Of a stretch of 64,000 bases of DNA, positions 1 to 64,000 are shown piece after piece; the first letter of the stretch is position 1, and each line of letters starts with the position of its first letter. The translations under genes and the position numbers were made by a program. The DNA comes from Terfezia claveryi (lineage: Eukaryota > Ascomycota > Pezizomycetes > Pezizales > Pezizaceae). The stretch lies in contig WHUX01000120.1 in the NCBI GenBank assembly GCA_015179025.1, forward strand, positions 1 to 64,000. The letters are read 5' to 3'. Below the pieces are notes generated by a model, which was given only the letters and a program-made list of their open reading frames with translations, was not told where the DNA came from and searched no databases.

Positions 1-2150
1 AACCTGTAAGTTCTTGTACCCAGCAGGGGATATTGTTGCTAATGTTTTTGTCCATGGATCAATCTTCTTGGAAGCAGATCTCGTCGACCCCACCCATTCC
101 CTGCATAACCCACTCTAACCCCGCAACACAACACGAAGACATTCGCCGGATGGTATTGTTTACATGCTAACGTGGCCAAAAAGTAAGTCATGTCTATGAT
201 GAACTGTCTAGTTTCGGACAACGCACATGTGCCAACCCTAACAATTTTGGTGTGTTGTCCGTTATTTGCTGGAGAAATTTACGGTGAATGTAAGAATATT
301 TTTTTTTTTCCTTTTCCTCATTTGGCGACCAGGATCGTCTCCTTCTCACGGGACTTTACAGGGTCACACGTGTGCGCCGGATCACGTGTAACCTTTTCAC
401 CACTCCTACACTAGAAATATATATATTGTAGGAAATGTTAACCCAAGCCTAAGCCTGTTACCTGATCACAAGTCTCGGACTTATTTCATATGGTAGACCT
501 ATACCTAGGGCTTTGTGGCAACTGTACGACGTTATGCGTGTGTATATCTAAGGGTGCGGAAATTGGGTTCCAGTGCCTTTTTTTAAAATGTTTTCAAATA
601 CTCATTACTCACTTGCGGTCCCAGTAATGGGACCATGGTGAGTGGGTACCACTGTCCACCGGCTCTAAATTAAGCCTTGTTCGCCGAAGGAGCAGGCATA
701 GATATGAATGTTGAGAATGCCATCAATTCCCGACCGACTCATAACTTTCAGATGGCGACAATCCAGATAACTAGGGACATTAGTTCCCGAAGGGGCGCCG
801 TTCCAAATCCATGCATTGACGTGTGGCTGGCTTAAAGGTATGGATTAGATCCAATTGCCCATCTTGGAGGTTTGGAGAATTTGTTAGCGAATTAGATTAG
901 CTGGGATAGACACAAGCAGACAAGTCGTAAGTAACAGAAATCGAATCGAACCTCGAACCTAACCTTAATACCTAGACTGTAGCCACCACATGATCATGAT
1001 TCGCACCTGGGCCCCCTTCCATGTTGGTTGGCCATCTGTAAAAGTGGAACATGGAGAGCATCATATTACTTATCAATATATAAGGCCGCTTCTCTTGTTA
1101 CAAGCATATGTATGGTGACTAAGCAAAAAAAAATAAGAATATTCTAGTAACAAAAATATGCTTATTTACTATGTGGGACTGCAAAAGGTATGCTTATTTA
1201 TGCTTATTCTGATATGCTTGTAACGAGAGATCTCTGTATTAGGCTAGCAAGGTCGTTTGCACGGATATAGGACCACGGCATGTATATGTAAGCTCGATCG
1301 CTTTTAGGTGACTTTAAGGCGGGTACAATGGATCAACGTTGCAGAAACCGACGCCTAGGCCGTCCGTCTTTCCTCTCCCAATCTCGCAAGAGAAGTAGAA
1401 TCTCAATTCGTGTAGCCTAGTCCTGGGGTTCGGTGTGTAGTAGGGGGGTCCTAGGTGGGCAAAACATAAATGCCTCGAGCCATGGCGGGAATGAGTACGT
1501 ACTGTGTCATTGGCATGAAGGTACTCTCAAATCTAGGCTGGCATGAAGGCACTATAGAGCTGGCTACTGCAACACTGACGAACATAAAACTATCGAATCT
1601 AATGCTAGTGTCAATACAGGCCTGGGCTCTTGGAGATGATTGTCGATGCGGTTTGTGGTAAGTAGTCAGACCGAAGCTTCCGAGTTCTCACTTAATTCCA
1701 GCAGGAGGACTCCGGCATTGTTAAGTAAGCACTAGGTTAAATCAGAAGCACCACGTACATGTTCGAGAAACCAGCACTATGAATGCATGCAGCAACTCCA
1801 CGAACAGCACGAGCGGCAACACACTGGGACGTACGGGAAACGAGGAGCAGGTGAAGCCTAGGCCGGACGGCCTCGCCGTGTCCTTCCGGTCTTGCTCAGA
1901 CTAAGTATAGCTATGATGGCCGCGAGCTTACGGCTTCCATGGCCTAAGGTACTTGATTAAATATTATCAGGGGAGGACACAAGGTAAGGAACTCAGTTCG
2001 ACCTGACTATAGCTGCAGAGGTTGCAGGAATTATCGACCCAGGCTAAGTTAGTCAGGACAAAAGTTGCCATAATAATACCTTCCCCTGGTATATAATCAT
2101 GACATCAGTCGGATCTGGACCCTTTTATGGGGCAACATACAAGTAATGAG
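1..2150. other. Left intergenic region, no gene recognised
   Basis: No reading frame here has family-like sequence or a credible exon structure. The only structured item is the short inverted-repeat element at 1091-1230. Bases 600-660 hold a TCACT/AGTGA-rich stretch resembling the GTGAGT-rich zone at 56.7-57.0 kb. Confidence 0.5.
1091..1230. repeat. MITE-like element, family 'TTACAAGCATAT', full copy
   Basis: A 140-bp AT-rich element is bounded by 19-bp inverted repeats: TCTCTTGTTACAAGCATAT on the left (1091-1109) and its near-perfect reverse complement at 1212-1230, with one mismatch. The interior repeats 'atgcttattta'. Relatives occur at 51428-51547, 62770-62880, 63150-63202 and 41051-41106, so it is a dispersed family. 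No target-site duplication is obvious and it encodes nothing. Confidence 0.75.
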
Positions 2151-2157
2151 TTATCTT

Positions 2158-2715
2158 TATTCTTTTTTTAATGTATTTGAAAACTTTAGAACTCGTGTAT
2201 CGGAGCTTTATGACGAGCCCAGGTGGATTCAAGAGTCAAGCAAGTTAATCTGCCACCCGCGCGTGCCATGTACATGATAAATTTAATGAAGAGAAGATGC
2301 TCTCATGCTGGATGAGGTAACTGTATTTAATATGAAAAATGGATAACCAACTCGCTTGTTCGCTAACTGAAATACACGTTATTTAATCATGCTATGTAGG
2401 GCTTTGAAGAAGCCTTCACCGATGTCTCCAAATGGGGTAGTCTAGGTCTTCCCAGGAGGTGGCCGCAGGGGCCAACTCAGTGTGCCAGCGCCTATATCTT
2501 AGGCAGTGGAAGATGATGTGATTTCCAATGCGGACAGTTGGGGAAGTCGGCATTGCCTATGTGACTGAGCCATGAATTGAAGGGTCCGAGGTTAGCCCTG
2601 GTCCAGGTATAAGCGGAGAGGACCAAAGGCTGATATAAGGGCTGCTAGGTGGTTGGCTTTCTCATTGCCTGGCCAGCCCGTGCGTCCTGGATTAAGCCTA
2701 TTGCTGTGTTGTACT
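2158..2715 (-). mobile_element. LINE family A, 5'-truncated 3' end
   Basis: Read on the minus strand, this contains the end of a LINE ORF2. A degenerate RNase H tail (GNEKANHLAALISAF) is followed after frameshifts by a zinc-knuckle-like segment (GNHIIFHCLRYRRWH, then SWEDLDYPIWR). This parallels HIVFSCPRFNRHRRA / SWEELDKAVWR at 53.7 kb. The 3' tail (about 2215-2275: GGTGGATTCAAG and GTTAATCTGCC on plus) and a poly-A end (T-run near 2165 on plus) match the other family A copies. Stops and frameshifts make it dead. Confidence 0.75.
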
Positions 2716-4000
2716 CTCTTCTGGCTATACGGAGTTTTTTTTTATTAAGAAAAAGGGACAGAGCAAGTCAGCCTACTATCACACACAGAAGCATCGAGTC
2801 ATAGTTCTATGCCTTTACGCACACATAGGTTGTCAAGTCACGGCGCTAGCATCACCAATGGGCAACTTTAATGTAATAATATATCCATTTGTTTTTTTTC
2901 AAGTTGAATGTTTCCAGGAATTCCACATATTGTGTTATAAATCGTGCACCATTATACCTGTTGACATCAGGAATGATTCAATGGAGATCTAGATTTTCAT
3001 GCATACCAAGATCAACCTATGTAAGGGTAGCAAATTTAAATCATTCAGACAGTCTGGAAAGCTATGTAGTTCATCTGAGCATGCATCTTACATCTCAAGC
3101 CAGGGCCATCCTGCGAGCAACAAAGAATATTGTAATAGTAGACTTTTTGTTACCAGGATGAATTCGATACTTTCACTTCCTGATAACCAATCCTCTTTGC
3201 CTGCATGCATTTGGAATCGTCATATAATTCCTATGTTATCCCGAGTTAACTACTCCGTATACTTCAACTTGTTGGAATTATATACCATTACGCAATGACT
3301 ACTAGCCAAACCCTGTTCACCCGTAATCGCAAAAATGGGTATATTTTAGACAATTTGTTTGAGCCTATTTGGGTGCAATTGGTTACTTGCCCCTTATCGA
3401 TACAGAAGACTTACGTAGCCACTAATACTATTATGATGCTCTTAGTACTTAGGTACTTCAAGTAGTAGCGTAGGGCCAGAGGTTTTTTTTTGAGGATCCC
3501 ATGCTGGGTTAGGTTGAGGGTAATCATAGAAGTTGAGGGTAACAAACACTGACGAACTCTGTGTGTGGGGTGGAGGTTTTTTTTTGCTACACAGGAATGC
3601 TTGCGGAATAACCCTAATTCATAATTGAAATAATTTGGGTTATATTGGACATACGAGCTATAGGAATAGGTATGAGCACCGGATAATTGCGGGTAATATA
3701 ATTTTCTATATTGATTTGACTCCAAAGCCCACTGTTACAATGGAGTCGTTCCCATAACCCCGCGTTAATTTATATTAACCCTAATATCAATAGTGTGTAA
3801 ATAGCAAAGTTTCTTTCGGTATTGGCCCTCCACTCCCCCCTCACTGTAAATAAAGAAACTTATATCTCTCCAGTTGGGCTGCTACTTCACGCTCTTCATG
3901 CTCGGAAAGGCTGAAGCGCTCCCTATGACAGTCAATTCAGTATACTTCCCCCACTGGTAAGACATTGCCTCGGCGTTGTTTTACCATCAGGGTATCCGAC
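2716..4000. other. Intergenic, no gene recognised
   Basis: Low-complexity T-runs (about 2735, 2890, 3482 and 3580) and overlapping short frames without family-like sequence. Nothing else is seen. Confidence 0.45.
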
Positions 4001-5467
4001 TTACAAGTTTCCAGCTTTTTTGTATTGTCTCGTGAATCGGTCATACCAGACCCGGCATAGGTTGTATGGCGGCATGACCATACCTTGATAAAAGCCTGTA
4101 GGACTGGTAGGGAAAACAGTGTCCACCACTTTCCTGCCCAATTTCACTATCTTACGAAGCCTACCGGTGGGATCAGACTCAATCCAAGTTTTTAAGTGGC
4201 CTTCTGCCAGCTCTGTAGCTGCTAAACCTTGAAACGCTTTAGATGGTCTTAGCGTCAAAGGCCAGTATGTACATCGTGGTGGAATATGCAAGCTGACTAT
4301 TTCCAATCTTTTCAGGTGGAGGTTGCTTGCAATGAGTCCGAAAAGGTTCTCAACAGCCAGAGTGTCATCGCTAAGTTTAAATCTAGTCAGAAACGTGGTC
4401 CTATGATCCCCAAGCAGCCTGGTGCCGGCTTCTGTTAACCTAATAAAGGCCTCACTTACTGATACCAGTTCCGAAAGTAGACCTCTATGTTCAGGATACA
4501 GATTACAACTTTCGACAGGCTAACAGCAGTGCAGAAGGCGTAATCGCGCTGCTTATCTGATTTTACGCATCTGGCAGAAGAGAGCTCCAAGGAGAGATCC
4601 AGACGCTGTAAGTTTTGCGTGTTGAAATCTAACATACTGAAAGGCGCCGCATTCTGAAAGGAACCAGGCGCTTTTTGCAAGCTTACCCGTGTTCCATATG
4701 GAAATTTAGCTGGGTCATTGTACTTTTGAGGCCTGTATTGCCTAAGTACCAGTCCAACATTGGTATTATAACTGATTCGAAGTGCTTTGGCTGGATAAAA
4801 CATGTAGAGTAATTAGCTGAGCCCTTTGTGGAGTGTGTGCATATGGGGCTATATGAATCCGTACAGTGGTCTCTTGTAACCCTAGCTGTGTAACCCAGAA
4901 GTTAGACCTACACAGTCCAAAAAAGAACCACAGCAAGGGTTGCTGCATTGAATGGCAATAGGGTGCTTCTCGATCTTGGGAAAACTTACTCACTATATCA
5001 GTCTCGGGACCTCCTGGGAAGCAGCCACGAATTTCAATCCAAGTAATTAGTGGACAACAACGGAGAATGGCCTCAATAGCCCTTGAAATTGACGCAAACC
5101 TAGGCTTGTGGGGAAAAACTCCCCTGTGAACGTTTTCCTCCCTCGGGACATCGAAGATCACCTTCCTGACTAGTCTACCGACGTCCTTTCCCATGCCTTT
5201 TGGTAAACCCTGTAGCAAACTTGTTGCAAAGCGGTAGTACATCAGGGGCTTGCAGAAATAAATCTCGCGATAAAAGAGTTTTCGTGCGTAAGCGTACCAG
5301 GCCCTGCAAACCAGGAAAGTCGTTAAAACGTCACCAGGGGCAGTGAATCTGTAAGCTGCATTGGAACCATGGTAATTAGAGAATACATGATGAAGGATGA
5401 TGTATTGAAGCTCGAGAGGGACGAATATAGCAACAGGCTTTTGAATTTCTCCTCGAATGGTCTCCAT
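4001..5467 (-). CDS. F-box-like / leucine-rich-repeat-like protein (3 exons)
   Basis: Three exons join into one open frame of 434 residues: 5467-4912, 4790-4460 and 4418-4001. The introns are 121 nt (donor GTAGGT, branch-like CTAAT, acceptor CCAG) and 41 nt (donor GTAAGT, TTAAC, acceptor CCAG). The start is the ATG at 5467; an upstream in-frame TTG is not used. Residues about 17-65 (VPLELQYIILHHVF, then VCRAWYAYARKLFYREI) have the Pro-x-Glu plus hydrophobic pattern and W/F ending of an F-box, the Skp1-binding module of SCF ubiquitin ligases. The C-terminal half has leucine-patterned stretches (LQRLDLSLEL, LKRLEIVSLHI) suggestive of degenerate leucine-rich repeats for substrate recognition. 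The F-box call is from pattern alone and the target is unknown. No neighbouring gene hints at its pathway. Confidence 0.7.
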
Positions 5468-7460
5468 AGTCGTCAATCTGCTCGTAGGTTTTCGCTAACT
5501 TTGTGAGTAAGTGAGCCTTCGGTGGGATCCACACCTCTTTATTGTATTTCAACTGCTACATGTATATGTATTTATATCCATACTATTACTGCTGGCCCTA
5601 GAATGCTCGAGTGCCGTTTCGAGAAAGGTGACTGCAACTGGGCCTGAACCTGCGCGTAACCTGATAAATATACTGGAATGTCATCGCTTGATATGAGGTA
5701 GTCTCGAAGTTTGGGGTGGGAGTACCTCACAAGACTAGAAAAGCCTAGAAATTCTGAGATGCCGTTTGAAGCGATATGAATGAATATAGCCTGAGAAGAT
5801 TAGAAAACAGAGAAGGGCATTCATTCTGCATTCATTCCATGTATTACACCTTGAATATTATCTTGCATACCTGTTCCGATTTTCCTGAACTCAATCGCAA
5901 GCTCTATGCAAACCTCAACCGATATACGATTTGCGTTGGCTCGACGGAGCTTCTATTTTTGAGAACTATCATAAGGATATATCTAAATCTGAGAAGAGAG
6001 CAGATCTCCACGCTAGAGCTGATTCCAAATCCCATATCTTATCTATATGGATCTCTAATTTATAATCTTCTCTGTGTACTGTTTCGAATTCGACTGGAGG
6101 TTGTGCAAATAGACTAGTTACATATAAGTTACATATGACAGCTGTAGCTGTAGGTATGTAACGGAGTTTCCAAGTCTAAACTCCCTTAAAGACACTATGA
6201 CAGAAATATGGCAACCTAATTCAAGATTCCATACTCTGTACCTAAGCTATTATCCAGGGCAGTTTTTATACAAAAACTAGCACTTTTTTGAAAAGCCACC
6301 AACAACAAAAGCCAATAAGACAGAAGCTTTACCTTTGAAAATCTTTTCAAAGTACTTATTTCTCTCAAGTACTAGGGCATCAAGGGAAGGGATCAATATT
6401 TAGGTAAGTATGGGAAGATAGTTTCTATATACCTTCCCATAATATTTCTCCCCCACACCCGAGTTTACATTTACCTAACAATACTTCCCTTTAGATGATA
6501 GCATCTAAATTGTAAGGACTGCTAACCATAATAGATATATAAAATCTAGAAACTTTATAGACTTACTATAAACTGCCCAACCTATTAACTATGTTCCAAT
6601 ATAATATACATAAATGGAATAAAACAGGTCAATAACAGTCACAAAACCCCTATCCACACACGCATGAAGTACTTAACACCTGTACCTAGGGGACCCGATC
6701 CATGTAACTCGTAGACCAATTGCCTAAATATCTGACCCTTGGGCTCGGTATGTCGGCTGTGAAATTATTATTCCAACAATAGTAGCTTCAAAGATCACGA
6801 TACCACCACCTCTTTGCCTAGAGAATTGGAGCGGCTTCCTTCTAGTATTAGACCAGCCTACCTTGAGTCCATTCCATTGGCATGGCAAAGCCAAAAACCG
6901 AAGTCGTTATATGAAGTTGCACGACTTGCCTCTGCTGGGTCTGTGGTTGGCGGTAACCTATGTGCTTACCATCGCTGCCAATGCAAAAAAGAAGGACGTT
7001 CATATACTGCCCTGCCATACTGGGTCAAGGCAGCACCCATATACGAATTCAGTGTAAGCGCTGGCAGGCCACTAAGCAAGCGGGGGTGCAAGCAGGAGAT
7101 TGGGGCAAGTAGAGCTTTTCTTATATATATATCCTATATATATAAAAATAGACTCGATTTCCTCTCAACCTGTCATAATACATATGTGATATATATGCCA
7201 TCCCGGAACGGCCCGGACAATCTCGCAACTGACTGGTCCATACCGGTCTGGACTGAATCCCGGAACGGACCCGAACATATACATGTATAAATAGGAAGTG
7301 AGAATATAGAAGCGCTTTACTTTGTTATAGATTGTAGGTATAGGAGGATACGGATGGGAATACTTAAGTATGTATGGATGAAAACTGTGAAAACTGTGAT
7401 GGTAGTAGAGATGGAAAAATTCATAATCTGCTTGATTTCCAAGGTCTCAATTCTCCGATC
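5468..7460. other. AT-rich intergenic, no gene recognised
   Basis: The start of this stretch is the presumptive promoter of the F-box gene. The remainder is AT-rich, with short frames that resemble no protein. A near-palindrome TATATATATCCTATATATATA lies around 7122-7143. Confidence 0.4.
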
Positions 7461-7462
7461 GC

Positions 7463-7804
7463 AAAGTGCCAACCAGACAGAACGAAAAGAAATATCAAAT
7501 TAGGACTACGGTAGACGAGGATTAGGCTACGAGGGTCTGATCGAGACTAGGATTAGGGCAAATATGTCTCCGACCCTATATTGCAGTCTGGTTACATATC
7601 GTTGTGTTGCACAAATAAAGGCCCAAAAACGTTAGTCTGGTTAAGCTGAGCAGTGATCTTTATATGCTTACTTACCTAATTCGGAAGTGACTACTCCATT
7701 GGCTTTAGAAAATGTCTTTTTTGGCTTAGTACAAATCTGGTTATAAGCACAAATATACTTGCTTCTTTGTAATGAGGGGCTATTGTCCATGCCAACCAGA
7801 CTAA
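7463..7804. repeat. Cluster of AGTCTGGTT / AACCAGACT micro-insertion pieces
   Basis: Several short copies of one motif lie within about 340 bp: GTGCCAACCAGACA near 7465, AGTCTGGTTA near 7585, TAGTCTGGTTAAGC near 7633 and ATGCCAACCAGACTA near 7790. The clearest insertion in the cluster is the sister form at 7527-7549, annotated separately. Confidence 0.55.
7519..7557. repeat. Micro-insertion (sister form) with 8-bp target duplication
   Basis: GGATTAGG (7519-7526) is repeated exactly at 7550-7557 and brackets a 23-bp insert (7527-7549). The insert reads CTACGAGGG, then TCTGATCGAGACTA. Its reverse complement begins TAGTCT and ends CCCTCGTAG, the same ends as the main micro-insertion family but with a different centre. 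Confidence 0.75.
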
Positions 7805-7930
7805 TGCTAACCCACTTATATAGGTACCAAGGCCGATATCCGAACCAGTGCTGACACGACACAGCCTACTATGAAATCTTTGCAATCTTAGGCAACCTAT
7901 TTTTCTCTTGAAAAAACACAGTAGCAGTGT

Positions 7931-7977
7931 GCAGGTGGATTAAAGGGTCGGCTACCTAGTTAATCTGCCGCCTCACA
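7931..7977 (-). repeat. Solo fragment of LINE family A tail
   Basis: The plus strand reads CAGGTGGATTAAAGGGTCGG then GTTAATCTGCCGCC. This corresponds to the conserved tail block at 2221-2265, 39002-39045 and 53421-53460. It is degraded and short. Confidence 0.5.
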
Positions 7978-7984
7978 ATTCAGT

Positions 7985-8180
7985 TTCTCATCCAGCCAGG
8001 CCGCTGACAAGGTCGCCGGCTAGGCCACCTGAAGCCTGGCCTGGAGGCCGAGGTCCGTGCGGGCCTGAAACCGCCTGGGGTGGCCCCGGCCTGACCTTCA
8101 GAAAGCCATAGTCCAGATCATTCAGGCTAGTCAGGCCATGGCCCAGGCTAGCACTGGCCTGGCCCGTTGAGGACACTGGA
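7985..8180. other. GC-rich GGCCTG/CAGGCC patch
   Basis: An unusually GC-rich 200-bp patch in AT-rich surroundings, built of irregular iterations of CCTGGCC, AGGCCTG and CAGGCCA. Frames through it are low-complexity Pro/Gly/Ala and not convincing protein. It could be an expanded internal repeat of a lost element. Confidence 0.4.
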
Positions 8181-8795
8181 TTTTCATTGTACATGGTAAG
8201 GTAAAGGGTTTGCAATGGAGAATCAAACTCATGCTGTGAGAAGAGAGTAAAGAAAGGGTTAAGATACTAGATAAGGAATGATGACTATAGCTAAAGGGGG
8301 AGCTGAAAAACTGAACAAAGCGCTTCGTGTAGGGTAAGTTAGGCCATGGTTTGTCGCACACCGGAAGCAGAGTGCTTGATGCTCACTATTGAATGGTAGA
8401 ATTTTTTTTCTAGTGTGATGAGGCTGGAGTGGTTGGTTGGCCTAAGTTAATGCATTGCATTCATAAGGGAGCGCAAAACCTTGCAAAACGATAGGAAAGT
8501 TCAGGCAAAATGCTGACCCGAGTTACAGAGTTCAACTTCACATGCACAACTGTAAGTATTGGTTTTTCGTATCTTGCATATGAATTGTGCATGATGGTCA
8601 GATTTCCGGGGTTTTGAGACCCGGACGAAGATGTCAACAAGGATGGGGGGGTGAAGTCGCTGAGAGGCGTTCGAGTGCATTGAGTTAGGTGTTTTAGCAT
8701 TGACCAGTAGAGTTACGGGAGTTTGAGTCCCAGATGGGATGAAAAACAGAAGTAAAAACACGGTGAGAGAAAAACGGGCGCGGCAGACTTGAGAG

Positions 8796-9260
8796 TTTTT
8801 TTTTTTTTTTTTTTTTTGAAGTCTATACGTCTGGTCTGTGGAGCCTAAGGCTATGAGACGATCCCGTTCCCTCATCTAAAAAGACTCGGTACACCCACGG
8901 AACAACGGGCTGCATAAACGCCCTGCCTCCCGAGCCAAAGAAAAGCAGAAATACTCCCCCTCCGCCACGCCCACCATCCGGCCTTCCCCCCGAAAAGAAT
9001 TAGAAGCCTCCCGCCGCCACGCCATCCCCGGCCCTCTCTTCACACGAGATCCAGGTTTGAGAGGAACGTCTCTACCAGATCTATGGTGACCTCCCCTCCG
9101 CCCCCATCCTTCACCTTCTTGAGCCACCTCCCCCGCTCATCCATTTCCTCCCAACTTCCCCACCTCCTTCCAATCTCCTCCCCGCGCGGGCATACCAGGG
9201 CTACATGTCCACCTGTCTCGAGACTTGAGAGTATAATTCTTTGATGAGTATCCGTCAATT
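8796..9260 (-). mobile_element. LINE family B, 3' end (zinc knuckle plus tail)
   Basis: On the minus strand, a frame at 9258-9040 contains ETGGHVALVCPRGEE, then RRWGSWEEMDERGRWLKK and IDLVETFLSNLDLV. It closely parallels the terminal part of the copy at 16.2-16.4 kb (TGRHVALLCPAGEWIERRW; VETFFSNFDLR). A T-run at 8796-8817 on plus marks the poly-A end, next to the AGTCTATAC motif shared with the other family B tails at 22.77 and 41.26 kb. The element is 5'-truncated and non-functional. Confidence 0.8.
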
Positions 9261-9349
9261 TCTCTCCAGCTGTTCATATTACCGATGTAGACCGGTCACC
9301 GGTGCCTCTGACCTACATACCAAAGTGTATTATTGGCGGCATTGGCTCA

Positions 9350-9515
9350 TCCAGCGAGACCCCGAGGGCCTTGGAGTCACACAGTTTCATCCGTCAAAAC
9401 TCTAGGTCTTCGGGCGTGGGCCCTGGAAAGGCAGCATGAGTGTGCGGGGTCACGGTGGCTCATAGGCAGCCGGAAAGGGACTGAAAAACCCCGAGCGGCA
9501 GTCAGCCAGTAACCT
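9350..9515 (+). repeat. Dispersed repeat E, copy 1
   Basis: It shares its start (GCGAGACCCCGAGGGCCTTGG), middle (TCTTCGGG) and end (GGAAAGGG, then CCCCGAGCGGCAGTCAGC) with 50455-50605, same strand and similar length. It is non-coding as far as can be seen. Its class is unresolved (LTR or SINE fragment). Confidence 0.6.
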
Positions 9516-12500
9516 CTGATGTATCTTCACGAGTTCCCTTAGTTCATTATTTAGCATTCTTAGGGTCATCCCTTCATCCCTTCTTTCTTATATTACGAGC
9601 CTCTTTATTTATTTCCTCTTCTCTCCAAGTTAAAGCTCAGCCAGGCCGCCATCTAACCCTATATATAAGTAAGGACTCTTATAATAAAACCCTTGAGGAA
9701 GATACGAGTAGGTCCCAGATATCGGGCTACTGTATTGTGAAGAGTGAGATTTGGGGTCAAGCTGCAACGTAGTGACAGTGTAGTGTTGAGTACATGTTAC
9801 TTATGCAATGCACCTTAGGGTGGTAACTCTCAATTTGCAAGGATATTTACATCAAAAGAAAAATTCTGCGGTCCTGTTGCACCACCTGCGCTTCAGGAAG
9901 CACACGATCTTCAGGTGCTTCATGTCTTCCTGCACTTCCGCAAATTCCTTTTGCGAAATGGGTACACTTGTGCGTTCGGACGCAGCTCTGCTGGTATATT
10001 ACCTTGGCATGCTTGCCAAGTTAACTTCTAACCTTGCGCTCTTATATCTCCAACCTATACCGTAATACCTAAGCAAGCACCACTATAATCATCACTACAA
10101 TCACCATCAGGACCGCAATCACCCACTTCAGAATCCCACCTTTTAGTATATGCAGCTATCACCTGCTATGTGCCAGCTTTTCCCAATAGCTGGGTTCTAA
10201 GACAGCGGGAGCCGGTTCTAAGACAGCGGGAGCCGGTTCTAAGACAGCGGGACCTGGTTCTAAGAAAGCGGGAGAGCGGGAGCTGGCTCTAAGACAGCGG
10301 GAGCATATGAATCCCCCCCTTTCAACATGCGGTCTCCCGGGACTAAGAGTTTTTTTGCTTTTATTTTATCTTGAGGCCCACCTACAATGTAGCCTCTCAT
10401 TATTTGCATAGTGATACGGTGCTCACTTGGACGGAGATTTTTCTAGGTTAATTTGGATGGTGATTTCTAGGCTTCTTTGCACGATGATTTCTAGGCAAGT
10501 TGATTCTGGCGGTGATTTGGGCCATAGTACGGAGGCTTCTGTACTCTATGTAGCTAGTTTTGCGCTGTACTACCCGTATAGCAAGAGGATAAAATACTTG
10601 TTTGGAGATATAAAAGAAGCTTCGTCAGGGAATGTGGGTGGGAAAGGTTTGCGTCAGGGAATCCACGTGGGAATAATTGCTTCTGCAGCTTTCGAAAGAG
10701 ATTACGTCCATAAGACATGGTGGAAGACAGGGGAGACTTGGAAGGTTAACCAGCCTTCAAATACAAAACTACATAGCGTGAGTTAACAGGAACCTATTGC
10801 AAACCAATACCGACAGAATGAAAGCTTTAAAGAAAGTCACATACCAGAGGATCTCGCAGTCGTGGGAAAGTTATAAGCTTCACATCCAAGAATGCTAGGG
10901 AATATCAAAGCAGATCTGACACCGCTCGTTCAAAAATCCTGGAGATGTAATATACGGATCCTTCAGAAATTGAAGATGAAACTGGAATTACGCAAGGAGC
11001 TACAACACACTTATGAAAGGTTGGATGTGCCTAAGAGTAAACGCTTGTGCACAGGAGTCGAATTGCAGTATTCTTCAGTAGAGCTAGCGGGACCGTTAAG
11101 TCCAGGGATTATGACGGTACTATAGATATGCATGAGGATAGTGAAGAGGACGATGGGGAGACAAGTTACTGAGGACATCGGAAATGTGTGGTGCGTGAGA
11201 ATTGTATTGTTCGTGAGAAATGTGTGTGCGTTCTGTTGGGTACCTACTGGTTAGTATCTCATTCCTTTTGTATGGTTTATTGGGCATGATTGTTAGAGTT
11301 ATCGCGGAGGTGTGCTTGGATGTAGGTATTTTATGTAGTTGATTGTAAGCTATTGATGGACAGAGTACGTCACAGTGCTATTGTATGTATGAGTATACTT
11401 TTGTTTTATGGACTTTTCTTTTTGTTAGGTTGTTTTTGTGATCGAAGTTTTTTAGAATTTGGTAGTTATACGCCAGTTGAGAGGGAGGTAGAGATAAATG
11501 AAATGGGGAAACTAGATAGAATCATGAACAAAGGAGTGTATGGGACTTAAAGATCTCAGTTCCGTGATTTGGAAGCTCTAAATGAGGATCAAGAGCCCAA
11601 GATATAATGAGTCATAGGGCTTAGAGGAGGCTAATGAATATGGTGGAGATGTTGCCAAATGCAGAGCGAGGTGATGTAAGCGAAGATGTTGGACATTGGG
11701 GAGCTTACCGGAAACGAACAACACCCTCCTGTGGAAATCTGCGAGAGATATAACGCAAGGTATCGGAACAAGTGTGTTATTGGTGTCGGGTAATTTTGTC
11801 TAGAAAGAGAGGGCGACATTTAAATAGCCAAGGTGGAATAAGAAGGATTGAGGAAGGGCATAGGAGATGGAGCGCGTAGAAGAGGCAGCTAGTGAACAAA
11901 AGTGTGGGAAAGCAGTGAAGGTAAGGGTAGAAGATATAATCCGACATCGCATGTCAGGGAAGGAGTAGCTATCGTGAAGAGACTCGAAGGAAGTCTTAAA
12001 GTCCAGTACTCTTTAATCAACATGTGTATACTGATGACTCTGTCGCGTCTGCCACCATCAAATCTACCAAAATCTATGTACCGCCTACGATATATCGCGG
12101 AATAGAAGCAACACAACAGCTAGCACAAACAGCCACGGTAGCTTACTTACCTGTGGGTAATCGAACTGGTGATTAGCAATACATGACCAGCCTGTTGCCT
12201 GCTTAAGTTGGATATGAATTTGACGGCGAGTGTTTAAATGTCAATGGGAGTCATCTCCTATATTATTTTTTTTTCTTAGTTATTCCGATAAGGTACTGTA
12301 ATAAGCGGGTTTGATGCCGTAGTATGCACTGGAAGGCTATAATACATATCCGTACATGGCATATATATAATATAGTTAGCCCAGCCAGTCCATACGTCCA
12401 TTTATCCTTTGGGAACCAATCCTAAATTAAGTAGATGGACTCTTTTATTGTCTTTCGTGCCTCGATTTGGTGTTGCACCGACTTGTTTACCCTCCGTGAC

Positions 12501-12835
12501 TCGTCACACTCATCGCCTTACTCATCCTGGGAGACTAGCGTCAGGTACAGATCGATATTACAATTGCGTACAGAAGCATCACAATCTGAAACACCCCTTT
12601 AGCTGTGCCCTATAGACCGCCTAGCATTTTCACCGCGCCATTCTATAGGAACATACGCCGATGCTTGTACACCGACGCTTGTACATACATATTCCTTCGG
12701 GCTATTCCGGATAATCAAAATACTTTCACGGCTTGACGACGCCTGCAGGACGAACTTGTCACCAAATCTTGTGAGGAGCATAGCGCACACGACCCAACCC
12801 GACTATCTCTGTTAGGATACTGACGTAGCGCAAGA
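9516..12835. other. Intergenic with weak coding-like traces
   Basis: No gene can be supported. On the minus strand around 9980-9850 an open stretch reads SVPISQKEFAEVQED, then MKHLKIVCFLKRRWCN, which looks protein-like but has no partner exons. Plus-strand frames at 10892-11125 and 11353-11550 begin with ATG but resemble nothing. These may be decayed retroelement pieces. Confidence 0.35.
10193..10304 (+). repeat. 21-bp tandem repeat
   Basis: The unit GGTTCTAAGACAGCGGGAGC(C) is repeated perfectly at 10193, 10214 and 10235. Two degenerate units follow, with an internal GGGAGAGC expansion. Confidence 0.85.
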
Positions 12836-12839
12836 CGGA

Positions 12840-12846
12840 TATAAAG
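12840..12846 (+). promoter_or_regulatory. Candidate TATA box of the transporter gene
   Basis: TATAAAG lies 86 bp upstream of the transporter ATG, a plausible spacing for a short 5' leader. This is positional inference only. Confidence 0.4.
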
Positions 12847-12931
12847 GGCTATAGACCTTACGGTGCGGCATATAGCATACAAACTGTCGCAACCCGGAAA
12901 GTTGAACCCCGAATACTCCTCAGTGGGGTAA

Positions 12932-14914
12932 ATGCCTCACAACTACGAGCCTACAGGCAACGGTGGCGGTGACCTAGCCCGAGACTCTCTTGAACTTGCC
13001 TCCCTCGCCTCATCCTCCTCCAGATCATCGCTCGCCTCCCACTCGTCCCGGTCAGGCATCTCCTCTTCCCGCCGGCTCTCCCTTGAATCTAACGACAACA
13101 ATACTAGCCCCAGAAACCACGACGATGGAGGTGACGACGGTGACAACCGTCCACGACATTATCGCAGCTACTCCGTTTCCTCCGCATTCGATTTCAACTC
13201 TCATTTAATACCATTAACCACTAGTTCCGGGGGACCGTCTAATTATGCTCCATTACCAAGTACATCCGGAGGTGGCGCGGGACGAAGTGGTGGGGGACAT
13301 GGTGGACAAGGAGCTTCAATGTTAGAGCGGAGAAAAACATTGACATTCACAAACTCGCTGTCCTTGCTGCTAAGTTTACAGATTGGATCGGGAATATTTT
13401 CCTCGCCGAGTCAGGTCAACAACAATGCTGGATCCCCGGGGATGTCACTGGTGATATGGGCATTAGCTGGGTTACTAGCCTGGACTGGTGCAGCTTCGTA
13501 TGCGGAGTTAGGAGGGGCAATTCCCTTGAATGGTGGGGCGCAGGCATATTTACGGTATACTTTTGGGGAAGGAATTGCCTTTGTGTTTGCATGGACGGCA
13601 GTCGCTGTGCTAAAACCCGGCTCTGCAGCTATTATTGCAATAATTTTCGGGGAATACTTGAACAGGGTGATTTTGGGTGGGGAGGATGTAGTTGGATCCT
13701 GGGGTAACAAGATTACGGCGATAATTGCCTTATTAGTAGTAACTGTGTTGAATGCTGTAAGCACGAGATTGACAGCAAGGTTGTCAGACGTGTTTATGTT
13801 TCTGAAGATTGGGAGCTTAGTTGCGGTCACGGTGATAGGCATCATTGTTGCAGCGACTGGATGGAGTGAAGACGGGCAGGGGCCAAGCACGGAGTGGAAA
13901 GAGAAGAATTGGTTTGCACCAGTAGTGGTTGGGAATGGGACGGATATCAGTGAGGGAACTGGTCATATGCCAGAGAGTTCCAGACAGACTATCCAGCTTG
14001 GGAATTTAGCACTTGCGTTATACGCTGGTCTATGGGCATTCGACGGGTGGGACAACGTCAACTATGTCACCGGAGAAATGCGGCATCCATCGCGGGACCT
14101 CCCTTTGGTAATCCACACCGCCATGCCAATCGTCATCATCTGCTACCTCCTTGCTAACATTGCTTACTACCTCGTACTCCCTGCCTCCGTTGTCGGCTCA
14201 TCAAATACTGTCGCTGTCGAGTTTGGACATAAAGTATTTGGTGCTCCAGGAGCAATACTCTTTGCGCTAACAGTATCCATGTCTTGTTTTGGTGCACTGA
14301 ATGCAACAACATTCACCTCCAGCCGTCTCGTGTATGTCGCAGGAAAAGAGGGTTACCTTCCGCAGGTGTTTGGTCGGTTGGGTTGGTTTCCCTCAAGGAA
14401 ATCTCCAGACCAGAACTATCATAACCAGCCTCCCCGCTCACGTACTAGCGGGGCAATCACGAAATTGAGAGCTTGGTTAGCAGATGGTCCATGGCATGCT
14501 ACTCCGATCTCGGCAATTCTCCTCAATACAGTAATCACAGCCCTTTACATCCTTGTTGGCTCCTTTTCTACGCTGATAACTTTCTATGGTGTCGCGGGAT
14601 ATACGTTTTACTTCCTGACGGTCCTAGGATTAATTGTTTTACGAGCGCGGCAACCGGAATTGGAGAGACCATATAAAACATGGATCACGACTCCGATTTG
14701 CTTCTGCTGCGTAAGTTTGTTTCTTGTCACCAGGGGCGTGTTTGCGGCACCCGTGGAGTCGGTAGCGGTTGCAGCGTTTGTCGGGGTGGGTTGGCCGTTG
14801 TACTATTGGAGGGTAGGTGGTGGATTGAAGGGGTTCTGGGAGGATGTAGGTAGTATTAGGAGCACGGTGAAGGGGTGGGTGGGGTATGGCAAGGGGAAAG
14901 GAAGAGCGAGATAG
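12932..14914 (+). CDS. Amino-acid transporter, APC superfamily (LAT / methionine-permease-like)
   Basis: A single exon of 660 codons from ATG at 12932 to TAG at 14912-14914. Residues 1-130 form a hydrophilic Ser/Gly/Asp-rich cytosolic tail. The membrane domain then opens with the family hallmark (LLSLQIGSGIFSSP, about residues 147-160) and the helix pair VIWALAGLLAWTGAASYAEL. By eye about 12 membrane segments follow, including the conserved AFDGWDNVNYVTGEM around residue 370, which matches the loop of L-type and fungal high-affinity methionine/neutral amino-acid permeases. Expected role is proton-driven amino-acid uptake at the plasma membrane. The substrate cannot be read from sequence. The N-terminal tail is longer than in most APC permeases and may carry regulatory phosphorylation or ubiquitination sites. 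Large antisense frames here are shadows. Confidence 0.92.
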   Translation: MPHNYEPTGNGGGDLARDSLELASLASSSSRSSLASHSSRSGISSSRRLSLESNDNNTSPRNHDDGGDDGDNRPRHYRSYSVSSAFDFNSHLIPLTTSSGGPSNYAPLPSTSGGGAGRSGGGHGGQGASMLERRKTLTFTNSLSLLLSLQIGSGIFSSPSQVNNNAGSPGMSLVIWALAGLLAWTGAASYAELGGAIPLNGGAQAYLRYTFGEGIAFVFAWTAVAVLKPGSAAIIAIIFGEYLNRVILGGEDVVGSWGNKITAIIALLVVTVLNAVSTRLTARLSDVFMFLKIGSLVAVTVIGIIVAATGWSEDGQGPSTEWKEKNWFAPVVVGNGTDISEGTGHMPESSRQTIQLGNLALALYAGLWAFDGWDNVNYVTGEMRHPSRDLPLVIHTAMPIVIICYLLANIAYYLVLPASVVGSSNTVAVEFGHKVFGAPGAILFALTVSMSCFGALNATTFTSSRLVYVAGKEGYLPQVFGRLGWFPSRKSPDQNYHNQPPRSRTSGAITKLRAWLADGPWHATPISAILLNTVITALYILVGSFSTLITFYGVAGYTFYFLTVLGLIVLRARQPELERPYKTWITTPICFCCVSLFLVTRGVFAAPVESVAVAAFVGVGWPLYYWRVGGGLKGFWEDVGSIRSTVKGWVGYGKGKGRAR

Positions 14915-15544
14915 GGGTTTGAAGGTGCGAAAGGGAGTGGGAGCAAGGCGAATCTGTGTAGTTAGGGAAACATAGGATGGGTTTATAGAACTTGCTCGCT
15001 TGTGGCTGTGGCAATTGGTGAACAATTTTTTCTAACATAATTGGTAATCAGGATTTGGAGTAGGGTTTGGGAGTTAATTCTAGTAGTAATATATCTATAG
15101 CATCAATATCCGGGTGATCAAAACCAATTGATACTTGATACAGGGTATTCGCAGACACAAGTAGGCCAACATAAATCCATCCCTGGTCCATCTCCCTAGA
15201 TCTCCAGTTATATTCTAGAAAACACCGTCCGTGCGGCTGTGGGGTTGTACACGGCGTCTGTATTTCTACACCCTCATCATGATCACCCCATTGCTTCACA
15301 ACCGATTGGTATTGTAGCAGTTTGTTTCCAACCAATGTATCGTAGGAAACGGCATAAACAAGCGGCATGGCGTACATACTTCCGCGAGGTCAGAATGGGT
15401 GTTTCTTTATTTTGGGGGGGTCTCGTCTGGTCACCACGAAGTTGAACTTACTTTACTTTAAGGAATATTATAAGCTAGGTATATAGTCTCTAGCATTTAG
15501 AATGATGATAGCTACAGTATCAGACTCAATCTCTAGCTCACCTT
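14915..15544. other. Intergenic, nothing recognised
   Basis: The 3' flank of the transporter gene. No structured repeat or coding sequence was recognised before the LINE fragment begins. Confidence 0.45.
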
Positions 15545-16605
15545 CTCCAAACAGCTGAGGAAGGCCAAGAAGGGGTATAAGTTTTGGAGGAGTATGTCGG
15601 CAGGTGGACAGTTAGGAGAGAAGTCTCCAAAAGAGGAATGGCTAACGATGAATGAGGTAGCAGAGAGTTGCCAGATTTGCTACACAGATGGGAGTATATT
15701 GGAGGAGAGGGAAGTAGGAGGGGGATGGTTCTCAGTGGACGACGGTAAGGTGGCAGGGATCAGAGGGGCATTGGAAGCAGCACGGAGAGAGGAAAAGGTC
15801 TTGGTTTTGACAGACTGGCAGGCAACAATATGGGAATTATAAGAGCGGGAAAGTCAAAGGAAGCAAGAACGGAAGACCTGAAGTGGGTGGTCGGAGAGAT
15901 TGCAGATAGGCAGGAGGAGTTAGGTAAAAATGCGGTTCGTTTTAGCTGGGTCACGGCGCACAATGGCATATTCGGGAATGAACAGGCCGACCGTTTAGCA
16001 AAGCAGGGGCAGAGAGGCTAGGGGGAGGAGTGATCACAGAAGGGGGGGTTAGGCAGGCCTGGAATAGGAAGGGCAGGCAAGCCGGAAGGTACATAGTTGG
16101 TACAGGGATGCGGGGAGTATTAGGATGGAACAGAAAAGCACCGGTCACCTATGTGCACTGCAGAACTGGAAAGGAAAGCTACAAGTATGGAGAAATATTT
16201 TAGATCCCCCTGTGGACCCGGTGTGCAGGTTCTGTGAAGTTGACCCGGAAACAGGCAGGCATGTCGCTTTGCTGTGCCCGGCAGGAGAATGGATTGAGAG
16301 AAGGTGGAGCTCATGGGAGCAGGCGGATGACAAGGACAGGTGGTTGCGGAGGAGGAAGGACAGGGATAAGGAGGTCTTTGAAGACTTGGTCGAGACTTTT
16401 TTCTCTAACTTCGACCTTAGATAGATAAGGGGACGGAGTTGGGGGTGGAGGTTTGGTGAGGCTCGAGATCATCATTTCCTAGAATCGGGAGGCCGGACCC
16501 GCTTCTGGTACCAAAAGCACAGGTTGAACCTTTAAAAGGAGACTTCGGGACCCCGTCATGACCTTAGGTCGATTGCGGGTATAAGATTAAGAAAGAAAAA
16601 AAAAA
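15545..16605 (+). mobile_element. LINE family B, 5'-truncated copy with poly-A tail
   Basis: A non-LTR retrotransposon fragment on the plus strand holds the RNase H domain and C-terminal zinc knuckle of ORF2. A 3' UTR follows with GACCCCGTCATGACC, then a poly-A end at 16591-16605. The UTR matches, in reverse orientation, the tails at 22.76-22.95 and 41.26-41.43 kb. Upstream RT and endonuclease are missing, typical of 5' truncation on insertion. Confidence 0.85.
15594..16424 (+). pseudogene. LINE ORF2 C-terminus: RNase H and zinc knuckle, frameshifted
   Basis: Frames in series give CYTDGSILEE (first RNase H Asp), LVLTDWQAT (second catalytic region, usually DSQA), RFSWVTAHNGIFGNEQADRL (final Asp motif), then VCRFCEVDPETGRHVALLC, a C-x2-C...H...C knuckle. 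A stop follows WEL at about 15841 and another lies at 16019-16021, so at least two breaks separate the pieces. In an active element this protein would degrade the RNA strand and help bind nucleic acid. This copy is dead. Confidence 0.85.
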
Positions 16606-19580
16606 CTTCTCCAAACATTTACAAACGAAACGCCGTCCAAGTGTAGGAATACTCTCGCCGGTCTCCTGGAAAGGAAAGTGACGATGCACAGGGAAAGTCA
16701 AGGGCGCAAACAAGGATTCCCAGAAAGGAAAGTGACGGTGCGAAAGGGCATGTATAAAAGCGACTTGATTGCACCCACTGTTAGATAGTTTTTTCTTGTA
16801 GCACTAGGACCATAGGAATTAATCTGGCTTGGTCTATAGCGATACCTCAGATAGCTCCGCAGTTAGCAATCAAGCACGAATTCTCTCCCCTCTCTCGCCC
16901 CATAACCTCGTAAGTTGGTGGCTTTAATGTGCAGGGCATACACCAAGCTGCTGCTCGGGAAACCCTGACCCTGCTCATGACTGCCAACGGGGCCATGATG
17001 AACACAGGCTTTACATTTTTTCCGCACGCGGATATTCACTGATGTCACAATTCTCGGCGCAATAGTCAGTCTAGTGATGCTTTTTGTGAATTCCTAGATT
17101 TATTCCTGAATTAAAAGCGTTCCTGCGGGATGTGGAGCACTTTCTGGCCCGACCCCATGGATGTTGCAAATCCTGTCTGTCTCCTGGCTTTTTGCCTGGC
17201 CTCGAAAAAAGTCGAGTGGGCCATTCAATTGGATATTTGTTTACATCTTTGGCTTCTTGGTCAATGTTTGGGTCAATGTTTGCTCTGGGGACTGGAGGGT
17301 TGAATAAAGCAGCAGATGTACAGTACGCATGGAGCTGTAGATCTCGAGTAATAACGATCTACGGAGTACTTGTAGGCTAACCATGTGTCACACATATACA
17401 TTAATTAGCCCATCGTTTAGTTTAAGCTTAAATCAAGTACCTACCCAGGTGCTTTAGCTCAAGGTCAAAAGTGGGCGGAGTGAGACATGCAGGTGGGTGG
17501 GTGCTTTAACCGAAGCTTTCACCATTACCTGCACCCTAGAGGAACTGAGAGTAGGAATTCCAGTAAGACCCCGTTTGGGTGGGTTCTTCATTCCCAGTTT
17601 CTGCGGTACATATATGGCACACCGGTTTGGCAAAACTGTTGATGCGGCTGCAATGGGCGTGTTTGGTGTGGTGCATTCGCACTCTTTCTGGCGCGAAGAG
17701 GATATATCTACACATGTATAGACACCTATTGCAGGTATTTGTATGGATTATATTTGCAAAGATACTCACCTAGAATTCCTGTGCACTGGTTTTCGGTATC
17801 TGACAACCCCCAATGGTACTACTGGCACCTAGATATTCTTTCCATCAACAGACTTGAATATACAATATTCTAGGCATGCAACACTGGCAGCCAGACCAAA
17901 AAAGTGTACGCCTCATATGTATGCTGCACTGAACGTGTCTTGCTAAGACTGTTTTCCAACATGAGTACTTCTTTTCTTGGAATAACTTTACACCAATAAG
18001 TAGAAGTTGCTAAAGATATATTTACGAGAGTTTCTGCCAGACAACCTTCCGAAGTGTTTCAAGAAACATTCTAAACTGTACCACCGTGCGATCAAGCTGT
18101 GGGGTACTACAGGTTATAATATTATATGAATGAGTTATAACTAGTATAGCCAGTATACCATAGAGCAATATGGATATAAGCTCCGACAAGTATTTCATAG
18201 CTTTATTTTTATTACTGGTTAAGGATACATGAGCTTGGAGTCTATGTGACCCTAACTCTAACGTCTTTAGATTTGTTTTCCCCCTCCCGCCCTAGATGCG
18301 CAACGAACATTCTTAAGGAGCTGTCAACATGCTTTTCCCAAGTCCAGATAAGTTAAAGATTAGATAGATAATTAATTGATCTATTGGCTGGATGTTATGT
18401 ATATCTGGCTATTAGACACGTTACTATGGCCACATACATATCGCGGGCAGCCACTAAAATCTTCAACTATTACTCATTGGAGATGATCTTTTTAGCTAAA
18501 GGGACTCCTAGTTGCAGATCTAAACGAATCTAGCATAATTTTCACCCCTCCCAGTTCCAAAGACAAATGCACCATTTCAGCCTAAGAACGTTGTATGAAT
18601 ACAAATTGTTTAGTTGGGCTCTGTATCAGTTTCGCAAAGGTTAAATCTCCTTCAAGGTGACAAATTTTACTAACTTGCTACGTCCTGAAACCACCCGGGC
18701 TTCTGATTGGCTCATCATATGGGCCCCTTCACTGGGGCCGCATGTGAGTAATGAGGGAAAATTAAAAACATCCTCAGCATAATACTGAAATTGTAAATCT
18801 GCGAAGCTTTGTATACACTATACGTAGGTATGTCTCGGATGGCAGTAGTACAGAAGATTATGATGAACTATGGTCATTATATTTGCATCAACTGTGCATG
18901 GATGGATGTGGACTTCAATCATAGTTGAGATCATGTCGTTTCCTTAACTCGTTCTGTAAAATGCTTCGCACTAATGACTGCTCATGAAGATTTGTCGGAT
19001 AAAAAACTCTTGCATAAGCAATTTAGACCCCGAGCATCCTGTAATTTTGAGATGGCTTTGGGTTTCAGCCACTCAGGAGATTATTGCCCAAGTAAAAGAT
19101 TACTATAAGTATATATAATATCCTTAGGTAAAATTCACAAAGTGAGTTAGGTAGACTATAGCTATGGTGCACTGTATTTCTAGGTTCTTTTGATGATTTA
19201 CATGTATGACTGGCCCTTTTTTAGGGGCAACCACTAAATCTTTATTATAACAACTACACATCTGTGATAAAGTGAAGTCATGAATGGACATCTACGCTCA
19301 TTGGTGTATGTAGTTGTGTGGCCTAGCCCGCGTTGAGTGGCACTTGAAGTTGGAACCACTGGCCCCAATATATACAAGTAAATCCCTTTGAAGACCATAG
19401 TCGCACCGTACCTAAATTCAAAACTTCGCATATCCATGGCACTAAAACCACTATGACTTAGTATACCTTCAAATATATACCTACTGTGGTCATCTTGCTA
19501 TAACTAACCATAAGCGCATCACTACCTACCAAAGGATAGCACAAGAGTTCACTAAACACAATTTTATCTTGAGATCAAAA
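16606..19580. other. Intergenic, no gene recognised
   Basis: A near-direct repeat (GAAAGGAAAGTGACGATGC and GAAAGGAAAGTGACGGTGC) occurs at about 16672 and 16723. A solo LINE A tail is at 18672-18775. Short frames such as 17497-17721 have no family-like features. Confidence 0.4.
18672..18775 (+). mobile_element. Solo LINE family A 3' tail
   Basis: The plus strand reads CCACCCGGGCTTCTGATTGG, then CCCCTTCACTGGGGCCGCAT and ends A-rich. It parallels the tail at 38315-38420. No ORF2 sequence precedes it. Confidence 0.6.
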
Positions 19581-20042
19581 ATGTTCGGTCCCACTGCAAT
19601 GGCCTCAAACTCTCCCAAGCTGGACAAACACCCGTCACTTAGAGCCGCGTTACTTATTTGCCTGGAGAAGTTCTCAATTGACATTCAAAACATCGAGGCC
19701 GAGACAAAGAAAGTAAGGATACAACTCACAGTCTACAAGAATGGTCCAGCAGGCCCACCTCCCGCAACCATCTTCCACCGCATTGATACATTGAAAAACA
19801 ATCACAATACACTTAAGGGTGAATTGAACAGTTGGTTTGTTTGGTTTGATCAATTAGCTGAGCGGGGGGAACTTAAGGACTCTATACTAGTCCCGAAGAA
19901 GTATCATGCTAGCAAGATCAAAGAGCAACTGCGAGCCTTTCGCAGACAGTGGCATGCTCTTCGACTTGAGCGGAAGAGTATGGAGGCCGAACTTGAAGTA
20001 AAAGGTGAGGACGACGTCGACGCCATTCAACTTATAGGATAA
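19581..20042 (+). CDS. Hypothetical protein, 153 residues, helical/charged
   Basis: Open frame from the ATG at 19581 (the frame extends 12 nt upstream only to a TTG) to the stop at 20040-20042. No family recognised. The protein is hydrophilic and probably helical, with a basic, coiled-coil-like C-terminal segment (KIKEQLRAFRRQWHALRLER, then KSMEAELEVKG). There is no signal peptide or membrane segment. Codon use looks protein-like over the whole length, which favours a real gene or a recently dead one. It lies 1.3 kb upstream of another unrecognised single-exon gene on the same strand. A relationship between them is not visible. Confidence 0.5.
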   Translation: MFGPTAMASNSPKLDKHPSLRAALLICLEKFSIDIQNIEAETKKVRIQLTVYKNGPAGPPPATIFHRIDTLKNNHNTLKGELNSWFVWFDQLAERGELKDSILVPKKYHASKIKEQLRAFRRQWHALRLERKSMEAELEVKGEDDVDAIQLIG

Positions 20043-21363
20043 ACACCCTGACCTATGTTTGTTGGATTAATTTTCTCCTCCTCACGCCTGCAACTGACCT
20101 GCACGGAGCTGTTCAAGCGTTAATTTGTATCTACAGCGGCGCCTGGCGTTCCAGTTCATTTGTGTGGCTTGATCCATTTGCTTTACCTTTGAATTTGATT
20201 TATGACTGAAGGGGGGGGGGCCTCGGAGCACTGCTGGCCGCTACATAGTGGCTGGTGCGATGTATTCAAGGCTTTGTTGAGATAGAAATGGCAGGTTGAC
20301 GTTCAGAAGTTACAACTTTGTCACATTTTCAGTTTTTTTCGTCTTTGCGCGACTCTGATACTTTTGAATTTAAGCATATATGAGCCTTTGTGTACTTGGG
20401 CAAGTTTTCCTCTTTTTGATAGATTAGTACTGGTATTTAAACTATCTAATCTATGACAAGGGACCGCATCGGCAGATTATCCTATCTTGGCCAGGAGTCC
20501 CCAGTATTAGGTAGTATATACACGTAAGTCTCCACTGTAATATTGATATTCTAGTTAATAGATCTTCATATACTTAAAGACATGCCATGCAAGCATTGAT
20601 CTACATGAAATCGATCAGCTACTTACCATAATATAAAATGAACGCATTGGTCAAGATATTTAGCTTAGAAAACAACTGAAAGGCCATATATAATTTGATC
20701 TTGTACAGTAGTTAATTTTCATGACCATATCGTTATTCATACGGGCGCTAGCTGGGGATCTCTGCTTTAACCATACCCTACATCTGCGATGACTCTACAG
20801 AGATATTATGGGAGATTCCGAGATTAGTTTTTAGGAATCTCCGTACCACTATCACATAAATATTTTTTGTACGGACTCTTGATGTTGTCAAGCTGAATTG
20901 TGATCTTAAAGTTGGAAAAAAAAAACCAATCGACCAGTGAAAATCAAAGAGATCCCTCGTCTACCGGCGTAATTTTTGTGCCTCGTAAGTATACCTTAAG
21001 AGAAATTCCACAATCTACAGTTATGGGTGCAAAATCCTTTTTAACGCCAATGGCCAAACTCGGTAATTTATTGTATCGGCTATGGCCCTCGCCTGGCCTT
21101 CAAGACCTCAGATCAGGCAGCAATAAAGAACATCAAGAGCAAAGAATATAAAAGAACTACAAAGAGCGGGCATCCTTGATAAATGAACTGACCTTAAGGC
21201 CACAGTCCCAAGATATCAAATCTGACTTCTTGCCCTCAAATTCAGTAAAGCTTATACTACCTCGACAGAGTCCCCGATATCGATATACCGGTAAAGGCGG
21301 TTACGGCACAAGCCTTCGGAAGTAGAATACTATCAGCACGCGTAGAAGGGTACTCATTGCAGT
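20043..21363. other. Intergenic, nothing recognised
   Basis: Contains a G-run at about 20211-20220 and otherwise AT-rich sequence. The frame at 20900-21151 starts at a non-ATG codon and has no family-like content. The last few hundred bases may be promoter for the gene at 21364. Confidence 0.4.
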
Positions 21364-22317
21364 ATGAGTTGCTTCAAGAGACAAGTGGACTTGTATGTCG
21401 ACAAATCTTTGGAATCACGGAGCTTGGAATGTGGCATAAGGATACCCACCCTAGGCAACCAGCACTCTGTCGTTACCTATGGGCAAACCCAGTCACCAAA
21501 TGTCTCTGATACCCCACTGAATTTGCCTCGTGGCTCGCTTTCCAGTGAGGAATCTGTTTATTCTTTCGAGCCACCACGACCTCATAGGTATAGTTCTAGC
21601 ACAACCACGCCTGCGTTAGTACAAATGGAGAAAAGTAATTCTGACAGGGAATCAATGGTAAATAATTCCACCCTCCGCCTTATCCAACATTTCTCTCCTC
21701 CACCATGCCCTGATGCCATCGTGTCGGCTGCCATTGCGTTTGGAGCAAGCAACAAAACGGCGAAGATCATATCCACAGATGTGGAACTGTACTCCCTGTT
21801 TGATCCACTCTTCAACGACGTAGCCTCCATGAACTCCACTCTCCGGGAAATCTCGGCGGACATAACATTATTCACAAGGCATTTGATAGCCAATACAGAT
21901 GGCCTGAGAATCATTGAAGCTCACCCTAGGGAGTCCATACAGTACAACATTTCCCGTCGGCAACTTTCTCCACAGCATACCATAGCGTATAGAGATAATA
22001 ATGTACGTATCTGGCTACATGAACTCATCACAATGACCCCATGGACGAATGAAGCATGGCAAAGAATGGTATTCCACGAGAGAAAGGTATTCGATGAGAG
22101 CTTGATTAAACTCATGGGTATCTTGGAGGCCAGGCTATCAAAATGTGAGCAGACTGTGCTAGAAATACACGAGATAATCCTCAAGGCGCGTGGACCTCTA
22201 GTCAGAAGGGGAGAAAAGTACGGTGCACAATTTGGGGAACCATGGCTTAACTGGGCTTGGGATGGAACTATCAGAATGAAAGGTTTTGTGGCACAGTTGG
22301 AGAGGTTCAAGAATTAG
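21364..22317 (+). CDS. Hypothetical protein, 317 residues
   Basis: Single exon, ATG at 21364 to TAG at 22315-22317. Residues 1-100 are Ser/Pro-rich and probably disordered. Residues about 115-317 look globular and helical (SAAIAFGASNKTAKIISTDV, ISADITLFTRHLI, RMVFHERKVFDESLIKLMG). The C-terminus is Trp-rich (PWLNWAWDGTIRMKGF). No signal peptide or membrane segment. The layout resembles fungal proteins with an N-terminal helical domain of unknown function, but I recognise no family and propose no role. An uninterrupted 317-codon frame in AT-rich DNA supports it as a real gene. Confidence 0.6.
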   Translation: MSCFKRQVDLYVDKSLESRSLECGIRIPTLGNQHSVVTYGQTQSPNVSDTPLNLPRGSLSSEESVYSFEPPRPHRYSSSTTTPALVQMEKSNSDRESMVNNSTLRLIQHFSPPPCPDAIVSAAIAFGASNKTAKIISTDVELYSLFDPLFNDVASMNSTLREISADITLFTRHLIANTDGLRIIEAHPRESIQYNISRRQLSPQHTIAYRDNNVRIWLHELITMTPWTNEAWQRMVFHERKVFDESLIKLMGILEARLSKCEQTVLEIHEIILKARGPLVRRGEKYGAQFGEPWLNWAWDGTIRMKGFVAQLERFKN

Positions 22318-22756
22318 TGAGTGAACACCAGCTACCAGCTCCCGCACAAAGCCGTTATATCATCAGGTGTCCTTACTTGACATCCCAATCTACAGTTTGA
22401 CTCTATTACTGATAGATACAATATTAATTCTACCACATTTTCCCTTTGCTATGATTCCTTAGGATCACTATCATTTGGCTATAATAATTACTCTTTTGGG
22501 GATAAATCATTGCCCGTATCCAGACATCTAAGTAGCTAGCCGATGGCGAAGTCGTGCATTGACTCAATGGACATTCCCAAGAACAACCCCCAGCTCTCTA
22601 TAGTGCTGCTACTTTCCCTAGTCGATTCTTCCTTCACATCTTTATCCTCCTTGATCCACCACCTCAACATTCCTGGTTTGTAGTGGAGGCGGACAGCGTG
22701 CAATATCACTACTATTCACACGGCTGAATTTTTATTATTATTATTATTATTATTTT
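22318..22756. repeat. Intergenic ending in (TTA)n microsatellite and T-run
   Basis: From about 22731 the sequence is (TTA)n then a T-run to 22756. The T-run coincides with the poly-A end of the minus-strand LINE B copy that follows. The part before 22731 shows nothing. Confidence 0.6.
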
Positions 22757-23480
22757 TTTTTAGTCTATACCGCGATCGACCTAAGATCATGACGGGGTCC
22801 CGAAGCCTCCCTTTAAAAAGTTTAGGCTAAGAATTCAGTACCAGAAGCGGTTCCAACCTCCCTAACCTAAGAAAAGACATAAGAAAAGTCACATAAAGAT
22901 AATTACATCCGACCAAACCCTCCACCGCCAGATCCCATCCCTTAGATGAGGTTGAGGTTAGTGAAGAAAGGCTCACCAGATCCACTGTGACTTCCTTATC
23001 TCTATACTTCTTCTGCAACCACCGCTCTCTGTCGTCGTCTGCTCCCAAAAGCTCCACCCTCGCCCAATCTACTCTCCGGTGATACAGGAGAAAGCTACAT
23101 GCTTCCCTGTTTCTGGACCCGTCTAACAAAACCTGCATTTCGGGGTCAACCGTAGGGTCCAGGACATGTCTCCACGTTTGCCATTTCCGGTCCTGCACTG
23201 TGAATAATTGACGTGAGCCTTCCTGTTCCACTTTAGAACCCTTCCCATTCACGTTCCCACTACTCTCCGGCTCGCCTGCCTCTTCTTATTCCAGGCTGGC
23301 CTGACCCCTCCTTCGTATCACCCCTCTGACCTGCTTGCTTGGCTAGTCTGTCGGCTTCCTCATTGCCGTAAATTCCGAAATGAGCCTTTACCCAGCCGAA
23401 CCTAACTGCATCCACTGCAAACCACCCTCCTCCTACTCCTCCCGTTTCCAACTTGCTCCCGTCGGTAATCTGGCAATGTG
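22757..23480 (-). mobile_element. LINE family B copy with internally deleted RNase H
   Basis: The minus strand carries ITDGSKLETGG, then VGGGWFAVDA joined directly to VRFGWVKAHFGIYGNEEAD. A knuckle-region frame (VLDPTVDPEMQVLLDG; WLQKKYRDKEVTVDLV) and the family B 3' UTR follow, with AGTCTATAC beside the poly-A end. In the 15.6-kb copy about 80 codons lie between WFSVDD and VRFSW. They are missing here, removing the middle catalytic region. Confidence 0.8.
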
Positions 23481-25736
23481 CAGAGACAGTCAGTGCACAA
23501 AAGCACGATACTTACAGTACGATGTAAAAAAAGTCAAGAAACAGAAGAACGCGAACAACGGTTACAAGAGCCCTTGACCGCCTATCGGTCTGGGCTGCCA
23601 GAATATAATTCAATTCGATAATATATCAGTTTGCGTTGTGTTGAGACACTTGCTTAGCTAGTAGTTTGGTTGTAACTAGATACAGAAAGTTAACCTTCCT
23701 AGGTTAGCTGAGGTTCCACTGTCTGACCGGTTGCACAAGGTAATAAAGAACCCCAAATTTGGAACGAAAATTCCACAAAGAGAAAAGGCTGGAAATAGAG
23801 CTAATAGCGAGTGTGACCAGCAATAACACACAATTCAAAAGGACTCCGGAATTGATTCCCATGCTGCAGGCAAGCATGACTAACGCCCGGATTGTAAGTT
23901 AATTCATGTGATCCTGTAGTAGTTTCATGCCATATTGTGTGTTGAGGTTGCCAAGTATCCTTCCCAAATTAATTTGGATGACAATTTGTTTTATTACTGC
24001 TTCTAGGGTCTCCAGCTGATGTAATATAATTCAAAAGCCATAATCTCTAGCTTGACTGGTAGCCTTTCATGGCTTGTATTTACTCACTGGAGATAGACAG
24101 AAAATATGTATTGTTGATTTCTGACATTTCCTTGCTCAGTGGCTCGTTTGGTGTGAGAAAGGGGGTGAGCGGACTCTAATGGCGTAGAACTGCATGTCTA
24201 GGTGGGGATTTGGAGGGCACGGCAGTTTCTTGATATCAGTAGATGGGAGTGTACTATCTTGAAGGTTCTGAAATTTCTTGGATTCGCTTCTGCCTCGTTA
24301 CAACTGTTTCACATTACAGGTTTCGACAGATTTACGAACAGAATATATCAAGAACGAGATACAGATCTACATGTGCTGTTCCTGGTAGTTTGTGCACATG
24401 ATATACGTACAGTAAATGTATAGAGGTTTTCTTGTAGGCAATGGCACCTCGGATATACGAATGGGACAAAAATTGACATCCTGCATACCCGCTCATTATT
24501 TGCAGATGTCTAAGTACGTATATAGCGTTAAAAAAATATTACAAATCACCTTTGATACAATTCATGAGTACTCCTGTGAATTCGAACTAGCTCAATCTAA
24601 GAGCGACTTCCCTTTTAGCATTAGTATATGGACAAGTCTAGTGGCCTTATAGGCTAAGTCAGTACTAAGTACTTACATACAGAACATCTAGTACCGTATA
24701 TATCTCTAGTCTGAAGGGATAACGCAAGGCTAGAATGTTTAAGCTAGGGCGACTCTCGCGATATATTGGAGCTTAAAGCGTGCTACTGTGTATTAGACCT
24801 GCCTTTTGTCCCGAGGGTTTAAGCTTATATTATAAAGGGATCCAGAAGGCTCCTGAGAATGCGCTCCACCCCGGAAGTCAGGTGCTTTCCTAAATCTGCT
24901 ACTTCCCAGAGTATCATTGGCAACGAGGTTGCCAATTTCAATTGGAACGAAGTTTGTTATTATATTCAACAGTACGGATTCAAAGTTTATTCGACAAACA
25001 TTTTCCAACCTGACATAGACAGCATACTTAGATGGGTGTGGTGGTGACCCCAATTTACCAAACATAATTTGAACTAGCGTGAGGATTATAAGAATAACGT
25101 AATAACCTAATAACGACTATTCGCAACTTTTTATCATTAACAATCCCCGCACGGTCCTAAAGTATGGCCTTGAACAGTGTTGCATGATTTTTGCTGGTAG
25201 GCTCTCAATTACCATGAACTCAGGCTGAGCATGATATCAGGGATTTCAGCACAGTATGCCTCACCACCGTATGGTCAGCTTATGCATTAAAAACTAGACT
25301 GGCAGGCCCGAAATGGTAGAAGCTCCTAATATCTACGGATACTTACTTCCTTTCATAGTATACTCAGTAGCCATAAAGGAACTACGCACTAATAACTGTA
25401 ACCATTCTAACGTACTTGGGGTAAATTGTTTTTAGCTTCCAGTGTAGCTCAGCATTAGTTATAAATATCCACCTCGGGTCATTAGAAACAACCTTGAAAT
25501 TACCTTAACTAGTATTTTCTTTATTTTTGGCAGTCTCCCTAGGGGTATGGGAGTCATAGTACATTTGTTGATCCACGACTGGGTCTCATGTACAGGTACC
25601 GTAGAGACTGAAGTTATTCGATAGCGTAATTTCAATGTGAACTGCATATGCGGATTTAAGGATTTTATGAGACATGCCTGTGTTCATTGTTATGTGAACG
25701 TCGGAGATGGAAATGTAAGCACTGTAATCATCGAGA
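23481..25736. other. Intergenic, no gene recognised
   Basis: AT-rich with only short frames (for example 24202-24423, 24416-24652 and 24859-25047), none of which shows a motif or matching exon. No repeat stood out. Confidence 0.4.
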
Positions 25737-26105
25737 ATGCCATCAAGTAAGCCTCTAAAAGAGCTGTCGGTGAATATAGCTGCAAAAGTCCAGGCAGTTA
25801 GTGGAGGTAGATTTCCTCCCACCGGTCCAAAAACTACGACTCGATATGGGCCTAAACCAAAGCCATTAGCTCAGAGAGTGTTCCACTGTCCCAGACCAGC
25901 AAAACGCGTCAAGAGAAGCTATAGCAAGGCTAAAAAAGTTCAAGTGTTGATGTTTATGATCCACACCGGATCATATGTGATATCACAAAGGAATACCGGC
26001 CTCCAAATCAAATTGAGGCAGCTAGTTACTTTAAGATCCCTCATGAGCTACCTGAGGAGCCGGCAGAAGACCATTGTTTTTACTCTTCGTACCGAAATTT
26101 AGTCA
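25737..26105 (+). pseudogene. Frameshifted fragment with transposase-like DNA-binding segment
   Basis: The frame from ATG 25737 encodes a basic segment (RYGPKPKPLAQRVFHCPRPA, then KRVKRSYSKAKKVQVLMFM). After a frameshift near 25950 it continues in another frame as EYRPPNQIEAASYFKIP. That order, a basic lead then a short helix-turn-helix with a '(S)YFKIP' recognition turn, resembles the N-terminal DNA-binding region of pogo/CENP-B-like transposases. No DDE catalytic part follows. The call is by pattern and is uncertain. Confidence 0.4.
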
Positions 26106-27250
26106 TGCTCGTCGCATGCAAATTGATATGTTTCACTTCAGCCATGGCTTATGATCTACGTGTCCCACGCATATGTATGGTGATAGCGCTACCGAATAAC
26201 TTCAGTCTCTACAGTACGGTAGCGCCAATAAAGCTAGGAAAAACGTGACCCCGACCAGCAAATGCAGTACTAATACCATTACTACGGGTTGCTTCTCCAT
26301 AGAGCCTTCCAGGTAAAGTTTAAAATAATATGGAAGGAACATCTCTCAATCGATCAATTAATGTCCGCTGTGATGTCTGAGAAATATATGATTAACGCTA
26401 CTCACCACCAAACAAGGCCTCAATCAATGTATTCTTTTATTGAAAAAAGAAAACCAGCACTCGTATGCATTCCTATTCAGAGGAATATGCCAAGCCGCTT
26501 GGATACTGAGTGGAGCAAATGCCATGCAGGCCCACGCAATACACTGTTATAACAAGATATTACTGCATGAGACTTCAGCAAAACATCAAATATTCGAGAA
26601 GGTAAGTTAAACATAAGCAAAGGAGCAGCTGTGACAGGTTAGTTGGAAGACATTTCCTGTATGTATGCAGGGAAGTTTGAGGTGTGTGCCCGGATGATCG
26701 GTCGAGTGTCGGATATATGGGCAGGTATGTATATATACAGGTATCTAGGATAATATAGGTAAGGTATGTATACAGGCATCTAGGATATTGGGTAGAAGTA
26801 AACTTTCTTATACAATTATAATCACAAGGATCTTGATAGCCTCCGTACTATTGGTAGTCTGATCTCTCTGGATTTTGTCGGTTCTAGTAGCCATCAGTGA
26901 GTGGTGCTCTTGCTAGCTACCCCCTCCATTGCATGTTCTGCTGCCCACGATACTAAGCTATATTTGAATATTGGGTGTTAGCTCATGGATCTGGGTAGAT
27001 TTTAGCGTGGACAGATGGTTTTTACTGGCATTTTCAGGGAACTCATGCAGCCGGACTGACCACCCGACCATCAACTTCTCAAGCGGCCATTCGGATGCCT
27101 CTTGCAGTTGTCCGGGTGTGTATTTAGCTTCCTCCAGTAACCCCAGTCGCCTCGAGCTCAATCATGTACATTTGTAGGAATTTCTGTCGTCATTACAAGC
27201 TTCCAAGGTCTGGTCCAGTTTTATCGCAGGCTAATTTGTAGACCCCGTAT
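26106..27250. other. Intergenic; two-unit tandem repeat at about 26722-26790
   Basis: AGGTATGTAT, ACAGG and ATCTAGGATA recur in two tandem units of about 35-40 bp. The rest shows nothing coding. The frame at 26289-26552 has no recognisable content. Confidence 0.4.
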
Positions 27251-27546
27251 CTAGGTCGAAAATGTCTTCGTGAGTTTAGCCTTGGCCATTATTGTCAACA
27301 TTTCTCTATCCCTGTAAGAGATTGCGATCTCCTCATCGCACAAAAGTTCCTGATCCATCAGAGCCGTGAAGTCCGCCTCCATGACCATCAAGGAGGTGCG
27401 CTGCCGGCTGATAAAATTTTGAAGCTTAGCGCAGGTTCTGAAGGGAACGATAGTCCAGTATCGAAGGCCAATTGCGCCAAACCTGACATGATTCGGTAAT
27501 AAGATGGAGTTACTATACCCAACTAGGTAAAGGTCTATTATACCCT
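27251..27546 (-). pseudogene. Coding-like fragment without a start, unknown family
   Basis: On the minus strand an open stretch of about 98 codons runs from just after a TAG (27549-27547) to a TAG at 27253-27251. It includes NSILLPNHVRFGAIGLRYWT, FRTCAKLQNFISRQR, VMEADFTALMDQELLCDEEI and MLTIMAKAKLTKTF. The mix of residues is strongly protein-like although it has no ATG at its head. It is either a terminal exon (acceptor not identified) or a relic of a lost gene. Family not recognised. Confidence 0.45.
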
Positions 27547-30500
27547 AAAGAACGCCTATTTCAGATCTTCATTCCGATATCTAATGATGTATATTGCACC
27601 AAAGTCATCCAAAAGGGAGCTCTAGCTCTATGACAAGTAGCTAGCACGTGCGATGGACTAAGTAAAAAAACATTCTAGTAAGTCAATTATATGCTTATTG
27701 TAGATGGACATAGCTCTCATACTGCTTGGTCGTTAAATATGCCCTAGATCACCTGATTATTCCATATTCCTTCCACCGTACTCTACCAATCTGATGCAAT
27801 CACTTGATATTGCTTGGCGCAAGAGTTTTTGGAGTGCTTTTTGTTCGGGGAAGGTTATTGATTAACATCAGAGTACTACCTAGGATCAAAGCACCCAACC
27901 TACCTCCTCTACCACATTCATAATGAATAGCATTCAGCAGAGGCTCTGAACCTTACAGTAATACGACCACCCATTCCCATGAAAAACTTCAAAAATTTCT
28001 TTCGTATTTAGAAAACAAAATACATTAGTACTAGATAATAGTTCCAAATTCTTTAGGGGTTATAGAGCTTCATTCCAGCAAGCAGTTGAAGCCTAGTTCA
28101 TAGAAGCAGATACAGGATGTTAGAACACTTGATCAATCCGATATTAAAGAAGAGTAAGCTAGAATTGTACCAGCTGCAGCTAAGAAGGCTGAGAAGGCTA
28201 CAAATCAAGAGGCACGAAGAACAAAAGCAAAAAGAAGCCAAAGAATGTGCAGGATTATCAAAAAAGGCAAGATGGGGTATTCCAACTAGTCGGGAAAGTG
28301 GTCACCAAGATAGCTTGATCCAGTACTGCAAGACACTCCAAATAGGGGGCTGATATGCAGAGATTGGAAATAGAATGTTATATTTTTGAGCCTTTGCAGT
28401 ATGTACACAATCCTTCTGTGTACCAATATTGATTAAGATTATAGAGCATACCTATGGCGACCATCGACCACTAAAGCCAGCTGGTCGAGGCTGAGGCCGT
28501 GGTCATAGTAGAGATAAATGGTTAAAGGGGGAGGTGTAGAGGTCGCTCCAACTGAAGAGTTATAGTGCATTAGGGGTCAATCGGACGACATTGGGATTGT
28601 AATATTTAAACTCCCCGACATCATTTTGCCAGTAGATATTGTTATAGGTATTTTCTTTGGGTATATGGACGGTGCGTACAGAGTACATTTGGTTGTATCC
28701 GGTAGACGGCATCCTTTCTTCAGGTATTATCGAACCTTTAATTAGTTAGGTATTCTAATTAGCTGGGGACTGTAAGGTATACTAGTATGCGAAGTGCACG
28801 GTGGTACATAGGGTTGAGACTTACCAGCAGCAAGAGAAAGCGAATCTCATTAAAATTCGGAATTGAATAATGAGCCCATTCATTGGTGGTTAATGAAGCA
28901 GATCCAACGTATCATCTGTGCAGAGGTACAGTATCTTGCAACATCAACGGAATAAAAACTAATCTATTATCGATATTGATTAGGTATGCACATAAAAAGT
29001 CGCATGTTGAAGTAATAGTATTCACCTGTGCGTTCTCTACTTGCAAAAAGATAGTGAAATGAATTCTGATAGGCTGATATGATAGTAACATTTGGTGGGA
29101 GGTACGCCAAAAATGATGGTTGGTGCCCATGAACTGGACCTCATGGGTACTACATCACGTTTTGAATTGCGGAGTTTTCCTCGTACTGTAGTAGCCGGCT
29201 CCCACTGAAAAGAGTGATTTGCGTGCCGGTCAGTCGACTAATGACGATATCGTGCCTTGATTACAGAATGGGTCTGCAAAGAATCGGGATCGGTCAGCAT
29301 GTTTCTCGGTTACTCTGGTTGGCACAACCCCTCGGTAAGCCTAGGTAGTAGATGATTCGATTTGAAGCTTAAAGGCAAGAATTTATTAGCCAGCAAATTA
29401 GCTGGCTGCAAGCTGTATGCACCCCAATAGTTCATCGCTGTACCCGAGTACGTTGAAGGTTAGATGGCGAAGTATGACTGGCATTCTGACTGAAGAGCTC
29501 TGTGTTAAGATCTTCGCCGGAGTTTGAACGGTACTCGGTACAACAAATAAATTATTGCGGTTGGTTCATACGTCGTGCGGACAAGAATTCATTGGCAAGT
29601 CCACCAAAATATAATTGATAATGAGAAACTGCAAGCTGTATGTACGATAATAATATATATTTATCGCTGTACAGACTACAGTAATGCAGATTCAATCAAC
29701 CATCAGTACTCGTTTATTGGTCAATACAGACGTGAGTTGTATCCGCAGGTTCTTGGTCCCGTCAGTTCCAGTTCGCTTTGTTATCAGCATCTAGGGTTTT
29801 GTTGGACCTAAGTATTGGACCCCAGTCAGATTGAAGATTGGCTAAAAATCATGCCTGCCAATTAGTATAGGCAAAGTCCGTTCTGCTTAATATATACACC
29901 AATTGATTAAATCCGATACCTACTTGCAGCTACAGAGGTTAGATGTAATTGCCCCGACGAACTCAATAGGTGTAACGTCTAACCTAGGACAAATATCGGA
30001 GTTGAGATTCTCTAAGCGTTCGACGCATTTCGACAAATAAATCTATTTAGTAGCTGCACTAGAGTGTTCAAGTTCCGGGTTTATAAATACATAATTGCTA
30101 AAGGAAAATTTTCCGTGAGATAATACCCTCCTTCAAGTACCATCTACCATTTCATACCAGATTCATCTATTTTCCTCCATCCAGTGACCCAATTCTCTAT
30201 CAACTACCCAATCCTGTCAATTATACCAAAAAGAAAGCCATTCACGTATCCTCCCTTATTCCTAACCCAACACCCTAATCTCAAATAGCTATGCTGTTAT
30301 CTGGTCCACCACTATATTTCCACGCAATCCAACCATATAACTGTTACCAAAACTCCAACATCTTTCGAATGGGGCAAGCTCCCTTCCATCTCATACCATA
30401 GAGTTTCTATCCCATGGCCGTTGAGTATCCAACGCGCCCATGTACCTGGCAATTCTGAGTGTATGGAGACTGTCTCCTACATGGGGTCAATGTCAACTCG

Positions 30501-30616
30501 GAACTTCCTCTCTTAAAGACCATAATCCGTATCTGTATGCGGAGTCAGGTGACAAACGAGCCCCTTATGTAACACAAAAAACCACTCCAATTTCGCATAA
30601 TACTGGTAACTCAAGG
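27547..30616. other. Intergenic, sparse
   Basis: Apart from the small frame at 28117-28353 and one AGTCTGGTT-type piece at about 29312-29335 (CTCTGGTTGGCACAACCC), no feature was recognised. Confidence 0.4.
28117..28353 (+). CDS. Small basic, coiled-coil-like ORF, 78 residues (doubtful)
   Basis: ATG at 28117 to TGA. The product is Lys/Arg/Leu-rich with heptad-like spacing (LELYQLQLRRLRRLQIKRHE, then EQKQKEAKECAG). Such tails occur at the C-termini of some DDE transposases, so this may be an element relic. No other support. Confidence 0.25.
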   Translation: MLEHLINPILKKSKLELYQLQLRRLRRLQIKRHEEQKQKEAKECAGLSKKARWGIPTSRESGHQDSLIQYCKTLQIGG

Positions 30617-32208
30617 TTAAACTTTCGGCCTTCTATGTCGTTTTGCGGTTGGCTCTAAGGTCCTGAGATTACCTGATGGCGATGATTTTTTTCTAAACAG
30701 ATTCAGAATGAGCTTGATGATTCGGGAAAATATCCCCCCTTGACTTGCACCTTCGCCCTGGATTCGCCCAGTGGGGCGACTTAGAGATCTTGGGGACTTC
30801 TCTGACTCATAGCCTCGTGGGCGCGTGCTGGCATTTGGATTTTCGTTGTGACGGGCTCCTGGAATTCCTCTAACCTTCGACGTAGGAAGTCCGACAAGAG
30901 TTGAGTCGCTATCTGTACCCTGTGAGCCAGGGATTGGGCCAATGCTAACGGAATGCTGGCCCTCCCGCCGTGTGCCCCTGTGGTTATCACTGATTGGGAG
31001 TGCGCCACGGTTGGCTGCGACAAGTGCCCCGAGACTCATAGTTCGTTTTCGCTCGAGAGTTTCAGGATCAACACTACCCCTGTAAGCGGTGTCTGTAGTA
31101 TCGTGGGATTTGCGGGTAAGAAGCTGCTGTTCAACATATTCAGCCCTCTCAATCAACCTTCCAAGGTCTCGCGAATATTTGGCATGAAAGATGACCGCAG
31201 TTTCTTCCGCGTCGAACCGTCGTCGGTATAGTGTAACCTCCGGAAACCAGAGCACTGGTGGGGCTGAACGGCGTCCTGTGGAATCCTGCTGGTTAGGTTG
31301 TCGCTGCTCCTCAAAGTATGAAATTTGAAGGCCCCTTTGGCGAAGATCTTGCTGATAACGTGATGTTGTACACTTAGGGTCAAAAGTGATCTCAATACGC
31401 CCTTTCTGATTTTTCAATTCCATCGCGTATTCCCAAACATGCTTTCCAAGCTCAACGCATATCAACCGTTTTCCCTCAGCATCACTTTGATCCTTGAAAA
31501 AGTGCTTGTAAAGTGGTCGCATCTCTTCTAACACCTTTTTTTCAGCTCTCGAGTCACTTTTAAGTTCTCTACCAGCTCCATGCATAACCATACGAGCGGC
31601 GTAGATTTCCTCGTCTAATTCCTCAGAACTGTGATCAGGATCGGGATTGTCGCTTACTGCATTTCCATCAGTCAGCATGGGTAAAGGTACACCTGAGTAT
31701 TTTCATGTATCCTACATTTAGCCAACACTTTGAGATCCACCGCTGCATCATCCATAAAAATCCGGTATTCCTGGATAGTATCCCACACATAGGTAGAGAT
31801 GACTGCGGCTATCGCAGAGGGTTTTGAATGTCTATGTCCACGTTCTGCAGAGAAAGCTGTTTCATAGTCCTCAAATTGATGCTCAATTTCCTTAACCGCC
31901 TCGCACTCTCCATTCGGCAATTTGCAGAAGCCAGGAAACTTTGTAAGCTTGGGGGCAAGCCCCATTGCCACACTCCAAATGATATTGCTGAGCTGTGATA
32001 AAGTGTTCGAGTTATCTTGAGCGCTCCGGGGGCAGTACGACATCCTAGGCGGCGCCGTAAATGAGGTCATAGCCCGGGGTGATGATCTTGGAGGAACTAT
32101 GTCCCCGCGACGACTTTTGGAAAGGCCCTCAGTCTTGGACCTCTGGAGTCTCTGGGGATATTGAATGTGAACTGGAGAAGAACGGTTGTCGACAGGAGGG
32201 GCACGCAT
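30617..32208 (-). CDS. Unrecognised 510-residue protein, divergent partner of the Hsp70-like gene (2 exons)
   Basis: Exons 32208-31716 and 31656-30617 are joined across a 59-nt intron (donor GTAGGA, CTGAC branch about 18 nt before the CAG acceptor). This restores one frame from ATG 32208 to TAA 30617. The N-terminus (about 1-60) is basic and Pro/Ser-rich. Residues about 65-165 look helical (WSVAMGLAPKLTKFPGF; AVISTYVWDTIQEYRIFMDD). The middle has an acidic stretch (DPDHSSEELDEEIYAARM) and a region with LRQRGLQISYFEEQ. The tail is long, basic and low-complexity, containing FSRIIKLILNLFRKKS. No family recognised. It is transcribed away from the Hsp70-like gene, with 634 bp between the two starts, so joint regulation and perhaps functional linkage are possible (inference). 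Another intron near the C-terminus cannot be excluded. Confidence 0.65.
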
Positions 32209-32842
32209 TTTGAGGGACTTGCACAGTTTACAAGTCGGCTTCTTGGGATTGGATCTGGAGCGAGGTTCGTTTTAATATAGATATCAATTCCGTCCAGACA
32301 ACACTTCCATTCGCATTCTGCTTCGAAGATTGTGCCATGTAAATGAATATTCTGCCATGAGGAGGAGGCGTGCCGGCATACTGGTCAACGACCCGGTCGA
32401 GGCAATTAAGGACTCTATGCGGAATAGGTCGCGTCGTCTGCATATTGCTGCATGCGTATTGATAAGTGATACTGAGAGATCGTCGTGGGGTACCGCTTGT
32501 GTCAAGTTTACACGTATTCGAGAAAACCAACAACACTGCTGCATGCACGTATAATCGTCATTCTTAATGGTCTAACATGCAGTGATTTACACTGAATTAT
32601 CGATACATGTCTCCATTTGTATGGCGCCAGAAGCTCTTGTGACGCCTCCCAGGGATTCTCAACTTCAGATCTTATAATGGACACCCGGACATCGCCCACT
32701 TGATTGATTGCAGTATTCTACAATTAGCTTGCGCACTTTGATTCCTTAATCCTTAAAGAATCACTACATTCAGCACTGACATTAAGCCATTTCCCTCGCG
32801 ATACCTGCTGCCGTATTAGGCACTAAAAATCCGTATTCCTCA
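32209..32842. promoter_or_regulatory. Shared divergent promoter region
   Basis: A 634-bp interval lies between two head-to-head starts. Frames here in several directions are mutually overlapping and lack family-like content. No clear TATA box was singled out. Confidence 0.45.
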
Positions 32843-35417
32843 ATGGCGGGGCCTTCTCTTATTGTTGGCGTGGACTTTGGTACTACTTGTTCGGGTAAGA
32901 TCCCTTTGATTTACACACCCTATGTGGGACGCGTACGGAATATCTATCTATACGTGAGTGAAACTAACATGAGCATTCCTGATCTAAAATCGCAGGCTTT
33001 GCCTATGTCGATACGGACACCAGGCACCGGGGGAGAATAAGACCTGTATATTTTAATAATTCCGACATGCCAAAGATCCCTACGAAATTATGCTACTGTG
33101 CCCGGGGTAGTCACCAAGGGAGCGATCCCGAGGGTTCCAGTCGATATGGAAGCCATCAATACAACTGGGGCTTGCAGGTCAGCGAGCATTGTCCTGAGCC
33201 TCGGGAATTTTTCAAGCTTCTACTCGACCCTGAGGCAACAAATAATACCTTTGGAGAGGATATCCCTGGTTCCTTTGCCGGCTCTCATAGAAGGCTTGCA
33301 AATAGAGGAACCTCCAATGCGGTAGCCCCTGAGGACATGGTGAAGCACTTTCTTTCGGCAATGCTACGGGAGTTCTATGTTCAGCTGCGACGGGATTACA
33401 CACGGAACTACAAGAATGAAGATTTCACCATCGATTGGGTGTTCACAGTGCCTGCCTTTTTTAGTCCTGAAATGGTCGGGAGATTGCAAGAGGATATTAT
33501 CCCAGAGGCTGGCTTTGTTGGGTCTATCAGCACCTTGTTGGAGCCTGAGGGAGCCGCAATGAATGTCCTTATAGACGCGATGATTAGCAATACTCCTCCT
33601 GCAGCGGTTAGTATATTTTCATGCATCTCAGGCTGTAGTTTTATTGTAGTAGTTCTCCCAAGATATATATCCCTACAAAAGAATGAAAATGATTTCTAGA
33701 TTCATGCTGACAGAAACGGTATTTTTGTTAGGCAAATGAAAAAATTCTAGTTTGTGATGCTGGGGGTGGAACCACAGTATGTTGCCATAGAATTTCCTGA
33801 CGTTCAACCAGACGGACATGTGAGGCAGCTAACTTGTCACAACCTGTCCTTCAGGATCTCTTTGCATTCGAGATCAAGTCACTGGAGCAGTCACCCAGTG
33901 GACCGCACCTACAAATGAGACCTCTGGGAGAATTTTGTGGTGGACTTATTGGAGCCATGGACATCAACGAGGCCTTTGATGTATTCTTGCACAAAGCCTG
34001 GAAGCCAATTGGCGAATCGTCGAACGATGAAAAACACATTTTAGAGAGCTATCGACAGCGTGACTTCCTGAATGCGCATCGACGCTTCGACGAATACAAA
34101 ACGTCATTTAACGAGAATGATATTCCAAGGCCTATTGAGTTCAGTGAAACCGTCGGGGTAGCGTCAATACCCAAAGCGGGGATAGACTGTGGGGTTTTGG
34201 ACCTTAGCAGGTAAGTATTGCGCATCTTGTAACAAGAGATGTAAGCTTGTGGGCACATTCTAACGTTGAGATCATTTCAAGAGCATTGATGAAAAAATTC
34301 TTTGATGATGTGATTTTCCAAGTTCAGCGGTTGGTGCAAGGCCACATCACGACATTGGAGAGCCGCGGGCATGTTTTACAGGTAAATCAATTATTTCTTC
34401 CGCCTTCCTGAAGTTGGAAGACTAAAATTTGTAGGCCATGATATTTGTTGGTGGGCTCGCAGCTTCACCATATGTACGGCGGAAGATGGAGGCGTGGTCT
34501 CAAACTCGGAATATAAGGCTAATCACACCACAAGACAGATACCAGTGAGTGCCTTGCGGAGAACGTTTGTGGAACAAGGTGGTATAAAGTATTAACGGTT
34601 ATAGAATTATTGCCGCAGTAATGCGTGGCGCAGTACAGCACAAATTGCATGAAAGAATACAACATTCACCGCCCACTCTTGCAATAGTGCAAAGAAGTAG
34701 CTTTGGCTACGTCCTCGACGAAGAATATGATCCCGCAAGGCACACAATTCACCTTAACCATAGTTTTGATGACGCTTGTACTGGAAGAAAGATGGCACGA
34801 CGACAAATAAGGTGGTTAGTCCGTAAGGTATGTGGTCAGGTCGGACCAAGCCCAAGTTGAATGGATTCCAGCTCAAAGGCAACTGATGTGCTCCAGGGTG
34901 ATATACTGTATCCGGACGAACAAGGGGAGCTGATAGCGCGCACGATACACCGAGAGCGATTTACCAAAGGCCAAGCCCGAAAATGGACTTACACTGTTGT
35001 TAGAACTGAACAGGATGATACCCTGAATCTCCCAATGACAGTTGACACGGGTGGTATGTAAACACAAGATTTCCCAGTAGCTGACTGTATAGGAGTAGGC
35101 TGTTGACGCAATCTGTAAGCTCCACAGGGGTGATAGAAGTCGCCCACACAACCCTTGACTTGACTGGCTACGACCGAAGGGACAGAAGGTGCTTTCAAAT
35201 ACACTGGCGACATGCCCCTACAAACGATCATCGCTGGTTACGATGGGGTCGGAAGGACGTGCTGAAGTACTTCGAAACGGAGGTACATTTGACACTTCGA
35301 TTTCGGCATGGGGGACTTGTTGAGCCCATTGTTCAATCCTCACTGGAGGCACAGGGCTTGAAGCCGAAGCGGAGGAATGCTCTGACACGATGGCTACCGG
35401 GTAAGGCCTATAGATAG
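32843..35417 (+). CDS. Hsp70-like (HSPA12-type) ATPase, 9 exons
   Basis: Exons by eye: 32843-32894, 32996-33606, 33732-33776, 33855-34210, 34282-34381, 34435-34544, 34605-34827, 34897-35053 and 35128-35417. All junctions are GT-AG and the joined frame is 647 residues. Actin/Hsp70 nucleotide-site motifs are in order: phosphate 1 GVDFGTTCSG (9-18), phosphate 2 VCDAGGGTT (about 228-236) and adenosine motif IFVGGLAASPYV (about 391-402). WLVRKGD lies near residue 495, where HSPA12-type fungal proteins have a similar W-[FL]-V-x-K-G-[DE]. The canonical Hsp70 substrate-binding domain is not apparent; a short beta-rich C-terminal part replaces it. Such genes are often multicopy in filamentous ascomycetes, and a chaperone or signalling role is inferred, not shown. 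All catalytic motifs are intact, so it is probably functional. It sits head-to-head with an unrecognised 510-residue gene. Confidence 0.9.
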
Positions 35418-38094
35418 GTCCAGACACTTTTATTGGTTGGGCGGAGGAACATTTCGAGGAGGGGAAGTTACTAGGGCAGGCTTTTTGGGGCAGGATTCTT
35501 GCGATTTGATTTCATGATACGTTAAGCACCTCTGGAGGATTTTATGTACCTAGGCGTCTTTGGGATATTCCTTACTGTATTGGCTACTATTTGCCGATAT
35601 TGGCATGGACGCAGGCTAGGGCACTGGTCTACATTAATTACAATACAAGGGTTGATGTATTGCTACTTTAGACAATTTTTTCTTCATTTTAAGGGCACAT
35701 GTGAGATTTGAGGATATGCTCGGCCCGGCTGGGTGAGCGAACGTTATTTGCAAGCACCTGACGACCTGAATCTCTACCTGGCACTTGTCAGTGTACATAA
35801 ATTGGATATGTAGTGCAGAGCAAATGCTGTACATAGATCGATAGATCGAAACAAGCAGTATAAGAGCGAAAGGTATATACTGTACTGTACATATTGCTAG
35901 TGAATATGAAACCTCCGGATCTCATTATCAGTTCAAACCTCCCAGTCCGACCTACCGCTGAATCAAATAGCCTAGTAAATTCTACAAAAATACATGGTAC
36001 TTGGATACTATTTAATGCCGAAGCATGTGTTAGATTTCAATATGTAGTCACAAGTCTACTGTGACTGCTTATGGGTGTACTGTCCGGTGTTCGGAAATTG
36101 CAACCGTTGTCTATCTTGGATGAACATCCTTTGTACTGTGGACATAGAAGTGGCGAAATGCCCATTTACGTAAAGTAAATATAGATTTTTGTAGGCAAAG
36201 GCAAACGCAAAGTAGGTACTTACGTCCTCCTGAGCCTCACTGCTGCAGCCAGGGCCTTTTCTGGATACCCGACATTTTGGGACCCTCGATTCATTTAAAA
36301 ACGGCTTAGTTGCCAGTCTTCCCTTTTGGCACTTTTCACAAGAGCTGTACCGCTATGTAGTCTGGTTTCTCCGTAGTATGCACTACCGTAGACGTGCCAA
36401 CCAGACTAGCACTAGACTACTACCGGTAGATTATTCTTGAACTGTACTTCTTGAGTTTTTCCAAAGCTATGCCACAACACGCCCTAGTAACTGCCTGTTG
36501 CCTGGCGCTTGAATTAGATATTATAGCAGAATTTGTTCCATCTTCCTGAGCTCAATAGATATTGTCAAGGACCAATTGCAACCTAATAGGTATTGCCTAT
36601 ATCTGACTGTCGTGCTAGAGGATATTAATTATAAGCTTCATGAAAGCAAACACTTACGGTAATTTGAAACGCTGACAATAGCATCTCACTCTGTCAAAAC
36701 GAGAAAGTTGGATCTGAGCTCTTTCGAGGGCAGATGTTTGAGTCGAATGCCCAGCTATGTGGAGTTTGAAGGCTCAGGGATTCAGCTGTAGGCTGGTAGG
36801 GATTTGGACGTGGGGCTTCCCTAACTATTCAGTATTCTTATATTAGCTACCACGGTCTCGGTGCCAGACCCCATAAATCTGGAATAAGCATGACTAACAT
36901 TTTCATCGTTTTAGGAGTTCGATGAGATCCGGAGTTCGGTAGTTTCGATTCACCCTCCGCTGGGAGAGAAGGGCTGGTGTAAAATATAAAAGCAATAACG
37001 CACCATAATCCCACCAAATCTTGTGCCGTTTACTTTTGGGCATGAAACTTCGGTTGAACACTCCGATCAAAAATTGAGCACACCGATTGTTTCATAATTG
37101 AGTCCAGGATTGACCGGATCTAGGTTACTTTGAAGTCAGCCTATACTCGTAATCTTATTTCTGATTCGAACTGGGCACTATAGTAGAGATATGGGACCAG
37201 CTTAATCTCCTAGGGTACTGGCCCCGATTCTGCGCTGCCTTTTAGGGCGATATATACCTGGGCTATGCACTTCCTGACCTATATGTGGACCTACCAGCCT
37301 ACCAACAAAAATATTAATCTCCAACTGCATGCTTGTTTGCATTGCAACGCAGGACCCAACAAAAATAGCCAAAAGCGCCCAAAGTACAAAAAGTAGCGAA
37401 GACTTCAATTCTTGTGTTCACGGTGGGCTAAAGCTGTCAACATTTTGTGCCATACCGGTACAAGCAAGTTCTACTTTTAGGGTCAGGCCAAGGAACGATA
37501 CCCTCATAGTCCGCGAGCACTCTTCAGATCTTTCCCATATTCGCACCCTGCTGCTATAGATTATACCACCTACCGCATAAGAGATAGATGACCTTCTAGT
37601 ATTAATTGATGTTATATGCAGTCAGTACGGAGTCAACTGAGGTTGAATTTCAAGGAGTATTAACATATTTCTACTTAAATCTAGGCGGACACAGTTCGGG
37701 GCAAATACAGGCCAAATTATTTCGTAAATATTTTTCCGGTAAATGTACAATTCCCCCTTTCTCACACTTGTGAATTCTTGCATATTCAGCCTGAATGCGT
37801 CCTCCAGTTCGAATTCGGGACTGGCAATTCTCAAGGCCCGGACGATAGAATCTTATCCAAGGCCCGATAATTCGAGAGCGTTCATGAACCATTTACTGTT
37901 ATTATGAGCTTACCTAAGCCGTAGCAAAGCTGGGTACAGGAGATACCCCAAATACTTAGTAGGCAGTATTGTATCTTCCCTAGCCTCAACGCTAGCCATG
38001 AGCCCATACCTAAAGCAGGCAATTTTGGGAAAGTATTGTAGTTTCGACGCCGCGTCGACATTGTCTCGGGGTCACTGGCACTCTATTTACGAGT
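35418..38094. other. Intergenic with one micro-insertion pair
   Basis: No gene supported. The signal-peptide-looking frame on minus at 37408-37202 begins with TTG and has an in-frame TGA four codons upstream, so it is not called. Micro-insertions lie at 36358-36414. Confidence 0.4.
36358..36414. repeat. Micro-insertion pair forming an inverted repeat
   Basis: TAGTCTGGTTTCTCCGTAG on the left and CGTAGACGTGCCAACCAGAC (then TA) on the right make a 51-bp inverted structure (36358-36408). The right piece lies between two copies of GCACTA (36380-36385 and 36409-36414), a possible short target duplication. Confidence 0.65.
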
Positions 38095-38425
38095 TTCTTT
38101 ATTCACAGTCTAGTTCATCTCAGTTCAGTTCCACGAGTCTTCATCGTTTGAGTTCATTCTTAGTTTCACAGTTCATTTAGTTCAGTCGGAGGTCGAGGCT
38201 CAGTCAGGCCCCCCGGGTCATCGGTTCATCCGTTAGTGACAGCAAGGGGCCTCGTCGCTCGTCTCAGTATGAGCTGTTTGTGTACTTAGCTAAGCGTGGG
38301 TTTGGCAGATTAACTTGCCTCACCCTTGAATCCACCGGGCTTCTGGGTGGCTCCTCATGGCCCCCCCTAACGGGGCTGCATAGCAGTAACAAGTATTTAA
38401 AAAATAAAAATAAAAAAAGAACTGA
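38095..38425 (+). mobile_element. LINE family A 3' UTR/tail, solo copy
   Basis: The plus strand has CAGTTCAGTT-type repeats. GGCAGATTAACTTGCC, CCTTGAATCCACCGGGCTTC and GGGCTGCATAGCAGTAACAA then lead to an A-rich end (38398-38421). The order matches, reversed, the tail of the 53.4-kb LINE. No ORF2 precedes it. Confidence 0.7.
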
Positions 38426-38462
38426 CGTGCCAAGCTTCATTGTTGAGTTCCGGAGCCAATAA

Positions 38463-38554
38463 TACTAGAAAGTCTGGCTTGCACGGCCCCTCGTTACTAG
38501 AAGGGCAGCTATATTCAAGTTATGTTTTAGCGTGCCAACCAGACTATGTTTTAG
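38463..38554. repeat. Two micro-insertions, each with perfect 8-bp duplications
   Basis: First: TACTAGAA (38463-38470 and 38495-38502) brackets a 24-bp insert starting AGTCTGGCTTGCAC and ending GCCCCTCGT. Second: TGTTTTAG (38523-38530 and 38547-38554) brackets the 16-bp CGTGCCAACCAGACTA, the reverse orientation. Both duplications abut the inserts exactly. Confidence 0.85.
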
Positions 38555-38924
38555 TGTAGATTAGACTTAGAAATTACACATACTCCGGGTTTGACATAAG
38601 GACTGAGTTCAGGGTAACACTTGGCATTCGGTTAAAACTCTTAAAGTTGTTGTGGAGGAAAGCGGTGAGCAAACTTCGCTCGAGTGGGCAACCAAAGTGC
38701 ATCCTCTCTGAAATAAAGGAATGGGGCTTGCTAGTATGTCTACATACAGTATAGTAATACACTGTCCTCACTTCAGTGGACGCTAAACAAGATTGTTTAG
38801 AAAAAGCATTGTACATTGGTTCTAGTGCTCCATTTCATGTCCTGAACCATAACATGAACAGGGTACCGTGATCACCTGATTGGGTGCTTTATTTCTCAGT
38901 CAGCAGAATGTTTTGAGAATGGTT

Positions 38925-39060
38925 CCTTTTTTTCCTTTAACTGGACCCAGCTCTCGTATGTGGCCTAAATAAGTGGGCCATAACAAGCCACCCGGAAACC
39001 CAGGTGGATTCAGGGGTCAGGCAAGTTAATCTGCCCACCCTGTGCTAGCTACTGTATATA
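38925..39060 (-). mobile_element. Solo LINE family A 3' tail
   Basis: The plus strand starts with a T-rich end, then AAGTGGGCCATAACAAGCCA, CCCAGGTGGATTCAGGGG and GTTAATCTGCCCACCC, the same block as at 53.42 kb. No adjacent ORF2. Confidence 0.65.
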
Positions 39061-40129
39061 CTTCATAAAACCTCGGATGTTGAGGATTGGTTGAAATATA
39101 AAGAGGCTTAGAAGAGAAAAGCTTGTTCTGAAAACTGGAAAACGGCTGTTGCCTGCTAAGAAATTGTAATTGACTGGTTAGAATCCCGGATTCCTCGTCG
39201 TATATAATATACTGTATATATTTCTTGAAGTACTACATCTCATAATTACATGGCCTGGCCATATTCACGTCTTATTTTCTACGCAAGAAAACGCTCCCGA
39301 TAATTTATTATATACTCCAGATTTGACCAGATCTGAGGTTAACTATCTCGAAGCGAAAACACTAGGTTAAAAAAGGGCCTCGGAACCACCATCTTGCATT
39401 TCTGGGATATACCGTAGGCAACGATGCATTCCTCTTTTGGGTCGATACTGAGTAAGGCTCAAGGTAGTCTGGTTGGCACAACACCCTCCACAGGGCTCAG
39501 CTTGGGCAACTAGCCTCGGCAGCATACAAAGTTTCGCCTTTCTATCCGAGTACCTGTGGTCCCGTTTGTGCTGCAGCTAATGTTAAGCCTCCGACACTGG
39601 CTCCACGGAAAGTCGACATTGTTCGGCCAAGTTCACCGCGGACACCCCTCGTCAGCACATCCCATTCCATATGTGATAACGTACAGCTCGACATTCGGGC
39701 TCAAGACGAGGCTGGTAATTTCGTAAGATCAAATGTTTGGTGAGGAATATACCAACAGCACCATATAAACCTTGAGTTGATTATTTACTCCCGTCCGCTA
39801 AGCTGGTGCATTTTTCTACACTCGAAAATTACTTTAACCCAGGAACCTTCGGGACCTGGAGGTTGCAAATGCTATATTGGAAAGGTTGTTGCTGTTCACT
39901 CAGCACGTGAGCAACCATGATGATAGGAATTCCCCATTGGTTAGCCACCTGTAACTGCTCCTCTAATGTTAGTGTACATACTGGTATAATGTAGGACAAT
40001 TATCCTGGAATAGTGCCCTCCGTAAATATCTGCATGATTACAATTACCTCGAGGATTGAGGGTGCTAATTATTTGAATTGAGTTTGAGCTTGACATGAAG
40101 CTCCTAAAGTCAAAGTTTATAGACCTAGA
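39061..40129. other. Intergenic; micro-insertion at 39465-39491
   Basis: TAGTCTGGTTGGCACAAC begins at 39465, flanked by the imperfect repeats AGGCTCAAGG and AGGGCTCAGC. No gene recognised. Confidence 0.45.
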
Positions 40130-40210
40130 TAGTCTGGTTGCACTACCAAACCAGACTAGCCCTCCAGCCCTCTACCGAGGGATTGTGCCAACCAGACTAC
40201 CTCCAGCTGC
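40130..40210. repeat. Two adjacent micro-insertions
   Basis: At 40130-40158 a palindromic TAGTCTGGTTGCAC...AACCAGACTA. At 40172-40199 a reverse-orientation 28-bp copy (CTACCGAGGG...CCAACCAGACTA) bracketed by CCTCCAGC at 40161 and at 40200, which extends imperfectly to 11 bp. Confidence 0.8.
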
Positions 40211-40852
40211 TCTGGAGATATTTCGGAAACTGAAAAGTGGGGGAAATACGCTATTCCCCATAAAATTTAGCGCCATTTTTTCTTTTTTGGACATGGATTC
40301 TATTCCACAGCCTTAGTCTATTATATACTCTTCCCTTAAATCTAATTTTTTGTAAGGGCTAATCCGGAAAACCTGATTTTAAACATTTTTCGCACGATGG
40401 CCACTATTGGTGTGATTCCGGTGGATCGCGAAGACGGTTCTGTAGATTACCGTAAGTGTTATATACATAGGTACCAGAATGGATAGTCTGGTTGGCAAAA
40501 CCTCTCGTAGAGACAGATGGACACCCAAACTACCAACGAGACTAGAGCGGCACTTCCTAGGAACCCTCTACCGACGGGTTGTGCCAACGAGGTTTCCAGC
40601 CTTCTCTGTTCAGCATTGCGAACTCAATCTATTCACCCCCTGAGACCCAATCAGTGATACTCCAAACGAAATCCAGGTGACCTATCCTCCGAGCAAGAAC
40701 AATAAGCCAGAAACTGGCCTTCCGGGCTCACTCTATATAGCTTCAACAGCTACCGAGGAATCACTGCATTTTCATTTCAAGCTGAACCTACAGGCAATGT
40801 CAAAATGAGCTAAAGCGTGGGAAAAAAAGCATTGAGGCTCAATGAAATTCAA
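40211..40852. other. Intergenic with a diverged micro-insertion pair
   Basis: TAGTCTGGTTGGCAAAACC begins at 40484 and a reverse partner (CCCTCTACCGACGGGTTGTG) ends near 40590. The flanks of the first (CCAGAATGGA and ACAGATGGAC) are only loosely alike. No gene. Confidence 0.5.
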
Positions 40853-40890
40853 TGTATGTTCCTACGTGCCAACCAGACTATGTATGTTCC
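40853..40890. repeat. Micro-insertion with perfect 10-bp duplication
   Basis: TGTATGTTCC at 40853-40862 and 40881-40890 brackets exactly the 18-bp TACGTGCCAACCAGACTA. One of the cleanest examples. Confidence 0.9.
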
Positions 40891-41235
40891 GTGTAGGCAC
40901 TGACGTTTTAGGTCCAGTCGGATCCTCCTCCTGCTAACCTCGGCATGTATGCCAAGAATTCGTTCTGTAGCTTTTACCCCTGCGCTAGTTTCGTTCCACA
41001 TATATGAAGTATATACCGGTATTTTCTCTTCATATAAAATATATTGGCTTCAAGCATATTTCACCCGGTCCCAAGCGCATGCCTGTAATGAGCAGTCTCT
41101 GTATGAAGAGGGCTTCCCTAGCTAAAATATGTACTTTCAAACTGCATTAGATCGATGCATCCACCATCTCCAGCTCATCTAGCATACTGGTCTTACATCG
41201 CCTTAGGAAGCGTAGCTTTGACACTCTAGTCCTGA

Positions 41236-41485
41236 AGTTTTTTTTATTTTTAATTCAATAGTCTATACCCATGATTGACCTGAAATCCCAAAGCTTCCCC
41301 TTTAAAGGATTGACCAATGCTTTCGGTACAACCAACCTCCCGAGCCAAGAAAAAGACATAAAGAGCACACCAAAATAATTACATCCATACAAACCTCCAC
41401 CGCCTGACCATCCCCTTAATTGAGGTTGAGGTTAGTAAAGAAATTCTCAACCAGATCCACTGTGTAGTTCTGAGGTCCTTATCTA
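41236..41485 (-). mobile_element. LINE family B 3' tail
   Basis: After a T-run on plus, AGTCTATACC, GACCTGAAATCCC, CTTTAAAGG, AAAGACATAA, ATAATTACATCC and TTGAGGTTGAGGTTAGTAAA follow in the same order as at 22.77-22.97 kb. The coding part is almost entirely lost. Confidence 0.75.
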
Positions 41486-41559
41486 TATTATCAATTGGAT
41501 TCAACTATGTATGGTAATATTCCAGTCTAGACTTCATTATATAAACTCTCTCTAGTTCT

Positions 41560-41616
41560 GGATAGCATAGTCTGGTTGGCACAAGCCCCTCGTAGTGCCA
41601 ACCAGCTAGGATAGCA
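41560..41616. repeat. Micro-insertion, two-sided copy with perfect 8-bp duplication
   Basis: GGATAGCA at 41560-41567 and 41609-41616 brackets a 41-bp insert. The insert starts TAGTCTGGTTGGCACAAGC, continues CCCTCGTAG, and ends TGCCAACCAGCTA. It contains a full forward unit plus a reverse half, so it can fold back on itself. Confidence 0.9.
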
Positions 41617-43230
41617 CGTTTGTTTGTCTGCCGAATTAGGAAGTCGTCCCTTCCCCGACGTGGAAGTCTAGCTATTCTGAATTAACTGGTTCTAAGTACT
41701 GCATATCATAATTAAACACTGTAGATGCATCTTACAAATGTAAAGGTGCCGAGACTACTTAGGAGGGACATCGCTCTCAACAAAGTTATGCCTCTCTTTA
41801 CGTTTCCCTCTACAGAGTGGTCGATCATGAGCTCATATATACGAAGGCTATGTATTTTATCATGCCAAAAGGTTGCCCTGTTTTACAGGCAACCTCATGA
41901 AAAGTAGTACAGGTCTAAGATTCCAGATGATAAATGCTGAGCTAAAAAAATATCATGAACTGTAAGTCTCTTTGTATTTCAAAACACAAAATACTTCCTT
42001 TGTAGCCCGTTTTGTCCATCATTATACAGATGTTGTGGTGCCAGACATATTTTGCAAGGACACTCATTCATGTCTATCTGAAGTATTCCATAAGTATCAG
42101 TTTCCCTGGTAATCACACTACGAATAGAATAGTAATTCTATATACTATACTTATTTTAGAGTGTTATCTATGGCTTTTATTTACGTCATGACGAATATGT
42201 TGGATCGTTCACAGATATTGCCCATTGAATCTCCATCCTCTGAAAGCCTGACTGTGCCCGATGCACAATGGAAGGTGAAAGAAGCATTATATATTGCCAG
42301 ATCTTCGTTCTGATGAAATATATGTACTATTTACGGTGTGGGTTTGTTTACTCGGAGCTCCCTAAACTCTCCCTTCCGTGAGTATTCCCTGACACCCGAC
42401 TTTGCTAACTAGCCGAAAGCAGTGATTCGCTTGCTTCGAAAGTCTCAAAGGTTAAGCTGCAAAGTCACGCTCTTAGAGGAAGAAATAAGAGAGTCGGTCC
42501 CCAAAGTCATGTCCGTGAGGAGAGCATACTACTAATAGCAGGAAGATTTCTCTGCAGCAAATCGTTAGGGAGATACAGTGCTGTGTAAGCTACCGTCCCG
42601 AGAGTCGTAAGAAATAAAGTGAGGCTGGGAGCAGACTCCTGCTAGTAGAGTACCACGTATTCCGTAGTTAATTCTCCCATGCATATATACCTAAGTTGCA
42701 CCTTGCTATATTGGACGTATCCGACCCCGCAATCCAGTTCACCTCACGACCCAATTAAGCCAATTTTGCTGTGTGTGGGTTATCCCATTTTATCCTAACA
42801 ACATTTCTGAAGGAGAAAATACTCGAGAGAGAGTGCCCTGAAATTCATTGAAAGTGGGAAAATACTAATGTCTAGGATATGGTCTACTCATATGCCATTA
42901 TTTGAGGCACAGTTATCTATAATTTTATTCTTCTAGTTTCTCCATCATCACAGATGCAACTAGTTAATGAACCATACCAACAGTTGCAGATGGCATTTCT
43001 CAGCTCAAGAATTTCTCAGCTTGGGCATTTCTCCACTCAATGATGCAACAGTTTTCTAGTCCCAGCCTCTTTTCCTTGTATACAGCGCCAAATTCACGTT
43101 TCCGACTTAGTTGAGATTTGCCTGGGAAGGCTTAAAACACTATCAGGCTACGAAGTTCCAAAAGCATCTTCCTGGCTTTTGGCCTTCAAGCTTACCTAGG
43201 TATATTTATATGTAGTTATTTATTAAAATC
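41617..43230. other. Intergenic, no gene recognised
   Basis: AT-rich. CCTTGCTATATTGGAC at about 42702 resembles the terminal sequence of the pogo-like remnant at 44.10 kb and may be another decayed end. Nothing else is seen. Confidence 0.4.
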
Positions 43231-43443
43231 AGGTGGGAAACTAAAATACCATCTGAGGCCGTCCGTAATAATATTAGCAAGGGTTCAGCTGAAGCCCGTA
43301 GCATATTCAACTTGCTAAATTATTGCGGTCTTGTGGCTAATCTCGGCTTATTAAGTAGACTCAAGTTATTGGATGCGGAGCAATTTGAAATACCAGTACC
43401 GTACGCGAGAGATCACCTACAAATACTTCGGGCAGAATTGTAG
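43231..43443 (+). pseudogene. Coding-like fragment (possible terminal exon), unknown family
   Basis: The plus-strand open frame has no ATG but ends in TAG at 43441-43443. Pieces include IPSEAVRNNISKGSAEARSI, FNLLNYCGLVANLGLLSRL, and DAEQFEIPVPYARDHLQILR. A plausible acceptor (AAAATCAG) lies at its head. The sequence looks like real protein, but no upstream exon was found. Relic or last exon; function unknown. Confidence 0.4.
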
Positions 43444-44093
43444 AGGCTGAGGCACTTCTCATTACCAACTGCATCAGAATATAAACTTTATCCCCTGCCA
43501 CGGTAGGTAAGCACCTACTGTACATATGTATTTAATGTATACATGCAATCAGCTATTATGTATTATGAAGTATTGGTATCATAAGTTCTGTGTCCAACTT
43601 CCCCACAGTGTTCATCCGATTCTAAGGAATGATAAGGGCATTCGTACCAACAGCATACCTAATTTCGCCAACACCAGTACTTTACCCAATAATGTCACCG
43701 AAAAGTATGCCCGTGAAGCTTCTACAGATCTGATAACAATGGAGGTATTTCCGATGATATGGCTGCCCGTGTGCGTAGTAGTTAGGTATGTTATATACCA
43801 CCATGTCCATCATAGCAAGAAACACATTGAGGAAATGACTTTGCATATAGGGTGAAAGGATCAGCAAAAACCGGCTAAAGGACAGTATTGACCATTTCCA
43901 GGCGACTGCTAAATTCAGTGATATTATCCTGATAGTACAGAGTACCACATATGGTGGTCTAGGATACACTAGCGGGCCTGGCATCATGTTAAATAGAGCT
44001 CGATGATGTTCCTGGGAGATTATCGGACGAACATCCAGGAATATGACCTATACGTTCTATCATATCCGGTGTGCCCGTCCCGAACAGCTGAAA

Positions 44094-44410
44094 GTACACT
44101 CAAACCTTGCTATATCGGACCTCGCTATAACGGAATGGTAACAGTACTAGGGCCACAAAACAGCGCAATAGCAATAGCAAACAGTACAAAATAGCTTCCA
44201 AACTGTCCCACTACTACTATTTACAACTAGCCATCGGTCCTTATCCTTGAATATGTCGCTTATAGTAGACCGTGCCATAGGTCTACCATCTGGTCGCAGA
44301 AACAGAGCCCCAAACTCTTCATAAGTCATGTCTGGATACCGCGGATCTTGGCTTTTCACACAAATCCTATGCCGCTCTAGATCATCCCTCTTGTTCGGTA
44401 GATTGAGAAA
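44094..44410 (-). mobile_element. Deleted pogo/Tigger-like transposon remnant
   Basis: On the minus strand, frame 44410-44147 reads MTYEEFGALFL, then RPMARSTISDIFKDKDRWL. This strongly resembles the CENP-B-type N-terminal helix-turn-helix of fungal pogo-like transposases ('RSTISDIL.DK..WL'). The DDE domain is missing. After KDRWLVV the frame runs into unrelated sequence and then a terminus-like stretch at 44094-44140 (ACACTCAAACC; CTCGCTATAACGG). It looks like an internal-deletion derivative. Confidence 0.65.
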
Positions 44411-44420
44411 TCCGATATAT

Positions 44421-45219
44421 ATTAGGGGTATTCAAAGTTAATTTTATACGCCGTATATTTCGTATATCTTGGCATCCGAAAAATCACTCGTTTTTCGTTT
44501 TTCCGAAAATCGCCACACAACCATTTATCCATGGTATGACCATGGATAACCCCGAATAAACGGAAAACTTTGGGAAATTTATTCACAAGGCCCACAAAAT
44601 CCCTGAGGGTCTCGTGACTTTGGAATACGCTAAGAGGTCCCCATAGGAACTTATGAATTTACTGAGACGGAGTGAGTCTCTTGTCAACACAACCCTGTCA
44701 ACACACAACCTCGAGCTATAGCCAAAGACTCACTGGCATGCCTCGTGTCAGTAACAAACGGAAGTTGGCGACATGGTACCGAAAAGGGTTGCTGTTTTGT
44801 TTGGGAGATGCAGGCTTGGTGTTTAAAGAATTACCCGAATTTAAAGGCAGCAGCTGACGATGCAGGCCAGGACGAGATGGTTAAGGCCCTAGATGAAGCA
44901 TTTGAGGGGCTAATAGAGGAGATCGGGGGTGGTGATCTAGAAGGTGTTGCACCCGTTGAATGGGCTTTGGCGCTAGATCACTTTCATGACGGAAATGCCA
45001 AGATTTCGCCCAAACCCCGCTAGCACTTACTTTAGCCGAAAGTGGTATAGCGTCCTTGGACCCTGGTCGCAAAAAGCCATCGAAAACGATTTCAATTACC
45101 CATTTGTGCTACAAATTTATTCGGGTTTTTTGATAGGGTATTCAAAGCTTGGCCGTTTATTCGGGCGTAAAAATCGTACAAGGATTTCAGCTAAAAAATT
45201 AACTTTGAATACCTCTAAT
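44421..45219. mobile_element. DNA transposon-like element with 25-bp terminal inverted repeats
   Basis: The left end 44421-44445 and right end 45195-45219 are inverted repeats matching at 24 of 25 positions (ATTAGGGGTATTCAAAG on the left). Subterminal CGAATAAACGG (about 44559) recurs inverted at about 45160 (CCGTTTATTCGG). A perfect 10-bp-arm palindrome (TTATCCATGG and CCATGGATAA) lies near 44525-44550. The 799-bp size suggests a non-autonomous element. The TIRs are flanked by A/T-rich DNA and a duplication is not clear. If TA is the target, the element proper starts GGGGTATTC. Confidence 0.75.
44738..45023 (+). pseudogene. Frame inside the TIR element, unknown protein
   Basis: ATG at 44738 opens PRVSNKRKLATWYRKGLL, ending at a TGA near 44855. 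An overlapping frame continues WCLKNYPNLKAAADDAGQD, then EMVKALDEAFEGLIEEIGGG and GVAPVEWALALDHFHDG to a stop at 45021-45023. Read together with one frameshift they look like one acidic, helical protein of about 95 residues. It is not a recognised transposase. It may be element-encoded or captured host sequence. Confidence 0.45.
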
Positions 45220-45315
45220 GATAAAATCTCGAATAAGAGTCAACGGTTGGGTAACAACACTAAAGTTCTATCTTTATGCTTAGAACGGCCCGCACGCTAT
45301 TTTCTGTATAAGAGC

Positions 45316-45485
45316 CCGCATCCACTGGTGTATAACGATCCTTGTCAGTTTAAAGACATAGGTCGAGCTTATGCAGTAAAGGTGATAAAATAGGTGGATG
45401 GTAACACGCTCACTGAGGTATAACGGTCCCTGTCAGGTGTATTATCTTTAAACTGACAAGGATCGTTGTTCGCCAGTGGATGCGG
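45316..45485. repeat. MITE-like hairpin with 41-nt arms
   Basis: The arms 45316-45356 and 45445-45485 are inverted repeats with only three mismatches (CCGCATCCACTGG; AACGATCCTTGTCAGTTT). A third, shorter copy of the motif (GGTATAACGGTCCCTGTCAG) lies between them at about 45417-45436. The TATAACG(A/G)TCC core resembles pogo-like termini, so it may be a pogo-derived MITE. Confidence 0.75.
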
Positions 45486-46992
45486 TAGACGAATGTCAGC
45501 AGGGGGCGGGACGGGAGAAATTGTTGAAGCCGGGTCAGGTTGTGTTAGAGTCCTAGAAATGCCGGAAGATACCATGAAAGACTCTAGTATCGGCATCTAT
45601 TTGCGTGCTTTTCAAAATATATCAGTGTTCAAAAGCGTGACAATTTACTAGGCACAAGATAAATTTACAATTTGTTACATAGCGCTGCATAGCGCATCAA
45701 CCTAAGAAAATGAACGGAGGAGGGCATCCACAGGCACCGACTCGATACTCCTTGACCAATCACAACGCAAATTTAGAAAGATAATTGCCGTCAGTCACAG
45801 TCACTTGTTTATGATCTAGTCAAATGAAAACATTCCTAGACTGCCATACTAATTGTTCACTCAAGGTAGCATTCTTGATGATTGCCAACAAAATACACCA
45901 CTAATAACGATCAACTTGTGCTAACGGGGTGCAATGAAGAAGCAACTCCATGACCAGTCTCGATGGCGAGCAAGAGTCCTTGATATGACCAGTGGAACAA
46001 GCACGCCAGAAACCAAAGGCAAAACCTTAGTCTATATGGAATCGATGCTAACTATATCACCTATCAAATCTCGCAGGATTATTTTAACCTTGCAAAATGA
46101 GACTACAGTCCGGCTAATAAAATTGCGGTGTTTTAGCCTGTCATGGCATACCCTTAATCTTCTAACGCCCTTTCCTTCTCTGGAAATTGTTTGCACCCTT
46201 ATGCTTTAGTCTAGTTGCCCCAAGCCGCTCGTAGAGCCTTGCTTATGCTTGACTTTGATATCCCAAGATTTTGCAGTACCTAGACCCTCCAATGGCGCGT
46301 GGTTAACTCAGTTGATAATGAATCAGCGTACCTACGTCAGAGCTCAACCTGTGAGGTACAATCATATACCCTTGCAGAGGATTAATAAGAATTGCATTGA
46401 TCGCCTATTGGTAGAGCTATACAAACATCTCCATTAGTCCTCCCTGCCCCCTTGCAAGTTTCTGTGCCACCTGGACTCGAGAATCTTTTTTCTGCTGACC
46501 TGGAATCTGGGGAATTACCCTTGTTATCATAATTCGGGGTTAAATGTCCTCTTATCTTATCTGGAGTATAGCTTGAAAAACAATATTCCGAGACCCTACC
46601 ATGCCTAAGACCATGCCTGAGTACGAGACAATCCTAAGTTTTGGTTGTGGGGTCCACACTTTCCGTCAAATGCTGAATGATAGACATATACCGTAGATCC
46701 AGACCTTATTAAAATATTCCCTTCGAGAATTGCATAAGCAACTATGCCTCTGCAACTAGTGTGAAGTTTTGGCCTAATAATCAAAGATGCCCTCGCAGAT
46801 GTTTCTGCTGCTCTTCATGTTTCTCCATACCACAATCGCGCTAGTCATCAAATTGCATTGAGGTAGATCTGTTGATCTGTTTGACCAACCCGCGTTCAAA
46901 GCGCACGGCAAGTGATTCAGGTTTCAAAATATGACGAAAAAGTCCCAACCAGCACAAAAACCAATTTTTTCCTAAACAGGTATGAAAGGAAA
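45486..46992. other. Intergenic; one ORF of unknown value at 45934-46209
   Basis: The frame at 45934-46209 starts with ATG and encodes 91 residues of no recognised family. It ends beside the micro-insertion at 46207. Nothing else stands out. Confidence 0.35.
46198..46250. repeat. Micro-insertion with perfect 9-bp duplication
   Basis: CTTATGCTT at 46198-46206 and 46242-46250 brackets exactly a 35-bp insert starting TAGTCTAGTTGCCCCAAGC and containing GCTCGTAGAG. Confidence 0.9.
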
Positions 46993-48283
46993 TCAAGAAT
47001 GCATTGTTCCCTTCCTGCCCCCATTCCCGTGCTCAACATCAACAATGACATTCGTCGTCCTATAGATTCCTCCGCTAACAACGATGTTTCCCTCGCTCTC
47101 GTTTACCAGTCTCTTGCCTCGGATCTCGGTTGTGTGAACTACTGTATCGCCTGAAACGGATTTGCTGCCTTGACCGTTGAATGATCGCAGTTCAACACCC
47201 TTGCTCTGTGCCTTATAACCATTCTTGTTTCCATACTTGGAGCGAAAGACACTAGATCCTCCAATTAAACCTTTAAGCAATGGCTTCAATGCCGGAGCCG
47301 AGCTAGAAATTATGGCTGCATTGAGCTCCACTTGAGACCAAATAAGGATATGGGCACCGTCGTATGGCTTGTCTTTTGAATGTTGGAAGATGTAAAGTGC
47401 GTTAATGCGGACGATTGACGCGATGACCGCAATTCCTCCGACAGAGAAGACAAGGAGAAGCATAACTATAAACATCAGTACGTTACACCGTGTAAGTAAT
47501 TACAAGCAATAGCAATTAGAAGTAACTTAAACAACATACGTACCTCGCTTGGTCTTGTTAACTTGCAGTTTGAGGAGCGTAGGTATAGGGAGCATGAGGA
47601 TGACGATATCCGAACCAATATTGAACCCCGCTTGTCCATAATAGATCGGGATAAGGTCACGGCAACCTTTGGGCCATGTCACTGGGTTCCACGCATCACT
47701 TGGTTTCTTACACTCAAAGGCATTGAGGAGAACCATAACAATAGTGTACAGAGTGACTATACCTCCAGTGATCCAAATAGCACGCTGATATGTCTTGTTG
47801 GGGGACAACCGGTGGTAAAAGGCAAGCACGGATAGCTTCACGAAGAAAAGTGATATTGGATACATCAATTGGTAAATGTACCATACTTTCAACGTCACAA
47901 CAAATTGTGCAAGAGCCTCTGACATACGGGTAGGGTCGAATTTTGGTAGGTCTGCTGCATGAGTACTGTCACCTGTGTCAATAATCTTTTCTAAATTCCC
48001 TCTATAATTCTTATACTTTAAACTTACCCAGTCCCAGTGTCGACTTGATACCAGTTGAGAACACCTATTCCCCAAACAGTGGACTACATATAGTCAGTCT
48101 CGAGGATGATGATTGAGAAATTGAAAAAGGGCTTACCAATGCGACAAGTATGATCCAGTCATCGGCCCCAATCCTCCGTACGATGAATTGGCGACAATAG
48201 AACCTGAGGGCAACGAATATTGTCGATACTGCAAGCAAGGAGAATGCAACACCGAGTAAAATAGGCCCTAAATATCTCGGCAT
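46993..48283 (-). CDS. Rhodopsin-domain (PTH11-like) integral membrane protein, 4 exons
   Basis: Exons 48283-48137, 48083-48028, 47965-47544 and 47465-46993 join in frame to 365 residues. Donors are GTAAGC, GTAAGT and GTACGT, with AG acceptors. The fungal rhodopsin-domain signature is clear: first helix plus ALRFYCR, RIGADDWIILVAL (37-49), a VDTGTGTHAADLP loop with the usual G-x-G-x-H, then FFVKLSVLAFYHRL and AWNPVTWPKGC. DIVILMLPIPTLLKLQ, the final helices and a polar C-tail follow. Seven membrane segments are expected. This large family in filamentous ascomycetes includes PTH11-type receptors of the plasma membrane; no CFEM domain is present here. Ligand and pathway are unknown. The gene is intact with no sign of transposon damage. 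Confidence 0.9.
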
Positions 48284-49455
48284 GACTAGAAACGGCTGAC
48301 TGTTCGAATACTGATATGAAAGAGCCTCGATATTAGCTGCGGTAGTATATCAGCAGTGGGCTTTGCTTCTCTATTCGCAGTTCAAAAGTGACTGGCGTTG
48401 TTACTGAGTTGACCGGATAGTTTTCGAAGTTGGTCCTTGACTCGACAAAGTCACGGCGTTTCAATCGTATAAGTAACGTTGACGTCGATCCTGGGATTGA
48501 GGTGGTTCAAGAAATAAATGTTAATTGCAGCGAGTACCTATTCATATTCCATTTTCGCCACTAAGTTCTTGATACAAGGATCCATCAACCGCCGGAGTTT
48601 TACGAATTCGGTATTATATCGCTTAACTTGAAGGGCCCTAGACGCACCCAACGCACCCCAGCACGCAAAGTTCCTTGTATCGCCTTTTTCCTTGATTGTG
48701 CAAGGGGCATTGATATGTACCCGGGTCAGGCATATCAGAATGGCAGGGGAGGGGAAGTACCACTTTCTCACCACTTTTACAGCGCCAACGAGCGCATAAG
48801 AAGAACGTAAACTGTCAAAATGAGGACTCTTAAGTGTGCCGTCCCGAAGAAAATACCTTCTTGAGTGAATGTGCTATGATTATGGGAATATTCTCCTTTA
48901 CCGCACCTGATGGCGACTTACCAATCGCCTTCAGCAACAGATATACGAACATATATACGAAGAAATGAAGATATGAAAAGGGACATTATGTTTTGAATGA
49001 CAGATCTATTCCTTTTCTTTGATGCATTCATTTTAAATGTGGGGAGGTGCAAAGGAGCATGTGGCCTCAGCGGTGAGATTTCAATTAACTTCGCTGCCTC
49101 AGCCGAATTAACTTCGCTGCCTCAGCCGAATTAACTTAAATACGAGTAATGAGATACACCAAAAGAAAAACAACATGAGGTCTGAGGACCAGGCATGGCA
49201 AAACTGATCACACGCATGCAAAATTCAAGGATTATTATGCTTCGTACAGATGGTTGAACTCAACCTTTACATAGTAAACTTTTCCGAAATCCCAGCGCAC
49301 TAGTGTAAGGAAATTGCCATGTAGTAGCTGCCCCCACATTGCTTGGTGCCCGGCAATTCCGTCTCCAAATTTGGCCTTTATCCATGAACCGGCTAGTGCA
49401 GAGAGCTTTGAAGAAAATCTCGCTAAAGACATGATTTGTTTCCGATTATCTACCT
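48284..49455. other. Intergenic; 23-bp direct duplication at 49083-49135
   Basis: The interval begins as the presumptive promoter of the rhodopsin-domain gene. AATTAACTTCGCTGCCTCAG recurs with a 23-bp period at 49083 and 49106. No coding sequence recognised. Confidence 0.45.
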
Positions 49456-49555
49456 TTTTTTTAAAAATAAATAAAATATATTCATTATTTATATGCCGTC
49501 CCCGGTGGGAAGACCATGATGGACCATCCAGAAATCTAGGTAGATTCAGAGCGCC
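49456..49555 (-). mobile_element. Degraded solo LINE family A tail
   Basis: T-run and A-rich stretch, then CCCCGGTGGGAAGACCATGA and AGGTAGATTCAGAG, weakly following the tail order seen at 53.36-53.45 kb. Confidence 0.45.
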
Positions 49556-49741
49556 CCCCGATCCAGTTTGGTTGGCACACCCCAATCCTGTTGGAGAGGT
49601 AGTATATTGTATGTACCTCTCTCAGGTTGGTGATTTTGCATATGCAATATACATGCAGCTTGGCGTTATTCATCTTAAAAATGGGTTGTAGACACCATGT
49701 AGTAATGAGTTTTACCTTTACTGTTGCCTGTACTCTGCCCT

Positions 49742-49785
49742 GAATATAGTCTGGCTTGTACTAGCCCCTCGGTACCCGGAATATA
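49742..49785. repeat. Micro-insertion with 7-bp duplication
   Basis: GAATATA at 49742-49748 and 49779-49785 flanks TAGTCTGGCTTGTACTAGCC followed by CCTCGGTA. The first bases of the insert overlap the duplication. Confidence 0.65.
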
Positions 49786-50154
49786 CCTATATGACTACCT
49801 TGAATATAGGTACCTAATGCTTTAATACGTCCATAATGTATCTTGTGTAGTATTCCAAGCCTGCTGTATTCGTGATTCATATGCCAAGTTGCTCCGCATA
49901 GCCGAAGTAGCCTTAGCATACTTTAGCAGACGCTGCATATGGCAACATAGGGACAATTAAGACGTTCTTGTGAGCGTACAATATACTCTCGGTGTTTGGG
50001 CAAACCTAGCACTGATCACGTTTTGTCCTAGCAGTTACACTCTCCAACAGTTCTGCACGTATAGAAGCTACTCAGGTTGTAGGAGGCAAGCAAACCCGAA
50101 GACAATGACTAACAAATAAGGTTCGTCGTGCCAGTACCGGCACGAGTGTCAAAC

Positions 50155-50187
50155 CTTAGATATTGTGCGAGCCAGACTACTTAGATA
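50155..50187. repeat. Micro-insertion with perfect 8-bp duplication
   Basis: CTTAGATA at 50155-50162 and 50180-50187 brackets exactly TTGTGCGAGCCAGACTA (17 bp, reverse orientation). Confidence 0.88.
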
Positions 50188-50439
50188 AGGACTTCCGGTT
50201 TTGACAATTGGGTTAGGAACAAAACTTTATTGTTTTTATTTTTATTTTAAATACTGGGGTAAGGAACAAAGGAATCAAGTTAGAACCGTACTGTACTACC
50301 TGCAGGTAGCATGGGCAGTCAGAGAGTAAATAAGGAGATTCTTCACATAGCTAGAGTGTGCCGTCGAAGGATTTGCTGGGTCAGGGGACACGTTAGTTAG
50401 TCAGCAGTGGACTGGTATTTCTATCCTCCGTATCTAAGC

Positions 50440-50610
50440 AATTGTCAGGGCGGTCGGCGAGACCCTGAGGGCCTTGGGTGTCACATTGCTGGCAATTTGC
50501 TGCAGTTAAAACATTCTTCGGGTCCTGAACAGACAGCGAGAGTGACCTGCGCAACCGACATACCTAGGCAGCGGAAAGGGCCCCGAGCGGCAGTCAGCAC
50601 ATCCTAGGGG
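50440..50610 (+). repeat. Dispersed repeat E, copy 2
   Basis: Matches 9350-9515 in order (GCGAGACCCTGAGGGCCTTG; TTCTTCGGG; GGAAAGGGCCCCGAGCGGCA). Same strand, diverged centre. The sequence to about 50760 shows no gene. Confidence 0.6.
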
Positions 50611-50766
50611 TGTGCTGGGCTCGACAGGACGGTTCTAAAGCCGGGTCGGTCCTTGCGGCTTCCAAACTCTTTGGTATGTAACTCCAGGTACTGCTCCCGA
50701 TACTGATAGTCATTGCTGCTATGCTTACGTCCCCAGGCAACTCCGTTACTAGATCCCGCTAGGCCT

Positions 50767-50801
50767 GGGCATGAGTGGTCTGATCGAGACTAGGGCACGA
50801 G
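50767..50801. repeat. Micro-insertion (sister form) with 9-bp duplication
   Basis: GGGCATGAG (50767-50775) and GGGCACGAG (50793-50801), differing at one base, bracket TGGTCTGATCGAGACTA (17 bp). Confidence 0.75.
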
Positions 50802-50828
50802 CCTCGAGTCGAGCCTTGGGGGTAGGCT

Positions 50829-50905
50829 CGAGCCCGCTCATGGTTTTACAAAGGAGCTCGAGCCCGCTCGTGGTTTTAGAAAGGAGGCTCGAGCCGGCTC
50901 ACGGG
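50829..50905 (+). repeat. Tandem repeat, about 31-bp unit
   Basis: GGCTCGAGCCCGCTCATGG plus TTTTACAAAGGA is repeated about 2.5 times from about 50829. It contains the palindrome GGCTCGAGCC. Confidence 0.75.
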
Positions 50906-51198
50906 AATTACAAGAATGCATAGATAACTTCGCACGCTACATATCTGTGTAGGCCATGGAAAATAAGAAAGACGCAGCAATATGAAAGATGTGGATATAA
51001 ACAGACATGGAAATAGGAAGAATCTATTTCAACTCTCATCACCCACCTAAAGTCCGAGCGAAATCAGACGATACATAGGACTGCAATATGTAGTAACCGA
51101 GCAAATTGTGGGTTTCAACCATAACGAGATACAGCGGTGATTTCATTAATAATTTAATTTGCTCAGTTTCCCCCTTTTGTGTTGGGAGGCGTGGTTGG

Positions 51199-51504
51199 TT
51201 ACGTCGGGAATTGAGCGATTGTAGTTGTAACTTTTGCTGCTACTTTCCATAGCAATAAATTTTTGGTTACATATGGCTCCTGAATAAACTGCCGATTAAT
51301 GAATAGCCTAGGACTGTAGAGATTGTTGTTATACCGACAAGATCCAGGGCCAGAAACTGTATAACAACCATCTGGTAAGAATTTTCCAAGGGAGGTAATG
51401 CTGCCGGCGGAGGTTGTGTTACAGAGGTCTCTCGATACAAAGCATACCGGATCTAAGCATATATTGGTTACAAGCGAACATTCGCCAGTCCCACATAGCA
51501 GCAT
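51199..51504 (-). pseudogene. Cysteine-rich ORF partly made of a MITE
   Basis: The minus-strand frame from ATG 51504 encodes 101 residues with seven Cys. The first ~26 residues lie inside the MITE at 51428-51547. The remainder (CNTTSAGSITSLGKFLPDGC, then YTVSGPGSCRYNNN) looks like a piece of a small secreted cysteine-rich protein whose own start was lost or interrupted by the MITE. There is no signal peptide on the present frame. Family unknown. Confidence 0.35.
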
Positions 51505-51547
51505 ATTTTTTTCGCTTAGTCACCATACATATGCTTGTGTCGAGAGA
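51428..51547. repeat. MITE-like element, family 'TTACAAGCATAT', copy 2
   Basis: The inverted ends TCTCTCGATACAAAGCATA (51428-51446) and ATATGCTTGTGTCGAGAGA (51529-51547) bracket 120 bp. The interior shares CCACATAG and GCTTAGTCACCATACAT with the copy at 62.8 kb and, inverted, with the copy at 1.1 kb. Confidence 0.75.
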
Positions 51548-51769
51548 AGCGCTAAACCACAAATAGGCACTTATCGATAAGAAATTACCCCGCAGAATTG
51601 CATCTCCTAGACAATCCTAATGCGATAACAACTGAATCCTATGATTGAGGGTCCCTCAATCTTGAACGAATATTTTCGGCTTAGAACGTCGATTACAATT
51701 TTCAATTTAATCGCTTGATTATTTTAAGACTGAATACCCCTATTCGTACTTATTGACTTATGAGGAATT

Positions 51770-52129
51770 TCAAGAGATGCTATGGTTTCGGGATTTGGGG
51801 AATATCGGCATTGGGATGGGAGTACCATTATAATCATCGTGGTGGACATAGACAAAACGGAAGTCAAAAAAATCTACAACACCAGGGATTCCTACGTGGT
51901 CACCCACTGCGGTGCTAGCCCGGCGATCTAAAGTTCCGATATGGACGAACTCATCGGGGGTAAGGTGTTCGTTTAACAACAGAATGTAATCTTTCGGTGG
52001 GGCAGTGGACTGGGACTTTGGAACTTCAAGGCGAAGATTTTGTTGGACATGTTTATGGCTGAAGTAGGTACTCAATGGTCTCGCTCTGATCTTCGAGTGT
52101 TCTCTAGTTGGTTCTGTAATTATCCTCGA
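51770..52129 (-). CDS. Coding-like terminal segment, unknown family (partial)
   Basis: The open minus-strand frame from just after TGA (52132-52130) to TGA at 51770 has no ATG near its head. It reads LRLEVPKSQSTAPPKDYILL, DEFVHIGTLDRRASTAVGDH, then GIPGVVDFFDFRFVYVHHDD and YNGTPIPMPIF. It is strongly protein-like and probably the last exon of a gene whose upstream part overlaps or was replaced by the repeat at 52240-52840. No family recognised. Confidence is limited because no upstream exon was found. Confidence 0.4.
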   Translation of the reverse strand, partial: SRIITEPTREHSKIRARPLSTYFSHKHVQQNLRLEVPKSQSTAPPKDYILLLNEHLTPDEFVHIGTLDRRASTAVGDHVGIPGVVDFFDFRFVYVHHDDYNGTPIPMPIFPKSRNHSIS

Positions 52130-52239
52130 TCAATTTGAGCTTCGAACTATAGTATCTAGAATCAGGTTGAGCAGGATCTTGAGAGTTGTAGAGGGTTAAA
52201 TCTTGGAAGATGTGAAGAGTTTAATTATCCTGGATATTT

Positions 52240-52840
52240 GCTTGAACATCTGGAAGCCGATGGGGAATCAGAATATATGTAAATAGCTGAAGAAATACTC
52301 ACATCATGGTAAAGTCGATTGTAGGAAAGCAATGAGCCCAAATGATAAAAGGTAAAGTAGATTATAGGAAAGCAAGATAAAAAATAGCTGATAGTATGAT
52401 GGAAGGGCGAGAAGCTGACTGAGTTGGAGGAAGAGAAGGAGAAGGAGGGCAAAAAGGTGGTAGGGTATCTTGACTGAGGGTAGGGTATGGTGGTGGTGTT
52501 GGTAGCTGATTTCCTAATTAGGTATCTCCTTATTAGGATACTAATAGTCTCGGATACTGAGCCATCTTGGCGGCGGGTTGGGAGGTTATGTTGAAAATTA
52601 CAGATGCAAAATACGAGAACAGCTGGCAATCTGTAGTCTCAGGCCAAAGACCAGTGAAGCATCAATATAAACAACTTTAAATAAGCTCTGCCCAAGCCAA
52701 TTTTGTATGGGAAAATAAGAATTAATTTGTAATAGGAGACTCTGGGCTCCATGGTTTATTACAAGGGTGAAGGAATTATGGAGGTCATGTATCTTCACTA
52801 CTGCCTCGAGGCAGATCTCTCCAATATGCCTGACTAGCGA
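52240..52840 (+). repeat. Dispersed 0.55-0.6-kb repeat F, copy 1
   Basis: Shares long ordered blocks with 58430-58970 on the same strand: AGCAATGAGCCCAAATG, GTAGCTGATTTCCTAATT, GATGCAAAATACGAGAACAG, AGCATCAATATAAACAAC, GGTCATGTATCTTCACTAC and CAGATCTC.CCAATATG. Minus-strand frames here are low-complexity Ser/Tyr/Phe and not convincing. No transposon ends or LTR signals were identified. Confidence 0.75.
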
Positions 52841-53361
52841 TGCCATCGGGTTTCATTTTCTACAAATTCTGCCTCCCCCTCCCTCCCTTCCCTCCTTGCC
52901 CGCCACCCCCTACCCAACTCCTTATGGATCTGTGTAACGGGGCTGTGGCTATGAGCTCGTTCCAGGGAGCGCTTGGGCTATGAACTATGGACTATGGTAT
53001 AGAGAGACTATGGTATAGAGAGATTCTATGACAAGGAGGAACGTAATGTATTCAGCACGGCTAAGATACAGGACTTCTTTTTTATTTTTATTTTTTTTTT
53101 TAAAAAAAATCCTTATTTGTATTTTTATTATATACATGGGTGTCATGCAGCCTTTCGGCTATGGCCTATAAACGCTTGAAAACAGACAAACAAAACAAAA
53201 CACCAGAGGTAATAAGAGGTGGTGTCAGGGGACGCAAATCACGAACTACATGGGGGGGTTGCACCGGTTTTTTCGGACCGGGGCGGGGCGGGGGGCTTTT
53301 AGTCGGAGGTTAGGCCGGCTTCGATTGTTTTTCGAAGACCGATGCCATTATTTTTTTTTTT
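52841..53361. other. Intergenic: low-complexity and G-rich stretches
   Basis: Pyrimidine tract at 52870-52915. T/A homopolymer block at 53080-53130. G-rich stretch (GGGGCGGGGCGGGGGG) near 53280. T-run at 53350-53362 that forms the poly-A end of the adjoining minus-strand LINE. Confidence 0.5.
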
Positions 53362-54360
53362 TTAAATACTTAGTACTCCTATGCAGCCCCAATGGGGGGG
53401 CTATGAGGAGCCACACGGAAACCCGGTGGATTCAAGGGTAAGGCCAGTTAATCGGCCAGACCCGCGCGAAGTAAATACAAATATGACTGATGAACTGTAA
53501 AAGGAGGACTGAACTAAAATGAGAACGAAGGGAATTCGTAGAGTGACCCAACTATAACTGATGAACTGTAAAAGGAGAACTGAACTAACATGCGAACTAT
53601 CATGGGACGCGAGCGAAGGGAATTCGTAAAGTGACCTGAACTGCTCCTAAGTGAGCTCTTTATATATGAACCTGAAAAAGGCCTCCGTGGCCTCATAGCT
53701 ATCTTCCCCTTCCTTTCTCCATACCGCCTTATCGAGCTCTTCCCAGCTGCTCCTTGCCCCCAACAGGGCTCTCCGGTGTCGGTTGAAACGTGGGCAAGAA
53801 AAGACGATGTGCTCTCCTGTCTCGGTGGGGTGTCCGCACACGCACTCTGCTGAAGCTGCTTTGCCGATGTGGTGTAGCCAGCTCTTCTATGGGCCTCTGT
53901 TCGTGCGTGTCCATGTAAAGGCTGAGAGGGCATGTCGATTCCACTCCGTTCTTCTGGTCCCGTATCCGGCTTTTGTTCTTTCTTCCTTGCGGGTGGCTTT
54001 CGAGGATGCGCGGAGACCTCCTTCTGTGATGGTCCGCTTGTGGCCTGTTACTTCTCCTAGGTGGGACTGGAAACAGGCGATCCGGTCCGCTTTTTCGTTC
54101 CCTGGGATACCGAGGTGGCCTCTGACCCATGCTAGCTGGAGGTCTCTGTGCGGGTTTGAAATCAGCTGCGCCTTGATTTCTTTCTCAATGCCAGAGCGGG
54201 GGGGGGACCCTGCACTCATGTTGCGTACTGATTGAATTGCCGCTCGTGAGTCTGAGAGGATGGTTAGCATGTCTGTGTCCTCGGTGCTTATTGCCAGTTG
54301 CATTGCGTAGAGTTGACCGATGCCATTAGATTTGATCACCGAAATGAGAGTGGGGAGATT
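53350..54360 (-). mobile_element. LINE family A, 3' part: RNase H, zinc knuckle, UTR, poly-A
   Basis: Read on minus: RNase H tail, knuckle, then a 3' UTR with a ~70-bp tandem duplication (GATGAACTGTAAAAGGAG; GAAGGGAATTCGTA) at 53478-53640. The diagnostic tail block (53420-53465) and a poly-A end at 53350-53362 follow. This is the best family A copy and the reference for the solo tails elsewhere. Its 5' side abuts a different LINE at about 54340-54368. Confidence 0.85.
53647..54339 (-). pseudogene. LINE A ORF2 C-terminus: RNase H and CCHC-like knuckle
   Basis: Frame 54339-53887: AMQLAISTEDTDMLTILSDS (second catalytic Asp in SDSRAA) and WVRGHLGIPGNEKADRIA (last Asp). The first TDGS motif is missing. 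After a frameshift, VCGHPTETGEHIVFSCPRF forms an imperfect knuckle, then SWEELDKAVWRKEGED and a stop at 53647. Non-functional. Confidence 0.85.
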
Positions 54361-54367
54361 CTCGTCG

Positions 54368-55034
54368 TTAGACGAGCTCGGTGAAATTGAGTGAGTGGGG
54401 GGACCGGTCCGGGCACTCGATTATCATGTGAGGACGGTTGGCATTGGGGGCGTTGCACCAGGGGCAGTTTCCTGTGTGTCGACCGATCCTTTGGAGGTAT
54501 TGTGGGAACCAGCCATGTCCGAGTCGAACGGTGCTGACCCAGTGTGATAACCGGCGGGGGAGGTATCCTTTGGCGCCTGTGTTGCCAGGGTTTCGGGGGG
54601 GGTGGGTAGGTGTGCGGGGGTTTACTCGGTTGTCAAAGTCTTTGAGCGTGAACTCATTGATGAACACTTTGATACCGGCTTTTGGTTGGTTTGGAGGGGG
54701 CGGAGGGATCCTCAATGAGTGGGAGGATGTGGTTGAGTACTCCGTCGAGCTGCAGATATGCCAGTCGTGGGAGGCCGACGTTGGTCGTCCAGGCGGGGGC
54801 ATAGTTTTGATAATTCTTGGGAGCCCTGGAGTTGTATTTCCTCGGACGGTTCCAAGGTAGTAGGGTGTAGAGGGGGTGGTCAGGGGTAATCCCAGTCAGG
54901 CGGGCTGCACAGGAGATTGCGCATATTTTAATGAGTGTATCTGGGGCGGGGAGGCCTGTTTCCACGCAGATTGCGCGAATTTCAGACTTCTGCCAACCAC
55001 CAGTCACCAACTTTGCGGCAGCACGAATGCACAT
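54368..55034 (-). pseudogene. LINE ORF2 connection region and zinc knuckle
   Basis: Frame 55034-54654 (MCIRAAAKLVTGGWQKSEIR; LIKICAISCAARLTGITPDH) is typical of the region after the RT thumb. Frame 54802-54368 follows with LGHGWFPQYLQRIG and CPWCNAPNANRPHMIIEC, a full C-x2-C-x8-H-x4-C knuckle, and stops 20 codons later. The frameshift between them shows decay. Confidence 0.7.
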
Positions 55035-55204
55035 CCTGAGGGGACGATTTCTTCATTCTTGATGTGTGCTCTAGTATAGATTTCTATACCGAAGGTGAGT
55101 GCGGAGATGACAGTGGCTTTGATTAGTCGAGATACCATCTAGGGTTTGAGTCTCTTGAGGAGCGGAGCCAGTCGGTAGAAGATTTTCTGGGCTTTCGCAC
55201 TCCT

Positions 55205-55854
55205 TCACTCGATGTGGAGTTTGGGTCTTAGGGGTGATTGGAAGAAAACACCGATCCAGCGTTGTTCTCTGTTATTAATGATAGTATGAGGGCCGATTTG
55301 AACAGTCGGTGCCTCGAGAGGGGGGAGTTGCTTCTTGCAGGGAAAGTGGAAGAGTTCGGTCTTTGAGATATCGAAAAGCATTCCACCTAGGTTGGCTTCG
55401 GACTGCATTTCGTTACCTGCGTTGGAGAGGAGGAGGGCATTGGCAGCCCAAGATGCCGATATGGGAGGAGGCAGAAATCGTCGACATAGGAGACTTTAAG
55501 GTCCACTATGTGGCGTGCATCAAATTTGAACAGCTACGAGCTGTAAACGTTGAAGAGAAACGGAGAGAGAGGGGATCCTTGTGGGATGCCAACGCTGACC
55601 GGTGCAAAAGAATGTTCGCAGGCTGCACCATCGGTGATTTTGACAGACCTGCCAGAGAGGCATGATTGAATCCAGTCAACCAAATAAGGGTGGAAGCCAC
55701 ACTCGATCATGATTTCGGCAAGCTGGCCATGGAGAACTTTGTCGAAAGCCCCCATGACATCAAGAAAGAGTGCGGTTGAGAAAAGACCTTGCTGGGAGGC
55801 CTTGGTCACTTTTTCCAGCAGTAGGTGCACTGCATTGAGCGGGGAGCGGGGCAC
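55205..55854 (-). pseudogene. LINE reverse transcriptase fragment
   Basis: Frame 55854-55534 has motif A (ALFLDVMGAFDKV) and motif B (VGIPQGSPLSPFLFNVY). The catalytic motif C (SYVDDFCLLPY; YVDD at 55489-55478) is in another frame after a break. A thumb-like piece follows at 55408-55205 (KTELFHFPCKK). RT N-terminal motifs are missing. Inactive. Confidence 0.85.
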
Positions 55855-55860
55855 GGGGCT

Positions 55861-56218
55861 TCACCTCCTTCTTTTTGAAGACGCGAACTGAGCCAGCGCG
55901 GGAGACGGGGGAGGGGGAGGATGGGGCGTCTTGGATCCTGCCGGTTTGGAGGTGGACTGCCACGCCGGTGGGGTGGCCGGCTGGCGTGGGAGCGGGGAGG
56001 ATGGTAGAGCGTGCGGAGCGGGCACGAGGGGTATGAATGGCGGAGGTGTCTGCCACTTCAGCAGCAGACTCATCCATCTCGGAGTCCCAGCCACCAGACT
56101 GGGAGAGTGCAGTACCGTGCTCAAAGAGCGCGGCTGCGTGGTGAGTGGGAGGGGGGAGGTCTGCAGACCAGCCGGGCTGGGGCACAGGAGGGGCACGGGG
56201 GGGGGGGGTGTTAGACAT
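55861..56218 (-). pseudogene. LINE ORF1-like N-terminal segment
   Basis: ATG at 56218. Pro/Ala/Ser-rich with an acidic stretch (GGWDSEMDESAAEVAD), the disordered lead typical of fungal LINE ORF1 (RNA-binding Gag-like) proteins. The expected C-terminal knuckles are missing because of the deletion at about 55860. The assignment rests mainly on position. Confidence 0.5.
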
Positions 56219-56260
56219 GGCGATGGGGGGGGAAGGCGAACGTTTTTACGCGTCGGCACT

Positions 56261-57106
56261 ACACACGTGTGTGGGGACGAGGACGGGGAAACACACGAGA
56301 ACGCGAGCGGAGAAAGTAAATAAAGCGAACGCTTTTAAATTGAAAAAAGAATTGCGGTACGCAATCGCGGGGGGACACTTGATACCTTTCTCGGTCGAAA
56401 GGATACAAGACGTTCCGTGAGGAGAGAATACAAGAGTGTAGCATCGGGGATCCTTTATAGAGGTCCCCTCCAGACTCCAAAACTTAAGCGTCCATACTTC
56501 CAACATCCCTGAGCGCTCATATCTCCCACATCCCTAAGCGCTCATATCTCCAACATCCCTAGGCGCTCATACTTCCAACATCCCTAAGCGCTTGTGACAT
56601 ATATATTGAGCCTATACTTGGTGAGCCGTGACAATCTGGAGGTGGGTCAGGACCTCGAGGTGGAGGCCTCCTCTTAAAGGCCAGGCCTTCCTTAGTGAGG
56701 ACGAGGGTGAAGGTGGTGCCACTATGGTACAAACTTTGTATGGAAGTGAGTAGATTACGTGAATTATGAGTGAGTAACTCACCTCTATGCTCACATCGTG
56801 GGTGACAATGTGAACGTCCTAGTGAGTCATTTCTCAATGGTGAGTAAAAGTGTGCACCAATGGGTGAAGGATGGTGAAGTAGTTGAACTACTCACCCTCA
56901 TGATTCACTCCCTTACTTACCATGGCACCCATATAAAGTGAGCTTCCTGGTCACTCACTGGAGGTTAGTGTAGTTCGCTCACTTCTTATTCCTCTATGAC
57001 TCACCTCATTCCACTCACTTACTATATGCGATGCTTCTTTATTCACTAGTTCATTCACTATATTATGCCTCTATATTTATTTAATTACATGTTTACTACA
57101 TCTACA
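56261..57106. repeat. 25-bp tandem repeat (56488-56595) and GTGAGT-rich stretch
   Basis: Four units of (A)GCGCTCATACTTCCAACATC plus CCTA lie just beyond the LINE ORF1 head and may be its 5' UTR. From 56700 to 57000, GTGAGT/ACTCAC hexamers recur densely on both strands. Confidence 0.65.
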
Positions 57107-57345
57107 CATTTGGTATGACTCTTAGATTTCCCGCAACATGGTCCATAATAGTTTTTAGAGTCGGACAGCTTTTGGTATGACTCTCAGATTGCCCGCAACA
57201 TGGCTTATGACAGTTTTTAGAGTCAGACAGCTTTTGTAATAACTCTCAGATTGCCCGTGACATGGCTCATAACAGTTTTGAGAGTCGGATAGCTTTTGGT
57301 ATAACTGTTAAATTGCCTGCAACATGGCCTATAATAGTAGGAGTG
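57107..57345 (+). repeat. 62-bp tandem repeat, about 3.7 copies
   Basis: Each unit carries TTTTGGTATGACTCTCAGAT, GCCCGCAACATGGC and AGTTTTTAGAGTC. GACTCT near the front and AGAGTC near the end make every unit a short inverted repeat. Units are 80-90% alike. Confidence 0.8.
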
Positions 57346-58429
57346 AATATTAGATGCTCGAAAGATATCTTATATAAATTATTTATATACTTCAGTATGA
57401 TAGTTGATTAGCCCCGACCCAATAGTTAATTACACCTATAGTCTGGTTGGACAATACCCCCACCATTACATCTAGATCTTCATGTTTTCCCAATTGAGTA
57501 ATTTTATTGCCTAGCTTAGCCTACTCTCGTTATCTATTATTCTCGTCGGGAAGTCTATATTGTTAGTCTTAATGATCGGTCTTGGCATCTCGAGCCTTGT
57601 TGTATATATACTTCCCTTCCTCGCACTTTTTCTTCTGTTCTTTCTCTACAGTTTACCCTCTTGCCTTATCAATTCTATAATATTTCAATCAGACTAAATA
57701 CTTCTACACTTATTGGCTCCTATATGAGTATTAGTATACGCAATAATATGAAGTAATATATATGCAATAATTTGAAGTAAGATATGTATAGAATGATATA
57801 AAGTAATATATATGCAATTAATAAATGTAAAATAAGATGTATGTACAACGATATAACTCGGAAGCAATATATATATAATGTGTGATGATGTGAAGTAAGA
57901 TGTGTGCGTACAATATAGTTTATGTTTAAAAGAGGTTTATGCATAATAATATTCTAGTTAGTCATATCTACATTTACAGGAAAAGTATGTAATAGTGATT
58001 CACTTATGGCTCCACTAATATACTTACTTTAGCCTTCAATTGTATACACTATATATGAAAATCTTTTCACATGGTATGAGTTTTCAGTGAGTAATGCCCA
58101 TACAAAACATGTACTGCATGTGAGCCAGAATAATCATATGCTTACTCACTATAGAATTCACTATTTGATATACCTTATAGGTCACCTTTTTATCCCCTAT
58201 ACCATTCACATGTTGTACATATATTGAGGTGAATATTGAGGTAAGTATTTTCCTTACTTACTTTTTTTGTACTATAGTGGTACAAAATAGACTATTAGGA
58301 GGACAGAATTGATAGATATCAAAATAATAAGAATAGTTATTTTATCTCTATTTCATAAGTGTTAGCTAATCTTACTAACTAGCTCTTGGAGACATCAAGC
58401 TTCAAAAAATAAGTTTTGAATATCTAGTA
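57346..58429. other. AT-rich intergenic with degenerate ~35-bp repeats
   Basis: At 57725-57910, GCAATA, TGAAGTAA and ATATATATG recur irregularly. No gene. A micro-insertion lies at 57429-57474. Confidence 0.5.
57429..57474. repeat. Micro-insertion with 10-bp duplication
   Basis: ATTACACCTA (57429-57438) and ATTACATCTA (57465-57474) differ at one base. They bracket exactly a 26-bp insert starting TAGTCTGGTTGGACAAT and ending CCCCCACC. Confidence 0.85.
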
Positions 58430-58970
58430 GCCAATAGGGGAAAGCCAGAATATAGATGAGATAAAGAAACACTTACATCTTGAAAGTGATGCTTGTGTAA
58501 ATTATAAAAGCAATGAGCCCAAATGCTAATAGAGATAGCAGTATGGTGCAAGAGTGAGAAGCCGACTAAGTTGGAGGAGAATAAGGAAGAGAAAAAGAAG
58601 AAGATGGAGAAAAAGGTGGTGATTGTGAAGTATCCTGACTGAGAGCAGGGTATGGTAGTAGTGTTTGTAGCTGATTTCCTAATTCAGTATCTCCTCTATT
58701 AGGATACTGAGCCATTTTGGAGAGATGCAAAATACGAGAACAGCTATGCAATATGTAGTCTTAGCTAGAGACCAGATCTCCATAGTGAAAGCATCAATAT
58801 AAACAACCTTAATTAAGCTCTACCCAAAGCAAATCTTGTACGAGAAAATAAGAATTGAATCTGTAATAGGAAAACTCTCTGGGACTTGGTCTATTACTAT
58901 TACAAGCATGGAGGGGATCATGGAAGGTCATGTATCTTCACTACCACTACCTTGGGGCAGATCTCCCCAA
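58430..58970 (+). repeat. Dispersed repeat F, copy 2
   Basis: Same block order as 52240-52840, with some blocks shortened (for example the segment after GATACTGAGCCATTTTGG). It lies 6.2 kb downstream in the same orientation. No coding function seen. Confidence 0.75.
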
Positions 58971-60625
58971 TATGTTTCTTTATTATAGGCAACCTAATTA
59001 GTGGATGCTATTTATACCATACAGCAAAACGCCATACTCATATGTTTATTACAACATATATTAGGGTGTTAAAATAATATGCTTTCTTATATGCTCTATT
59101 GATCTGTTGAGCTTATATGCTTTTACATGAGCTTATTTCAGTTATTACTATCATTACTTATGTTGTATTATTCTTACTACTTTTGATCGAGCCTTTCGCT
59201 CCAGCAGCTAGCTAAACTGCTCGAAGTACAGTCTGTTTTATAGTATCATCAATCAGTATTAATCATTTAGTATCACTATCTGGCACAACTGTTGTAAGTC
59301 CAAGCATAGTTAGTAATAGTACTTAAATAGGCAAGTGCGTGGGTTGCCAGCGATACTATAGTCTGGATCGAGATCGAGTCTAAGCTTATAGGTAAAGTCA
59401 AGGTCATAGTCATAGTTCAGAAGGGTCCATAACACAGGTATAGCAGAGCAAACCTCTTAAGAATGAAGTATATAAGAAGAGATATTTGAAAAGAATGGAT
59501 CTAAAAACCATAATACTAGAGGCAATTCATAACAAGAAGAGTAATATAGGTAAAAAACTAAAAAAAGGGATACGAATAGAGATGGAATTGGGGCAATAAC
59601 TAGAAGGCAAATAAGTAAAATAATAAGCAATCTGTAACAAGATATACAATCCATAACAAGATGGGCAAGCAATCCATAATAAAATAAGCAATCTATAATA
59701 AGGCAGGGGAATGTATAACAAGATGAAGAATCTGTAATAAAGAGTATAAATTTATAATAAGAAAGGCATAAAAAGTACAAATCTATAACAAGATACCAAT
59801 CAAACTAGTGACAAGAAGTTGATTTAGAGATGAAATGTAGGCAACAACAAAAAATCTGTAGCCTTGGCATATGCATCACAATAAATGAGGTTAGTAAGGA
59901 ATCTTGGCAAGTAATTTATAGATTACTGATCGAGGTAAGTCGATAGCTAAACGAGTTATTAAGATAGGAAACTCGGACTAACTCGCTCCATAGTGTATAC
60001 TAAGTATATCTCTTCATACAAGTATCTCTCTATATAAGTATTTTCTCCATATAAGTATGTTCTTTTATTTGAGTATCTTTTTATATAAGTACTTCTCTTT
60101 ATATAAGTATATATAAGTAAGTATTCCAGTATAAACTTTCTAGTACAAATATCTCTATAAGCTTGTTTAAGTATTCTTTTTATATTCATATTCCTCTATA
60201 CAAGTATTCTTTTATATAAGTATCTCTTATTATTTCTATTATTTTGTTCTATCTAATACTTTAAGCTTTTAAGTTAAAAGAACTAAAAATATAAAGGTAC
60301 TTGTTATTCTAATTAAGAAAACATATACTATATAACTAGGTATTAAGAACTATAGTATGCAAAGTAAAGTCCATAATAATTGGAAAAAGGAGAGCTCTAT
60401 ATATTAGGAAAACTCAATTATATACACAAAAACTAAAGTGAAAGTGTATTCCTTTATTTCTACTTTCAAAATCCTATATCCCTCTTCTAAGGGCGAGTTG
60501 CTCAAAATCCTATATTCCTCTTAAAAAGAAGAGTTGTTCCTGCTCCAAAACCCTATATCGCTCTTGAAAAGAAAAGTTTCTCCAAAATCCTATATCGCTA
60601 TGTTAAAGGGAGAGTTTCTCCTATA
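58971..60625. repeat. AT-rich minisatellite zone
   Basis: Three degenerate arrays: 59520-59770 (CAATCCATAACAAGAT-type, about 20-27 bp), 59995-60235 (ATATAAGTAT plus CTCTTT, about 20 bp) and 60460-60625 (AATCCTATATC.CTCTT..AA.AGAGTT, about 45 bp, four units). No gene. Confidence 0.65.
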
Positions 60626-61413
60626 TTGTTGCATATGCAGAAGTACGCTTTTGGTCCGTACTTCCCACACACTGTTGGTAACATGACGTACCTACGAGGG
60701 TCTGATCGAGACTATTCAATAACATGCTCTCAGTCACTAAACAAACGAGCTTTAGTGAGCCAAGCGGATTATTGTCGGGAACCCCATCTACTGATGGTGC
60801 ATATGCAGCCGCATGCTCTCCAGTAAGATATAGTGCATGGGGGAAAAAAAAAAAAGAGGATGAGGCTCCGCAAAAAAAGGTAGTCATGGCATGGAACTCA
60901 AGGACAAAGAGTACATTGGTCTCTCAATGCCACCAAAACAAACCCGTCACATAGTAAACCCAAGAAAACCCCAAGGATCATTTTTTATGTATGAAAAGTA
61001 TAACGCCATCCGTAACCTAAAAAAGTAGCCTAGCTTCGCCAAAACAGACGGCATAGAACACAAAATGAAAAAATTTGTAATGCAATAAAACCACCACTCC
61101 AACTAGTAGTAACGTGGAGTCTATTAGATCGCATCCTCATGGAAATCATAATAGTCGTCTAAATTTGATAATCATGGTCCGCAACTTCCGGCACTTCACA
61201 CTCCAAATGAATGACGTGACATAAAGTGGAACTGCCTTCCTCAACACTCATATCGCCATCAACAACACATTTCATCAATATCAATATCCATGTAATGCTC
61301 AAGAGACTTCAGACCTTCCTCAGAAGATATGCATGGCCACTTGCTCGCGGTGAGATCACTCTGTCGATGGTGCTTGGCGAGCCAGTAAGAAGAGGGGCAT
61401 CTTTCCATGACTC
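60626..61413. other. Intergenic; sister-form micro-insertion near 60688-60711
   Basis: CTACGAGGG plus TCTGATCGAGACTA, identical to the insert at 7527-7549, occurs here without an obvious duplication. The remainder is the 3' flank of the phosphatase-like gene, with nothing recognised. Confidence 0.45.
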
Positions 61414-62604
61414 CTAGTTCAGAATCATTCCATCCTCTGCATCAGCGCCAGGCAGGCCAGTATCGGAGCCGTCATCCCTGAACGGGGCAGTTCCGAATCG
61501 GCCATCAACAGCAATTCCCTCCTGGCTATATTGCTCCCTATCATCCTCATACTGTGACTCTTCAAATCCCCGTTTCTTCTTACCCGCTCCCCCACTTTCT
61601 CCTCTCTCATCCTTAGCCGTATAGAGCTGATACTGCATCTGCTGATTCCTTGCCTTCTGAACCTCCCGATAACTCTTAAAAATGGGTTCCCACGCGGCCA
61701 GGGCATACTTGTGAATATCATCAAATGCCACACTAAATCTCCGTCCTTGCACCACCTGGCAAGCTTGTACGAGACTAGCCTCATAGTGATGCATAATATA
61801 ACTCGCCACCACTACCGCCGATTTCTCATTCCCGGTTTCGCAGAATACAAGGGTCGATCCCGGGCATGGAATATCCAGTGGATAGGGATTAAGTGCCTCT
61901 TGTAACACCGGCAGCACACATACTGGAGGTTGGTAAGGGAATTGCGAGCAGTGCTCTAAAACTGCAGAGTGGTAGTCGGGGTAATCTGCGGAGGCGTCGA
62001 AGTGTTTTAGGTATTCTGGGATTAGGGTCGAAAGGTAATTCCGATCAATCAACTGCGCCGCTGCCCGGAATGTCGCAATGAGAGGCGCACCATGAACCGC
62101 CGGTAGATCGAGTGTCACACGAACAGGTTCTCCAATTTTCCCAAACCGATGTTTTAAGAGCGACTCGTCTGTACTAGGTTCCACGCTCCCGCCCATGAGC
62201 TTCGCTTTTGCAGTCATACTACTTCTCACAGCAATTAACAGTGTAATTCGCCGCTGCGATAATAATTCTTTATTCCTTGTGGCTGTCATTGAGCCCAGCC
62301 ACACCCACGGTAACACCTGCTGTGCTTGTCTCCTGTTTTCGTAGGTCCATTCTTGCAGAGCAGAAGTGGTGCCAAGAAGGGATTCTAGACCGGGGGTAGT
62401 GTTATCCAAACAGCCTAAGCGTCCGATAGGAGGGCCAGAACCTGGGGCGAGGCTGGGAGGGATTAAGATGCGAGGTGGTCCGGGGATGCCGCTGGTGTAG
62501 CTGTGCTGAGGGGCGGGGTAGAGGGGCCCAGGGGAGGGAGTGCGCTTAATGCTGTCGGAAGCAAGGGAGGAGATAGCGAGGGAGCAGGTTGATGGCAAAG
62601 ACAT
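61414..62604 (-). CDS. Dual-specificity-phosphatase-fold protein, probably a pseudophosphatase
   Basis: Single exon of 396 residues, ATG 62604 to TAG 61416-61414. The N-terminus (1-85) is Pro/Ser-rich. The DSP fold begins with QVLPWVWLGSMTATRNKELL (about 96-115), matching the I-x-P-x-L-[YF]-L-G opening, and RRITLLIAV. The P-loop reads VFCETGNEKSAVVVASYIMH (253-272). The nucleophile Cys255 is kept, but the preceding His is Phe and the phosphate-binding Arg of C-x5-R is Lys261. ACQVVQGRRFSVAFDD follows as in DSPs. The C-tail is charged, with a KKKR cluster. DSPs dephosphorylate Tyr/Ser/Thr. Loss of the Arg usually abolishes activity, so a binding (STYX-like) role is inferred. Similar fungal proteins exist; whether the Lys is typical of them I cannot tell. 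Confidence 0.85.
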   Translation of the reverse strand: MSLPSTCSLAISSLASDSIKRTPSPGPLYPAPQHSYTSGIPGPPRILIPPSLAPGSGPPIGRLGCLDNTTPGLESLLGTTSALQEWTYENRRQAQQVLPWVWLGSMTATRNKELLSQRRITLLIAVRSSMTAKAKLMGGSVEPSTDESLLKHRFGKIGEPVRVTLDLPAVHGAPLIATFRAAAQLIDRNYLSTLIPEYLKHFDASADYPDYHSAVLEHCSQFPYQPPVCVLPVLQEALNPYPLDIPCPGSTLVFCETGNEKSAVVVASYIMHHYEASLVQACQVVQGRRFSVAFDDIHKYALAAWEPIFKSYREVQKARNQQMQYQLYTAKDERGESGGAGKKKRGFEESQYEDDREQYSQEGIAVDGRFGTAPFRDDGSDTGLPGADAEDGMILN

Positions 62605-62769
62605 GGTAGGCGAGCGTGAGTGGGTGGTTTAGCGGGAGAAGAGTGAACTCTGGGTTGATAAGTACGTAGCAACAGCTTATCTAAGTCAGTACAAGAGGTT
62701 AACTATAATTAGTTAGTATTTTTATTTACTTTCTTTTTTTATATTCATTCACCGTATTCTCAACATACC

Positions 62770-62880
62770 GGTCCCCATAGTAAATAAGCATATTTTAGAT
62801 ACTTCTTACGGAGTAGAATATTCTTATTTTTTTTGCTTAGTCACCATACATATGCTTGTATCTAGAAAAGCACTAAACCA
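62770..62880. repeat. MITE-like element, family 'TTACAAGCATAT', truncated copy
   Basis: CATAGTAAATAAGCATATTT, AGAATATTCTTATTTT and GCTTAGTCACCATACATATG follow the order of the 1.1-kb copy read in reverse. The outer end of one side is missing. Confidence 0.65.
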
Positions 62881-62881
62881 T

Positions 62882-62929
62882 AAGGTCGATACTAGTCTGG
62901 TTGCACTACCCCTCGCAGAAGGTAGATGC
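62882..62929. repeat. Micro-insertion with 11-bp duplication
   Basis: AAGGTCGATAC (62882-62892) and AAGGTAGATGC (62919-62929) match at 9 of 11 positions and bracket exactly a 26-bp insert. The insert starts TAGTCTGGTTGCACTACC and ends CCTCGCAG. Confidence 0.82.
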
Positions 62930-63654
62930 TATATACAATACCAAAGACCAGTGGAATAATGTCAGCATACTCAGCGCAGGATCACTGACTTTCTGGGCCT
63001 CCCAGAGCCACCTCGTTCCTCACATGTACTCTTATTTGTCTATTATTGTTTATATGCTCGCGTTGTATTTGCTATCTTATTCCGAGACTTTTCCTACTGC
63101 CAGCTAGCTTCATTCTATATTTTCCTATTTTCTCTTGATGAAGAATATATTGGTTACAAGCATACTTCCCTCTGTCCGAACGATATGCTTGCATCGAGAG
63201 TATACCGTACTATGTAGATATAAGCAGCATTATATTGAATATAGTTTTAATATTCTACGTTTTATATTATACTATAGGTCCTTGTATTTGCATAGACTTA
63301 TTATATAGCTACATTGTAGCACTTGCATACATTGGTTGATATTGCACCTATGGTATGCAGGGGTCATATAAGCTAAGAATGAGGGGATCGTTGCGAATCC
63401 TCTATTCTTAGTTTATCTGCACCCCAGGGGATCCCCCCACCCCAAATTTTCTAGCTAAGCTTGGCATCAACCGTAGTTCGCTTTTGAAAAATATAGCAAA
63501 GAACAATGGGGTTTATGTACGTTTCTTATATATGTGCATATATGTATTCATACCAGCTCATACTGAATTTCCCACCACTATACTATTATAGATACATCAG
63601 AGACTTCTCGAAATCTCGCATCTTTAGTGAAGATAGAGAATAGAATCTGATAAG
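62930..63654. other. Intergenic; short MITE relative at 63150-63202
   Basis: TTGGTTACAAGCATAC and ATATGCTTGCATCGAGAG face each other 53 bp apart, a short version of the 'TTACAAGCATAT' family. No gene recognised. Confidence 0.5.
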
Positions 63655-63845
63655 ATCCAGCCTCTGCAGCGTCTTAAGCTGGCTGATTTAAGACGCTATC
63701 GCATCCAACCTCTGCAGCATCTTAAGCTGGCCGATTTAAGACGCTATCGCATCCAGCCTCTGCAGCGTCTTAAGCTGGCCGATTTAAGATGCTATCGCAT
63801 CCAGCCTCTGCGGCGTCTTAAGCTGGCTGATTTAAGACGCTATCC
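63655..63845. repeat. 48-bp tandem array of palindromic units
   Basis: Four units start at 63655, 63703, 63751 and 63799. Each carries ATCCAGCCTCTGCAGC, then GCGTCTTAA...TTAAGACGC as a 9-bp inverted repeat around AGCTGGCTGAT. Units differ at only a few positions, some of them paired between stem arms. A partial fifth unit follows. Confidence 0.9.
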
Positions 63846-63883
63846 ATCCAGCCTCTAGCCTCTGTCTTACCCTAAACCTGTGC

Positions 63884-63935
63884 GGGCTTGGCACTGAGCG
63901 GGCTTGGCACTGAGCGGGCTTGGCATTGTGCTAGC
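63884..63935 (+). repeat. 16-bp tandem repeat
   Basis: GGGCTTGGCACTGAGC is repeated at 63884 and 63900, with a diverging third copy at 63916. Confidence 0.8.
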
Positions 63936-64000
63936 TTGTTACTTGTAGTAAGCTTGGCATACACTAAATAAAATTACTAGATTGGGAAAACAGGAGGATT

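Follow-up and report, generated by a model that had tools for sequence, protein, structure and literature searches.

Thousands of copies of a mobile-element end, many of them short stubs between nine-base target copies, in the genome of Terfezia claveryi

In the genome of the ascomycete Terfezia claveryi, a 15-base mobile-element end is repeated thousands of times, and many of the copies are stubs of 7-50 bases between two 9-base target copies. The end TAGTCTGGTTGGCAC occurs 2,885 times in the 72.6-Mb genome (1,432 and 1,453 copies by strand), and a reversed-sequence control gave no copies. The pattern thus reaches far beyond the stretch of 64,000 nucleotides in which it was noticed (contig WHUX01000120.1, positions 1 to 64,000; hereafter the window). 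An earlier note had counted about 20 motif copies in the window, and we indeed find 20 matches with up to three mismatches (1.51 expected; 0 of 100 shuffles reached 20). Among 52 TAGTCT starts on both strands of the window, 13 are associated with a 9-bp repeat at zero or one mismatch, compared to 4 of 260 control offsets. The nine inserts listed as lying exactly between direct repeats are all present. Seven have exact repeats of at least 8 bp, the one at 40172 only with its border shifted to 40170, but the repeats at 57439 and 62893 are imperfect. The interval 36358-62929 proposed for the pattern does contain it but is too narrow, as shown by the insert at 7528-7549. The features in the window are the following.

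7528 to 7549, minus strand: 22-bp insert TAGTCTCGATCAGACCCTCGTA of another sub-family, flanks CCCTAATCC/GCCTAATCC
36358 to 36408, minus strand: exact 15-mer inside a two-ended copy of 51 bp whose other end is AAACCAGACTA; no duplication found
38471 to 38494, plus strand: 24-bp insert beginning AGTCTGGCTTGCAC, flanks TACTAGAA (38463-38470 and 38495-38502)
38531 to 38546, minus strand: one-ended 15-16-bp insert (TAGTCTGGTTGGCAC on the minus strand), flanks TGTTTTAG, 9-bp repeat with one mismatch
39465 to 39494, plus strand: exact 15-mer plus AACACCCTCCACAGG, no duplication found, and no second genomic place found for the DNA downstream
40170 to 40199, minus strand: 30-bp insert TAGTCTGGTTGGCACAATCCCTCGGTAGAG, 9-bp repeat AGCTGGAGG/GGCTGGAGG
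40862 to 40880, minus strand: 19-bp insert TAGTCTGGTTGGCACGTAG, perfect 9-bp repeat GAACATACA (or one of 10 bp, counting the insert as 18 bp)
41568 to 41608, plus strand: two-ended 41-bp insert TAGTCTGGTTGGCACAAGCCCCTCGTAGTGCCAACCAGCTA, flanks GGATAGCA
46207 to 46241, plus strand: 35-bp insert, perfect 9-bp repeat CTTATGCTT
49747 to 49774, plus strand: 28-bp insert TAGTCTGGCTTGTACTAGCCCCTCGGTA, 9-bp repeat with one mismatch, absent from the earlier list
50163 to 50179, minus strand: 16-17-bp insert TAGTCTGGCTCGCACA(A), flanks CTTAGATA
50776 to 50792, plus strand: two-ended 17-bp insert TGGTCTGATCGAGACTA, flanks GGGCATGAG/GGGCACGAG
52545 to 52551, plus strand: 7-bp insert TAGTCTC, flanks GGATACTAA/GGATACTGA
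53004 to 53010, minus strand: doubtful 7-bp insert TAGTCTC, perfect 9-bp repeat TCTATACCA; could equally well be a 16-bp tandem duplication
57439 to 57465, plus strand: 27-bp insert, repeat TTACACCTA/TTACATCTA with one mismatch in 9
62893 to 62920, plus strand: 26-28-bp insert TAGTCTGGTTGCACTACCCCTCGCAG(AA), 9-bp repeat GGTCGATAC/GGTAGATGC with two mismatches

Duplication statistics were obtained from 106 exact copies of TAGTCTGGTTGGCAC, a sample of the 2,885 in the genome. Perfect 9-bp direct repeats bound the insert at 35 copies (1.5 expected) and repeats with one mismatch at a further 20 (4.0 expected). The total of 55 copies is far above the chance expectation of 5.5. The duplication length, previously given as 8-11 bp, is essentially 9 bp: of the 16 inserts that measure exactly 15 bp and have a repeat of at least 8 bp, 12 show 9 bp, four show 8 bp and none a longer one. 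No duplication was detected at 46 of the 106 copies, hence a large share of copies requires flank loss or another cause. The target bias is near-symmetric (T at position 1 in 10% and A at position 9 in 13% of 62 sites) and resembles that of a DDE enzyme. Tn5 tagmentation also yields 9-bp duplications, which would fit a library or assembly artefact. We regard an artefact as practically negligible. The Tn5 variant was rejected as no Tn5 mosaic end was present in the sequence examined, and a 13-base Illumina adapter had seven loose matches, approximately the chance number by our estimate. The existence of several diverged sub-families and the sharing of insertions at the same place among paralogues (C342, C17, C223) also argue against an artefact.

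Paralogous sites show that insertion occurred into previously empty targets with a 9-bp duplication. Together with the repeat statistics, they support the earlier proposal of insertion with target-site duplication. Three inserts have paralogues whose target is empty. The target of the insert at L007 is empty in paralogue L096, that of L073 is empty at 13 of 13 other listed places as judged by match spans, and that of the 31-bp insert at L030 is empty in two window paralogues. At two other sites, the insertion is common to paralogues; for the insert at 57439-57465, C17 and C223 carry an insertion of roughly equal size. The site at 52545-52551 is empty in the paralogue at about 58.7 kb, whereas paralogue L030 has different inserts there, offset by 1 bp. 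At one paralogous site, the inserts of 7 bp and 12 bp need not be two scars of a single insertion and may instead have arisen from separate insertions 1 bp apart.

The majority of inserts represent prefixes of a single element end, with the fixed outer end TAGTCT. The inner end points of 55 duplication-flanked inserts are bimodal, with 21 at 14-15 bp, a single one at 16-24 bp and 33 at 25 bp or more, and the main sub-family has discrete inner ends of 15 bp or at least 25 bp. The longer class extends up to a small hairpin, CTC-GTA-GAG. A constant end and two truncation points beside a hairpin could be produced by a small structured RNA that was reverse-transcribed, inserted by a retro-element endonuclease and truncated at the hairpin. 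An RNA origin is very improbable given the duplication essentially fixed at 9 bp, the inverted two-ended copies and the lack of any Rfam match in the window. A tRNA search of the window gave no match.

About 49 of the 55 duplication-flanked inserts are one-ended by our reading. Where both ends remain, the joins are variable. We read 94 of 121 two-ended copies, of which 84 are distinct, as expected if joins formed locus by locus. The second arm has 7-15 nt, and the junctions show overlap (24), exact joining (20), 1-3 filler bases (19) or more filler (31). One pair of identical copies, C90 and C103, belongs to a duplicated segment, judging by their equal distance of 415 bases from a hAT match. 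In sequence, the two-ended copies are joins of prefixes of variable length, similar to end-joining products. Ordinary very small palindromic MITEs of about 50 bp, inserted whole and later losing one arm by hairpin cleavage or replication slippage, are a distinctly unlikely source. Such MITEs would match 45 two-ended copies of 32-60 bp genome-wide, in which both 15-bp ends are intact and 1-30 bases apart, several being near-perfect palindromes. Yet these are few (90 of 2,885 ends), so that two inverted terminal repeats are a feature of a minority only, and the two-ended joins read are mostly asymmetric and distinct. In one-ended loci, moreover, the duplication would have to mark the precise limit of arm loss. 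The inserts share with MITEs the non-coding sequence, high copy number, duplication and some inverted ends, but are far shorter and mostly one-ended, and most of the two-ended copies differ from one another.

The earlier note had offered two readings, and its interpretation is partly supported. Collapsed remains of a TIR element fit better because the inserts are truncated end prefixes and, where two-ended, variable joins. The other reading, a new class of minimal mobile element, keeps a smaller probability because limited searches brought up no long parent carrying these ends. We favor, at about even confidence, that the inserts are repair scars of a low-copy or lost DDE-type TIR transposon with a 9-bp stagger, left at donor sites or by abortive integration. 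The element would land. Upon excision or failed integration, its transposase would make the 3' cut precisely where element meets target, but the 5'-strand cut some 15 nt further inward, so that 3' tails of TAGTCTGGTTGGCAC would stay in the donor on both sides, next to the target copies. End joining with one tail filled and the other trimmed would create target-15 bp-target, and partial trimming of both tails would create two-ended joins. The longer class would keep more of the end, up to the hairpin. Since cut-and-paste movement is conservative, thousands of scars could stem from a few elements, even with the long form rare or lost.

P elements duplicate 8 bp, compared to 9 bp here. The cut of the Drosophila P element 17 nt inside its 31-bp repeat, on one strand and leaving long 3' extensions, resembles the 15-bp residue (PMC7776569). 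The inserts also resemble the excision footprints described for the MULE Muta1 in yeast and for Stowaway/mariner in having residual terminal bases between target-site duplications and variable joins (PMC5225508, PMC4561436). A residual end flanked by the duplication is seen at 55 of 106 copies (46 lack it), and the site was empty before at three sites. The residues here differ in having preferred sizes (15 bp; at least 25 bp) and an end present in thousands of copies, with no long element found. With Muta1, as much as 13 bp of the TIR remained at times, though at donor sites without duplications, and excision is normally precise where duplications are present (PMC5225508). Such precise excision, the failure to find a long element and the 46 copies without duplication speak against scars. 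The sharp 31-bp end point, found at five loci of sub-family B and sharper than random trimming predicts, does so as well. Short end points differ among sub-families (15, 11-12 and 9-10), for which reason a fixed stagger does not apply to all of them. The long form and the scar form were never observed at one and the same locus.

A long element with these ends and a transposase, the search for which had been suggested, was not found within limited searches. The 106 copies share no downstream DNA in register, except for a 47-bp match between clusters L063 and L049. Downstream DNA of 37 of the 46 duplication-less copies was searched in the genome as a 2,960-base query of 37 pieces. In the 40 of 151 candidates scored, one copy adjoins a MITE of about 170 bp, the one repeated interior, L005 has a weak partial match of 48 bases, and for the remaining pieces all matches were to themselves or to further short copies. 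With scoring confined to these 40, diverged relatives may have escaped notice. An inverted pair of sub-family B (C712:117185+ and 120420-, 3.2 kb) was rejected as a parent on the evidence of its plus end, which proved to be a 31-bp insert flanked by a separate duplication, GGGGACGGT. A further plus copy lies at C712:113049, 7.4 kb from the minus end at 120420, and makes a candidate pair with it. Sub-family A (53 copies) has no inverted pair within 20 kb.

Cleaved ends might also be inserted directly, without a body. In such in-cell tagmentation, pre-cut pieces of 15 bp or about 31 bp would be the moving units, preferring sites beside earlier insertions, with the sides joined afterwards. We consider this possible, though unlikely. 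The 106 sampled copies have no common interior and no parent was found, and the same 15-bp piece, as well as the 31-bp piece at its five loci, recurs with different duplications. Inserts also cluster, with 7 of 32 called sites (two of which overlap) within 36 bp of another copy versus 2.5% of random positions, and one 9-mer was used repeatedly as target at L022, L045 and L081. A one-ended piece alone does not account, though, for the exact coincidence of the other border with the duplication. We know of no enzyme that inserts such bodiless short ends in cells.

Returning to repair scars of a TIR transposon, our best guess for the transposase is a Mutator-like family. The earlier note had named hAT- or Mutator-type elements, whose superfamilies it found to fit the duplication lengths. 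Elements of the hAT superfamily duplicate 8 bp and have at least 150 matches in the genome. They fit less well because the duplication here is 9 bp and a putative MULE of this genome (L085) has one of 9-10 bp. The Mutator-like range is 8-10 bp (PMC5225508), and the genome has 21 matches to MULE domains. The ends of the MULEs identified here (L085, L086) begin with CGGACTGACTC, unlike the inserts beginning with TAGTCT. Short duplication-flanked inserts starting with the MULE end CGGACTGAC did not stand out in the sequence examined, and a non-exhaustive search found no MULE transposase between TAGTCT-type ends. A P-type catalytic domain had no match in the genome in a search whose control was also silent.

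If the inserts are scars, they provide a dense, countable record of cut-and-paste events in a fungus at base resolution, and thousands of natural sites would reveal which targets are preferred and how breaks are repaired. They would also indicate that the donor stagger of the transposase is unusually long and that the enzyme perhaps does not belong to the P superfamily. If the inserts are direct insertions, the size limit of mobile DNA would be lowered, as we know of no smaller DNA unit inserted with target-site duplication. Under either reading, the load of such inserts may be overlooked, being shorter than what repeat annotation normally reports. Introners also make target-site duplications. 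They are likewise insertions (PMC9860276), but many inserts here have only 7-34 bp. No description of such inserts was found in the literature at the level of titles and abstract openings, and the account of the T. claveryi mating-type locus reports no transposable element there (PMC13152902). Exact tandem duplications of 9 bp that directly adjoin each other occur five times in 264 kb (8 bp, two; 10 and 11 bp, none; 12 bp, three) and are no more than suggestive of footprint-free excision.

The exact 15-mer TAGTCTGGTTGGCAC, the element end in the main sub-family, is abundant. An earlier estimate of about 20 occurrences in the window agrees with 20 matches at up to three mismatches (1.51 expected), and all nine inserts listed at that stage were found at window sites. 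Across the 72.56 Mb and 794 contigs of the assembly, the exact 15-mer occurs 2,885 times and its reversed control 0 times. The window, which covers bases 1-64,000 of contig C25, also encodes an amino-acid permease with 96% identity to its Terfezia boudieri counterpart, and a desert truffle of the genus Terfezia is therefore the very probable source.

Most duplications beside the inserts are 9 bp long. Flanking repeats, which the earlier note proposed to score, were assessed for 106 distinct exact copies on contigs C1, C2 and C25, with a few two-ended inserts counted twice. A perfect 9-bp direct repeat bounds the insert in 35 copies, against 1.5 expected from offset controls, and a one-mismatch repeat in a further 20 (4.0 expected). 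Five further copies show a duplication only at an offset, as do 10 of 153 controls, and 46 have no recognisable duplication. Among 382 TAGTCT starts of any kind, the maximal exact repeat is 9 bp in 50 (0.7 expected), 8 bp in 17, 10 bp in 12, 11-12 bp in four and 20 bp in one. Duplications of 8-11 bp had been claimed; the repeats are real, and their length narrows mostly to 9 bp, with inserts of exactly 15 bp and a repeat of at least 8 bp carrying 9 bp in 12 cases, 8 bp in four and more in none. TAGTCT yields 69 perfect repeats in 385 starts, versus 0-7 per 171-226 starts for control hexamers matched in composition, part of whose matches probably stem from tandem repeats. Short inserts between 9-10-bp repeats most commonly start with TAGTC (34), followed by GTGCC (10), which is the TAGTC piece seen on the opposite strand.

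The pieces are true insertions, as paralogous sites reveal. Locus L007 reads AACATCTAG-TAGTCTGGTTGGCAC-AACATCTAG, and elsewhere on that contig its paralogue L096 (C1:129455-129502) holds a single AACATCCAG and no insert. The 11-bp insert TAGTCTCGTGC of L073 is missing, judged by match spans, at all 13 other places listed for the sequence, with four insert-free alignments inspected directly. Both window paralogues of L030 lack its 31-bp insert. At a second L030 site, one window paralogue (~58.7 kb) is empty, the other (52545) carries the 7-bp insert TAGTCTC, and L030 itself has a 12-bp insert invaded by a 15-bp insert bearing its own 9-bp duplication. The insertions at L053 and window 57439 are shared, since their paralogues (C342; C17 and C223) hold insertions of similar size. 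The 34-bp insert of L002 also has an insert-free paralogue, yet the DNA there is repetitive.

TAGTCT forms an invariant outer end, followed by GGTTGGCAC, GGTTGCACTAC, GGCTTGCACTAG, CGATCAGA, CGTGCCCAGA or CATGCCAAGA depending on sub-family, then mostly by CCCTC and a short hairpin, for example CTC-GTA-GAG. Among 55 main sub-family copies with a repeat at 0-1 mismatch, inserts measure 14-15 bp in 21, 16-24 bp in one and at least 25 bp in 33; by our reading, about 49 are one-ended or nested. In the remaining sub-families, short inserts measure 11-12 bp (CGATC, CGTGC) or 9-10 bp (CATG), and long ones 21-32 bp. A 31-bp form, TAGTCTGGTTGGCACAAGCCTCTCGTAGAGA, has 78 exact copies in the genome. It stops precisely at the 9-bp duplication in four of them (L037, L045, L095 and L064, the last with four additional bases ahead of TAG), as does a one-base variant at L059. 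G follows in 35 of the 78, above its random share, and some copies therefore run on. At L042 (~217-248), GCAAGATGA flanks both sides of a 32-bp insert, GAGACTGGCCGGCACCGGACTCTCGGTAGAGA, whose outer end, starting GAGACTGG in place of TAGTCTGG, perhaps marks a further sub-family.

Target preference is weak and near-symmetric, with position 1 poor in T and position 9 poor in A (n=62). Such near-symmetric bias is typical of DDE enzymes. The inserts are clustered. In 264 kb, a further copy is found no more than 36 bp from 7 of the 32 called sites (two of these seven overlap), versus 2.5% of random positions; for perfect-repeat sites alone the figure is 3 of 14. Scaling these 14 sites would give ~3,800 genome-wide, a density that is indicative only, the 264 kb having been picked partly for containing exact copies. 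One target, the same 9-mer or offset by 1 bp, is common to two inserts at L022 (~8880-8935), L045 (293-376) and L081 (~256-334), where the 9-mer occurs three times with two different inserts between. These loci record repeated insertion at one target, exact or 1 bp apart. Inserts nested in older inserts occur at L030, L049 and L063.

In no case was a copy observed to run into a long repeated element, whether among the 106 or in a genome search with 37 of the 46 no-duplication copies (40 of 151 candidates scored), which returned no long parent. In that search, one copy proved to border a ~170-bp MITE and another gave a weak partial match. No two of the 106 copies have the same downstream DNA in register with their ends, apart from a 47-bp match between two clusters. 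Diverged or rare parents may have escaped the genome search. Transposase domains of MULEs (Mutator-like elements; 21 matches) and hAT elements (at least 150) are present in the genome, none tied to TAGTCT ends; a P-type domain search gave 0 matches, its control being equally silent. L085 (G000:C61) holds, at about 103-2738 of the locus, a putative MULE of ~2.6 kb. Its 105-bp inverted repeats are 99% identical and start CGGACTGACTC, its duplication TTGTTGAGG measures 9-10 bp, and its ends resemble those at L086. A MITE of ~170 bp with inverted ends TACCGTATTTTCTGGTT... lies at L018 (~8773-8955), one of six genome places. Window 63655-63892 holds a 48-bp tandem repeat of ~4 copies, each with the inverted repeat TCTTAAGCTGGC...GATTTAAGAC, and related sequence occurs at L002.

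We suggest that a staggered donor cut, followed by filling of one 3' tail and trimming of the other, would leave a scar. Such a cut would account for the observed features: the fixed outer border, the fixed 9-bp duplication, the 15-bp residue and the exact far border. The P element cut, 17 nt inside the terminal repeat (PMC7776569), is of the same sort. For Muta1, PMC5225508 reports that up to 13 bp of TIR can remain after excision, at donors without duplications. Abortive integration at a new site would create the identical product, because gap filling there would copy the same 15 nt; both origins may fit the observed scars equally. The scar model is weakened by the absent parent, by end points that vary among sub-families, by the sharp 31-bp end point and by the copies that lack a duplication. 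A model in which cut ends with no body insert directly, which we consider rather unlikely, better accounts for the missing parent and the recurring exact pieces, but explains the exact border on the other side less well than scars do.

Both 15-bp ends lie 1-30 bases apart in 45 copies in the genome, and 121 matches (58 + 63) have, no more than 18 bases away, a second end that includes at least CAGACTA. Removing six mirror rows from the first 100 left 94 typed copies with 84 distinct joins, the filler class of junctions being assigned from a sub-family prefix list that we supplied. First-arm and second-arm lengths are both broadly spread, and the junctions resemble end joining. The same two-ended insert is found at G000:C90:3743 and C103:97130, with a hAT match 415 bases away in each; these are one duplicated segment, and segmental duplication can therefore yield identical joins.
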